From positions 1 to 38,413 of IMG/VR virus record IMGVR_UViG_3300042887_002537: a stretch of 38,413 nt of DNA, one strand, 5' to 3'. Of this stretch, positions 1-38,413 are shown in pieces; position 1 is the stretch's first letter; each line of letters begins with the position of its first letter. A model generated the notes under the pieces. That model did not search any database and was not told where the DNA came from. It was given only the letters and a program-made list of their open reading frames with translations. Both the position numbers and the translations under genes were made by a program. Origin of the DNA: a virus.

Positions 1-160
1 CTGTGGTCGGAGGCTCATATCTGTCACCTGGATCTCTTTCTATTGAAAATTCCACATTTGCAGTTCCAGAGCAAAAGCAAATGGGATTAATAAGCTCTAT
101 TCCGTCAAAGTCATAATGGAATGATCCGTATCTTTTTCTTGCGCTTTTGTACCAGTTCAT
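1..160 (-). CDS. Hypothetical protein, truncated by window edge
   Basis: An open frame runs from an ATG at 160 off the left edge, so only the first 53 codons are visible. It begins MNWYKSARKRYGSFHYDFDG. A ribosome site AAGGAAAA lies about 7 nt upstream, and the gene starts just downstream of the 179-697 gene, so the two probably share a transcript. No domain is recognisable. The short WYKSA opening resembles the Trp-rich N-termini of the neighbouring genes, which suggests a related group of virion or small phage proteins (inference). Confidence 0.6.
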   Translation of the reverse strand, partial: MNWYKSARKRYGSFHYDFDGIELINPICFCSGTANVEFSIERDPGDRYEPPTT

Positions 161-178
161 GTGTTTTCCTTATAATTT

Positions 179-697
179 TTATCTTGGGGTGTTTGCTCCC
201 AGGCCAGGTAGTCTCAGTCTTTTTTCTGCATCTCCCTGTAAGGTGCTTTGGCTTCGGGATTGCTCATGTTCTTTTTGAGAAAGTGTCTCCATTGAATCTG
301 CCATGTCCATGAGCTTGGCTGGTTCTGGAGTTTTTACATTCGGAAATCTTACCGTAAGCATTGCCAGTGCTTTTGCAAACTTGTCTGCAACTTCAATTTT
401 TTGCTTTTCTAACTTGAGCTGGAATCTGTAGTCATCAGCGTCTCCGCCTGCATCAGCTGACATCGCAGCCCTACGAGCCCCATTTGCACTCTCCCTCATC
501 ATGTCTCTTTCGCCCGCAAGGTTGTCGGCAAGATCCTGCGCAGACGACTCTTCTATGCTGTCTATATATTTTTTTATTTCTTCTTCTGAAGCAGTGACGA
601 AGAATGCACGTCCTTTCTCTTCTTGCTGTGCAATTTTGAACCAACCAGCCTTTTGCCCGATCTCCAACCACTGTTCTTTAGATAGTTTGTATTGCAT
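179..697 (-). CDS. Hypothetical protein with W..IG..AGW N-terminal motif
   Basis: 172 residues. Residues 1-20 (MQYKLSK..WL.IG.KAGW) are nearly the same as the start of the protein at 1769-2254, while the rest differs. The middle (about 45-125) is Ala/Glu/Lys-rich and probably a long helix or coiled coil. A GGGAGA ribosome site lies 7 nt before the ATG. No enzyme motif is visible. The shared N-terminus followed by unrelated bodies suggests a sorting, packaging or scaffold-binding tag. Virion association is an inference from the late-type neighbourhood. Confidence 0.7.
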   Translation of the reverse strand: MQYKLSKEQWLEIGQKAGWFKIAQQEEKGRAFFVTASEEEIKKYIDSIEESSAQDLADNLAGERDMMRESANGARRAAMSADAGGDADDYRFQLKLEKQKIEVADKFAKALAMLTVRFPNVKTPEPAKLMDMADSMETLSQKEHEQSRSQSTLQGDAEKRLRLPGLGANTPR

Positions 698-861
698 ATT
701 GAGTCTCCCTATTTATTATATTGCTTTGATTAATAGTCTTTCCCTTTTGGTCTTATGATGATTATAAAAATTTCCGCCCCCTCCATCAGTAACCCAGTAT
801 TAACGCGCCAAAAATTTTTTTAGGGGCATCTCAACAGGTCGATGTTTTTTCAACCAGAACA

Positions 862-899
862 ATATAATAAAAATCCCCCTCCATAATTTTTCGGGGGAT
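862..899 (-). terminator. Rho-independent terminator after 923-1768
   Basis: On the minus strand a 7-bp ATCCCCC/GGGGGAT stem (873-879 with 893-899) is followed by TTTTTATTA. It ends the unit containing 2258-3079, 1769-2254 and 923-1768. The 698-861 stretch beyond it is AT-rich and holds no gene. It probably carries the promoter for 179-697, but no clear -35/-10 pair was found. Confidence 0.75.
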
Positions 900-922
900 A
901 CAAAAAACAAAACAGGTGTTCG

Positions 923-1768
923 TCACATCAGTTCCTGTGCTACCTCTTTGCCGTGCCCAATAAGCCAGTCTGCTGCTTCCTTCATACTGATCTCTCCCCC
1001 CTTCACCAAGCCCTTCCAGCGCGGGTCATCAGGGTTCTTGCCAACAAGTTCCATGAAGCGGGCCAATGTAGTGCCAAATGATCCACCACCCCTTTCCAGC
1101 CCCATGGCAATGAATCCCTCTGGCTTCAGCCATCCCAGCCTGTCCGTCATCTCCTTGTGCTCCACCTGCGTTCCGTCCCTGTACTCCGTCTGCTCGTGCC
1201 AGTCAAAGCCCTCGTTGTACGAACGCTTCCCTTCCTCCAGTCCCCATTTGCCCATCCAGCCACGAACAACGGAAGAGATGAAGTCCGTCCACCTGCTGCG
1301 AGGCTCGAACGGGTGATACATCACGACTGTGTCGTTCTCCCGCAAAAATCCACTCCAGGTTCCAGGGATCTTGTAGAGAAGGGCGACGCCATGAGGACCA
1401 AGGTTTGCCTCCAGCTGTCTCGGAAGGTCTTTCAACGCCTCAAGGGTGTTTCCCATGCTCTCCGCGCCCCCGTCCTTTGGATTGACGGTAAAGTACAGCT
1501 TCCACTCCATTCCCTTGTGGGCAAGTGGATTCATCCTGTCGGTGTTCTTTCGCTTCTGGGGGTCGTAGTCCACGTATGCCCAGCTGCCACCGGACCAACG
1601 GGACACGTAACCCGGTATCTTCACTATTTCCTCCCCCCATTTTTTATTCAGCTCAGCGCTGCTCCTGTGGGGATTGGCACGTTCACGCAATGCGGTGTAG
1701 ATTTCCCTTGCACCCCTGCTCGTGTTCTGGCCCCATGCACTTGTCTGCGCCGCCTTGAGCCAACCCAT
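923..1768 (-). CDS. Hypothetical protein, possible HopA1-like fold
   Basis: 281 residues, starting MGWLKAAQTSAWGQN, with AAGGAGAG 6 nt upstream. The start codon directly follows the stop of 1769-2254, so translation is probably coupled. A central stretch (about residues 90-165) with KLYFTVNP, GVALLYKIPG and VVMYHPF, and a later GLERGGGSFG, loosely recall HopA1-type effector-family proteins. This is a weak impression and no catalytic residues can be assigned. The GWLK opening echoes the AGWLK motif in the upstream protein. Unknown function, probably late-expressed. Confidence 0.65.
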   Translation of the reverse strand: MGWLKAAQTSAWGQNTSRGAREIYTALRERANPHRSSAELNKKWGEEIVKIPGYVSRWSGGSWAYVDYDPQKRKNTDRMNPLAHKGMEWKLYFTVNPKDGGAESMGNTLEALKDLPRQLEANLGPHGVALLYKIPGTWSGFLRENDTVVMYHPFEPRSRWTDFISSVVRGWMGKWGLEEGKRSYNEGFDWHEQTEYRDGTQVEHKEMTDRLGWLKPEGFIAMGLERGGGSFGTTLARFMELVGKNPDDPRWKGLVKGGEISMKEAADWLIGHGKEVAQELM

Positions 1769-2254
1769 TCAGCTCTCCTTGCGGACGCAATTGGGAACGG
1801 TCTTGCCCTTTTTCTTCTTCATGCCAACGGCTTTGTAGCCCTTCCAGCACTTGGCTTCCTTCAGCCATCCAGCTTGTTCGCCTGCTTCCCGAACTCCCAA
1901 GTCGCCAACTTCAAGCATTTTATAGATGATTTTTTCAATGATACTCCGTAACTCGATTCGGTCAATGAACAAATCTTCTGATGCTCCTGTGTCCAAAAAA
2001 TTATGATAGTCAACAACGATCTCTTGCTCCAGATCTTGAAGCTTCTTGCTAAACTCGCTTGAATTGGAATTCCAGATTTTAGAAAGTTCAATGATCCTCT
2101 TTGCTATCTCGGGTTTACGCATCACCTGAAAGACCGCACCAGCAACATTTGATTTCCCCTGCTTCGTCAGGACTGCCTGTTCCCCGCTGATCCTCAGCCA
2201 TCCAGCTTGTTCGCCTATTTTGAGCCATTCGCTTTTAGATAATTTGTACTGCAT
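1769..2254 (-). CDS. Hypothetical protein with AGW and GYKAVGMKKK-VPNCV motifs
   Basis: 161 residues. The N-terminus MQYKLSKSEWLKIGEQAGWL matches that of 179-697. A second copy, GEQAGWLKEA, occurs near residue 125 and leads into a C-terminal segment (CWKGYKAVGMKKKKGK then TVPNCVRK). From memory, that G.GMK.K.GK.VPNC segment recurs in many marine-phage proteins of unknown role. The middle is helical. It sits 3 nt after the stop of 2258-3079 in one operon. A virion-linked role is inferred, not shown. Confidence 0.7.
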   Translation of the reverse strand: MQYKLSKSEWLKIGEQAGWLRISGEQAVLTKQGKSNVAGAVFQVMRKPEIAKRIIELSKIWNSNSSEFSKKLQDLEQEIVVDYHNFLDTGASEDLFIDRIELRSIIEKIIYKMLEVGDLGVREAGEQAGWLKEAKCWKGYKAVGMKKKKGKTVPNCVRKES

Positions 2255-2257
2255 AGT

Positions 2258-3079
2258 TTATGCCTTTTGGATTCTTTCCTTGATCCTTTCCGTAAGCCAT
2301 GCACCCACGGCTTTTGGATCAATGCACCTGTTGTACCATTTCACTGTTTCGTCGCTGATGTCCTGCATCCTTTTAGGATCTGCAAGCAGTTCGTCAACAA
2401 TCTTCAGGTTCGACCAGTCTTCAATCTTTATCCCAGGAAACCCCTGGAAATACCATAGATGCGTGGGCAAGTCATTCGGGACTAGAAGGACGCAACCGCA
2501 GCGAGCAGCTTCTGGAAGCCTTGCGCATTCAGGACTCACGTATCCAGGAGGACAAAGAGCGATCTTTGTCTTCGTCAGCAGCGAACCGTAGTCCCACATC
2601 CCCTTTCCCTTGCCCCAACCTTCGTAAAAACCCCACTCCTTCTTGCATCCGTCCCCCTTTCGCTTCCTTAGCCATCCGTGCAGCTTGTCACGACCATTGT
2701 CGTTGTGAGCACCGTAGAACGAGTAGTCAAGACCTCTCTCCGCAATAGGAGTAAGCGCATGGCCCCCAAAATCCGTGAAATAACCCAGAGGAAACGGCAG
2801 CACACGATGGTCAGTCACCCCTTCCTTGGGGAAAAAAGTCTTCAAAAGTATCCCAACGTTTTCCTGCAAGTGGTTCGGTATGGGCTGCCTGTGGTGTTCG
2901 TCAGATGTAGAAAATACAATTGTTCCCGGAGGAATCTCTGGCAATTCAGTGTTGCATACGGAAAAGCAGAACGTGTGATCCATTCCCGTATGGACGTTTT
3001 TTATGATTGATTCGTAGTACTCGCTCTCGTCCTTCCCGTGCACGAAGCGACCCCTTAGCGTATTGATAATCGTATGCAT
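2258..3079 (-). CDS. Exostosin-like (GT47-type) glycosyltransferase
   Basis: 273 residues from the ATG at 3079, chosen because GGAGGA lies 8-13 nt upstream. A TTG at 3097 is a longer alternative. The C-terminal half has the layout of the exostosin family: YSFYGAHN, then LLTKTKIALCPPGYVSPECARLPEAARCGCVLLV and a final helical segment. In that family the ECxRLxEAxxxGCVP block binds the nucleotide sugar. It probably transfers a sugar to phage DNA, virion protein or host glycan; the substrate cannot be told. It is first in the operon reading toward 923, and a GGGATACCTTAG element lies about 40 nt upstream. Confidence 0.7.
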   Translation of the reverse strand: MHTIINTLRGRFVHGKDESEYYESIIKNVHTGMDHTFCFSVCNTELPEIPPGTIVFSTSDEHHRQPIPNHLQENVGILLKTFFPKEGVTDHRVLPFPLGYFTDFGGHALTPIAERGLDYSFYGAHNDNGRDKLHGWLRKRKGDGCKKEWGFYEGWGKGKGMWDYGSLLTKTKIALCPPGYVSPECARLPEAARCGCVLLVPNDLPTHLWYFQGFPGIKIEDWSNLKIVDELLADPKRMQDISDETVKWYNRCIDPKAVGAWLTERIKERIQKA

Positions 3080-3119
3080 GCGTAATACTTCCTCCAAATC
3101 TTACTATTGCCCCAATTCA

Positions 3120-3131
3120 CTAAGGTATCCC
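3120..3131 (-). promoter_or_regulatory. GGGATACCTTAG repeat, copy 1
   Basis: On the minus strand this reads GGGATACCTTAG, preceded by an A-rich stretch, 40 nt upstream of the glycosyltransferase start at 3079. Two other copies are at 3914-3927 and 4007-4020. All three precede minus-strand late-type genes in the same orientation, so a late promoter box is the simplest reading. A DNA-binding site is the alternative. Confidence 0.45.
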
Positions 3132-3180
3132 TTTTTACAAAAAAGTGAACTGTCTGCGCTAGCATTCCTTGTTTAAGTAA

Positions 3181-3507
3181 TCACTTTGTGCGTCTTTTTT
3201 TCTTTGCCGCTTTTTTCTTAATTGGCTTCACGAATCGCATGTAATGGAATACGGAAGCCCAGCAAAACAGCGCGGCAACACCCGCATTAAGCAACAGCTC
3301 CGAAGGCGCTGGCTCGTGGAGTATGCACGCATTGTAAAGAGCCCCAGAAGCACACATGCTCAGGATGATCTTCACGAAAATAACATTCATATTACCCAAT
3401 TTATGAATAAGGGAATTCTCTCTTCCAAACAGGAACACCAGAAATGCACTAAAACCAAGCGCCATTACCCCGTTGACAACAGCGTTTATCACAGAAATCA
3501 CGTTCAT
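3181..3507 (-). CDS. Small membrane protein, holin/antiholin candidate
   Basis: 108 residues with about three hydrophobic segments (near 5-27, 40-60 and 70-90) and a very basic tail (PIKKKAAKKKRRTK). The ATG overlaps the stop of 3504-3866 by 4 nt (ATGA), so the two are translationally coupled. Small paired membrane proteins with Lys-rich tails are typical of phage holins or spanin-associated proteins, but no endolysin is visible here. Call is by topology only. Confidence 0.6.
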   Translation of the reverse strand: MNVISVINAVVNGVMALGFSAFLVFLFGRENSLIHKLGNMNVIFVKIILSMCASGALYNACILHEPAPSELLLNAGVAALFCWASVFHYMRFVKPIKKKAAKKKRRTK

Positions 3508-3866
3508 GACTTGCCCTTTCTCTTAGTGGATGAACGGGAACGATTCTTCTTCCCGCCCTCCTCTTCCTTTTTAACAAATTTGTCTATCATCAGCTCCAAG
3601 CCCTTTAACCCCATGAATCCCATCATGAAGGCAGCAGCGTACTTTCCTTGAGCCCTGATGGATTCAGGAAGAAAGTTCAGGACCACAGGCGTCAGGTAGT
3701 TTGCACACGCAGTTCCCGCAAGAAGCGACGCAACCGTTGCCCCCATGCGCTGCGATGCGTTCTTCGAAACAAGGAGCAAAGCCCCAAAGAAACCTGAAAT
3801 AAGAAGCCCTATCTCTATCCCGTAACCCACAAGCTGCTTGTGTATAACATCAGTCTGTTCCTGCAT
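3504..3866 (-). CDS. Small membrane protein, holin candidate
   Basis: 120 residues, three hydrophobic segments (about 13-34, 42-62 and 75-95) and a strongly basic Ser/Lys/Arg tail. GGGGGGTG precedes the ATG. It overlaps the similar membrane protein at 3181-3507, which suggests a holin/antiholin-like pair controlling lysis (inference from size, topology and pairing). A GGGGGATACCTTAG element lies 47 nt upstream. Confidence 0.6.
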   Translation of the reverse strand: MQEQTDVIHKQLVGYGIEIGLLISGFFGALLLVSKNASQRMGATVASLLAGTACANYLTPVVLNFLPESIRAQGKYAAAFMMGFMGLKGLELMIDKFVKKEEEGGKKNRSRSSTKRKGKS

Positions 3867-3913
3867 TTACACACCCCCCGTAAAAATAAAATATTACCAT
3901 TCATACACTCCCG

Positions 3914-3927
3914 CTAAGGTATCCCCC
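3914..3927 (-). promoter_or_regulatory. GGGGGATACCTTAG repeat, copy 2
   Basis: Minus-strand GGGGGATACCTTAG flanked by an AAAAAA run, 47 nt upstream of the holin-candidate start at 3866. The distance is close to that of copy 1 (40 nt), which supports a promoter role. Confidence 0.45.
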
Positions 3928-4006
3928 TTTTTTCAAAATCATAAATCTTATATTTTTATGCCCCTATTTTTTAAACCAGGATTTATTACAAAAAAGAGAA
4001 GAGGGG

Positions 4007-4020
4007 CTAAGGTATCCCCC
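4007..4020 (-). promoter_or_regulatory. GGGGGATACCTTAG repeat, copy 3
   Basis: Same 14 nt as copy 2, 93 bp further upstream of the same gene. A tandem promoter or an operator pair would explain two copies in front of one start. Confidence 0.4.
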
Positions 4021-4141
4021 TCCAGCCAAATCACCCCTATATAAGCACCCCCGGGTGGGGGGTATAGTGTACGACCCTTTGGCTACCTGCCATGCTGCCC
4101 AGTTGGTTTGGATGGATTCAGACCGTTGGTTTGGATGCTTC

Positions 4142-4215
4142 CATACCGGCTGTCCGATTCTGCAAACTCTTTCGATACCGGCTGTCTCTGTTCGCTGCTT
4201 TCTTCCATACCGGCT
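4142..4215. repeat. Three direct repeats with exact 32-bp period
   Basis: The core ATACCGGCT recurs at 4143, 4175 and 4207, each preceded by C[C/G] and followed by GTC or TTC plus a looser TTCTGC-like tail. The spacing is exactly 32 bp each time, about three helical turns, so a protein would meet all three on one DNA face. Two GTTGGTTTGGATG repeats lie just upstream (4102, 4125). An iteron-type origin or a regulator array is possible. Confidence 0.6.
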
Positions 4216-4275
4216 TTCTGCCTATGCAAAGAAACACGCCCCGTCCTCCTTTAGGGGGACAGGGCGGAAAGGATG

Positions 4276-4293
4276 GGGAGCCGTGTGGCTCCC
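4276..4293 (-). terminator. Hairpin after 4299-4562
   Basis: A 7-bp GGGAGCC/GGCTCCC stem with a 4-nt loop directly follows the stop, then ATCCTTTCC. A second hairpin of about 12 bp with one mismatch lies at 4234-4261. Together they probably end transcription of the whole early module. Confidence 0.6.
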
Positions 4294-4298
4294 GTTGA

Positions 4299-4562
4299 TT
4301 AGGCGACTGTTTCGACCCCTTCGATCATCCACGGGTGGTCGCGGCACTCCTGCACGAACTGCTCGTAGGGGATCGTGGTGCCGATGATGTACTCCTCGGA
4401 GTAGTCGGTCTTGTGGCACTTCTTCTCCTGCACCACGCGCTCCGCATCGGCGGCGGTTGCGGCTTCCACGGCGTAGTCGCTGCCGCCCTTCGCCTTCCAG
4501 TACGGCTTCTCGCTGTCGCCGTAGTTCTCCATGTACTGCGTTCCGACGATCCACTTGGGCAT
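4299..4562 (-). CDS. Hypothetical small protein
   Basis: 87 residues, acidic, one domain: MPKWIVGTQYMENYGDS, a central KAKGGSDYAVEAATAADAERVV, and a Trp-containing end. AGAAAGGA lies 7 nt before the ATG, and the C-run signal lies 51 nt upstream. It is the last gene of the minus-strand accessory array. The pattern resembles single-domain phage accessory proteins of unknown function. Confidence 0.75.
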   Translation of the reverse strand: MPKWIVGTQYMENYGDSEKPYWKAKGGSDYAVEAATAADAERVVQEKKCHKTDYSEEYIIGTTIPYEQFVQECRDHPWMIEGVETVA

Positions 4563-4624
4563 CGTTCGATCCTTTCTGCCCCGTTGGGGCTACACCACAA
4601 CGGGTGCGGTGCAGGGGGAAAACG

Positions 4625-4654
4625 AGGGGCGGGAGCCTTTCGACTCCCGCCCCT
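4625..4654 (-). terminator. Terminator whose T-tract is part of the C-run signal
   Basis: An 11-bp GC stem (AGGGGCGGGAG with CTCCCGCCCCT) runs straight into CGTTTTCCCCC. The terminator of 4662-5144 and the upstream signal of 4299-4562 therefore share bases. Confidence 0.75.
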
Positions 4655-4661
4655 CCGCTGT

Positions 4662-5144
4662 TCACTTCCGCGTCTTGAGGGGGAGCGGAGCGGTCGGGAT
4701 GGCGGCGATGGCGTCCGCGAGAGCGGGGGTCGCGTCCTTGCCCCACTTCACCGTGCCATCCGCGAGGATGCGCCCTGCCCACTTCGCGGCGGGGTCGCCC
4801 CACTTGCCCGATGCGATGCCCACCGTGTCCTTGTTCTCGGGCTTCGCCTTGTCGGAGTCGGGGCGAGTGTACGAGAGCGTCCACTCCACGCCGTCAGCCT
4901 CCACGACGACCTTCGGGAACTTGACCGCCTGCGCCGCTGCGCGGAACGCCTCCACGAGCGGGGCGAGCGTGAGCGACGGGACGGGGTTCGCTTCCTCGTT
5001 GATGAGGCGGTCGATCCACTCCGCCTGCTTGGGGGTCGGGTTGCCCTTCGCCAGCGCACCCAGGAGGCTCGCCGCGAACTCCGCCTTCTGCGGGTTGCTC
5101 CCGATGATCTGCGCGAGAGCCGACATCTTCTGCTGCTTGTCCAT
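4662..5144 (-). CDS. Hypothetical protein, Ala-rich
   Basis: 160 residues. The N-terminal 55 residues are helical (ALAQIIGSNPQKAEFAASLLGALAKG then NPTPKQAEWIDRLI), recalling the small helical units seen in phage accessory and helicase-associated proteins. A Trp-containing part (KWGDPAAKWAGRI, DGTVKWG) follows at about 115-145. No catalytic motif. AGAAAGGA lies 9 nt before the ATG, and the C-run signal lies 53 nt upstream. Confidence 0.75.
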   Translation of the reverse strand: MDKQQKMSALAQIIGSNPQKAEFAASLLGALAKGNPTPKQAEWIDRLINEEANPVPSLTLAPLVEAFRAAAQAVKFPKVVVEADGVEWTLSYTRPDSDKAKPENKDTVGIASGKWGDPAAKWAGRILADGTVKWGKDATPALADAIAAIPTAPLPLKTRK

Positions 5145-5236
5145 TCTTGCGTATCCTTTCTGCCCCGTTGGGGCTACACCACAACGGGAGCGAGGCAGGG
5201 GGAAAACGATACGGCTGCCTAGTTCACCAAATGAGG

Positions 5237-5262
5237 AAGGGGAGCCGCTTTCGGCTCCCCTT
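5237..5262 (-). terminator. Hairpin after 5282-5485
   Basis: An 11-bp perfect stem AAGGGGAGCCG/CGGCTCCCCTT with a 4-nt loop lies 19 nt after the stop. It has no adjacent T-run. The C-run signal box (here ATCGTTTTCCCCC) follows 26 nt later. Confidence 0.6.
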
Positions 5263-5281
5263 CGGGGACGGTTCCGCCGCT

Positions 5282-5485
5282 TCAGGCGAGGGCGGTTTCA
5301 GGGGTCGGGCATTCCCAGACCTTGCCGCAGAACCACAGGCGACCCATGTAGGCGAGGCTCTGCCCCTCCGCCTCCACCTTGCGGTCGAGGCTCGTCCACG
5401 ACCGCCCGCCCTTGCCGGTCACACGCGCCTCCACCTCCACCGTGTCCCCCATGCACCCGAAACCCGCGTCGTGCTGCTTCTTCAT
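5282..5485 (-). CDS. Hypothetical small protein
   Basis: 67 residues, beta-rich pattern (DTVEVEARVTGKGGRSWTSLD, then LAYMGRLWFCGKVWEC). Cysteines occur at 11, 53 and 59, but no CxxC pair, so metal binding is uncertain. The start has AGAAAGGA upstream, and the C-run signal lies 51 nt upstream. Unknown function. Confidence 0.7.
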   Translation of the reverse strand: MKKQHDAGFGCMGDTVEVEARVTGKGGRSWTSLDRKVEAEGQSLAYMGRLWFCGKVWECPTPETALA

Positions 5486-5568
5486 GTTGCAGCGTCCTTT
5501 CTGCCCCTTTGGGGCTGACCCAACGGGAGCGGGGCAGGGGGAAAACGAGGCGGCTGCTTGGGCGCGCT

Positions 5569-5727
5569 CTACATACGCGAGAGTTCGCGCCTGCTTTCGC
5601 GTCGTGCCTTGCGGGGATCACGCGACTTCTTGCCCCAAGTCTTGGAGCGGACGCGACGACCCGCAGCGATCTCGTCCCTGCGAGTCTCCCACGCGATCTT
5701 GCGAGCGATGTCTACGACTGACTTCAT
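5569..5727 (-). CDS. Small very basic protein
   Basis: 52 residues, too short for many gene finders. It starts MKSVVDIARKIAWETRRDEI and the C-terminal half is almost all Arg/Lys/Ser (for example RRESRRELSRM), which suggests nucleic-acid binding. AGAAAGGA stands upstream of the ATG, and the C-run signal ends 39 nt before it. The ATG at 5727 is the only start matching these signals. Confidence 0.65.
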   Translation of the reverse strand: MKSVVDIARKIAWETRRDEIAAGRRVRSKTWGKKSRDPRKARRESRRELSRM

Positions 5728-5807
5728 GGCGTTTCTTCCTTTCTGCTCCCCAAGAGGGGAGGGAGAGGGGGAAAACGAGCCACAGGTGGAAGTGAGCCGT
5801 ATGTGGC

Positions 5808-6035
5808 TTACTTCTTGAGAACGATCTGCATGAGCAGGTCGCGTTCGATCTGCAACTTCTTGATCTGCTCCTCCATGTTTCGCAGTTTCGCCCGCAGGGA
5901 GTTGCATTCCTGCTGCAAGCGGTGGTTTGCGTCATGTACGGAGAGTTCGCGTTCCTCCAGCGTGACCGTATCGACCACGCTGTAGCCACTCCTGACCGGG
6001 TCTGGCTTGGTGTTCTTCCACCATTCTTCGTTCAT
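5808..6035 (-). CDS. Small coiled-coil protein
   Basis: 75 residues from the ATG at 6035, which has AGAAAGGA about 6 nt upstream. Residues 30-75 form a clear heptad-type helix (HRLQQECNSLRAKLRNMEEQ followed by IKKLQIERDLLMQIVL), probably a dimeric coiled coil. The first 25 residues are Trp/Pro-containing. Function unknown; a dimerising adaptor is possible. Confidence 0.7.
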   Translation of the reverse strand: MNEEWWKNTKPDPVRSGYSVVDTVTLEERELSVHDANHRLQQECNSLRAKLRNMEEQIKKLQIERDLLMQIVLKK

Positions 6036-6142
6036 GGGGGTTCCTTTCTGTTCCAACGGCTTGGCGGGGAGGGGAAAAAGAGGATTTGTTCCCCTAGATT
6101 CCCTTCCCCGCGAAAAGCGGTGCGCGGTGCGGTGCTTCGGTG

Positions 6143-6313
6143 CTAGCGGCGCGGTGGGTTGAAGAAATGGTTGCTTGCGTAGCCCATTCCAAGGAACCCA
6201 GCCACCACTACGGGATTGGCGTCTAGCCAGTTGATGAATGCCCACATGATGGCGGCAGACACGGTGAACGCCACACAGATCACTACGGCGATTCGAATCA
6301 TTCCCTTACCCAT
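6143..6313 (-). CDS. Small two-helix membrane protein
   Basis: 56 residues. Hydrophobic segments at about 6-29 (IRIAVVICVAFTVSAAIMWA) and 33-48 with a basic end (NPPRR). The start at 6313 is preceded by AGAAAGGA. The C-run signal 38 nt upstream has only four Cs. Probably an inner-membrane protein made early, of unknown role. Confidence 0.7.
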   Translation of the reverse strand: MGKGMIRIAVVICVAFTVSAAIMWAFINWLDANPVVVAGFLGMGYASNHFFNPPRR

Positions 6314-6365
6314 TCTGTTGCTTTCCTTTCTGCCCCAAGCAGTGCGGTGCGAGGGGAAAAAGAGA

Positions 6366-6391
6366 GGGAGGGAGCCTTTCGACTCCCTCCC
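6366..6391 (-). terminator. Terminator after 6402-6764
   Basis: A 9-bp stem GGGAGGGAG/CTCCCTCCC followed by TCTCTTTTT. The T-tract is again the first box of a C-run signal. Confidence 0.75.
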
Positions 6392-6401
6392 CTTCTCTTG
6401 T

Positions 6402-6764
6402 TCACGACACCGTGCAGCGCGGTGCGAACGCTTCCGCTTCCTTGCGTGCTGCGTCCGACACCCACGCGGGGTAGTCGTAGTCCTCGCCGTCGTTCTCACC
6501 GGAGGGGGAGATGTAGCCGACGATGACCACATCGCCCACGACGATGTCGATGCCCTTGCCGAATGCGTTCTCGTAGAGGCGCGTAGCGACGAGGTTAGCG
6601 GGCAGACCGTTGCACTTGCCCTCCTCGTTGCAGTACATCATCGCGCCGTTGCCCAAGTCGATGCCTTCGATCCAGCCACCGACACCCGACTGGAGGGACT
6701 CCAGACCCGTGTTCTCGCGCTCCTCCACCTGACCGTTCATCTTGATAACGAGCATCTTCTTCAT
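6402..6764 (-). CDS. DUF3846-like protein
   Basis: 120 residues. The order LQSGVGGWIEGIDL, MMYCNEEGKCNGLPANLVAT, then DIVVGDVVIVG matches the DUF3846 pattern (VGG.IE, YvNEEGk..gLP.N..A, D.i.G..vvvg) known from phages and plasmids. No biochemical role is established. It starts at the ATG 51 nt after the C-run signal. Confidence 0.75.
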   Translation of the reverse strand: MKKMLVIKMNGQVEERENTGLESLQSGVGGWIEGIDLGNGAMMYCNEEGKCNGLPANLVATRLYENAFGKGIDIVVGDVVIVGYISPSGENDGEDYDYPAWVSDAARKEAEAFAPRCTVS

Positions 6765-6836
6765 CTTGCGATCCTTTCTGCCCCTTTGGGGCTGTGTCCT
6801 AACGGGAGCGGGGAAGGGGGAAAACGAGGCGGTTGC

Positions 6837-7058
6837 CTAGTTTCCTCCCCTGTTGACGATGAGTTCCCCGCTGAGCAGGGACTTCACCATCTCCTCGTGA
6901 TACCGCTCCGCAGAACGGAATCCCTCATCACGCGCAGCGTCAGCCGCCTTGATGCGCTCACGGAGTTGAGCATTCTCCTCCTTGAGTTGAGCGTTCTCAA
7001 GGATGGTCGCCTTGATCGTGTCGCAAGCCATGAAGATGCTGAGGAGGGTGTCGTTCAT
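6837..7058 (-). CDS. Small coiled-coil protein
   Basis: 73 residues from the ATG at 7058, with AGAAAGGT upstream. Residues 15-60 form an obvious coiled coil (ATILENAQLKEENAQLRERI), with Leu/Asn heptads typical of parallel dimers. The hydrophobic N-terminus (LLSIFMACDTI) might pack on a partner. Unknown function. Confidence 0.7.
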   Translation of the reverse strand: MNDTLLSIFMACDTIKATILENAQLKEENAQLRERIKAADAARDEGFRSAERYHEEMVKSLLSGELIVNRGGN

Positions 7059-7161
7059 TGAAGTACCTTTCTTGTTGCCCGAAAAACTACCCGACTGGGG
7101 GAAAACGAGAGGAAGGACAGGGGAGGATGTTGCCATCAACTCCCCCATCCCTTCCGGGGGT

Positions 7162-7479
7162 TCAGATCATTCCCAAGATGCGGAGCCACGACTTGGGGTG
7201 ATCGGGTTCCACATCGTCGCCCCACGGCGTTTGGCACACGGAGTCGAACGCCATGAAGTTGAGTTCCTCCGTAGACGGGACGGGGAACCACTCCCACTCG
7301 CCTTCCTCGTTCTTGAGGTACTTGTGGGAGATGATGCCATCGTCACGACGGCAGTAGCCATCGGGAGTCTTGATCCACCTTCCGGTGCTACGCGACTGGA
7401 GGTGGGTGGGCTGACCGTGACCGTTGTTGTCGGAGTAGTCAGCGGGCTTGTCGGTGAGGTTCACATACTTGGGCTGCAT
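7162..7479 (-). CDS. Hypothetical protein
   Basis: 105 residues, rich in Trp, Asp and Tyr (RWIKTPDGYCRRDDG, EGEWEWFPVPS, SWLRILGMI). No known domain seen. AGAAAGGAAACTC fills the gap between box two of the C-run signal and the ATG, a 13-nt insert also found before 11637-12182. Confidence 0.7.
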   Translation of the reverse strand: MQPKYVNLTDKPADYSDNNGHGQPTHLQSRSTGRWIKTPDGYCRRDDGIISHKYLKNEEGEWEWFPVPSTEELNFMAFDSVCQTPWGDDVEPDHPKSWLRILGMI

Positions 7480-7533
7480 GAGTTTCCTTTCTGCCCCAAG
7501 CGGTGCGAGGCAGGGGGAAAACGAGGCGGCTGC

Positions 7534-7707
7534 CTAGAATGCGTCAGCCTTGAGGCAATCGGGGCAGAACTTGAACCACTCCCACGATTCATCGGGATAG
7601 TCGTACCTGCACTCCGTGAGGGCATCGGGATCGAATGACCCGTCACACCCGTCACATCCGCACTTTGTTCCGCTTGTGGTTGAGGACGAGTTGTCGTTGG
7701 GCTTCAT
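7534..7707 (-). CDS. Small zinc-finger protein
   Basis: 57 residues. A CxCxxC group (KCGCDGCDG) near residue 15 and a CPDC group near residue 49 could form one zinc site. GGAGG lies 6 nt before the ATG at 7707. The gene overlaps the last 56 nt of 7652-7876 in another frame, so the two are probably translated together. Short zinc-ribbon proteins like this are common in phage early regions. Confidence 0.65.
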   Translation of the reverse strand: MKPNDNSSSTTSGTKCGCDGCDGSFDPDALTECRYDYPDESWEWFKFCPDCLKADAF

Positions 7708-7876
7708 AGGTTGCCTCCAGTTGTTCGTCTGTCATTCCCGTCACGAAATGGAAGTAGGAAGGGGTGATGACTCTTGGGCTACGAGCCTCGCACTCCCTGC
7801 ATTCCGTCCATCGTCCTGCGTTGGGGTCTTGGTGAACCTCTCCGCACTTGATGCACTTGTTGGGATACTCCATCAC
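7652..7876 (-). CDS. Small zinc-ribbon protein
   Basis: 74 residues. CIKC (about 8-11) and CREC (about 26-29) form a four-cysteine zinc ribbon, followed by a helical tail (TDEQLEATYEAQRQLVLNHK). Its start overlaps the stop of 7873-8061 by ATGA. It probably binds nucleic acid or protein; target unknown. Confidence 0.7.
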   Translation of the reverse strand: MMEYPNKCIKCGEVHQDPNAGRWTECRECEARSPRVITPSYFHFVTGMTDEQLEATYEAQRQLVLNHKRNKVRM

Positions 7877-8061
7877 GCATCCTCGTCAATCACGGTGAAC
7901 GAACCGACCGTGTTGCCGTTGGAGTCCATGATGGCGTGGTTCCTCATGTCGCCTCGCGCCACCTTGCGCGCAAGACTCTCAAAGACGCGGGACACCTCGT
8001 TGAACTCGTCCACATGGAAGGCGTCGTTGTTCAGGTTGATCGTGACTCGCAGTTCAGCCAT
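7873..8061 (-). CDS. Conserved small phage-type protein
   Basis: 62 residues from the ATG at 8061, with AAAGGAA upstream. The layout is a beta strand (LRVTINLNNDAF), a helix (EVSRVFESLARKVARG), then DSNGNTVGSF. It matches a small protein type recurring in many unrelated phages (V.INL.N.AF....E..R.L..L......DsNGN.vG). The role is not known. Confidence 0.7.
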   Translation of the reverse strand: MAELRVTINLNNDAFHVDEFNEVSRVFESLARKVARGDMRNHAIMDSNGNTVGSFTVIDEDA

Positions 8062-8115
8062 TGGGGGAAGTTCCTTTCTGCCCAAAAGTCTACCACGGTG
8101 GGGGAAAAAGAGGGT

Positions 8116-8340
8116 TTAGTAACCCTCCTCGCGCTTCGTGGCGATCAGTTCGCCGTTCATGTCTCGCAGCATGAGGATGTTGAAATCGGTGGGCGACGGG
8201 AAGTTGAACGGAGTAGACCAGCACTCCATCTCCATTCCGGGCTTCACATCAGCCCACGGGAAGCACGACTTGATGCGGGCAGCATCGGTGTAGACATCGT
8301 GGAGGTACAGACCGTTGATGGGGGAAGTTCTCTTGTCCAT
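8116..8340 (-). CDS. Hypothetical small protein
   Basis: 74 residues (MDKRTSPINGLYLHDVYTDA). The start lies exactly 20 nt after the C-run box, but the spacer has no Shine-Dalgarno-like string (it reads CCGACAAACTTCTAGC before ATG), and box two is also off consensus. No domain recognised. Confidence 0.65.
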   Translation of the reverse strand: MDKRTSPINGLYLHDVYTDAARIKSCFPWADVKPGMEMECWSTPFNFPSPTDFNILMLRDMNGELIATKREEGY

Positions 8341-8374
8341 GCTAGAAGTTTGTCGGCAAAGGGGGAAAAAGATA

Positions 8375-8407
8375 GCGGGGCGGGGGAAAGGAAGTACCCC
8401 GCCCCGC
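8375..8407 (-). terminator. Strong terminator after 8422-8562
   Basis: A GC stem of about 11 bp (GCGGGGCGGGG with CCCCCGCCCCGC) is followed by TATCTTTTT, which merges into a C-run signal box. Confidence 0.75.
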
Positions 8408-8421
8408 AGGACGCAAGAAGA

Positions 8422-8562
8422 TTAGAAAGTTTCCGACCCGTACATGGGATCGGTGTAGAACTCGTTTGGCTCCCACATTGGCTCGTCAGACGGCTCCTCG
8501 TAGAAGAACTCGCCGCCGTCGTAGTTGTCCTCGTCAGAGGGGTCTAGCGATGGATCACTCAT
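8422..8562 (-). CDS. Small acidic protein
   Basis: 46 residues, strongly acidic with aromatic residues (MSDPSLDPSDEDNYDGGEFF). GGAGGT lies 4 nt before the ATG at 8562, and the gene overlaps the end of 8555-8806 by 8 nt. Acidic mini-proteins of this kind can mimic DNA or inhibit host enzymes, but nothing here proves that. Confidence 0.6.
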   Translation of the reverse strand: MSDPSLDPSDEDNYDGGEFFYEEPSDEPMWEPNEFYTDPMYGSETF

Positions 8563-8806
8563 CGTTACCTCCAAACAACTCCTCCCAACCTTGCGGGCTG
8601 GTTCCGCTGATGATGAACTCACGATCCTCGCGGGAGAGGTAAGGGAACGCAAGTTGCGCCAACTTGCCGCCCTTCCACGCATCCCAATCGGTGCGGCGAA
8701 CGCTGACGCTGTACGGTTCACCCGTCACGACACACGGACGCTTGATGTCAATCCACTCGCTCTCATCTTGCGAAACGATGAGGCGACCAATCTGCTTGTA
8801 ACCCAT
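8555..8806 (-). CDS. Conserved small phage protein (FPYLS..REFIISG type)
   Basis: 83 residues. RPCVVTGEPYSVSVRRTDWD followed by WKGGKLAQLAFPYLSREDRE and FIISGTSPQGWEELFG matches a widespread phage protein type ('W..G...Q.AFPYL....RE..ISG..P..W...F'), of unknown function. GGAGA precedes the ATG. The gene starts 38 nt after the C-run box. Confidence 0.75.
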   Translation of the reverse strand: MGYKQIGRLIVSQDESEWIDIKRPCVVTGEPYSVSVRRTDWDAWKGGKLAQLAFPYLSREDREFIISGTSPQGWEELFGGNDE

Positions 8807-8860
8807 TCGTTGTCTCCTTTCGACAACCCAAGAGGCGGGGAACAGGGGGAAAAAGAGGAA

Positions 8861-8890
8861 GGGAGCGCATTCACTTCGGAACGCACTCCC
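8861..8890 (-). terminator. Terminator after 8904-9215
   Basis: A stem of about 12 bp, GGGAGTGCGTTC with GAATGCGCTCCC (one bulge), then TTCCTCTTTTT, which enters a C-run box. Confidence 0.7.
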
Positions 8891-8903
8891 TTCGCAGAAA
8901 GGA

Positions 8904-9215
8904 TTAGTTGTCGCAATCTGTGCAGATCGGTACGCCCATTGTACCAACTGCGGGGAACTTGTCAATCCCGTTGATCAGTCCGCCACACTTGTCGCAAGTG
9001 TCCTTCAGCCAAGTTCTTACCTTCGTCACTTCCACGAACCCGGCTCCGTTGCCTTCGGGATCACGCAAGGCAATCACCTGATACACGGCTTCGGGTCGCG
9101 TCACGATGAAGCCGCAGAACGGATCACCATGCGGGTCGCTTTCATCGTAGATGATCTTCGTGATCGTTCCACCGATGAGAGGTTCAAGCATCTGAATGTA
9201 AGGGTTCGACTTCAC
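8904..9215 (-). CDS. Hypothetical protein with C-terminal zinc ribbon
   Basis: 103 residues starting at GTG 9215 (AGGAAGG 8 nt upstream). The start overlaps the stop of 9212-9325 by GTGA. The N-terminal part is beta-rich (GGTITKIIYDE, FIVTRPEAVYQVIAL). The end carries CDKC (about 77-80) and CTDC (about 99-102), a four-Cys zinc ribbon. A longer frame exists upstream but would overlap the small membrane gene entirely. Confidence 0.65.
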   Translation of the reverse strand: MKSNPYIQMLEPLIGGTITKIIYDESDPHGDPFCGFIVTRPEAVYQVIALRDPEGNGAGFVEVTKVRTWLKDTCDKCGGLINGIDKFPAVGTMGVPICTDCDN

Positions 9216-9325
9216 GCCGTTGCCTTCCTGCGCGACTTGCTGCGCTTGCCCTTCATGTCCTTGTGGCACAGGTAGCCAATCAAGGCAAGGTTCGATCCGA
9301 TGAGCATGAGGATGATTGTGTCCAT
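9212..9325 (-). CDS. Single-span membrane microprotein
   Basis: 37 residues: MDTIILMLIGSNLALIGYLC then a basic tail (HKDMKGKRSKSRRK). One transmembrane helix with a positive cytoplasmic end. The ATG at 9325 lies exactly 20 nt after a C-run box, and the spacer carries CCGGAG. The 4-nt overlap with 8904-9215 also supports this frame. Confidence 0.65.
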   Translation of the reverse strand: MDTIILMLIGSNLALIGYLCHKDMKGKRSKSRRKATA

Positions 9326-9355
9326 GCCGCAAATACTCCGGTTGAGGGGGAAAAA

Positions 9356-9384
9356 GAGGGGAGGCGCACTACTTGCCTCCCCTC
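9356..9384 (-). terminator. Terminator fused to C-run signal
   Basis: A perfect 10-bp stem GAGGGGAGGC/GCCTCCCCTC followed at once by TTTTTCCCCC. The CTC that opens the signal box is the last part of the stem. It ends 9400-9828. Confidence 0.8.
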
Positions 9385-9399
9385 CGTTCCGGGGGTCTG

Positions 9400-9828
9400 T
9401 TAGGCGGTTGCGACCGGGAGGTTATCCCCCGTCACGGTGGCATCGCCCGCCACTTCGATGCGCGTCTTGCCGGAGCGCACCTTCTGCACGAATGCGCCCA
9501 TCTCCTCAAGCCGCTTCGTGGTGGACTCCTTCAGCGACTCGCGCAGCACCTTGCGCTGCTTGTCGTTCATCTCCATGATCGTGGGGATGCAGTCGATCAC
9601 GGCATCCTGCGTAACCCCGTTGATCTTGGACATGAGAACCGCCACGAGCGTCCACGGGCAGAGTTCCTGCACGGCGGTGTAAGTCTCGTCCGCACCCTTG
9701 TCGGCGGTGAAGTTGAACGCCACTTCCACGCGACCGGAGGTGAAGCCTTCGGGGAGGTTGAGGAGTTCCTTCACGATCTCCGCAGCACCCTTCGACTTCA
9801 CATCGAGGCTGATCTTCGTCATCGTCAT
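9400..9828 (-). CDS. Hypothetical protein
   Basis: 142 residues, starting MTMTKISLDVKSKGAAEIVK; AAAGGACG lies upstream. Mixed alpha/beta: strands at 4-9 and 35-41 (RVEVAFNF), helices around 60-110 (LVAVLMSKINGVTQDAVI and DKQRKVLRESLKES). No catalytic motif. A second ATG at 9822 (MTKIS) is also possible. Unknown function. Confidence 0.7.
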   Translation of the reverse strand: MTMTKISLDVKSKGAAEIVKELLNLPEGFTSGRVEVAFNFTADKGADETYTAVQELCPWTLVAVLMSKINGVTQDAVIDCIPTIMEMNDKQRKVLRESLKESTTKRLEEMGAFVQKVRSGKTRIEVAGDATVTGDNLPVATA

Positions 9829-9912
9829 CGTTCGTCCTTTCTTGTTGCGTCTGCTGCCCACGGCGGGCAACACCGCAACCCCACCGGGGAAGGGGGAAAA
9901 CGAGGCGGCTGC

Positions 9913-10176
9913 TTACTTCTCGTCCTTCTTCGCCGCATCCATCAGGTCAGCGATTGGATCTTCAGGAATCCCCGTTGCACACTCGTCAACAAGGTTCCAG
10001 ATGTAGTCAAACAGAGCATCGCAGTTGTGAGACATATCTTCAATGACACGCTCTGCGCGCTCCTCGCTGCAACCAAGATGGTCAGCGACATCAAGGGCAG
10101 TTAGGTCGATGGTGAACACACGCCGCTGCTGCTTGAGGAGGAAATCAGCGGTTTGCTTGTTTGCAGGATGCGTCAT
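9913..10176 (-). CDS. Hypothetical protein with C-terminal DPxxxL tail
   Basis: 87 residues. Residues 10-50 look like a small helix-turn-helix (VFTIDLTALDVADHLGCSEE then RAERVIEDM). The C-terminus DPIADLMDAAKKDEK matches a tail found on several neighbours (10173-10478, 13852-14337, 14895-15365, 18270-18518). It overlaps 10173-10478 by ATGA. Confidence 0.7.
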   Translation of the reverse strand: MTHPANKQTADFLLKQQRRVFTIDLTALDVADHLGCSEERAERVIEDMSHNCDALFDYIWNLVDECATGIPEDPIADLMDAAKKDEK

Positions 10177-10478
10177 TTCTTGCCTTTCTTCTTGGACTTT
10201 GCTGCGTCTACGAGATCGTCAAGGGGGTCAGGGTCGTAATCAGCGATGTAGGCATCGACAAGATCGGAGAACACGCGGAACATATGTCCTTCGCGCTCCT
10301 CCTCTGCCATCACTTCCTTCAGAATCTTTCCCGCGATTTCTGCGGTAATGGACTTGTCTTGATGACTTGCAGAGTCGATTACAAAGTTTGGACACACATA
10401 GAAGCAGCAGATGTGCTGATCTCCTCCAAACTCCTTCTCCAAACGCTTGAGTTCAGCGATTGCCTTCTTGATCTTCAT
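10173..10478 (-). CDS. Hypothetical protein with C-terminal DPxxxL tail
   Basis: 101 residues, mainly helical: KKAIAELKRLEKEFGGDQH, a hydrophobic strand, then EIAGKILKEVMAEEERE. The end DPDPLDDLVDAAKSKKKGKK carries the recurrent DP[L/I]..L...AK motif plus a Lys tail. It lies 9 nt after 10488-10886 without its own C-run signal, so it belongs to that transcript. Confidence 0.7.
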   Translation of the reverse strand: MKIKKAIAELKRLEKEFGGDQHICCFYVCPNFVIDSASHQDKSITAEIAGKILKEVMAEEEREGHMFRVFSDLVDAYIADYDPDPLDDLVDAAKSKKKGKK

Positions 10479-10487
10479 TGCGGTGCC

Positions 10488-10886
10488 TCACTTGGTTTCC
10501 ATCGTCTGAAGCAGTGCCATGCTCTTTGTGAAGTCATCAGGTCGCATGATCTTGCCCTTCGTGAACAAGTCGGGATGTCGGTGGGTGAGGATCATCCACG
10601 CATTTCCGCTCTTGTTGTGTTCGGTGCTGACATACCAACAGTAGAACCTGCGGTGCATGGTCTGTCCGTTCGGATACAGAACCATAGCAATGTGCTGACC
10701 GCTGTAGGTCTCCTTCATCATCGCACGGAACTCATCCGTCTGAAACGCAATCGCGTTTGGGTCGATCTCGTCATTCTCAAGAGATGGGAGCATCTCGTTG
10801 AGGACATCAATCGTTCCTACGGTGCACGATGCGAGAGTTGTCATGCGTTCGTATACCAAGTTTCTGATCGGGTGCTTTGCGTCCAC
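10488..10886 (-). CDS. Hypothetical protein
   Basis: 132 residues, start codon GTG at 10886 with GGAGGT 8 nt upstream, exactly 20 nt after a C-run box. Residues 55-105 (GQHIAMVLYPNGQTMHRRFY, then CWYVSTEHNKSGNAW) look like a small beta sheet. The YPNG turn also occurs in 17274-17801. First gene of a three-gene unit with 10173 and 9913. Confidence 0.7.
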   Translation of the reverse strand: MDAKHPIRNLVYERMTTLASCTVGTIDVLNEMLPSLENDEIDPNAIAFQTDEFRAMMKETYSGQHIAMVLYPNGQTMHRRFYCWYVSTEHNKSGNAWMILTHRHPDLFTKGKIMRPDDFTKSMALLQTMETK

Positions 10887-10928
10887 GATGCAACACCTCC
10901 TTCGGTGGGGGAAAACGAGGCAGTTGCC

Positions 10929-11129
10929 TTACTCCACTTCCACCCACTTCATAACGGTGACAAGAAGTTCATCGTAGTTGCCCTTCGTTGCCTCTGACAT
11001 GAAGTTGTCGATCTCGTTGCGAGGAACGCCGCCACGCTTCATTTCCCTCTGAACGCGACCAAGAATGGCGAAAGCGTTGCCGTCCTGTCCAACCAGTTGC
11101 ACGGTGATGTTTGGGTACTTGGGTTCCAT
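10929..11129 (-). CDS. Conserved small phage protein (LVGQDGNAFAILG type)
   Basis: 66 residues from the ATG at 11129, GGAG 6 nt upstream. NITVQLVGQDGNAFAILGRV then NYDELLVTVMKWVEVE closely follows a small protein type common in many phages and mobile elements; function unknown. It is separated by one base from 11131-11565, so it is co-transcribed with it. Confidence 0.75.
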   Translation of the reverse strand: MEPKYPNITVQLVGQDGNAFAILGRVQREMKRGGVPRNEIDNFMSEATKGNYDELLVTVMKWVEVE

Positions 11130-11130
11130 A

Positions 11131-11565
11131 TCAGTCTCCATCAGGTGAGTTGTCATCGGGCATCCCGTCATAGCGGGGGTCAGTCCAATCAGGACACTTG
11201 TCGATAATCATGTCTTGGATGATCTCGCTGTCGTTGATCTCGTTCAGCCATTCGTACAGGTTGATCCCGTAGTCAGAGAGAACACCGCTGACGAAATCCG
11301 GGTTGAACTGTTGGCTGTTGGTAGCGGTCAGTACGGTTCCGCTGTCGTTGGAAGCCTTGATGCCTTCAACGCCGTACTCCACCCACTCCCATCCGCCACC
11401 GATGTCCACACCACGCGCTCCCCAGAACTCGTAGGCTCCGATGCCGCCACGCACCCACTCGTACTTGACCTTCAGGGTCAGGTCGATCTTCCAGCCCGGT
11501 GCGGACTTCAGGGAGATACCGTTGAGGATGATGTCCGTTTCGCGCTCGTAGGTTGAGTTGCTCAT
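11131..11565 (-). CDS. Hypothetical protein
   Basis: 144 residues from the ATG at 11565, exactly 20 nt after a C-run box; GAAAGGAC lies in the spacer. Beta-rich N-terminal half (WKIDLTLKVKYEWVRGGIGA, ARGVDIGGGWEWVEYGVEG) and an acidic Asp-rich C-terminus. No known domain recognised. Confidence 0.7.
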   Translation of the reverse strand: MSNSTYERETDIILNGISLKSAPGWKIDLTLKVKYEWVRGGIGAYEFWGARGVDIGGGWEWVEYGVEGIKASNDSGTVLTATNSQQFNPDFVSGVLSDYGINLYEWLNEINDSEIIQDMIIDKCPDWTDPRYDGMPDDNSPDGD

Positions 11566-11600
11566 GCTCCAAGTCCTTTCGGGCAGGGGGAAAACGAGGC

Positions 11601-11622
11601 GGCGGGAGTATTTCATCCCGCC
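11601..11622 (-). terminator. Hairpin after 11637-12182
   Basis: A 7-bp GGCGGGA/TCCCGCC stem with an 8-nt loop, then GCCTCGTTTT, which is the next C-run signal. Confidence 0.65.
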
Positions 11623-11636
11623 ACCCCATTCCGTCG

Positions 11637-12182
11637 TCAGTCAACGCCCACTCCGGTTGTCTTGATGATTTCGCCATCCTTGTAGGTGACGCTTCCGCGA
11701 CCGATACACCCCGGCTCGTAAAACGAGAGCAGGATGTTCGCATCGGGGAACATCTCCGACAGTTTTTGGATCACGGGTTCAGGAGGTGCCCATGCGGTAT
11801 CAAAGGAGTAGATCATTGAACCCTTCTTCTCCTCAAATCCGATGTCCTCTCCGTTCACCGACCACTTCGTGCCCCAGTTGTTGACACGCCAGTTCCACCA
11901 CTCTGGCATACCCTTCTCTTCCTTCTTGGACAGACGCTCAAGAATCTCCGCAGATGACATCTTTGCCTTGCGGCGCGGATCTTCCGGGTCGAGAATCTCG
12001 TCAGGCTGCGGAATGATGCTGTGGAAGCAGAAGATGCTGTCCACACAGGTGAGTTCGCCATCCTCTCGCTTCTCAAAGTTGAAGGGGCGAACATACTCCT
12101 TGCCCTTCAGCGTTTCCTTGATCGCTGCGAGAGTTGCGGGCTTTGCCTTGATACGAACCTTGTTCAGACACCAGTTTGGCAT
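11637..12182 (-). CDS. Api92/YubB-like ferredoxin-fold protein (DUF1281 type)
   Basis: 181 residues. MPNWCLNKVRIKAKPATLAA at the start, WWNWRVNNWGTKW near 96-108, and TAWAPPEPVIQKLSEMFPDA near 130-150 are signature blocks of the Api92/YubB family found in phages and plasmids. The fold is described as ferredoxin-like. The function is unsettled. A 33-nt leader follows the C-run box, with AGAAAGGAAACTC before the ATG. Confidence 0.8.
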   Translation of the reverse strand: MPNWCLNKVRIKAKPATLAAIKETLKGKEYVRPFNFEKREDGELTCVDSIFCFHSIIPQPDEILDPEDPRRKAKMSSAEILERLSKKEEKGMPEWWNWRVNNWGTKWSVNGEDIGFEEKKGSMIYSFDTAWAPPEPVIQKLSEMFPDANILLSFYEPGCIGRGSVTYKDGEIIKTTGVGVD

Positions 12183-12241
12183 GAGTTTCCTTTCTGCCTC
12201 AAAGCGGTGGGCGGTGGGGGAAAACGAGGCAGTTGCCTTCT

Positions 12242-12829
12242 TTACGCCACTTGCGGCTCCTCAATGGGAGAGAAGTAGTCAAAGATTGAAGCCAACTTGC
12301 CCCAACGCTTGCGGCGCGACAAGAATCGGTGCAGCGCAAGAGTCACGGTGCAGTCACGGACGCAATACTCCATCATTTCATCGGAATACTGCGAGAACGG
12401 ATTGGTCTTCTTGTTGAACAAACCCTTGTGGATGCCCAAACGGAATCCCCAAGTCTCCAACTTGTGCCGACCACGCTGACCTTCGGGAACCCGATCCTCA
12501 CGGTACCCGTTGGGGAACAGTTCCTTTGCCATCTTCTGCGTACAGGTGATGACAACTTCTTTGGGGAACTTTGCCCCAATGTAGGACTCAATCACCTGCA
12601 CATCGAACTTCGCGTAATGAGCGATGACTTCGTTCGCTTGGTTGAAGATCCAAATGATGCCGTCACGGACTCGCTCCTCACGGAACCGATACACCTTGTT
12701 CGTGTCTGCGTCAATGGCGACAAGACAATGAACGGACTTCAGGGAACTGAAGTCACCCTTGTGCCAAGCATCAAAGTTGATGGCGTTAGTTTCGCAATCA
12801 ATGACGAATCTTCGGGTGCGGTGTGCCAT
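12242..12829 (-). CDS. Stand-alone 3'-5' exonuclease, T7 DNA polymerase-type domain
   Basis: 195 residues. Exo I: VIDCETN (D11, E13). Exo II: IAHYAKFD (D76). Exo III: YCVRD (Y155, D159). HKLETWGFRLGIHKG followed by SDEMMEYCVRDCTVTLALHR is strikingly like the proofreading domain of phage T7 gp5. The protein ends right after that domain, so no polymerase part is present. It could proofread for a separate polymerase, degrade host DNA, or serve repair with the RadA-like and UvdE genes. Start 20 nt after a C-run box. Confidence 0.85.
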   Translation of the reverse strand: MAHRTRRFVIDCETNAINFDAWHKGDFSSLKSVHCLVAIDADTNKVYRFREERVRDGIIWIFNQANEVIAHYAKFDVQVIESYIGAKFPKEVVITCTQKMAKELFPNGYREDRVPEGQRGRHKLETWGFRLGIHKGLFNKKTNPFSQYSDEMMEYCVRDCTVTLALHRFLSRRKRWGKLASIFDYFSPIEEPQVA

Positions 12830-12860
12830 GCCTCAAGTCCTTTCGGGCAGGGGGAAAAAG

Positions 12861-13025
12861 TCAGTCCATCCACCTGCCATGCTTGAACAGGTGCCAAATG
12901 CGGTGCCGCAGGATTGCCCATCCAAGACTGATCCACGAATGGGCGACATACCTACCTTCGGGGCAAGCCATGCAGTAGGTGATCTGCTTCTGCTGAAGCG
13001 GGAAGTTGGAATAGGGGTCGTTCAT
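12861..13025 (-). CDS. Small Trp-rich protein
   Basis: 54 residues: MNDPYSNFPLQQKQITYCMA then CPEGRYVAHSWISLGWAILR. AGGACTAACC precedes the ATG, 2 nt after the stop of 13028-13384. Its TGA stop overlaps the next C-run signal, changing CTC to GAC. The single CxxC (CMAC) and several Trp/His residues are the only notable features. Confidence 0.6.
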   Translation of the reverse strand: MNDPYSNFPLQQKQITYCMACPEGRYVAHSWISLGWAILRHRIWHLFKHGRWMD

Positions 13026-13027
13026 GG

Positions 13028-13384
13028 TTAGTCCTGCATATTGATTTCGGGTTCAAACGGAACGCCAGCCTTGTCAAGCATGGCGTAGAAAGTCTCGTCC
13101 ACGGCACCGAACAGGTACATCACATCGTCAATCTCGTCCGCGCTGTAGGGGGTTCCGTTGAAACCATCGTCAAGAATCTGCTTCACTTCGTCCCACGCAT
13201 TGACGGCAGCGCGCATGGAGATGTCTGAACCCGTGAGGGACTGCTGAATGTTGTCAAAGTGAGTACGGATAGAGTTGCACCACTTGCGATCCTTCTCGTT
13301 CATCTTGATGAGGGCAGCACGGAGGCTCCCGCATCCGATCAGGACGGTAGCGATGGCAAGACGCTCAGGGACATTGGGCTTCAT
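13028..13384 (-). CDS. Hypothetical helical protein
   Basis: 118 residues, mostly helical (ERLAIATVLIGCGSLRAALI, AVNAWDEVKQILDDG), acidic end (FEPEINMQD). GAAAGGAAACAC stands before the ATG. It follows 13399-13779 after 14 nt and shares its transcript. No known domain. Confidence 0.7.
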   Translation of the reverse strand: MKPNVPERLAIATVLIGCGSLRAALIKMNEKDRKWCNSIRTHFDNIQQSLTGSDISMRAAVNAWDEVKQILDDGFNGTPYSADEIDDVMYLFGAVDETFYAMLDKAGVPFEPEINMQD

Positions 13385-13398
13385 GTGTTTCCTTTCGT

Positions 13399-13779
13399 TT
13401 ACTGTGACAGTTCCGTGTCACATTCGGCAAGAACTTCGGAAAGAGTCGTAGCAGGGTTGATCTTTGCTAGATCATTCATCTGCTGCTTGATTTCTTTTCT
13501 GACCGCTTCGGGGTTGTCCCACGAATCAAGCCACTCGCTGTCATTCAAGACACGCTTCAGCGCATCGTATGCAATCTTCAGGATGTTGAAGCCGTAGGGA
13601 GTAACTCCACGGCAACCGGAGAGAACCGCGATGGTGATTCCGGCAGCAGCACGAATCTCATCGTGATTATTGCCTTCAAGACCCTTCTTGACCTTGCCCC
13701 AAAAAGCGTCGTCGATCACGATGCCAGCCCAATCAAGAGCGTGATCGTTGTCGAATGCCTTGTATCCCCATGCGCCCAT
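13399..13779 (-). CDS. DUF4259-like protein
   Basis: 126 residues. The opening MGAWGYKAFDNDHALDWAG is the DUF4259 signature (MG.WG...F.ND.A.DW). Helices rich in Ala/Asp follow. The family is scattered over bacteria and phages without known activity. It begins 51 nt after a C-run box, with AAAGGAACTCACT before the ATG. Confidence 0.8.
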   Translation of the reverse strand: MGAWGYKAFDNDHALDWAGIVIDDAFWGKVKKGLEGNNHDEIRAAAGITIAVLSGCRGVTPYGFNILKIAYDALKRVLNDSEWLDSWDNPEAVRKEIKQQMNDLAKINPATTLSEVLAECDTELSQ

Positions 13780-13851
13780 AGTGAGTTCCTTTGTGTTGAT
13801 GACCTGTGCTGCCCCAAACCCGGCAGGGGAGGGGGAAAACGAGGGAGTTGC

Positions 13852-14337
13852 TTAGTCCTGCTTTGCCGTATTTAGAAGTTCATCAATGGGATCAATCAAC
13901 CCATCCTCAAGAAGAACATCGTACAACTTCCTGTAACGACCTTCTGATGTGGGCTTTACAAGCCACTCCTTGTTGTGGCAGTCGTACAGGTAAATCCATT
14001 CAGCCCAAACACTTTGGGCAAGTGACTTGAGTTTCCGGTTGTCCTTGAGGATTCGCGCTTCACAACCCTCGTCGCCACGGTCACGCCCGAAAGCCGTACA
14101 CCATCCATTGTCGCTTCCGACCTTATTGAGAGGATCGGTCATGTCATGCTTCTCGCCCAACTTTTCGCGGAGGCTTGACAGGTCGCCAAGAGACATGAGG
14201 GCTTCAACTTGCTCAACCGTGTTGTAGCAGTTGTAAAGAATCATGCCGTTGTTGCTGATGTACCCGTCCCAATGGCAATAGATCGCCTTGATCTCGCCGT
14301 TGGTCAGGGTCATTCCGATCATGCTTCGTGTAGCCAT
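13852..14337 (-). CDS. Conserved phage protein (MATRS...CHWDGY type)
   Basis: 161 residues. MATRSMIGMTLTNGEIKAIY with CHWDGYISNNG, then CYNTVEQVEALMSLGDLSSL, is a well-known phage hypothetical family. The C-terminal tail DPIDELLNTAKQD carries the recurrent DP[L/I]..L...AK motif. GGGGAGG lies in the 20-nt spacer between C-run box and ATG. Function unknown. Confidence 0.75.
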   Translation of the reverse strand: MATRSMIGMTLTNGEIKAIYCHWDGYISNNGMILYNCYNTVEQVEALMSLGDLSSLREKLGEKHDMTDPLNKVGSDNGWCTAFGRDRGDEGCEARILKDNRKLKSLAQSVWAEWIYLYDCHNKEWLVKPTSEGRYRKLYDVLLEDGLIDPIDELLNTAKQD

Positions 14338-14378
14338 GCTGCAACCTCCCCATCTAAGGGGGAAAACGAGGCGACTGA

Positions 14379-14771
14379 CTAAACCTTCTCGCCCATCCGC
14401 ATGAATCCCGCATCCATCTTCTGCACATGAAGCAGTGCCAGTAGAGGATCGGTCACGCCAACAAGCGGGTGCAGCATCCTGCGGTTCCAGTCATGCCGCA
14501 TCCACTTGTGCAGGACATGCTCCGTCACCTCGCACCAACCCACCGAAAGGCAGATGAAGTGACGGGTAAGAGAGACATGCTTGCTCATGTTTGACACGCT
14601 GGCGCAATCGCCAACGGACATGGAACGAGCATTGAGAGGAGTCGTTTCCTCGTGGTTCATGTTGTAGAACAACTGATCCAGACACTCCTCCACGGTGGGA
14701 AGGTCGAACTCCCAACTGTGACTACCTTCGCCCTCGTTGCCGCCCAGATGAGCCACGCACTTGTACGCCAT
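14379..14771 (-). CDS. Hypothetical protein with RSMSVGD motif
   Basis: 130 residues. TPLNARSMSVGDCASV (about 43-58) is the 'RS.SVGD' strand-turn seen in many phage and plasmid accessory proteins, some near anti-restriction genes. The C-terminal DPLLALLHVQK is a looser form of the DPL tail. AGAAAGGC precedes the ATG; the C-run box is 68 nt upstream and its second box reads CTG. Confidence 0.7.
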   Translation of the reverse strand: MAYKCVAHLGGNEGEGSHSWEFDLPTVEECLDQLFYNMNHEETTPLNARSMSVGDCASVSNMSKHVSLTRHFICLSVGWCEVTEHVLHKWMRHDWNRRMLHPLVGVTDPLLALLHVQKMDAGFMRMGEKV

Positions 14772-14894
14772 TGTTCTTGCCTTTCTGCGTTGTGGTTGAA
14801 AAAACCGGACTCGTTGGTGTTACCAGGTGTACCGTTGGAGGGGGAAAAAGAGACTTCAGCCTGCTCGTCTTTATCGACTTGGAATAAAGGCTCC

Positions 14895-15365
14895 TCATGC
14901 CTCAACCTGCACGGATGAGGGGGAAAACGAGGCAGTTGCCTTCTTTGCCATCGCGTGGAGTTGCATGAGCGGATCAGGATTCAGTCCGTCAAAGATGTCC
15001 TGCACCACATCAAGGATGATCGGCAGATCACGCATGACCGCATTTGCACCACTCAAAGGGTCAAACTCAGGACAACCTTGATTGGACTCATTCACTTCCA
15101 TCCAATAGTGAAGCACGGAATCCTTTTCAGCCATGCACGGACGCCAACGAATCGTGATCCACGGGTGCGGACCATAATCCATCTTGATCTCCCACCGCAC
15201 CTTGCCGTGGTTGTATGGAGCGATGATCTTGTAAGACCATCCCTTTGGAAGCCTGCCCTTCAACTTCTTGGCGACCTTGCGCTTGGCAGTCTCAAACTTC
15301 CCATTACGCGCCTGCTCCGGGGTCCACTCGTATGGGGTCATCGTTCGATAGTTGACTAGCGACAT
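14895..15365 (-). CDS. Hypothetical protein reading through a C-run signal
   Basis: 156 residues. Basic N-terminal half (FETAKRKVAKKLKGRLPKGW) and a middle beta region (VRWEIKMDYGPHPWITIRW). DPLMQLHAMAKK is the recurrent tail, but the frame then continues through the next C-run signal (residues ASFSPS) to a stop overlapping an ATG at 14898. It may be a distant paralogue of 17274-17801, which has the same basic start and also reads through a signal. Confidence 0.7.
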   Translation of the reverse strand: MSLVNYRTMTPYEWTPEQARNGKFETAKRKVAKKLKGRLPKGWSYKIIAPYNHGKVRWEIKMDYGPHPWITIRWRPCMAEKDSVLHYWMEVNESNQGCPEFDPLSGANAVMRDLPIILDVVQDIFDGLNPDPLMQLHAMAKKATASFSPSSVQVEA

Positions 15366-15401
15366 ATCTCAAACACTCCGGTTGAGGGGGAAAACGAGAG
15401 A

Positions 15402-15425
15402 GGGGAGGGGCTTGCGCCCCTCCCC
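15402..15425 (-). terminator. Strong terminator after 15433-16452
   Basis: A 10-bp stem GGGGAGGGGC/GCCCCTCCCC with a GCAA loop, then TCTCTCGTTTT, leading into a C-run box. Confidence 0.8.
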
Positions 15426-15432
15426 ATCCCGG

Positions 15433-16452
15433 TCACTTGAGCATCGCCACCGCGATATCGTGAGCCTCGTTCGTCCGGTCGAACCCATCGCTGAACCGAT
15501 TGCTCCACAGGCGCATCATCGGATCATCGGACTCGCCGCGCACAGAGCGGTCGTGCTGCGCCCACTTGGTCACGCTGTTCATAGCGAGCCACAGGTTGGG
15601 CGACGCAGACTTGAGAATCTGACGCTCCGTGTTCAGCGTGTCCCACCACACATCGCGGACACGCTCCGTCTTGCGGTTAGCGCGTTCGATCTTCTCGACC
15701 TTCGCCTCGTACTGCTCCGCGTTCTCGCCCGCAGAGAGTCCGGGGACTGCCTGCACGGGCATGATCGTGTTGTAGTACGCTTCGACCTCTGCATCGGTCA
15801 GAGACTTGGCGATCATCGCCTGCATCTCTGCGTCAGCCTTGTCGAACGCCGCACAAGCGATACCAAGGATGCGCTTCGCTTCCGACAGGCGGTTGAAAGC
15901 GGACTTCGTGTGGCGCACCTTGAGGCAGCGCGGAGAAGTCTTTGCCTCACCGATCATCAGGTTGAGCGTGTTCGCACAGACGATGCGGTGCATATGCGCT
16001 CCACCGATGAAGTGACGCGACCCGACCGCGTTGTTGGACAGACCGATGTACGGCTTGTTCACATCATCGCCGTTGCGGAACTCCTTGCCCAACTCAAGGT
16101 CAAGGAAGAAGTCCTGCCGACCGTGAAGCGTACCTGCCGACACGATGCGACCCGTGCCGTGCTGAAGGATGATGTCCTCCGCGAGAGACACCACATCGTC
16201 AATGCCGATCATGGTGTAGGAGTCACCGACAACGCCCACGGCGTTGCCCTCGCTCGTCACAGCCTTGAAGCCGTCCACCTTGTTGCCGTTGGGCAGCAGG
16301 AGATCGTCCATCTGCCAATCCCACGGGAACGCCTCACGGACATCCTTCGCGGAGATCGACTTGCGATCCTCGCCCAGCCCGTGCCAACCCTTGTCGCCCT
16401 CAATCAGCATCCGGTCGCGGAGAGCGCCGTCAGTCACGATGTTGTGTGCCAT
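15433..16452 (-). CDS. DUF932 (phage/plasmid-like protein)
   Basis: 339 residues. The N-terminal MAHNIVTDG, DKGWHGLGEDRKSISAKD and later NAVGVVGDSYTMIGIDDVV, GRIVSAGTLHGRQDFFLDLE and VCANTLNLMIG are typical of DUF932 proteins. These are common on phages and conjugative plasmids, with suggested but unproven roles in DNA replication or recombination. AAAGGACGAAT lies before the ATG. The leader is 69 nt from the C-run box. Confidence 0.85.
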   Translation of the reverse strand: MAHNIVTDGALRDRMLIEGDKGWHGLGEDRKSISAKDVREAFPWDWQMDDLLLPNGNKVDGFKAVTSEGNAVGVVGDSYTMIGIDDVVSLAEDIILQHGTGRIVSAGTLHGRQDFFLDLELGKEFRNGDDVNKPYIGLSNNAVGSRHFIGGAHMHRIVCANTLNLMIGEAKTSPRCLKVRHTKSAFNRLSEAKRILGIACAAFDKADAEMQAMIAKSLTDAEVEAYYNTIMPVQAVPGLSAGENAEQYEAKVEKIERANRKTERVRDVWWDTLNTERQILKSASPNLWLAMNSVTKWAQHDRSVRGESDDPMMRLWSNRFSDGFDRTNEAHDIAVAMLK

Positions 16453-16593
16453 ATTCGTCCTTTGTTATGACTTTTGTTCAGGCTTGCCATTCAAGCCGTC
16501 TGCCCTAACCCCACCGGGGAAGGGGGAAAACGAGGCGGCTAGGCAGTTTAGCCCCTGTCTCGAAACTGTCAAGACAGAGTATATCAGATTCTT

Positions 16594-17304
16594 TCAATCA
16601 GGATGAATGTCTACGACATCTTCACGGCAGCCCTCAGACATCCCATGAGCAGCCTGTCTGAGTTGAATAATCGGGACATCGGGAGCGATGTCTGACTGCT
16701 CAGACCGCTTCATGTTCTCCTCCTTCTCATCGCCCCAAGGAAGTTCCCAATGATTGGCGCAGACGGGTCCGTAGCCCTTGATGAGCGACCTGCCATCGCT
16801 CAGACCCATCCCGCAGAAGCAGCAGCAGCCGCTCTTTCTGCCGTACTCAGAGCCAACCGTCAGGGGGTCCTTGGCAAACACTTCCATGAAGTCCATGACG
16901 TTCTGAGGAACGAACCCGTGGCGACCCTGAAAGAGTCCACTTGGAGTGATCTTGCCGCAATACAAGCCTTCGTACTTGACGTAGAAGCACCCTGCGTTGG
17001 GGTGAGGACTGCTGCCCTTCATGGCAGGAGCCATGCTGATGGTCAACTTCTTTGTATCCAAGATGAAGGACAACTTCGGTCGCTTCATACCGCGAGAAAT
17101 CGGACGGGCAAACAGATCAACAATGCCCTTCAGTGCCGCAGAAGCAACCTCCTGCTTCGGTGCCTGAGTGACACGAACGATCTCCTCAGCACACGCTCTC
17201 TGCTTGGGAGTCCAACGCCCCCACTTGCCGTGAGAAGCAACGAGAGACTTGGCAAAGTCGCTGCCGTTCTGATTCAAGACGGAGATGATGGTGTTGTCGT
17301 CCAT
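16594..17304 (-). CDS. DUF6011-type zinc-finger protein
   Basis: 236 residues. Helical N-terminal part (about 1-65, with WTPKQRACAEEIVR) and a middle domain. GCCCFCGMGLSDGRSLIKGY then GPVCANHWELPW (about 159-190) is the DUF6011 zinc-binding signature. An acidic tail follows. The upstream gene (17274-17801) overlaps its first 31 nt. It probably binds nucleic acid; role unknown. Confidence 0.75.
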   Translation of the reverse strand: MDDNTIISVLNQNGSDFAKSLVASHGKWGRWTPKQRACAEEIVRVTQAPKQEVASAALKGIVDLFARPISRGMKRPKLSFILDTKKLTISMAPAMKGSSPHPNAGCFYVKYEGLYCGKITPSGLFQGRHGFVPQNVMDFMEVFAKDPLTVGSEYGRKSGCCCFCGMGLSDGRSLIKGYGPVCANHWELPWGDEKEENMKRSEQSDIAPDVPIIQLRQAAHGMSEGCREDVVDIHPD

Positions 17305-17801
17305 GATGCAACATCTTCCTTGGCGGGGGAAAAAGAGTCTGCCCAGTCAGAGAGAGTCTTGACCTTGCTTACTCCAATCAGGAAGTTCATTCCACCATTG
17401 TCGGTGTCGCACATGGCGTAGAGTGCTTCAAGGCATTGAAACACACGATCCATTTCGGTGGCAGCAAGCAGTGCCAGTTGAGTGCTGACATGAGATGCGG
17501 TGCCTTGGTCAGCCCAGTTGCTCAGGCTCCACACACGGTCACCGTTTGGGTACAGGAACAACTTGAGGTATGGATACCCCTTGTGCGACTTTGTTGGTCC
17601 AAGGTACTTTGTCGCAGTCACCCAGTACTTGTCGTACTTGTCTATGACAATGGGCAAGCCCTTGCGGAACATTCGTGGGTTTGCTGCACGCTTGAAGGAC
17701 AAGCGCAAACGCCACCCATCAGGAACCTTGTTCCTGAGGATGCGACTTGCCTTTGCGCGGATTTTCTTTTGCGCGGGCGTTTGATAGCCGTACCGTGCCA
17801 T
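17274..17801 (-). CDS. Hypothetical protein overlapping 16594-17304
   Basis: 175 residues from the ATG at 17801, exactly 20 nt after a C-run box with GGGGGAGG in the spacer. Basic start (MARYGYQTPAQKKIRAKASR), beta centre with LFLYPNGDRVWS, helical end. The frame passes through the following C-run signal (DSFSPAK) and overlaps the next gene by 31 nt. The signal is therefore kept although coding. Confidence 0.7.
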   Translation of the reverse strand: MARYGYQTPAQKKIRAKASRILRNKVPDGWRLRLSFKRAANPRMFRKGLPIVIDKYDKYWVTATKYLGPTKSHKGYPYLKLFLYPNGDRVWSLSNWADQGTASHVSTQLALLAATEMDRVFQCLEALYAMCDTDNGGMNFLIGVSKVKTLSDWADSFSPAKEDVASWTTTPSSPS

Positions 17802-17832
17802 GCCACAACCTCCCCCGGCAAGGGGGAAAAAG

Positions 17833-18030
17833 TCAGGAGAAGTCAACTCCTTCAAGCCCGTGAGTCTCTGCTGCGAATGCGGTGGCTCGCTTGTGCAGTT
17901 CAGGATCGACTTGCCCCACATACTCCATGCAAGTCATGGAGAAGAACAGCATGGCAGACAGTTCCTTGATCTCTGAGTTGCTTTCGCCTTCGATCAGTTC
18001 CTTCAACCGGTTCCTGATTTCGCTATTCAT
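17833..18030 (-). CDS. Small helical protein
   Basis: 65 residues, MNSEIRNRLKELIEGESNSE, then a hydrophobic helix (LSAMLFFSMTCMEYVG). It overlaps the end of 18023-18319 by 8 nt. Its TGA stop is embedded in the next C-run signal (TGACTTTTTCCCCC). Function unknown. Confidence 0.65.
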   Translation of the reverse strand: MNSEIRNRLKELIEGESNSEIKELSAMLFFSMTCMEYVGQVDPELHKRATAFAAETHGLEGVDFS

Positions 18031-18319
18031 CGTTGTAGTACCCCGATTCTTCTCGTTCAAAAAACGGCTCACTTGCATCGTAGCCGACTTCCTGAACTGC
18101 CTGTTTGATAAGCAGCCGCATCAGGTGACAGTCCTCAAAAGACACCTTCGCCTCATGCACAATGGGAATGAGTGCCTGACGAGCAGACTCTACAGCATCA
18201 TCAATGTCGATGCAAAGTTCGCGCTCCTCACGCTTGAGGAAGTCGTAAACCTCGGACTTGATGTGAGGCTCAAGATGGGCAGTTGCCATCTTGTTGAGTA
18301 GTTCTTCGCTGCTGCTCAT
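18023..18319 (-). CDS. Hypothetical helical protein
   Basis: 98 residues from the ATG at 18319 (AGAGGATAAGG just upstream). Acidic helices (EVYDFLKREERELCIDIDDA; DCHLMRLLIKQAVQEVGY) and a Tyr/acidic tail. It overlaps 18270-18518 by 50 nt and 17833-18030 by 8 nt, making a compact three-gene unit. Confidence 0.65.
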   Translation of the reverse strand: MSSSEELLNKMATAHLEPHIKSEVYDFLKREERELCIDIDDAVESARQALIPIVHEAKVSFEDCHLMRLLIKQAVQEVGYDASEPFFEREESGYYNDE

Positions 18320-18518
18320 CCTTATCCTCTGCAATCTCAAGTAGTTCTTCAAGCGGGTCTTGCCTCATCCAACAGGTAAGGCAGACCACTTCGATGATCG
18401 GTCCATCACCAAGTAACACCTCGCCGCACTCTGAGCATTCAATGGTTGCATCCGAATCAACTGCATCGCCATATCTCAGACGCCATTGTGCTTCCTTTTC
18501 TTGCTTTCGCCGCGACAT
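18270..18518 (-). CDS. Small zinc-finger protein with DPL tail
   Basis: 82 residues. CSEC (about 28-31) and CLTC (about 46-49) form a probable zinc ribbon. DPLEELLEIAEDKDEQQ is another copy of the DP[L/I]..L motif seen on neighbours. The start lies exactly 20 nt after a C-run box. The end overlaps 18023-18319. Confidence 0.65.
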   Translation of the reverse strand: MSRRKQEKEAQWRLRYGDAVDSDATIECSECGEVLLGDGPIIEVVCLTCWMRQDPLEELLEIAEDKDEQQRRTTQQDGNCPS

Positions 18519-18554
18519 GGCTCAAACCCCGGTGCGGTGGGGGAAAACGAGGCT

Positions 18555-18857
18555 TTACCAATCGTATGAGGCAAGTTCAGAAACAATCGGACCATCACGA
18601 TCAAGACGCACACCCGCAAAACGGTTGTGATGCGCCCACATAATGATCTCAACTACGCTCTGACTGAAACCCCAATCAAGCACTTCAGTCCGCTGTCTTG
18701 CTGTAAGCACTTCGGTAGCAAGAAGTGGCAGGATAATCCCACCTTCGTAATGGAAGGTGGTCAGCGGATAAGTGGTTACTTTCTTGAAAAGAACGTTGTC
18801 ATCAGGCGTGATGTGCGCCGTTGAGATGACAGCGATCCTGTCAATGTCTGCTTTCAT
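18555..18857 (-). CDS. DUF5983-like protein
   Basis: 100 residues. VISTAHITPDDNVLFKKVTT matches the opening of DUF5983 proteins (ST.HIt..D...L), and EGGIILPL is the following strand. Known from phages and mobile elements, with no assigned function. Its ATG overlaps the stop of 18854-19141. Confidence 0.65.
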   Translation of the reverse strand: MKADIDRIAVISTAHITPDDNVLFKKVTTYPLTTFHYEGGIILPLLATEVLTARQRTEVLDWGFSQSVVEIIMWAHHNRFAGVRLDRDGPIVSELASYDW

Positions 18858-19141
18858 ACGAACTTGATTTTCATTTCAATGATAGCGCCGTGTGAATCGC
18901 GCTTCACATAGACGGGATATGTGCCATCTCCGAAAGCGGTGCGCGTTGCGAAAGCCATGCCATCGCCACCAAAGTTGCCGCAACCATCCTGCGAAAGCGT
19001 GACTTCACAAGCACCCGCATAGTTCAGGTCAGGCTTTGCCCCAAACTCACTCTCAAAGTCCTTCTTGATGTAGCAGGGGTCGATGAGCATGACTTGACCG
19101 CTATCGACACCGATGTATCCGACCTTTTCAAATCGTGGCAT
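18854..19141 (-). CDS. DUF4241-like small protein
   Basis: 95 residues. VGYIGVDSGQVMLIDPCYI is the recognisable 'VD.G.lml.DPCY' block of DUF4241-type proteins, followed by GNFGGDGMAF and DGTYPVYV strands. All-beta. Start one base after the stop of 19143-19472. Role unknown. Confidence 0.7.
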   Translation of the reverse strand: MPRFEKVGYIGVDSGQVMLIDPCYIKKDFESEFGAKPDLNYAGACEVTLSQDGCGNFGGDGMAFATRTAFGDGTYPVYVKRDSHGAIIEMKIKFV

Positions 19142-19142
19142 T

Positions 19143-19472
19143 TTATTTCTCGTCTGTCAAAGATTGCGTGAAGTTCTCAAGCAAACGCTGCACGGCATGG
19201 TGGAGCGACTTCTTGAATACATCGTCTGATTCCTTTGTGCGAATCATCATCATCGACTGATGAACAGCCTTCAGTTCGGGAGCCGTAAGGAGATCACCAA
19301 AGGACTTCATTGAAGCCCTACTGATGACATCAGATAGAGCCATGACAGCGGTAACCGCCTTTTCCTCACGATCCTTGATGTCGGGAAACTCTCCTGTGGC
19401 GATCTGATGCCACTCAAGGAACGCTTCCTTTGCCTTATCAAGAGAATGTTGGATTGTCGCTGGCTCTTTCAT
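19143..19472 (-). CDS. Hypothetical helical protein
   Basis: 109 residues from the ATG at 19472, exactly 20 nt after a C-run box (AGAGG in the spacer). Nearly all helix (IQHSLDKAKEAFLEWHQIAT, KAVTAVMALSDVISRASMKS). Leads a three-gene unit with 18854-19141 and 18555-18857. Confidence 0.65.
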   Translation of the reverse strand: MKEPATIQHSLDKAKEAFLEWHQIATGEFPDIKDREEKAVTAVMALSDVISRASMKSFGDLLTAPELKAVHQSMMMIRTKESDDVFKKSLHHAVQRLLENFTQSLTDEK

Positions 19473-19509
19473 GCTGCAACCTCTTGCTTGTAGGGGGAAA
19501 ACGAGGACA

Positions 19510-20220
19510 TCACTCCTCGCTCTCCTCCTCGTCATCTTCGTACTCATCCTGCTCGTAGTCGTGAAGGTGAACTGACCACTTCTCAAGGTCAATCTTCATC
19601 ATCTGCGAGTAGGTGTTCCCATCTCCTGCGCCGGAGTCATCAAGGAAAGCGTACAGAATGTCCCGTGCTTCGACTCCCGTTTCGTTCTTCAGCCAATCAA
19701 AAAGTTCACCGTAGAACTTCTGCAAAGTATCCCACTTGTTGCTGTTGAGTCGCTTTTCATCAGCCTTCGACAGGGCATCAGGGAAGAAATCGACCGTAGG
19801 AGCGCCTTCGTCATAGGAAGTTTCATCCCAACCACCGCTGTATTGGAAGTCAAGAGACTTCACGCCACGCGACATAAGAGCGAGGATCGCGGGAGGAATA
19901 GCCGCGTTGTCGCGGCGATACCAAGACTTTTCCCCTTCGGGTGAAGCCAACTTGTTCAAAGTCTCAAGAACCTTGCGCCGCTCCGTATCAGGAATAAGAG
20001 ACTTGGGCATGAACTTCCAAGAGTTCGGAGAGTACGAGATGATCTGCTCTGCGAACTGCTCGGGCTTCGCGTTCGTGTCAATCTTGACTTCCTCATCAGA
20101 GCAAATGCTAATGAGTCGAACAATGGTCTTGCGAGTCTGCGGCTTGTTGAAATGAGCAAGCCAATCAAACTTGGACTCGGATGCGGTCTTGACGGTCTTG
20201 GTAGCCTTCTTCTTTGCCAT
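19510..20220 (-). CDS. Hypothetical protein with acidic tail
   Basis: 236 residues. Basic start (MAKKKATKTVKTASESKFDW), helical first half, a beta patch (GVKSLDFQYSGGWDETSYDE) that faintly recalls DUF6878, and a very acidic tail (EQDEYEDDEEESEE). Starts 20 nt after a C-run box. Unknown function. Confidence 0.7.
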   Translation of the reverse strand: MAKKKATKTVKTASESKFDWLAHFNKPQTRKTIVRLISICSDEEVKIDTNAKPEQFAEQIISYSPNSWKFMPKSLIPDTERRKVLETLNKLASPEGEKSWYRRDNAAIPPAILALMSRGVKSLDFQYSGGWDETSYDEGAPTVDFFPDALSKADEKRLNSNKWDTLQKFYGELFDWLKNETGVEARDILYAFLDDSGAGDGNTYSQMMKIDLEKWSVHLHDYEQDEYEDDEEESEE

Positions 20221-20253
20221 GTCTCAAGTCCTGCCGTGGAGGGGGAAAACGAG

Positions 20254-20499
20254 TCAGCCCTTACCTAACTTTGCTATCAGGTAGGTTGACTTTATCTCTT
20301 TGTTATTTCTAAGCGATTTCGGAAGTATGTTGTATATGCCGGGATGTGCGGATACTAGTCTACAACATTCAGCAATGTTGTCTAGCGGAATCCGCTGTGT
20401 TTCCTTGCCCGATTTATCCACCCCGACAATATCACCGTTTTTGCCCAAGAACAGAACGCCATCCACCACAGCAAAGGTGTTGGATCGTTCTTTTTTCAT
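20254..20499 (-). CDS. AT-rich small gene directly 3' of tRNA-Lys
   Basis: 81 residues from the ATG at 20499, only 5 nt after the 3' end of tRNA-Lys. No ribosome site is visible, so it may depend on tRNA processing, a very short leader, or not be translated. The protein (MKKERSNTFAVVDGVLFLGK...) has a beta N-terminal half. The DNA is more AT-rich than its neighbours, as if acquired together with the tRNA. Confidence 0.5.
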   Translation of the reverse strand: MKKERSNTFAVVDGVLFLGKNGDIVGVDKSGKETQRIPLDNIAECCRLVSAHPGIYNILPKSLRNNKEIKSTYLIAKLGKG

Positions 20500-20504
20500 T
20501 TGAA

Positions 20505-20577
20505 TGAGACTGATGGGACTTGAACCCATGACCAATCGGTTAAAAGCCGATTGCTCTACCAACTGAGCTACAGTCTC
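20505..20577 (-). tRNA. tRNA-Lys (anticodon TTT)
   Basis: 73 nt. Acceptor GAGACTG pairs fully with CAGTCTC. Anticodon stem ATCGG/CCGAT with loop CTTTTAA. T-loop TTCAAGT. Discriminator A; CCA not encoded. Confidence 0.95.
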
Positions 20578-20585
20578 GTTACCTA

Positions 20586-20625
20586 TTGATATCCCTTTCA
20601 AAACTCATCTGATACGGGATATCAA
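20586..20625 (-). promoter_or_regulatory. Perfect 10-bp inverted repeat upstream of tRNA-Lys
   Basis: TTGATATCCC and GGGATATCAA are separated by 20 nt, between the end of 20634-21053 and the tRNA 5' end. No T-run follows, so a terminator is unlikely. An operator or a tRNA-processing hairpin is possible. No convincing -10 box was found. Confidence 0.5.
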
Positions 20626-20633
20626 CTTTTAGG

Positions 20634-21053
20634 TCAACTTTCTGTAGTCACAGGCTGTCCAATAACTTCGTGCTGATTCGGCTCACACATACCGCCTTCA
20701 GCAGAGTCTTGCTCCTTGCTCAAAGCCTTTGCGCCACGGATCATCCACGAACGCAGGGGGAGTTCCTTGAGCCAATCTTGAAGCGTGGGAATCATACCCA
20801 TGTCCTCAAGAACGTGCTGTTCGCCAAGCATTCGGGTGGGGACAGGCTTGCCGTCTGACTTGCGAACGATCACCTCACCAAAGACTTGCTGCGCCATGTA
20901 GATGCCGAAAGACGAATGGAGAACAGAGCGGTGACGCGCATCGGGAAGATGAGCCTTCGTCTGATCGAACCATTCATGTAGAGCGATGTAATCTTCCGGC
21001 TGACCACCAAACTTCTTGGCGGAACTCTTGGCGTGGTAGTAAGGGTGGCTCAT
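20634..21053 (-). CDS. DUF6915-like protein
   Basis: 139 residues. MSHPYYHAKSSAKKFGGQPE, DYIALHEWFDQTKAHLPDAR, HRSVLHSSFGI and LGEQHVLEDMG with DW are close to the DUF6915 pattern (HPyyHA.SS.k.FGG, DY...H.WFD..K, RHR, EQHV.ED.G). Many His/Asp residues suggest a metal site, but activity is unknown. Starts 20 nt after a C-run box. Confidence 0.8.
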   Translation of the reverse strand: MSHPYYHAKSSAKKFGGQPEDYIALHEWFDQTKAHLPDARHRSVLHSSFGIYMAQQVFGEVIVRKSDGKPVPTRMLGEQHVLEDMGMIPTLQDWLKELPLRSWMIRGAKALSKEQDSAEGGMCEPNQHEVIGQPVTTES

Positions 21054-21089
21054 GTCGTAAGTTCCGGTGCGGTGGGGGAAAACGAGGGT

Positions 21090-22292
21090 CTACCGATCTC
21101 CTGCCATCGCATACATATGCTTGTATGGACGCAGTTCACGATTCCTTCTGACCATGCCATCAATGTACTGATACGCATGGGGTCCAAGTTGTGCAATCTT
21201 CTTGCAGAAGTCAACATCCTTGCGTAGACGATTAGAGGCACACAGGAAGTTGCGAGGGGCAATCTTGCACATTCCGTACACGATGTCCTCGTCATCAGCC
21301 CATTCGTCAAAGGCTGACAGAACCATGTCAGTACGACTCCAAGCCTCATCAGAAATCGGGATGATTACACCTTTGTTCGTAAGGACAAAGTTGCAGTCAA
21401 ACTGCTTCACTCCATCCTCAAACACAGGAGTGATGCTGCCTTCGCACTTGTCTCCACGGAATCTGCCGTTGATGCAACGCAGAATGGAGTTATCGTCAAG
21501 CAAGAATGCCTGATTGTCGTTAGTGAAATGATCCGCTGATGCAACTGCACGATGAATAGGGCTTTCCTTGTCCTCAACGGCAGCGATACTCATGGAGGTA
21601 CTCCACTTGTTGTTGCCCCTCATGGCAATATGCACACCCCTTCCGTCCCTATAGATCAGGCTTCCATCGCTGAATGAAGCCCAAATGCAATCACTTACGG
21701 TCTTGCACTTCCAGTCACAACTCTTGTCGCTATCTGAACCGTTCTTGTCCCAATAGTAAAGGAGACTGCCATCTTCACCCATCATGTACCCGCTGTCTCG
21801 CGCAATCGCAGCAGACTTGATTGCAGGAAATGACTTAGCGTGTTGGAAGAACATGGTCGTTGACGGACCTTCTTCACGCAAGAACATGGGAACGCTCGTT
21901 CCATCCGTTTGAGTAAAGAGAATGGTCCCCCATCCAACGCACATGATGTTCTTGAAAGTACGGTCAAATGGGATAGAGTCCCATTGACGCTTCTTGAATG
22001 TACCCCAAGCGTACAGTCTGCCCGTGTTATCAATGGCGAAAGTCATTCCCCACATGGTCACGCACTTCACGATGTGACCGATGTGCTGAGGAGGAGCGTG
22101 GAAATACTTGTTGCTGATGCTGCCGACAATCACTCCGTTGGGAGAAATCTTCGTGTACGAGTGACACCCCTTGGAGTAGAAGCCAAAGGCTCCCTCACGA
22201 CCCGCTTCTCCGACCATGCGAATGCTGCCATCACTCAGGGTGAATGCGGCGGCGCTGTGTCCGCTGAAGAAAGAATCGACCTTGATGCTCAT
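21090..22292 (-). CDS. RCC1-like beta-propeller protein (1)
   Basis: 400 residues with repeated blades of the RCC1 style: FSGHSAAAFTLSDGSIRMVG, then VTMWGMTFAIDNTGRLYAWG, later SGYMMGEDGSLLYYW, SDGSLIYRDGRG, and NQAFLLDDNSILRC. The last 60 residues are helical and basic. RCC1-type propellers bind proteins or nucleic acid, or act in host interaction. A second one lies at 23385-24497. Starts 20 nt after a C-run box. Confidence 0.75.
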   Translation of the reverse strand: MSIKVDSFFSGHSAAAFTLSDGSIRMVGEAGREGAFGFYSKGCHSYTKISPNGVIVGSISNKYFHAPPQHIGHIVKCVTMWGMTFAIDNTGRLYAWGTFKKRQWDSIPFDRTFKNIMCVGWGTILFTQTDGTSVPMFLREEGPSTTMFFQHAKSFPAIKSAAIARDSGYMMGEDGSLLYYWDKNGSDSDKSCDWKCKTVSDCIWASFSDGSLIYRDGRGVHIAMRGNNKWSTSMSIAAVEDKESPIHRAVASADHFTNDNQAFLLDDNSILRCINGRFRGDKCEGSITPVFEDGVKQFDCNFVLTNKGVIIPISDEAWSRTDMVLSAFDEWADDEDIVYGMCKIAPRNFLCASNRLRKDVDFCKKIAQLGPHAYQYIDGMVRRNRELRPYKHMYAMAGDR

Positions 22293-22330
22293 ACCTCAAA
22301 CCCACGGCTAGAGGGGGAAAACGAGAAGGG

Positions 22331-23041
22331 TCAAGTAGTCAGTTTTTTGCCAACTGACACCAAGATGTCATCAACTGACTGAACAAGATTGTTCTTGTTG
22401 GAAATACTCATTTTTTCCGCGAAACTTCTGCGAACTGCCATCTCTCCCTCGCAGGTGACATTCAACTTGAGAATGTCAACATGGATGGTGATTGCCACAT
22501 TCCTGTACGCATACGAGTTGATGAGCCAATCATTGATGTCCCAAGTCCAAGTCTCGTAGTCAAGATCAATCGGCTTGTTCACATCCTTGAAGAAGGTGAT
22601 GTCAATGGAATCATCACCATCAATGCCTGAGCCGATGGTGTAAATGTCCATCTTGATTGCCCCGGCAGCGAGAATCAAGGCAAGAGGTTGCCACCCAAGC
22701 AACTCCCATCCTTCGTCAACAACAAGGCAAAACTGAATACCCTCCGTGTTGTGAGGCATCGCTCCACCCACACGCTGAAGCGTGAGGATGTTGTCTGCGT
22801 CATCCTTGATCTTTTCCCAAACTTGCTCAGGAATGCAAGAGATTGAGTTGGGATCGCTGCGAATCAAGGCAAGTGCATATTCCTCGTTGGAATAATCAAG
22901 CCTCAGTGCATCAAGACCAAAAAGTCGATTCAGTACGCCACGAACGGCGGGAGTTGAGAAACGATGCCCCCAATCCTTTGACTCCTTGAGGAGTGATCGG
23001 TAAGCCTTCACTACGGATGCGTTGTCCAAAACCTTGGTCAT
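22331..23041 (-). CDS. Hypothetical protein
   Basis: 236 residues. Helical first 90 residues, then hydrophobic beta/alpha (EGIQFCLVVDEGWELLGWQP, LALILAAGAIKMDIYTI) and an acidic part (GDDSIDITFF). No motif recognised. Its C-run signal abuts the 3' end of tRNA-Leu(TAA), with exactly 20 nt to the ATG. Confidence 0.7.
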   Translation of the reverse strand: MTKVLDNASVVKAYRSLLKESKDWGHRFSTPAVRGVLNRLFGLDALRLDYSNEEYALALIRSDPNSISCIPEQVWEKIKDDADNILTLQRVGGAMPHNTEGIQFCLVVDEGWELLGWQPLALILAAGAIKMDIYTIGSGIDGDDSIDITFFKDVNKPIDLDYETWTWDINDWLINSYAYRNVAITIHVDILKLNVTCEGEMAVRRSFAEKMSISNKNNLVQSVDDILVSVGKKLTT

Positions 23042-23074
23042 GCCGCAATCCTACCGGGAGAGGGGGAAAAAGAG

Positions 23075-23159
23075 TGGGACTGGTGGGACTTGAACCCACA
23101 AGACTTTTGAGGTCGGCAGATTTTAAGTCTGCTGCGTATGCCGATTCCGCCACAGTCCC
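23075..23159 (-). tRNA. tRNA-Leu (anticodon TAA)
   Basis: 85 nt with a long variable arm. Acceptor GGGACTG/CAGTCCC. Anticodon stem GCAGA/TCTGC with loop CTTAAAA. T-loop TTCAAGT. Three bases separate it from the other leucine tRNA. Confidence 0.95.
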
Positions 23160-23162
23160 GAA

Positions 23163-23246
23163 TGGCTCCGGTGGGGGTCGAACCCACACGCTTTTTACGG
23201 CGGCGGATTTTGAGTCCGCTGCGTCTGCCAGTTCCGCCACAGAGCC
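23163..23246 (-). tRNA. tRNA-Leu (anticodon CAA)
   Basis: 84 nt with a long variable arm. Acceptor GGCTCTG/CGGAGCC (one G-U pair). Anticodon stem GCGGA/TCCGC with loop CTCAAAA. T-loop TTCGACC. Discriminator A; CCA not encoded. Confidence 0.95.
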
Positions 23247-23263
23247 TTCAACGATTTATCGGT

Positions 23264-23392
23264 TCAAGGAAATCGGTCGATGGCAAAAAAGTAGGCAGTC
23301 CAAACAAAATGAGGCTGCATCCACTTTGGAGTATTGCTGATCCACCAATCCATGATCGGTTCAATGTTGGAATACCACTTGCGTTCAAACAT
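23264..23392 (-). CDS. Trp/aromatic-rich microprotein
   Basis: 42 residues: MFERKWYSNIEPIMDWWISN then TPKWMQPHFVWTAYFFAIDR and FP. The ATG overlaps the end of 23385-24497 by 8 nt, with GAGGTGG upstream. Five Trp residues and one hydrophobic stretch suggest membrane or protein-surface contact. Too short for most gene finders. Confidence 0.55.
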   Translation of the reverse strand: MFERKWYSNIEPIMDWWISNTPKWMQPHFVWTAYFFAIDRFP

Positions 23393-24497
23393 TGACCGCC
23401 ACCTCGCCCTTACACATCGGGCAAACAGGGGACTTTGCGACAAAGCGGAACTTGCACGGCTCACACTCGTAGTCGGAATCATCGCAATCATCGGTGATCG
23501 CGCTGACAGCGGCAACGACAATCGGCTTCGCCTTGGCGGTCTTGTCCTCACGAATCTCATAGATCATGCCGTCCTTGCGGGGGCATTCACGATGATCGTG
23601 ACCTTCGATCACAAGTTCCTTGTTCTTGGTGTTGTCTCCAACAAGGACAAGATGGCGACTGCCTTCATTGTCGCTCACACAGATTGCATAACCATTATTG
23701 CCGCCATCGGCGCTCTCAATCGACCAACCATCGGGAAGGCGAATGTTTCCGAAATGCTCTCCAACGACAACGAGTTCACGCTTGGAAACAACATATCCAT
23801 AGAACTTGTTTGCACAGATCACATCGGTGACATCACCCGCAATCTCCGCAATCTGCTGAGTTCCCGTGTGGGTGCGGGTGAGCAGATATGCCCTGTCATT
23901 CACATGGGCGATTGCAATGGTCGTGGTGTTGGGGTCGCCGCAACGAACCTTGGTAACTTTACCGGGAAGTCCGCTCAGGCTGCAAATGCTGCCACGAATG
24001 ACGGAGATCGAACCCTTGAGATCATCAACAACGAGAGTCCCGTTGTCATCAATGTCAAAGTCTCCGATGTTGGAGTCAAAGGTGAACACACCTTCATCCT
24101 TAGCCGTCTTGGAGTAAATCGTGGACGGGAGAACGCTGTACGGCTTCTGATCGCCAAACACGGCAATCCGATGCTTTCCGTCACCGTACTCAATGGTCGC
24201 AGCGGTGTAGTTGCGAGAGCAGCGAACGGTCTTGAACTTGCCACGACTGTTCAGATTGCCGCTGTTCAACTTGCCACCAAGCGCGTTGCCAATGGTGAAA
24301 AGACTGCCGTTGGAGTCAACGGCGGCAGAGTGAGAGAAGCCACAGGCTGCGCTCACGAACTTGCCAACCGGGAAGTCCAACTTGCTCTTGGCGCGGCTAC
24401 CCCACCCAAGGATGCTGTCACCAATAAGGGCAGCAGAGTGAGAGTTGCTGACGCTGACCGAATCAACAGAGAGATTGTCGTAGATGCGTGCGGGCAT
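23385..24497 (-). CDS. RCC1-like beta-propeller with C-terminal zinc ribbon (2)
   Basis: 370 residues. Classical RCC1 blades: SHSAALIGDSILGWGS, CGFSHSAAVDSNGSLFTIGN, RNYTAATIEYGDGKHRIAVF and SADGGNNGYAICVSDNEGS. The end adds CEPC...CPMC (about 342-363), a zinc ribbon missing in its neighbour 21090-22292. The fusion suggests a targeting or nucleic-acid-binding tail. Starts 20 nt after a C-run box. Confidence 0.8.
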   Translation of the reverse strand: MPARIYDNLSVDSVSVSNSHSAALIGDSILGWGSRAKSKLDFPVGKFVSAACGFSHSAAVDSNGSLFTIGNALGGKLNSGNLNSRGKFKTVRCSRNYTAATIEYGDGKHRIAVFGDQKPYSVLPSTIYSKTAKDEGVFTFDSNIGDFDIDDNGTLVVDDLKGSISVIRGSICSLSGLPGKVTKVRCGDPNTTTIAIAHVNDRAYLLTRTHTGTQQIAEIAGDVTDVICANKFYGYVVSKRELVVVGEHFGNIRLPDGWSIESADGGNNGYAICVSDNEGSRHLVLVGDNTKNKELVIEGHDHRECPRKDGMIYEIREDKTAKAKPIVVAAVSAITDDCDDSDYECEPCKFRFVAKSPVCPMCKGEVAVNV

Positions 24498-24506
24498 ATC
24501 GTAAGT

Positions 24507-25424
24507 TCACCGAGAGAGGGGGAAAAAGAGGTTTCTGTATTTGAGGAGAGCGAGTTCCTTTGCCTTTGCCTCAATCATCACATCGTATTGTCTGACTGGA
24601 CAAAGTTCGGGAATCTCATTCACGATGTAGTCGGAATGTGCTTGGGGACGGCAACCCTCTTTAGGTTCACTATAATGAACTTTTGGAGTTTTTCCGTTCC
24701 AAGTGGAAAGAGCGATGTCTGCTACGGCTGTCAGTTCATCTCCACCTGTGTTGAGCGAGTGGTGATGAATGTCAAGAACAAGTGGAATACCTGTCTTTTC
24801 ATGCACCGGAAGAAGGTCACGAATCGTCCACATTCCCTCCTTGTCATCGTTTTCAAGCGTCAGCCTTGATTGAGCGCGTGGAGAAAGTCGGGAGAAGTTG
24901 TGGACAAACCGCTCTGCACACCCTTCCTTGCCGTCATACACACCACCAATGTGGATGTTGATTGGGAAGTCATCCATTCCAAGAAGATCGCCAACCATTG
25001 AGTGCATCTCCACGCACAGCAAGGACTTAGCGACAACTGCCTCATCAGGGGATGCAAGACAGGTGTATGGACCGGGGTGCATTGACAGCCGGATACCATG
25101 CTCACGGGCAAGGTTGCCGACATTCTGAAACACGCCCTTGATCGTGAACGCAGTAGCGAGGTCATCAAGACCGTACTTCAGTTCGGGATGATCCATGAAC
25201 GGAAACATCCCTGAACCAATGCGGAAGAAGTTGATTTTATTTTCAACATTCCACCACATGATCTTGAGCAGATCACGGGAGTTCGACAGGGCAAGTTCAT
25301 TTACTCGCCGCAGACTAAACCCGTCCATCCGAAGCGTTCTGTCCGTAAAGACACGCTTGGAGACTGGCTTAGTCTCCCCGAGGGTCATATTCTGACAGGC
25401 ATAACCGAGGTGTCGGATGGGCAT
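24507..25424 (-). CDS. uvsE: UV-damage endonuclease UvdE/UvsE-like
   Basis: 305 residues from the ATG at 25424 (AAGGACGATC upstream); an ATG at 25454 would add ten. The family start RHLGYACQNMTLG and FFRIGSGMFPFMDH are clear. Candidate metal ligands are H116 (SMHPGPY), H158 (IHIGGVYD), E191 (LTLENDD), D218/H220 (LDIHHH), H250 (KVHYSEP) and E285 (MIEAKAKE). The TIM-barrel enzyme nicks DNA 5' of UV photoproducts. The frame runs through the next C-run signal (NLFFPLSR). With RadA-like and exonuclease genes it forms a repair set. Confidence 0.9.
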   Translation of the reverse strand: MPIRHLGYACQNMTLGETKPVSKRVFTDRTLRMDGFSLRRVNELALSNSRDLLKIMWWNVENKINFFRIGSGMFPFMDHPELKYGLDDLATAFTIKGVFQNVGNLAREHGIRLSMHPGPYTCLASPDEAVVAKSLLCVEMHSMVGDLLGMDDFPINIHIGGVYDGKEGCAERFVHNFSRLSPRAQSRLTLENDDKEGMWTIRDLLPVHEKTGIPLVLDIHHHSLNTGGDELTAVADIALSTWNGKTPKVHYSEPKEGCRPQAHSDYIVNEIPELCPVRQYDVMIEAKAKELALLKYRNLFFPLSR

Positions 25425-25470
25425 GATCGTCCTTGCTGCCACAACCTTCCCCATCGTGGGGGAAAAAGAG

Positions 25471-25509
25471 AAAAAGGTGAGGGGGAGGGCGAACCCTCAA
25501 CCCCTCACC
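25471..25509 (-). terminator. Strong terminator after 25505-25771
   Basis: A 9-bp GGTGAGGGG/CCCCTCACC stem with an inner GAGGG TTCG CCCTC hairpin, followed by TTTTTCTCTTTTT. The stop codon of 25505-25771 lies within the stem. The T-tract continues into a C-run box. Confidence 0.85.
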
Positions 25510-25771
25510 CTTCCGGGGGCTTATTGAGTTTCACAAGATTGGGTCCGAACTCAGGATACGCAATACCCTGAGCGTCCAAAGAATCATAATACTGGTTCAA
25601 TGAAGCACCGCTACCCGCAACAGGACTCGCATTCCTTCCAGTTACCAAGTTGTACAGTCCAACTCGCACCATCGGACTGAGGATTGGCTGAGGCAAAGAC
25701 GGCGTATTATCAACCTGATTGATGATACGGCTTGTCTTTCGACTCTTACTGTATAGAGGATTGCGCTCCAT
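25505..25771 (-). CDS. Hypothetical protein
   Basis: 88 residues, MERNPLYSKSRKTSRIINQV, then Pro/Ser-rich and Gly/Ala-rich parts without clear secondary structure. No C-run signal and no ribosome site; instead TATACTAAT lies 8 nt before the ATG, so a leaderless mRNA from a sigma-70-like promoter is possible. Unknown function. Confidence 0.55.
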   Translation of the reverse strand: MERNPLYSKSRKTSRIINQVDNTPSLPQPILSPMVRVGLYNLVTGRNASPVAGSGASLNQYYDSLDAQGIAYPEFGPNLVKLNKPPEG

Positions 25772-25850
25772 GTCTATTAGTATACAAGTCTACATTCTTC
25801 TTGGTACGAAATCTCTCCATTTTTCCCAAGAAAGTTGACCATCGTAGATT

Positions 25851-25887
25851 AAAAAAAGATAGCCCCGATCTCCGACAATCGGGGCTA
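25851..25887 (-). terminator. Terminator after 25911-26228
   Basis: A 10-bp stem TAGCCCCGAT/ATCGGGGCTA with an 8-nt loop and a TCTTTTTTT tract. It separates the tRNA-Met/membrane gene unit from 25505-25771. Confidence 0.9.
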
Positions 25888-25910
25888 CCCCATCCCTCTC
25901 TCCTTGGCTC

Positions 25911-26228
25911 TTACGCAGAAGCTTGTCCGATAATCTCGTTCAAGTTCTGAATGATGATCTGCGCTTCAGCATCGCCAGACTCAGCGCGCCTCTTGATTGC
26001 CCGAATCGCCCACGCAGCGCTCTTGATGAGTCCCTGCGTCTTCACTTCCTCAAGACCACGGGGGCAAGCCCATCCGTTGTCGTTGACTGAGCGAGCGTAG
26101 ACACCTGGCTTGAACTCAACGGTGCTGACGGCATCTTCGCAAACGCGAACATACTGTCCTGCACTATCTCCGTTCAAAACCGCAAGGCGGTCAAGACCAC
26201 CTTTGGAGTTACTTGGGCGGCGCGACAT
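25911..26228 (-). CDS. Hypothetical small protein
   Basis: 105 residues. Beta N-terminal part (VRVCEDAVSTVEFKPGVYAR) with a Cys/Trp turn (NGWACPRG) and a C-terminal helix (SAAWAIRAIKRRAESGDAEA). The ATG overlaps the stop of 26228-26560 (TGATG), so translation is coupled to that membrane protein. Confidence 0.65.
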   Translation of the reverse strand: MSRRPSNSKGGLDRLAVLNGDSAGQYVRVCEDAVSTVEFKPGVYARSVNDNGWACPRGLEEVKTQGLIKSAAWAIRAIKRRAESGDAEAQIIIQNLNEIIGQASA

Positions 26229-26560
26229 CAGCGAGCGTCTTTCTGTTTGTTCGTGCAGATGCGACTCTCAACCTGAGCCAGTTCACGGCGCACTCCATCA
26301 ACATCTCTCTGGATGCTGTCTTCAACGGAACTAACGTGATTGTACATATCACGCCGATTGTTGTCAGTTTCAACATTCATCTCATCAAAACGACGAGTGA
26401 AGTGAGCGGAACTGGCGATTGCACCAGCAATGATGAAGAACTGCGAACCAAACAGAAAATACATGGAATACTGCGGCGCACTCATGGTGGCAGCAGAACC
26501 AAACAGCATTCCTGCACCGATGCTGAAAAGGATCACAGAGGTCTTGTTTCTTTCGTTCAT
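26228..26560 (-). CDS. Membrane protein with cytoplasmic coiled coil
   Basis: 110 residues from the ATG at 26560 (AAGGAGA upstream). Two hydrophobic helices at about 7-27 and 35-57, then a coiled coil (FDEMNVETDNNRRDMYNHVS, VEDSIQRDVDGVRRELAQVE). The layout resembles small two-helix membrane anchors. No C-run signal; it follows tRNA-Met. Confidence 0.7.
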   Translation of the reverse strand: MNERNKTSVILFSIGAGMLFGSAATMSAPQYSMYFLFGSQFFIIAGAIASSAHFTRRFDEMNVETDNNRRDMYNHVSSVEDSIQRDVDGVRRELAQVESRICTNKQKDAR

Positions 26561-26634
26561 TTTTTCTTCTCCTTGATATTCGTAAAAGTGACTAGGCATA
26601 CGCCACGGTAAAAGCTTTATCCGTCTAGGCATAA

Positions 26635-26708
26635 TGGGAGATGTGGGGTTCGAACCCACGACCAAGCGATTATGAGTCGCCTGCTCTTGACCGCTGAGCT
26701 AATCTCCC
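26635..26708 (-). tRNA. tRNA with CAT anticodon (elongator Met, or Ile2)
   Basis: 74 nt. Acceptor GGGAGAT/ATCTCCC. Anticodon loop CTCATAA on a GGCGA/TCGCT stem. T-loop TTCGAAC. It lacks the initiator GGG/CCC anticodon-stem pairs. Elongator Met versus lysidine-modified Ile cannot be settled by eye. Confidence 0.9.
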
Positions 26709-26748
26709 ACCTAGTAATATCCAACAGATAGAGAAGTGATACGGAATC

Positions 26749-26991
26749 TCAACCAATCCAGACTTCTTCTTGCTTGCTTTTTTCATTCACGATCTTTTTT
26801 GCGCCATACATAAGCCTTGGCTTACTCTGACGGAAAATAGCGTTTTTGTTAGCGTGAATGGCAGCAGTCACCCCATGATCGTACCCGGTTTTGTGTCCGT
26901 CTTTGTTTCCCTGAGCGTAACCGAACTTCCAGCCAAAGTAAGCGGAAGCCACAGAGCAAATAGCGATACCGATCCCGTAAACCATTTCCAT
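26749..26991 (-). CDS. Small membrane protein
   Basis: 80 residues with one N-terminal transmembrane helix (MVYGIGIAICSVASAYFGWK), then a Gly/His/Asp-rich loop and a basic tail. AAAGGGATTCA precedes the ATG. It lies between the tmRNA terminator and tRNA-Met. Confidence 0.65.
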   Translation of the reverse strand: MEMVYGIGIAICSVASAYFGWKFGYAQGNKDGHKTGYDHGVTAAIHANKNAIFRQSKPRLMYGAKKIVNEKSKQEEVWIG

Positions 26992-27020
26992 TGAATCCCT
27001 TTCTGTATTTAGTAGAAAAT

Positions 27021-27048
27021 CCCTCGCCCAGATTTCTCTGAACGAGGG
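27021..27048 (-). terminator. tmRNA terminator
   Basis: A 12-bp stem (CCCTCGTTCAGA with TCTGGGCGAGGG, two G-U pairs) and a GAAA tetraloop, followed by ATTTTCT, 10 nt after the tmRNA 3' end. Confidence 0.9.
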
Positions 27049-27057
27049 CTTGCTGAA

Positions 27058-27412
27058 TGGAGCCGAGGGGAGTCGAACCCCTGTGTTGGCAAAAGTCCTA
27101 TCGCACCTTCTCCACGCTAGGTACGAGTCCGTCGATCAAAGGAGTCCTCGTACCATGAGTCCTTTGAAAGTTCCAAATCATATAATATTAACTTCAGCGC
27201 CTTATGCGTTGGAACTTCGCAGTACGCTGATCGACACTTCAGACAGTTCTTAGAAGCAAGTGTCCAACTTCTAAGAACTTTGCTGCATCAAGCAGCGACA
27301 GCCATCAACGATTCGTTGGCGGTTGTTGTTTGATCGGCTTTTTACGAGTTGCCCATCAGCCTCGTCGTGCAGTATCGAATAGTCCTTCAGCAATCGAAAC
27401 CAGTTCAGCCCC
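27058..27412 (-). ncRNA. ssrA: tmRNA (ssrA), one-piece
   Basis: 355 nt. 5' GGGGCTGAACTGGTTTCGAT and 3' CGGCTCCA form a 7-bp acceptor stem with two G-U pairs; the T-arm is AGGGG TTCGACT CCCCT. The resume codon GCC at 27338-27336 follows a GTAAAAA stretch and opens ADQTTTANESLMAVAA followed by TGA (27288). Paired segments downstream of the tag fit pseudoknots. CCA is not encoded, so host CCA-adding enzyme is needed. tmRNA with SmpB rescues stalled ribosomes and tags the product for ClpXP/ClpAP. A phage ClpS gene at 32478 is nearby. It probably shares the sigma-70 promoter at 27793-27821. Confidence 0.93.
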
Positions 27413-27450
27413 TTCACAGCCCATATTTCTATGGAACTGGGAAAAGTCCT

Positions 27451-27741
27451 TTACTCACGATCTGTTTTCCGCATCGCCTTCTGAGCAATGTTCTGCTCAA
27501 GACGGCTAGCAAAAGTCAGCAGATCGGCATTTGATCCATCAAGAATCATGTTGCCATTGTCATCAGAGCAGCAGTCACGGATCATGCCGATGATCTCCTC
27601 AGCAAGAGCATCGTTCATGCCCACAAGAACTCCCTGCGTGACAGGACTTGGAGGGAACACCCATCCATGAAGCCTCTGACGAGGTGTTGCATTTTCTTCA
27701 GTCAGACGAATAGACGAACTGCGAACAGAAATGTGACTCAT
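27451..27741 (-). CDS. Hypothetical protein upstream of tmRNA
   Basis: 96 residues, AAGGAGT 7 nt before the ATG. N-terminal beta part (SHISVRSSSIRLTEENA), a GWVFPPSPVTQGVLVG loop, then acidic helices (ALAEEIIGMIRDCCSDDNGN). Transcribed from the consensus promoter at 27793-27821, 38 nt before the tmRNA 5' end. Unknown function. Confidence 0.7.
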   Translation of the reverse strand: MSHISVRSSSIRLTEENATPRQRLHGWVFPPSPVTQGVLVGMNDALAEEIIGMIRDCCSDDNGNMILDGSNADLLTFASRLEQNIAQKAMRKTDRE

Positions 27742-27792
27742 GTTGAACTCCTTTTGTAAAAGGTAAATGAAGAATAAAACTCAGACATACAT

Positions 27793-27821
27793 AGTATAGC
27801 GTTGGTTCAATGGAGTGTCAA
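27793..27821 (-). promoter_or_regulatory. Consensus sigma-70 promoter for 27451-27741 and tmRNA
   Basis: TTGACA, 17 nt, TATACT on the minus strand, about 50 nt before the ATG at 27741. One base short of full consensus in the -10 box. Unlike the C-run signal this should be read by unmodified host RNA polymerase. Confidence 0.85.
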
Positions 27822-27854
27822 GTCCATTCTGTCCACTTTTATTATGAGACTAAG

Positions 27855-27928
27855 CGTTCCCGACTGGGCTCGAACCAGTAACCTGCCGCTTAGAAGGCGG
27901 CTGCTCTATCCAGTTGAGCTACGGGAAC
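27855..27928 (-). tRNA. tRNA-Arg (anticodon TCT)
   Basis: 74 nt. Acceptor GTTCCCG/CGGGAAC. Anticodon stem GCCGC with loop CTTCTAA. T-loop TTCGAGC. Discriminator G; CCA not encoded. The 3' end of the 27890-28138 frame lies inside it. Confidence 0.93.
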
Positions 27929-28138
27929 AGTTTTGCGTTTAGCGCAGTCAGGACAAATCCTGGTTTTTTCATCCTTCTTGCTTGGATACCATCCGTAAGA
28001 GGCGCCGCCACTCACATCTTTGCCACACACGGTCTTGCCGTCACTAGAAATAAAATGCGTGATAAGACCCTTGATGGAGTCCCAAGCGATTCCGTTCCCA
28101 ATGGTTTGCGTAGCCTGATTGATACGAGGTTCGGGCAT
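27890..28138 (-). CDS. Small zinc-binding protein ending inside tRNA-Arg
   Basis: 82 residues from the ATG at 28138. HFISSDGKTVCG and RICPDCAKR supply His/Cys ligands of a common small phage zinc-finger type. The frame has no stop before the tRNA and ends at the TAA in the anticodon loop, so the last 13 residues are encoded by tRNA-Arg sequence. A TTG at 28186 is a longer but less likely start. Confidence 0.6.
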   Translation of the reverse strand: MPEPRINQATQTIGNGIAWDSIKGLITHFISSDGKTVCGKDVSGGASYGWYPSKKDEKTRICPDCAKRKTVPVAQLDRAAAF

Positions 28139-28184
28139 CTCATTGGGTACTATCCAAGATTTCTCGCAAGTGATACAAAAGCAC

Positions 28185-28219
28185 AACGGCGAGTCGCTTT
28201 TTTAGGGCGACCCGCCGTT
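28185..28219 (-). terminator. Terminator after AT-hook gene
   Basis: A 13-bp stem (AACGGCGGGTCGC with GCGACTCGCCGTT, one G-U pair) and a 9-nt loop containing AAAAAA, followed by GTGCTTTTG. T-runs on both sides mean it may work in either direction. Confidence 0.85.
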
Positions 28220-28238
28220 GGAACTTTTTCAATCAGAC

Positions 28239-28910
28239 TCAGGCGGTCTGAGCGACTTCAGCCGTCTGCTCTGCCGGGGCGTTGCTGCCCGACCAAGCAT
28301 ACGAACCACGCTCAGGGCGGCTGGCAAGTCCATCAGTCACCATGCGGCTCAACTCCTGAGCCACCTGAGTGTTGAGCGACTTGCTCGTAAAGCCCTGACC
28401 CTTGAGGGTTTCAGCGATGGCAGGAGCCTTCACCGGACCATTGGCGTTGCGGAGAGCGTTAGTGACCGCATCGCGCATGGTCATGCCGTTCGGGTTCTTC
28501 GCCTTGCGACCACGGCGAGAGGCGGTTGCGCCACCCTTCACCGTCTTGCGCTTGGCAACCGACCCCTTCGGGCGACCGGGACCACGCTTGGCAGCGGGGC
28601 GACCCGGACCCTTCTTCGCCTTGGGGCGACCCGGACCACGCTTCTTCTTCGGGCGACCGGGACCACGCTTCGCCTTCGGGCGACCGGGCTTCCGGTTCTT
28701 CGACCCCTTCGGGCGACCGGGACCACGCTTGCCCGTGTCCTCCTCGCCACCTTCGTTCGGGGCGGCAACCGTCGCTGACTGATCCAACTGCGTCAGCGAG
28801 TTGTAGAGGTTGACAGCCTGAAGGAAAGTGTTGCGGTCCAACTTCAACTGACGGCTGATGATGTCAGCCGGGTTCGGGGCAAGAACCATGCCCGTGTTGC
28901 TGTTCTTCAT
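28239..28910 (-). CDS. Multi-AT-hook protein with HARE-HTH-like domain
   Basis: 223 residues. An N-terminal helical part (1-45) is followed by six AT-hook cores at 65, 76, 85, 94, 103 and 112 (each PGRP, mostly KRGPGRPK). A winged-helix region at about 143-206 (TMRDAVTNALRNANGPVKAP, IAETLKGQGF, VTDGLASRPERGSYAW) resembles HARE-HTH. AT-hooks insert into the minor groove of AT-rich DNA. Likely a nucleoid or xenogeneic-silencing-type regulator acting on host or phage DNA. It has its own sigma-70 promoter and a long structured leader. Confidence 0.85.
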   Translation of the reverse strand: MKNSNTGMVLAPNPADIISRQLKLDRNTFLQAVNLYNSLTQLDQSATVAAPNEGGEEDTGKRGPGRPKGSKNRKPGRPKAKRGPGRPKKKRGPGRPKAKKGPGRPAAKRGPGRPKGSVAKRKTVKGGATASRRGRKAKNPNGMTMRDAVTNALRNANGPVKAPAIAETLKGQGFTSKSLNTQVAQELSRMVTDGLASRPERGSYAWSGSNAPAEQTAEVAQTA

Positions 28911-28936
28911 TTTGAAGAAACTCCTGTTAGTAAGAA

Positions 28937-28971
28937 CTGCCGATTGGATGAATCAGATTGACCCTCGGCAG
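28937..28971 (-). promoter_or_regulatory. Leader hairpin of AT-hook gene
   Basis: CTGCCGA and TCGGCAG pair over 21 nt in the transcribed leader, about 26 nt before the start codon. It leaves the AGGAG ribosome site free. Possible translational control; unproven. Confidence 0.45.
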
Positions 28972-28991
28972 CGATGGATCAATATGAGCAA

Positions 28992-29019
28992 ATCATAGAA
29001 CGCTTCTTATTTGTGTCAA
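28992..29019 (-). promoter_or_regulatory. Sigma-70 promoter of AT-hook gene
   Basis: TTGACA, 16 nt, TATGAT. A C-run box lies 65 nt further upstream (29084), so the gene seems to have both signal types. Confidence 0.8.
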
Positions 29020-29105
29020 GTGATGTTAGTAACAAATGTAAGAAGATTCTTGATTTTTCTTATACCCCAACCTAAAGAGGGAAGGGGGAAAACGAGCGTA
29101 TCGAA

Positions 29106-29134
29106 CGGGGAGGGGGTTTTACCCCCACTCCCCG
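29106..29134 (-). terminator. Terminator after 29147-29797
   Basis: A stem of about 12 bp, CGGGGAGTGGGGG with CCCCCTCCCCG (one bulge) and loop TAAAA, 10 nt upstream of a C-run box. Confidence 0.75.
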
Positions 29135-29146
29135 CCCGATTATTGG

Positions 29147-29797
29147 TCACTTCCGCTTCCTGCGAACAGGCTTGCTGTTCTTAGCATCCGCATCATTCTG
29201 CGGTCCACCCGCAGCATGAGTGACGGCTGCAACCGGAGTGGGAGTGATGTTCCACACAGCGGGATTCTCCGACCCGACAGCCCCAACGATGGAGTTGAGG
29301 ATGTCGATGCTGAGGTCGCTCACGCTGAAGTCACCCGCCTTCGGAGCGGACTCGTCAACCGGAGCGTACATCCGGTCGCAGAAATCCCGTCCAAAGAGTT
29401 CCCCAAGGACAGAATCGAAAGTCTCGCTGTCGATCTGCTTGAGGTCACGGTTGTCCTTGTGAAGCGTCCACAGGCGATCCATCTCACCGATGATGAGAGC
29501 CTTGTTGATGGGCGCACCCTGACGAGTCAGATTGATGACAGCCTGAGTGAACAACTTGAACCGATCAAGACGCTTCTTGATCGTGCCGTTCTGCTCCACG
29601 CTGATCGTTCCCGTCATGCGAACGGTCGCGTCAATGGCGTACTTCTCACCACGCGACTTGTCCACCAACATGGTGTCAGCCGTGGAGTTACCCTTCATCG
29701 TCTTGCACGAACCGCTCTTAGCGAGGGAGGTACGGATCAGGGCGTGAGCCTGAGCGTTGCTGACGACGACCGATGCGTTGCTGATGGTGTTAGCCAT
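29147..29797 (-). CDS. Hypothetical protein downstream of VWA/MoxR pair
   Basis: 216 residues from the ATG at 29797 (AAGGAG upstream). Mixed alpha/beta core (ANTISNASVVVSNAQAHALI, KYAIDATVRMTGTISVEQNG, LDRFKLFTQAVINLTRQGAP), an Asp-rich middle and a basic end (KPVRRKRK). No known domain. Its place after the VWA and MoxR genes makes it a candidate partner or substrate. Confidence 0.7.
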   Translation of the reverse strand: MANTISNASVVVSNAQAHALIRTSLAKSGSCKTMKGNSTADTMLVDKSRGEKYAIDATVRMTGTISVEQNGTIKKRLDRFKLFTQAVINLTRQGAPINKALIIGEMDRLWTLHKDNRDLKQIDSETFDSVLGELFGRDFCDRMYAPVDESAPKAGDFSVSDLSIDILNSIVGAVGSENPAVWNITPTPVAAVTHAAGGPQNDADAKNSKPVRRKRK

Positions 29798-29912
29798 CTT
29801 TTCTCCTTGCCACCTAAACAAGTCATGCGACTTGGTTTGTGGCTCTCAAGTGCTACTGTCAACCGGAACATCCGGCTGACTCTCCAACTTCCCCCACGGA
29901 GGGGGAAAAAGA

Positions 29913-29938
29913 GGGAGAGGGGCTTTCGCCCCTGTCCC
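29913..29938 (-). terminator. Terminator after 29944-31194
   Basis: An 11-bp stem GGGACAGGGGC/GCCCCTCTCCC (one mismatch) with a GAAA loop, then TCTTTTTCCCCC, the T-tract being a C-run box. Confidence 0.8.
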
Positions 29939-29943
29939 CCATA

Positions 29944-31194
29944 TTAGCCCACACCCACTTGAATGTGGTCGCCATAAGGCGGCTTGACATTCGTGGTCGT
30001 GACCCAAAGGACATCGACTTCGGGCTGATCTCCAAACTCGCCGTAGCCATCGGTGAGGTACACCATAATGTCCACGGGGACTTTCTGCTCCTTGAGGTGG
30101 TCAAACACGGGACGGAAATCGGTTCCGCCGCCGCCCTTGAACGCCGTTGGGCAGGACTGATCGGGACTGATCCAACGCCCGTCATGGACTTCCGCATCAC
30201 ACTCCACAAGGTAAAGAGGGCAGTTGAACTGACGGCGAATCTCATCAATCTCAGCGATTGCCTGAGCCATCTCTGACTCACCAATCGAACCGGAGGTGTC
30301 CACGGCAAAGCCGATCTTCGGGGCATCGTTGCCGTACATGGACGGCAAGTAAAGACCCTGATGGACAAAGCGGCGGTTCGGGGGCATGAAGGTGTAGTGA
30401 TCCCGCAGGATGCGAGTCACGCCAAAGCGGAGGTACTGCTTGAGTGCTTCGCGCCAATCAATCTTGCTGCCCAACTTCTCCGACACGGCACGATCAAGAG
30501 ACTCAGGCATATCGCCCTGCATCTTTGCACGGGCATGGCTCAAGGCGATTGCCTGATCCCAACCCTGCTCGTTGCCCTTCTTTTCGGCACGGCGATCACG
30601 GATCACGATGCCATCGCCATCGCCATCGCCATCCTCGCCCTTGTCGCTGTAGTCAACATCGCCCGAAAGCGTGTAGACCTTCACGGTCTTGGCGTTGCGG
30701 ATGACATCTTCGTAAATCTCCTCAGCGGACATCCCCGCGTACTTCTTGTCAAGCAGGACACCCTTCGGCAGATACTTGGAATCGTTGAAGTTGTCCGACA
30801 GGAGGAGGTTGATGGCGTAGTCAATCGCAACATTCCAAAGCAGCGGATCACGGCTCTGACGGCGATCAATGTGACTGAACGCAGCGTGACCGATCTCATG
30901 CGCGAGGACGAACAACGCCTGATCTTCGGTCAAGTCCTTGAAGAACTTTGCTCCGAAACTGATGTTGCCGTATCGGTCAACACAGGCGGTCGGAACATCC
31001 TTGTCGGACTTGATCGACACCTTGCAGTTCTCCGCAAGCAGTCCCCAAAAGGGAAAGAAGCGGTACATACGGAACACGATGCCCTTCATGCGCTCACGGA
31101 GTTCGTTGAGTTCAGAAGGCGTGAGTCCGACATCCTGAGCGTTGTCGGCAGCAGGAGCGGCGGTTGCGGTGGAGTTGTTCTTCTTCTTTGCCAT
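29944..31194 (-). CDS. VWA-domain metallopeptidase-like protein (DUF2201)
   Basis: 416 residues. N-terminal zinc-peptidase-like domain with AHEIGHAAF (HExGH at 99-103), typical of DUF2201_N. C-terminal VWA-like domain with DTSGS (299-303, MIDAS), GGGGTDF (366-372) and LTDGYGE. In this family the VWA protein works with a MoxR-type AAA+ ATPase, which lies directly upstream (31275-32297). The pair likely remodels or matures a protein complex. Ser/Ala/Asn-rich start. 20 nt after a C-run box. Confidence 0.88.
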   Translation of the reverse strand: MAKKKNNSTATAAPAADNAQDVGLTPSELNELRERMKGIVFRMYRFFPFWGLLAENCKVSIKSDKDVPTACVDRYGNISFGAKFFKDLTEDQALFVLAHEIGHAAFSHIDRRQSRDPLLWNVAIDYAINLLLSDNFNDSKYLPKGVLLDKKYAGMSAEEIYEDVIRNAKTVKVYTLSGDVDYSDKGEDGDGDGDGIVIRDRRAEKKGNEQGWDQAIALSHARAKMQGDMPESLDRAVSEKLGSKIDWREALKQYLRFGVTRILRDHYTFMPPNRRFVHQGLYLPSMYGNDAPKIGFAVDTSGSIGESEMAQAIAEIDEIRRQFNCPLYLVECDAEVHDGRWISPDQSCPTAFKGGGGTDFRPVFDHLKEQKVPVDIMVYLTDGYGEFGDQPEVDVLWVTTTNVKPPYGDHIQVGVG

Positions 31195-31232
31195 GTCCCA
31201 AGTCCTTCGGGGAAGGGGGAAAAAGAGGGAGA

Positions 31233-31258
31233 GGGGGAGAGCGTTGCCGCCCTCCCCC
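31233..31258 (-). terminator. Terminator after MoxR-type gene
   Basis: An 11-bp stem GGGGGAGGGCG/CGCTCTCCCCC with one mismatch and loop GCAA, then CTCTCCCTCTTTTT. Confidence 0.7.
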
Positions 31259-31274
31259 CACTCCTGCGGGGGGA

Positions 31275-32297
31275 TTACTTCTTGATCCCGTACTTCGTCA
31301 GCAACTTCTCATGGGTCAGCACCCACTTGTGAGCAGACTTGCTCTCACACACAGCGGTCTTGACATGAGGATCGGAGGTGAGAGTACGGACAAAGAACAG
31401 ACACGCGATCTCCGGGGACAGGGCAGACACGATCTCACAGCACCGATCCGCGTTCGTGGTCACGAACTTCTTGTCACCACGGGACAGGCGGGAAGCGAGA
31501 GCCATCGCCACAGCGTAGGAAATGCTGATCTTCTTGGGGTTCTCCTTGAACTCAGCCTTCTTCGCAATCAGAGCGTCAATGTCGGGCATATCCCGAATCT
31601 CCGTCCGATACGCCGTGAACTCCGCAGCAGCACCCTTGCCGACAAGAGGCTCCATGTCCTCCTGCTCGTCAAGACCCGCCTGAAGGAACTTCGACACGCG
31701 ATCCCACGAACGGGGGGAGGCAAAGTTGGCGTACTCGTCCTTCGGATCGGTCGTGAGCAGACCGGGGCGGAAGTTGAGGAAGCCGATCACATGGTCGTGA
31801 ACTCCCGCACCCATCGCCCACGCAGACCAAGCCTCAACGGACGGCTCGTACTCAACCACGGCAAAGCGGTTGCGGAGCGGTGCGGAGAGCGGGTTGACAT
31901 GAGCCTTGTGGGAAGCCTTGTTTCCCGCAGCCACGATGTACCAACCATCGCCCAACTTATGCGGACCACACTTGCGATCAAGGATGATCTGAAGCGCAGC
32001 GTTCTGCACGGCAGCGGGGGCGGTGTTCAACTCATCAAAGAAGATGATGCCCTTGCCTTCAGCCGGGATGAACTCAGGACGCGCCCACTCAACCACGGAC
32101 TCACCATCGCCGTTCTGCTTGACGGTCGGCAGACCACGCAGGTCAACCGGATCAAGCATGGACAGACGGACATCAATCACGGTGTCCCCGTCCGCTGCCT
32201 GATGAACCATCTGCGACTTGCCAACACCGGGCGCACCAAAGATGAAGGTGGGAACACCCGTCTTGCGGTTGCGCTTGATCTTCTCAACGAGATTCAT
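31275..32297 (-). CDS. MoxR-type AAA+ ATPase
   Basis: 340 residues. Walker A GAPGVGKS (21-28), DVRLSMLDPVDLRGLP (42-57), Walker B GIIFFDEL (83-90), sensor-1 N126 in VAAGNK and the R140 region. These are MoxR/RavA-class features. The short N-terminus begins right at the ATPase core. It couples ATP use to the VWA protein downstream. GGAGCAATAACAA precedes the ATG. It lies downstream of tRNA-Gly, with a C-run box 79 nt upstream. Confidence 0.9.
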   Translation of the reverse strand: MNLVEKIKRNRKTGVPTFIFGAPGVGKSQMVHQAADGDTVIDVRLSMLDPVDLRGLPTVKQNGDGESVVEWARPEFIPAEGKGIIFFDELNTAPAAVQNAALQIILDRKCGPHKLGDGWYIVAAGNKASHKAHVNPLSAPLRNRFAVVEYEPSVEAWSAWAMGAGVHDHVIGFLNFRPGLLTTDPKDEYANFASPRSWDRVSKFLQAGLDEQEDMEPLVGKGAAAEFTAYRTEIRDMPDIDALIAKKAEFKENPKKISISYAVAMALASRLSRGDKKFVTTNADRCCEIVSALSPEIACLFFVRTLTSDPHVKTAVCESKSAHKWVLTHEKLLTKYGIKK

Positions 32298-32393
32298 TTG
32301 TTATTGCTCCAAACTTTAGAAACGATTGTATGGTTCTCCCCGCTGGAGTCCCAACGCCCTCAAATCCCCCACCGGAGGGGGAAAAAGAGGGAA

Positions 32394-32465
32394 TGCGGTA
32401 GGGGAGGATCGAACTCCCATGACGGGTTTGGAAAACCCGCGTAATAGCCATTATACGACAACCGC
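32394..32465 (-). tRNA. tRNA-Gly (anticodon TCC)
   Basis: 72 nt. Anticodon stem CGGGT/ACCCG with loop TTTCCAA. T-loop TTCGATC. The D-arm GTATAATGGCTATTAC is glycine-type. The acceptor GCGGTTG/CTACCGC has one T-T mismatch at its sixth pair, so stability may be reduced. Confidence 0.92.
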
Positions 32466-32477
32466 AGTCTTTTGTAA

Positions 32478-32756
32478 TCAATCCGGCTCAATAGTGACCG
32501 TGAGAGCCTTGGACTTCAACTGATCCTGTAACAGTTCAGCGTGTTCCTTGTGCGTCACGGACACCACGGACATCCCTTCCTTATCGACTTCAACAGTCTT
32601 GAGGAGGGCGGTCTGCTTGTCCATTTTGATGATTTCCATGAAAGTCCCAATAACGTGATTGTAGGTGTTCACATCATCGTTGTGAACAATCACCTTGTAC
32701 ATGGGAAGCGGCTTGAATGTGGGCTTGTTGTTTACCAAACTTGTTTCGTTATTCAT
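32478..32756 (-). CDS. clpS: ClpS-like ClpAP adaptor with altered N-degron pocket
   Basis: 92 residues from the ATG at 32756 (GGAGGA 7 nt upstream). MYKVIVHNDDVNTYNHVIGT and EVDKEGMSVVSVTHKEHAEL are clear ClpS core blocks. ClpS binds N-degron substrates and hands them to ClpA; a phage copy could redirect host proteolysis. N26-D27-D28 match E. coli N34-D35-D36. But the pocket His (E. coli H66) is D58 and the gatekeeper Met40 is Tyr32, at the same gap-free offset. Specificity is probably changed. It lies 2 nt after the RadA-like gene in a sigma-70 transcript that also carries tRNA-Gly. Confidence 0.9.
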   Translation of the reverse strand: MNNETSLVNNKPTFKPLPMYKVIVHNDDVNTYNHVIGTFMEIIKMDKQTALLKTVEVDKEGMSVVSVTHKEHAELLQDQLKSKALTVTIEPD

Positions 32757-32758
32757 GT

Positions 32759-33703
32759 TCAATCCTCCGATTGGGTGATGTCTCCGACAGGCTCAATGCC
32801 CGTTGCTGTGTGCTTGAAGCAACCTTGGATACCTGACATTCCCCATCTGTTTTTCGTACAACGGATGGCGAATCCTCCCGTATCACGGTCACGAACTGCC
32901 GTAAATACAGAGTCCACAAGATGTTCCAACACACGACTTCCTGCGACTTGTTCGCGCTTGTTCAACTGACCGACAAGAACGACATGGATGTTGTGTTCCA
33001 CGGCAGCAGCCTTGTAAGCCGCGATGCAGCGTTCCATGCCTGTCTTGTTCTTTGCTTCTTCAAGCATCTGAATAGAGTCAACCACGACAAGATCGGGCTT
33101 CTCCTTGTCAACGACCTTCAACTGCTCCTTCAAAGAGCGGATGTCTCCGCACCTAAACCGTGCGCCTGACTTGATTTGAGACTTTGATACAGTCTTGAAC
33201 TGCTCAAGTGCAAACTCATTTTGCCAATAAAGTGCCTTGAGTGCAGGTCGATAGTCCGGTGCGCTGATCTTGCCGCAGACAGCGATCATGGCGCGAGTCT
33301 TGCCCACGCCGGGGCTTCCCGCAATCAGGCTGATTTGCCCGCGAGGAAATCCCTTGATCTTCCCATCTTCTGAAAAACCCCACAGCATATCAATGTGGTC
33401 GATACCACAAGCAAAGCGGACAAGTTTCTTGTCTGCAATCTTGTCAAGTGAGGTGACCGTTCCACCGCCAATAAGTGCGCTCACTTCTGCATTCTCTTTC
33501 TGATCTGTGCGATACCGTGAACGGCATACGCGAATATGGTTGATAAGGGACTGTTGATCTGACTTCAGTTCAGGGTGTGCGCTCAAGACTGCGCTTACAA
33601 TCTGAGATTCACTCCAACCAAGCATTTGGACCATGAACTCAACTTCACGGTTGAGACTCAGGCTTCCAAGCATTCCTTCGACTGGGATTGATGTTCGTGG
33701 CAT
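32759..33703 (-). CDS. RadA/Sms-like recombination ATPase
   Basis: 314 residues. N-terminal helical part (1-85) in place of the RadA zinc finger. GFPRGQISLIAGSPGVGKT has Walker A (129-136), LVVVDSIQML Walker B (205-214), then VGQLNKREQVAGSRVLEHLV and the RadA-specific KNRWG (284-288). The C-terminal Lon-like domain of cellular RadA is absent. RadA promotes branch migration in recombination and repair; a DnaB-type helicase is less likely given KNRWG. The start codon lies 17 nt after the TATAAT of its promoter without a ribosome site. Confidence 0.82.
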   Translation of the reverse strand: MPRTSIPVEGMLGSLSLNREVEFMVQMLGWSESQIVSAVLSAHPELKSDQQSLINHIRVCRSRYRTDQKENAEVSALIGGGTVTSLDKIADKKLVRFACGIDHIDMLWGFSEDGKIKGFPRGQISLIAGSPGVGKTRAMIAVCGKISAPDYRPALKALYWQNEFALEQFKTVSKSQIKSGARFRCGDIRSLKEQLKVVDKEKPDLVVVDSIQMLEEAKNKTGMERCIAAYKAAAVEHNIHVVLVGQLNKREQVAGSRVLEHLVDSVFTAVRDRDTGGFAIRCTKNRWGMSGIQGCFKHTATGIEPVGDITQSED

Positions 33704-33720
33704 AAAAAGTGCAACCTGTG

Positions 33721-33748
33721 ATTATAGCCTGTGTATGCTATCGTGCAA
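33721..33748 (-). promoter_or_regulatory. Sigma-70 promoter of radA-like/clpS/tRNA-Gly unit
   Basis: TTGCAC, 16 nt, TATAAT on the minus strand. Transcription would start about 10 nt before the ATG at 33703, giving a nearly leaderless message. Confidence 0.8.
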
Positions 33749-33787
33749 GCATATTCTTGCCGCTTTTTGATAGATTACAAACTTTTT

Positions 33788-34762
33788 TCAGTTTGCATCT
33801 CCACTTAGTTGGTACATCCGCCTCAAGGTTCGCATCTCACCCGAAACCTTTGCGCTGCTGTGCATCAGGTTGAAAAAAGGCGGAATAAGGCGACAGGTAC
33901 GAATCACGAAATCCTTGTGACCACCTTCCCACTTGCCGTTCAGGTAGGAAGTCATCCAGCCAGCATCACGGCGGCGGGTCTTTTTGCCACCAACGCTGTG
34001 GTTGTCAAGATCACCCTTGATGCGCTGCATATTCTCCCTGTCCTTGCGGCAGATCGTGCAAATGTGCATGAAAAGATCGTCGTAAATCTCCTCCATGTCA
34101 GGGCGGACAGAACTATCCGAAAGCCCCTCACGGCTCAGGGTGGTGGGAGCATCCATGTCGAACGCATGAGTAAAGCCAAGCGCAGTCTTTGCAACTTGCA
34201 GGATGCGATCCTTCGGCATAGAACGATTACGGACGAAACGATTGAGAAGGAACGGGCGAGAGGCAAAAGCCTTGGCGACAAGCGCAGGATGATCCTCAAA
34301 AAGCCCGTTCCATTGATTGTCCGTAACCTGAACGAAAACCTGACTTTCCATGCAGCCGCTTCCATTGCGACCACCGCCAAAGTCCGATTCGCTCAAGACA
34401 AAGGACAAGATGTCCGGGTTCGTGATGACAGACGGAGCGATATCGCTCTTGCCAAGCATGGTATGACGCTGTGAACCACCCTTGCGGTCACTAAGCACAG
34501 CGTTCAGAAGCGTCATAACCGCTTCCTTGTTTTCGCTCAAGGCTCCCCATACGGCGCTCGTAGAACCATACCCATACCCCTGAGCGATACGCATGGTCGC
34601 AGGAACGCGATAGTCCATCTTGGCAACCTGAGCAATCAGCCCGTGGTCGTAGTAACGGACATTGCTTCCCATGTGACGGACGGCGATCTCGCACAGACTG
34701 CGAACTGTCTCCGTGGGTAGTGACTCAAAGGGGATGTCTTGAAGGCTGAAGTCTGCGCTCAT
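33788..34762 (-). CDS. Hypothetical protein
   Basis: 324 residues. Helical N-terminal part (ESLPTETVRSLCEIAVRHMG), a middle with ALVAKAFASRPFLLNRFVRN, a possible Cys pair (ICTIC) and a basic patch (GGKKTRRRD), then a helical end (MRTLRRMYQLSGDAN). The repeated 'fraction surviving' style helices recall leucine-rich-variant proteins, but no family is certain. The 77-nt leader follows a C-run box. GATAGATTACA occurs on both sides of the gene. Confidence 0.65.
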   Translation of the reverse strand: MSADFSLQDIPFESLPTETVRSLCEIAVRHMGSNVRYYDHGLIAQVAKMDYRVPATMRIAQGYGYGSTSAVWGALSENKEAVMTLLNAVLSDRKGGSQRHTMLGKSDIAPSVITNPDILSFVLSESDFGGGRNGSGCMESQVFVQVTDNQWNGLFEDHPALVAKAFASRPFLLNRFVRNRSMPKDRILQVAKTALGFTHAFDMDAPTTLSREGLSDSSVRPDMEEIYDDLFMHICTICRKDRENMQRIKGDLDNHSVGGKKTRRRDAGWMTSYLNGKWEGGHKDFVIRTCRLIPPFFNLMHSSAKVSGEMRTLRRMYQLSGDAN

Positions 34763-34891
34763 GGGACTGCCGATAGATTACATCAAAGTTTGGGTAGTGG
34801 AAGCGACCGTTGCCGCTTTTCGCCAATCTCCCCTCGGGAGGGGGAAAAAGAGGGAACTTCCAACCATGACATGGCAATCCGATAAAGAGAC

Positions 34892-35611
34892 ATGCCCCGT
34901 CACATACATATCCCGGAGATGGCCGATTGGACATCTTTCTTAGCAAATTCAGCGGAGATCGACAACTATCTGGTGAGCGAGAACGAGCTCCTCAGAGTCA
35001 GGACATCACCTGCGCCTCGGCAACTTGCCCTTGCCATGACAAACTGCTGCAATGAGATCTGGAACTTCGTAACTGCTGAGGGAGCCGTCTCGATATGGGA
35101 GACAACTCAAAAAGTAAACGAGATGCTTCGAAAGGGCGCAGCTGAAGAGCTGGGCCTTACAGATGAGGGGCTGCCACCAGATCACCCCGTTATCCACATC
35201 GTAGATAAAAAAACCTACTTCGAGCACACACCAGGGGAGAAGTTAGTAGAGGAATGGGCATGCCAGTTTGCCGCCCATGACGCCAAAGCCTTGGACTATC
35301 TGGAAAGGGGCTTCTCTCCACTCCCCCTCCAAAAGGAGATTGCTCTCTGGGCGTGGCACAGCCAGTTCTGGATCGCCTCGTTTTCCCCATTTTTTAATTT
35401 GAATGGTATGACAGGCCGCTTTATGACGAACGCAGTGCGCCTTCGTTGGTCCATGCCCCTATGGAGATGCGACTCGGTGCGCGGTGCGTGGAGGGAGAAC
35501 CTGAAGACGTATACCAAGGTTTGGATGAAAAAAGGCCCCTTCCACCCTTTGCCAGACGCAGTGCTACCGAATGTCGAAAAGCTGGATTTGGTTGGTCAGT
35601 CTGAAGAATGA
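34892..35611 (+). CDS. Degenerate Fic-like protein
   Basis: 239 residues, first plus-strand gene. AWHSQFWIAS then FSPFFNLNGMTGRFMTNAVR and LRWSMP follows the Fic active-site helix-loop-helix (H..F..IHPF..GNGR..R). However, the catalytic His is Ser and the GNGR motif is NGMTGR, so AMP transfer is unlikely; a pseudo-enzyme or divergent Fido fold fits better. The start could be 34892 (AAAGAG upstream) or the ATG at 34919. Family call is tentative. Confidence 0.5.
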   Translation: MPRHIHIPEMADWTSFLANSAEIDNYLVSENELLRVRTSPAPRQLALAMTNCCNEIWNFVTAEGAVSIWETTQKVNEMLRKGAAEELGLTDEGLPPDHPVIHIVDKKTYFEHTPGEKLVEEWACQFAAHDAKALDYLERGFSPLPLQKEIALWAWHSQFWIASFSPFFNLNGMTGRFMTNAVRLRWSMPLWRCDSVRGAWRENLKTYTKVWMKKGPFHPLPDAVLPNVEKLDLVGQSEE

Positions 35612-35709
35612 GTGGTTACTAAGAGGTATCGCTCGCCTTCAAGCGGTGCGCGAAGTGGGGTCCGCAGTGCGATGTTTGGTCCCCTGAATTAAAAAAGGAG
35701 ACCAGACTC

Positions 35710-35991
35710 GTGCTTTCAGAAGACGAAGCTATTGACGGCGACAAACTTCTTGGATTCTTCAGTTACGCCATCTATACGGTGGACGAACTGACATCATCTA
35801 TCGAACTTGAGGGAATCCTCAGGGCTGGAGCCATTGCGATGGACCGCATGGCGACACTCGTTCATGAGGGACACGTGTCAGATGATGACTTCCGCACCGC
35901 AAGCGATCTGTACCTCAATCTTCACGCAACCGTTTCAGTGCGGTCTCGTGAGCTCGAGGTCGTCACTCAAGAACTGATTGGGGCATCCTAA
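35710..35991 (+). CDS. Small helical protein
   Basis: 93 residues, start GTG at 35710 with AAGGAGA upstream; that ribosome site lies in a GGTCCCCT/AGGAGACC inverted repeat which could hide it. All helix, acidic (DGDKLLGFFSYAIYTVDELT, EGILRAGAIAMDRMATLVHE). The lipoprotein gene follows without a gap. Confidence 0.6.
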   Translation: MLSEDEAIDGDKLLGFFSYAIYTVDELTSSIELEGILRAGAIAMDRMATLVHEGHVSDDDFRTASDLYLNLHATVSVRSRELEVVTQELIGAS

Positions 35992-36393
35992 ATGAAAAAA
36001 AGCATTGGCCTTACGAGCTTAGTTGTTGCGTTGTCGCTTTTTTCTTCTGGATGCCAAACCACCCCAAACAGTGCCACCAACGCAGGTGCGACGCGTCAAT
36101 CACGTGAAGAGCGGATCATGGTCACGTGGTTTAAATACCATGACGATCTGGTGGAGTCCATTCGGTGCTCCATGAACTCGGACAAGCTTCGATACAACGC
36201 AGAAGAAGCCATGCTTGCTCGTCAGGGGATTGTTCGGGATCTGTCTATCTACTCCCACGAAGGGAAGATGACAAAAGCAGAAACTGACATGTGGTACGAG
36301 AAGCTGCGCATCGCAGTGGGTACCGAAAACATTGCCTACGTTGACGCGTACCAGCGCTTGACCGGTCACACGACCTTACCTCAGGGTCGTTGA
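35992..36393 (+). CDS. Lipoprotein
   Basis: 133 residues. MKKSIGLTSLVVALSLFSSG then C is a signal peptide with an FSSGC lipobox, so it should be lipidated at Cys21 and anchored in a membrane facing the periplasm. The remaining 110 residues are helical with two Cys-free Trp/Tyr-rich stretches. It directly follows the preceding stop. Role unknown; its place next to the lipid genes suggests an envelope task. Confidence 0.75.
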   Translation: MKKSIGLTSLVVALSLFSSGCQTTPNSATNAGATRQSREERIMVTWFKYHDDLVESIRCSMNSDKLRYNAEEAMLARQGIVRDLSIYSHEGKMTKAETDMWYEKLRIAVGTENIAYVDAYQRLTGHTTLPQGR

Positions 36394-36418
36394 AAAAACC
36401 GCTCAAATACAATTTTTT

Positions 36419-36440
36419 GGGGAGGAGATGGCCCCTTTTT
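36419..36440 (+). terminator. Weak terminator before PAP2 gene
   Basis: GGGG...CCCC with a 9-nt loop, flanked by TTTTTT before and TTTTT after. It also contains GGAGGAGA, so it may double as the ribosome site for the TTG start at 36439. Confidence 0.45.
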
Positions 36441-36441
36441 G

Positions 36442-36469
36442 AATGAATTTCTACGTATAGAAATTCATT
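36442..36469 (+). repeat. 12-bp-arm palindrome before PAP2 gene
   Basis: Arms AATGAATTTCTA and TAGAAATTCATT around CGTA. An almost identical copy (different only in the loop) lies at 37883-37910 before the glycosyltransferase. Both are preceded by a GGAG-type site and TTTTTG. Operator or RNA hairpin. Confidence 0.75.
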
Positions 36470-36474
36470 TTACT

Positions 36475-37116
36475 ATGCCACGCCCACTCTCCCCAGAACA
36501 TCACGTCGCGCTCCACAGACCCACAGTCATACTGAAGGAAAATCCACCTCATCTTCCGTCTCCGCCAGACAGTGCTACGGAACTCCTTCAAGTTGTTCAG
36601 CAGATGCGAGATGCTCAAGACGACCCAGAAAGGGTGCTCTTGGTCCAAGTCTTCGATACTTCATTCGTAGATGACTTTTTAAGATTATTACCTCAGGGTT
36701 CAGGCCCAGTATTTCGCCCGCTGCTCGAGCTCATCGCATCAGATACAGAAACCCTTGTTCTAAAAGAAAAAATCTATCACAATCGTCCCAGGCCGAAAGA
36801 AGTAGCAAAGCGCCTGCAGATGGACTTTGAGCCAGCAACATCAGATACAGACCATTCACCCTCGTACCCCTCTGGACACATGGCATGCGCCCGAATCATG
36901 GCTCATGCCCTTGCTGAAAATTTCCCCCACAAGGAAAGTACGTTTATGAAGATGGCCGATTTAGTTGGCCAGAGCAGAGTCGATGGCGGACTCCACTTCC
37001 CATCCGATATACAGGCAGGCGCTCTCTGGGCTGATCTTCTATGGAACAGTGCTCGACGATCTGGCCTTCGCACTCAAGAGCTTATTTCAAATGAAAAAAT
37101 CAAAAAACCACTTTAG
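36475..37116 (+). CDS. PAP2-family phosphatase
   Basis: 213 residues from the ATG at 36475 (TTG at 36439 is a longer alternative with a better ribosome site). The three PAP2 motifs are present: KEKIYHNRPRP, YPSGHMACA and SRVDGGLHFPSD (SRx5Hx3D). Typical members dephosphorylate phosphatidate or similar lipids, or act as vanadium-type acid phosphatases. No strong membrane helices are seen, so it may be soluble or periplasm-associated. It overlaps the next gene by 26 nt. Confidence 0.85.
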   Translation: MPRPLSPEHHVALHRPTVILKENPPHLPSPPDSATELLQVVQQMRDAQDDPERVLLVQVFDTSFVDDFLRLLPQGSGPVFRPLLELIASDTETLVLKEKIYHNRPRPKEVAKRLQMDFEPATSDTDHSPSYPSGHMACARIMAHALAENFPHKESTFMKMADLVGQSRVDGGLHFPSDIQAGALWADLLWNSARRSGLRTQELISNEKIKKPL

Positions 37117-37843
37117 AGCAGTCTGGATCTCTGACCTGCACCTCGGAGCTGACTGCGCCAACCCTCATAAGGTCAACGACTTTCTTGATTCATTCACCTG
37201 CGACTCCCTGTATCTTGTAGGTGATATCATTGACGGATGGCGCCTCAAATCACGATGGCACTGGCCTAATGCCAATTCCACTACTGTCCGTAAAATACTG
37301 AAGAAGGTAAAGCAGGGTGCCCACGTTACCTATCTTCCAGGAAACCACGATGAATTCATCCGTCTATGGCTACCGACAAAAATCACCCTTGGAGACATCA
37401 AGTTCAAGAACGAAGCTTCCCACACAACCCTCGGTGGTAAGAAGATCCTTGTTCTTCATGGCGATGTTTTTGACTCTGCTGTCCGCCTCAACCCTCTGAT
37501 CAGTGCTCTGGGATCAACGGCATACGACTTCCTTGTTGTATCTAACCGACTGGTAGGAAAAGCTTTACGTCTTTTCGGCAAGAAGAACTGGTCGTTCTCC
37601 AAGTTCATTAAGCAGAACTTTAAGCAGGCAACAAACTTCGTTTTTCATTTTGAGCATCACATCTCTGAATATACAAAGCGTCGTGGATACGACGGTGTCG
37701 TGTGCGGACACATCCATAAGCCTGAAGTGCGCGACCTCAACGGGATTTCCTACTACAACTGTGGCGACTGGGTTGAGTCGTTCAGTGCCCTCGTTGAAAC
37801 AGAAGAAGGCGAAATAAAACTAGTCTTCTGGACAGAATTATAA
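37091..37843 (+). CDS. Metallophosphoesterase, LpxH/PlcP type (COG2908)
   Basis: 250 residues from the ATG at 37091. Metal motifs: SDLHLG (D15, H17), GDIIDGW (D45), GNHDE (N85, H86), LHGD (H123) and CGHIHKPE. YNCGDWVES and the central Phe/Lys-rich helices match the group annotated as UDP-2,3-diacylglucosamine diphosphatase-like, which includes the phospholipase C PlcP of rhizobia and marine bacteria. With a PAP2 gene before and a GT4 gene after it, the PlcP reading (phospholipid to diacylglycerol) is favoured over lipid A synthesis. No C-run signal. Confidence 0.85.
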   Translation: MKKSKNHFRAVWISDLHLGADCANPHKVNDFLDSFTCDSLYLVGDIIDGWRLKSRWHWPNANSTTVRKILKKVKQGAHVTYLPGNHDEFIRLWLPTKITLGDIKFKNEASHTTLGGKKILVLHGDVFDSAVRLNPLISALGSTAYDFLVVSNRLVGKALRLFGKKNWSFSKFIKQNFKQATNFVFHFEHHISEYTKRRGYDGVVCGHIHKPEVRDLNGISYYNCGDWVESFSALVETEEGEIKLVFWTEL

Positions 37844-37882
37844 AAATCGGGGCAGAAATAAGAAGGAGACACCTCGTTTTTG

Positions 37883-37910
37883 AATGAATTTCTATACATA
37901 GAAATTCATT
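37883..37910 (+). repeat. 12-bp-arm palindrome before glycosyltransferase
   Basis: Arms identical to those at 36442-36469, loop TACA. It ends 19 nt before the ATG at 37930, with GAAAGGGG between, so a hairpin here could control translation. It is also a perfect operator-like dyad. Confidence 0.75.
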
Positions 37911-37929
37911 TTAGAAAGGGGTCTTACCC

Positions 37930-38413
37930 ATGCGGATTATCCTTGTCACAGACGCCTGGGAGCCCCAGATCAATGGCGTCTACACCACAGTTAAAAATAC
38001 AGCTTCAGCACTTACCCAGCTGGGTCACGAAGTGCTGCTTCTTCATCCAGGTCTCTTCTGGGGAATACAATTGCCATTCACCGGTGGCGTCAAACTCGTC
38101 TTCCCCTTCCTAAAGAAAAAAATCAAAGACTTTAACCCTGATCATATACACATTTTCACTGAAGGACCTCTGGGCTTCAGTGCTAGGAGAGCATGCTCGA
38201 GCTCCCGCCTCCATTTCACAACAGGATACCACACTAAATTTCCCGATATCTTAAACGACTGGTACGGCATCCCCCAGTCCTTGACCCAGTGCTACCTCAA
38301 GTGGTTCCACAAACTTTCTAAGAAAATTCTCGTACCCACACGCTCCACAAAGGGCGAGCTCGTCAACGAGTCGTACCTACTCGCACCAGCCCACCGCATT
38401 GCCGTCTGGGGAA
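37930..38413 (+). CDS. Glycosyltransferase family 4, Agt/MgtA-like, truncated
   Basis: 161 codons visible; the rest lies beyond the window. MRIILVTDAWEPQINGVYTT, then PDHIHIFTEGPLGFSARRAC and FTTGYHTKFPDI are hallmark blocks of the GT4 group that includes alpha-mannosyl/glucosyltransferases of membrane glycolipids. GAAAGGGG lies 9 nt before the ATG. Agt in marine bacteria glycosylates diacylglycerol. The donor-binding C-terminal half is not in view. Confidence 0.88.
   Translation, partial: MRIILVTDAWEPQINGVYTTVKNTASALTQLGHEVLLLHPGLFWGIQLPFTGGVKLVFPFLKKKIKDFNPDHIHIFTEGPLGFSARRACSSSRLHFTTGYHTKFPDILNDWYGIPQSLTQCYLKWFHKLSKKILVPTRSTKGELVNESYLLAPAHRIAVWG

Follow-up and report, generated by a model that had tools for sequence, protein, structure and literature searches.

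What is the function of the short bipartite sequence that recurs dozens of times before the minus-strand genes of this phage? The window, the whole 38,413-nt stretch analysed here, covers part of the genome of an uncultured phage, and some of its genes have relatives in Streptomyces phages; a megablast search with its first 25 kb found no match among cultured phages. Allowing up to two mismatches, we found 39 minus-strand copies of the first element, box one (CTCKTTTTCCCCC), between 4614 and 34852, matching the count that a sequence-only reading had made by eye. Over the whole window there were 42 matches against 2.4 expected, and the maximum in 100 shuffles was 8. The motif is not equally frequent within genes or on the other strand, as 36 of the 39 boxes fall outside the called genes of the minus strand and the plus strand has a single good match, at 35377, which sits within the plus-strand ORF 34892–35611, is probably due to chance and was dropped. 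Not every gene of the block is preceded by the signal: the tRNA/tmRNA stretch at 25.5–28.9 kb lacks it and has its own sigma-70-like promoters. These tRNAs and the tmRNA were the only Rfam matches, and no leader RNA family was found.

Downstream of box one, both a second box and the start codons keep a register. The second box had been described as TTGNGG at a fixed 13 nt, and this holds for its TT, which stands at spacer 13 after the C-run in 38/39 copies and at nearly all other spacers in 0–1 copies (the 9 cases at spacer 12 arise because the sequence is TTT), but not for the complete TTGNGG, found at spacer 13 in 17/39 copies; both boxes are strict in 13 copies. We therefore treat the TT as nearly invariant and the TTGNGG that contains it as a loose consensus. 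The start codon lies exactly 20 nt past the C-run, 33 nt from the start of box one, in 18 copies, where 17 had been claimed, and the remaining start codons fall not only at the 33, 38 and 51 nt noted before but also at 34, 39, 53 and 69–103 nt. In the 33/38/51-nt group, the AGAAAGGA behind box two is a Shine-Dalgarno sequence.

Position +33 is also marked in copies whose start codon lies elsewhere: a pyrimidine-purine step occupies it in 16/21 such copies in the window (G000), 15/21 in its relative G003 and 23/32 in G005, the counts for G000 and G003 not being independent and some copies of the signal being near-duplicates, compared with 18–26% at the positions after +33. In G020 the step lies at +26 in 11/17 copies. 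The first 30 nt from +33 fold more stably than shuffled sequence (−5.2 vs −2.8 in G000, −7.1 vs −4.2 in G005), with the first paired base at a median of nt 4. Representative copies are listed in the table.

Table. Positions of the bipartite signal and associated features in the window
Feature	Position	Strand	Details
Array of 39 bipartite signal copies, mostly intergenic	4614..34852	-	
First, most upstream copy	34840..34852	-	Short divergent gap beside plus-strand gene 34892-35611
Box one, typical exact-start copy	21074..21086	-	Box two TTACGA 21055-21060; start codon 21053
phrog_8143 gene, 139 aa, downstream of copy 21074..21086	20634..21053	-	
Box one, typical leadered copy	5537..5549	-	Box two 5518-5523; candidate transcript start 5516
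AGCCCCAAAGGGGC, 5′ hairpin from candidate transcript start	5503..5516	-	Followed by AGAAAGGA (Shine-Dalgarno) and ATG 5485
GTCAGCCGGATGTTCCGGTTGAC, hairpin opening at the candidate start base	29858..29880	-	Box one 29901-29913
Terminator-like hairpin GGGGAGGGGCGCAAGCCCCTCCCC	15402..15425	-	Directly upstream of copy 15386-15398; its tail is box one
Terminator-like hairpin, 15 pairs	8858..8893	-	Directly upstream of copy 8845-8857
tRNA/tmRNA stretch without the signal	25500..28960	-	Sigma-70-like promoters 29019-28992 (edge) and 27821-27793

Structure is also enriched on the other side of the signal, where the 45 nt upstream fold at −15.6 vs −9.9 for shuffled sequence, and 16/39 copies (~40%) have a hairpin below −15 kcal/mol directly upstream, in several cases followed by CTCTTTTT. 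Such hairpins would be expected if the T-run of box one were simply the tail of the upstream gene's intrinsic terminator and the rest of the pattern a coincidence of compact gene spacing. We consider this highly improbable, as a strong hairpin is missing at ~60% of copies, the boxes CCCGAATCCCGAAAAC and GGCGTCAAAAC that replace box one in relatives keep the same geometry without a T-run, and a terminator tail accounts neither for the C-run and the fixed TT nor for the exact distance to the start codon.

Comparison with relatives showed that the box is either retained or exchanged as a set. Close relatives retain the motif, with 37 copies in G001 and 22–30 in G002–G004 (at most one mismatch), whereas collinear relatives without it carry a different box at an equal distance before orthologous genes: CCCGAATCCCGAAAAC, ACCGGCGCGCA, GGCGTCAAAAC (55 copies), GGCGTCGTCCC, GTCCCGGCA or TTTCATC-AATAAACTA. 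Specifically, among the 23 genes with a G005 box that have an orthologue in the window, 21 have the window's box upstream of that orthologue, often at matching distances (33/33, 88/92, 88/82), and at the phrog_8143 orthologue of most lineages, the lineage's own box ends ~10–20 nt before the same start codon. The TT at +26/27 is common to the G000, G003, G005 and G006 lineages, and the AT-rich core of the G018 box, TAAACT, occupies −12 to −7 relative to a start codon that keeps its position in other lineages. A ACCGGCGCGCA sequence at the end of G032 was set aside, as it is part of a repeat that has no clear gene downstream; contigs found through an HNH-protein search were mostly unrelated; and the 50 kb of Streptomyces phage Jay2Jay contained only tRNA-derived repeats, with no comparable motif and no sigma gene. 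Sites that change together between related phages are as expected of phage-specific promoters, and the concerted swap points to fast-evolving sites read by a co-evolving trans-acting factor.

Taken with the fixed step, the 5′ and terminator-like hairpins and the lack of any sigma-70 excess, this concerted replacement makes a phage-specific promoter the best supported reading of the signal, and we think it probably is one. The signal would act in DNA, and the factor would be encoded by the phage. The same reading had been put forward before, with a translation-initiation element as the alternative; the replacement, the step and the hairpins strengthen it, although it is drawn from sequence and the translation element still competes. 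Among the findings that count against a promoter, the window's box has no AT-rich −10, and the 13-nt spacer is Shine-Dalgarno-like in 12/18 exact-start copies vs 2/21 others (14/18 vs 2/21 in G003), as if the spacer lay within the mRNA, although read-through transcripts could explain this.

The spacer pattern speaks for boxes that are transcribed and act in RNA, where a phage protein or RNA would bind box one in the mRNA to promote translation, or a nuclease would cut at the pyrimidine-purine step and so generate the 5′ ends. Cleavage at +33 would also account for the step and the 5′ hairpins, the box of some other lineages lies directly before AGGAG and ATG, and known start-associated sequences are located at ribosome sites (PMC3203893). 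We nevertheless judge an RNA-level leader rather unlikely, given that box two keeps its fixed distance even where the ribosome site sits elsewhere, that the array's first copy has no recognisable sigma-70-like promoter upstream, and that the G018 box resembles a DNA promoter sequence. Covariation in the sequences flanking the box does not exceed that at chance offsets; a conserved stem flanking the G005 box, convincing by eye, was rejected when shuffling partners between copies gave a best z of 2.9 over 16 offsets.

Which polymerase or factor might read these sites? A scan of the block for sigma-70 promoters (TTGACA-16/18-TATAAT) returned chance-level matches and none at the boxes, in agreement with the original remark that the motif is unlike such promoters. 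On the box-bearing fragments, which are incomplete genomes, no single-subunit polymerase (PF00940, for which no control matched), Rpb2-type protein (PF00562) or sigma factor (PF04545, PF08281) scored above cut-off, and neither a scan for DxDGD/DxDxD nor PHROG scans of large ORFs revealed an RNA polymerase. A weak sigma-70 region 4 match in G002–G004 was not counted, the protein also having weak HNH and helix-turn-helix matches. G018, G019 and G029 encode a FliA/WhiG-family sigma of 268 aa, with relatives in G030, G032 and G034, and the right end of G030 is syntenic (68–72% nt) with the G001 flank of the window's block. In a narrower version of the promoter reading, this sigma and the host RNA polymerase would read the sites with divergent box specificity, and the AAAGTTT/AAACTTT of the G018 box, which is like a sigma-28 −35 element, points the same way. 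FliA/WhiG sigmas normally recognise TAAA-N15-GCCGATAA, which is absent from the box consensus, where no GCCGATAA-type −10 is seen and GCCGATA counts equal background; GACGATAA-like sites occur instead, weakly, upstream of low-GC genes. Region 2.4 of the sigma is nearly identical across lineages, and the incomplete G000, G003 and G005 fragments hold no sigma gene. We regard this version as unlikely.

Many near-identical sites on one strand, at a fixed distance from the start and with a specificity that shifts with the polymerase between related phages, are characteristic of T7-type and other phage-polymerase promoters; the window's signal differs in being longer (33 nt to the start), bipartite and putatively leaderless, and in having no PF00940 match. 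Non-virion RNA polymerase promoters of Thermus phage P23-45 carry a GC-rich phage-specific motif upstream of mapped starts (PMC10770324), which the window's motif resembles in general character; unlike in P23-45, no non-virion-type polymerase was found on box-bearing fragments. In Thermus phage phiFa there is a 40% relative of the window's ATPase.

The start-associated sequences (SAS/ESAS) of cluster K mycobacteriophages and of cluster EF Microbacterium phages are asymmetric ~13-bp repeats, in one orientation and 11–19 copies before non-structural gene starts, with a linked upstream element whose consensus varies by subcluster and no function assigned; SAS is itself the ribosome site, GGGATAGGAGCCC, 3–7 bp from the start and pairing with 16S rRNA (PMC3203893, PMC7302621). 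The window's repeat is likewise asymmetric, in one orientation and shared by many genes of one block, but box one contains no GGAG or ribosome site and ends at least 20 nt before the start, the ribosome sites following it either within the spacer or past box two; copies number 39–55, and the entire core is swapped between relatives. Microbacterium cluster EC phages have an asymmetric 18-bp motif in only 12 copies, which precedes both the ribosome site and, by 21–30 bp, the start (PMC7302621). It resembles the window's signal as an asymmetric repeat upstream of starts but, in the passages that describe it, has no second box, leaderless class or concerted replacement, whereas the window's signal has a second box, is replaced in concert and is predicted to have a leaderless class.

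Under the promoter reading, box one (−33 to −21) would be the specificity element, and TTGNGG (−7 to −2) with a C/A or other pyrimidine/purine step would mark the start region, so that the putative transcription start, predicted from the sequence, falls 33 nt past the first base of box one. The A of ATG would occupy this position in roughly one copy in two, giving a leaderless or nearly leaderless mRNA, and in the rest the RNA would open with a short hairpin and/or the AGAAAGGA ribosome site. As the preceding gene often ends in a hairpin running into the box, the genes would form separate transcription units, which a phage-supplied factor may switch on together as a block. Beyond the window, it is about an even call whether a large-phage family drives a block of small genes from private promoters whose code has been rewritten wholesale several times (~7 dissimilar cores) while start geometry and leaderless output stayed fixed, with a phage transcription factor shifting specificity as a unit with its ~15–55 sites. 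If so, these phages would form a natural series in which regulators and their dozens of matched sites have repeatedly changed code together, and could teach how a regulator shifts specificity with its regulon unbroken. It would also supply a testable mechanism for the start-associated repeats of actinobacteriophages, which lack an explanation, and perhaps a mutually orthogonal promoter set yielding leaderless mRNAs.

Within the window, a 38,413-base virus record, box one (CTCKTTTTCCCCC) has 39 minus-strand matches where 2.4 would be expected over the full length, bearing out the roughly 39 copies claimed by the sequence-only reading. Thirteen nucleotides further on, TT is present in 38/39 copies, as against 0–1 at nearly all other tested spacers (spacer 12, with 9 copies, owes them to TTT runs). 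The claimed fixed spacing thus holds for TT, but the complete TTGNGG occurs there in just 17/39 copies, so that box two is a loose consensus around TT. In 18 copies, where 17 had been claimed, the start codon follows the C-run by exactly 20 nt, which puts it 33 nt from the beginning of box one, and the remaining starts fall not only at the proposed 33, 38 and 51 nt after the C-run, but also at 34, 39, 53 or 69–103 nt. The sequence said to be added behind box two in the 33/38/51 nt group is indeed there: it is AGAAAGGA, an ordinary Shine-Dalgarno site. Of the 39 boxes, 36 fall outside any called gene on the minus strand, and the first of the array is in a short divergent gap adjoining a plus-strand gene; some genes of the block lack a box, and the tRNA/tmRNA stretch has none. 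Across the block, sigma-70-like promoters were found at chance level only.

Coordinates of features in the window and in related sequences
Feature	Sequence	Position	Strand	Remarks
Box-one array	window	4614-34852	-	
139-aa protein gene	window	20634-21053		
tRNA/tmRNA stretch	window	25.5-28.9 kb		six tRNAs accompany the tmRNA
tmRNA	window	27058-27412	-	phage-borne, between tRNA-Met and tRNA-Arg; predicted tag ANESLMAVAA
Sigma-70-like promoter, good	window	27821-27793		in or at edge of tRNA/tmRNA stretch
Gene with repeated KRGPGRPK-like stretches	window	28239-28910	-	resembles AT-hook/histone H1-like nucleoid proteins
Sigma-70-like promoter, good	window	29019-28992		in or at edge of tRNA/tmRNA stretch
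ATPase gene	window	31275-32297		
Large low-GC cluster	G003 (L031-L032)	1-32 kb		glycosyltransferase-, epimerase- and methyltransferase-like genes; one adenylosuccinate-synthetase-like gene
CRISPR-like array in phage contig	L040	~2640-3560		~15 copies of ~36-bp repeat GTTGTGATNACCCATTTTTTGACGGGTGTTGACACC, every ~65 bp; unlike spacers
Boxes of relative G018	G018	69.9-97.2 kb	one strand	~34 copies

In copies with the start codon at +33, the base before the ATG is C in 15/18 (G000, the window's lineage), 18/18 (close relative G003) and 36/38 (relative G020). The other copies carry a pyrimidine-purine step at the same place in 16/21 (G000), 15/21 (G003), 23/32 (relative G005) and 11/17 (G020), compared with 18–26% at the following positions (binomial P of 1e-6, 1e-5, 6e-8 and 6e-4, G000 and G003 being mutually dependent and some copies near-duplicates). 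From this place on, short hairpins form in the leadered copies; pairing begins at nt 4 in the median and at nt 1 at the earliest (GTCAGCCGGATGTTCCGGTTGAC), and leaders fold more stably than shuffles (−5.2 vs −2.8 in G000; −7.1 vs −4.2 in G005). A hairpin at the extreme 5′ end is a known means of mRNA stabilisation. These patterns suggest that RNA probably starts at a fixed pyrimidine-purine place, +33 from box one. The box could instead act on RNA, in translation or processing: a Shine-Dalgarno-like spacer marks 12/18 (G000) and 14/18 (G003) exact-start copies and only 2/21 and 2/21 of the others, and since such a spacer would be useless on an mRNA beginning at the ATG, we leave this alternative about a quarter of the probability. 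Such a spacer might be used on read-through transcripts; another possibility is that transcription begins further upstream. A search for conserved RNA structure around the box gave no support for one. The 45 nt ahead of the box fold at −15.6 vs −9.9 for shuffled sequence (below −15 in 16/39 copies), and several of these hairpins are terminator-like, with box one as their tail.

At the DNA level, the first 25 kb of the window had no match in a cultured-phage collection. Some genes have protein relatives in actinobacterial phages; the 139-aa protein has matches in Streptomyces phages, Jay2Jay (47%) among them, and in Gordonia phage Bantam (41%), and Herpetosiphon genomes (L217-L220) hold 41–43% relatives. 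The ATPase has many distant relatives and 19 loci in IMG/VR, among them G001, which is nearly identical to the window, and the close relatives G002-G004. In G002-G004 the motif persists as nnCTTTTTCCCCC and is confined to one strand; apart from these contigs, a collection-wide scan with a strict form of the pattern turned it up only in a few that are short.

Two contigs collinear with the window's block, G005 and G006, share 85% ATPase identity yet contain 0 copies of its box, carrying instead CCCGAATCCCGAAAAC-N10-TTAGGGC (41 and 18 copies). Of 23 G005-box genes with a G000 orthologue, 21 have the G000 box upstream, and many distances to the gene match (33/33, 88/92, 88/82). The box of G007/G008 is ACCGGCGCGCA (14–15 matches). 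Further lineages, gathered by search with the 139-aa protein, have GGCGTCAAAAC (G020, 55 copies), GGCGTCGTCCC and GTCCCGGCA, and in the 146.7-kb G018 TTTCATC-N4-[AG]AATAAACTA. There an AT-rich core, TAAACT, sits at −12 to −7 of the ATG in an orthologue whose start is conserved elsewhere; at other sites TAAACT is followed after ~6 nt by ACAAGGAG. Before the same orthologous gene, most lineages (L163 excepted) place their own core, ending ~10–20 nt ahead of the same ATG. The block is a high-GC island (0.48–0.63) in genomes of otherwise low GC (~0.30–0.35). When dozens of scattered sites change together without loss of their geometry, a co-evolving trans-acting factor is the expected cause; ribosome pairing is hard to reconcile with such a change because rRNA does not evolve in this way. 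A more distant relative (G025, G026; L171, L175) has TTGACATTTTGNAAATAATT repeats ahead of several genes and encodes its own 261-aa RpoD/RpoS-like sigma.

As to what might read a phage-specific promoter of this kind, no sigma, T7-type or Rpb2-type protein could be detected on the fragments with the window box, which are incomplete, and the T7-type search lacked a positive control. A 268-aa FliA/WhiG-family sigma is encoded by the relatives G018, G019 and G029, with 40–45% relatives in G030, G032 and G034. One end of G030, a low-GC contig, shows synteny (68–72% nucleotide identity) to the sequence that flanks the window block in G001, and phages of the window's kind therefore probably carry such a sigma. 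The element normally read by FliA/WhiG-type sigmas is absent from the boxes and the sigma's −10-contacting region hardly differs between lineages; we therefore regard this sigma as no more than a candidate. The 7-mers that rank first ahead of low-GC genes, GACGATA (G018) and CGATAAA (G003), resemble the sigma-28 −10 element, with total counts not above background. For Thermus phage P23-45, a GC-rich motif has been proposed as the site read by a phage polymerase (PMC10770324), so that a promoter can in principle do without an AT-rich core; no P23-45-like polymerase was found on the sequences examined here.

The nearest described elements are the start-associated sequences (SAS) of phages in clusters K and EF, together with the EC and EG motifs; all are repeats ahead of starts, with no known function, and in cluster K the linked element varies by subcluster (PMC3203893, PMC7302621). 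Not being the ribosome site, the window motif is not a SAS. It may still belong with them as a phenomenon, though its copies are far more numerous and its succession of replaced cores far clearer.
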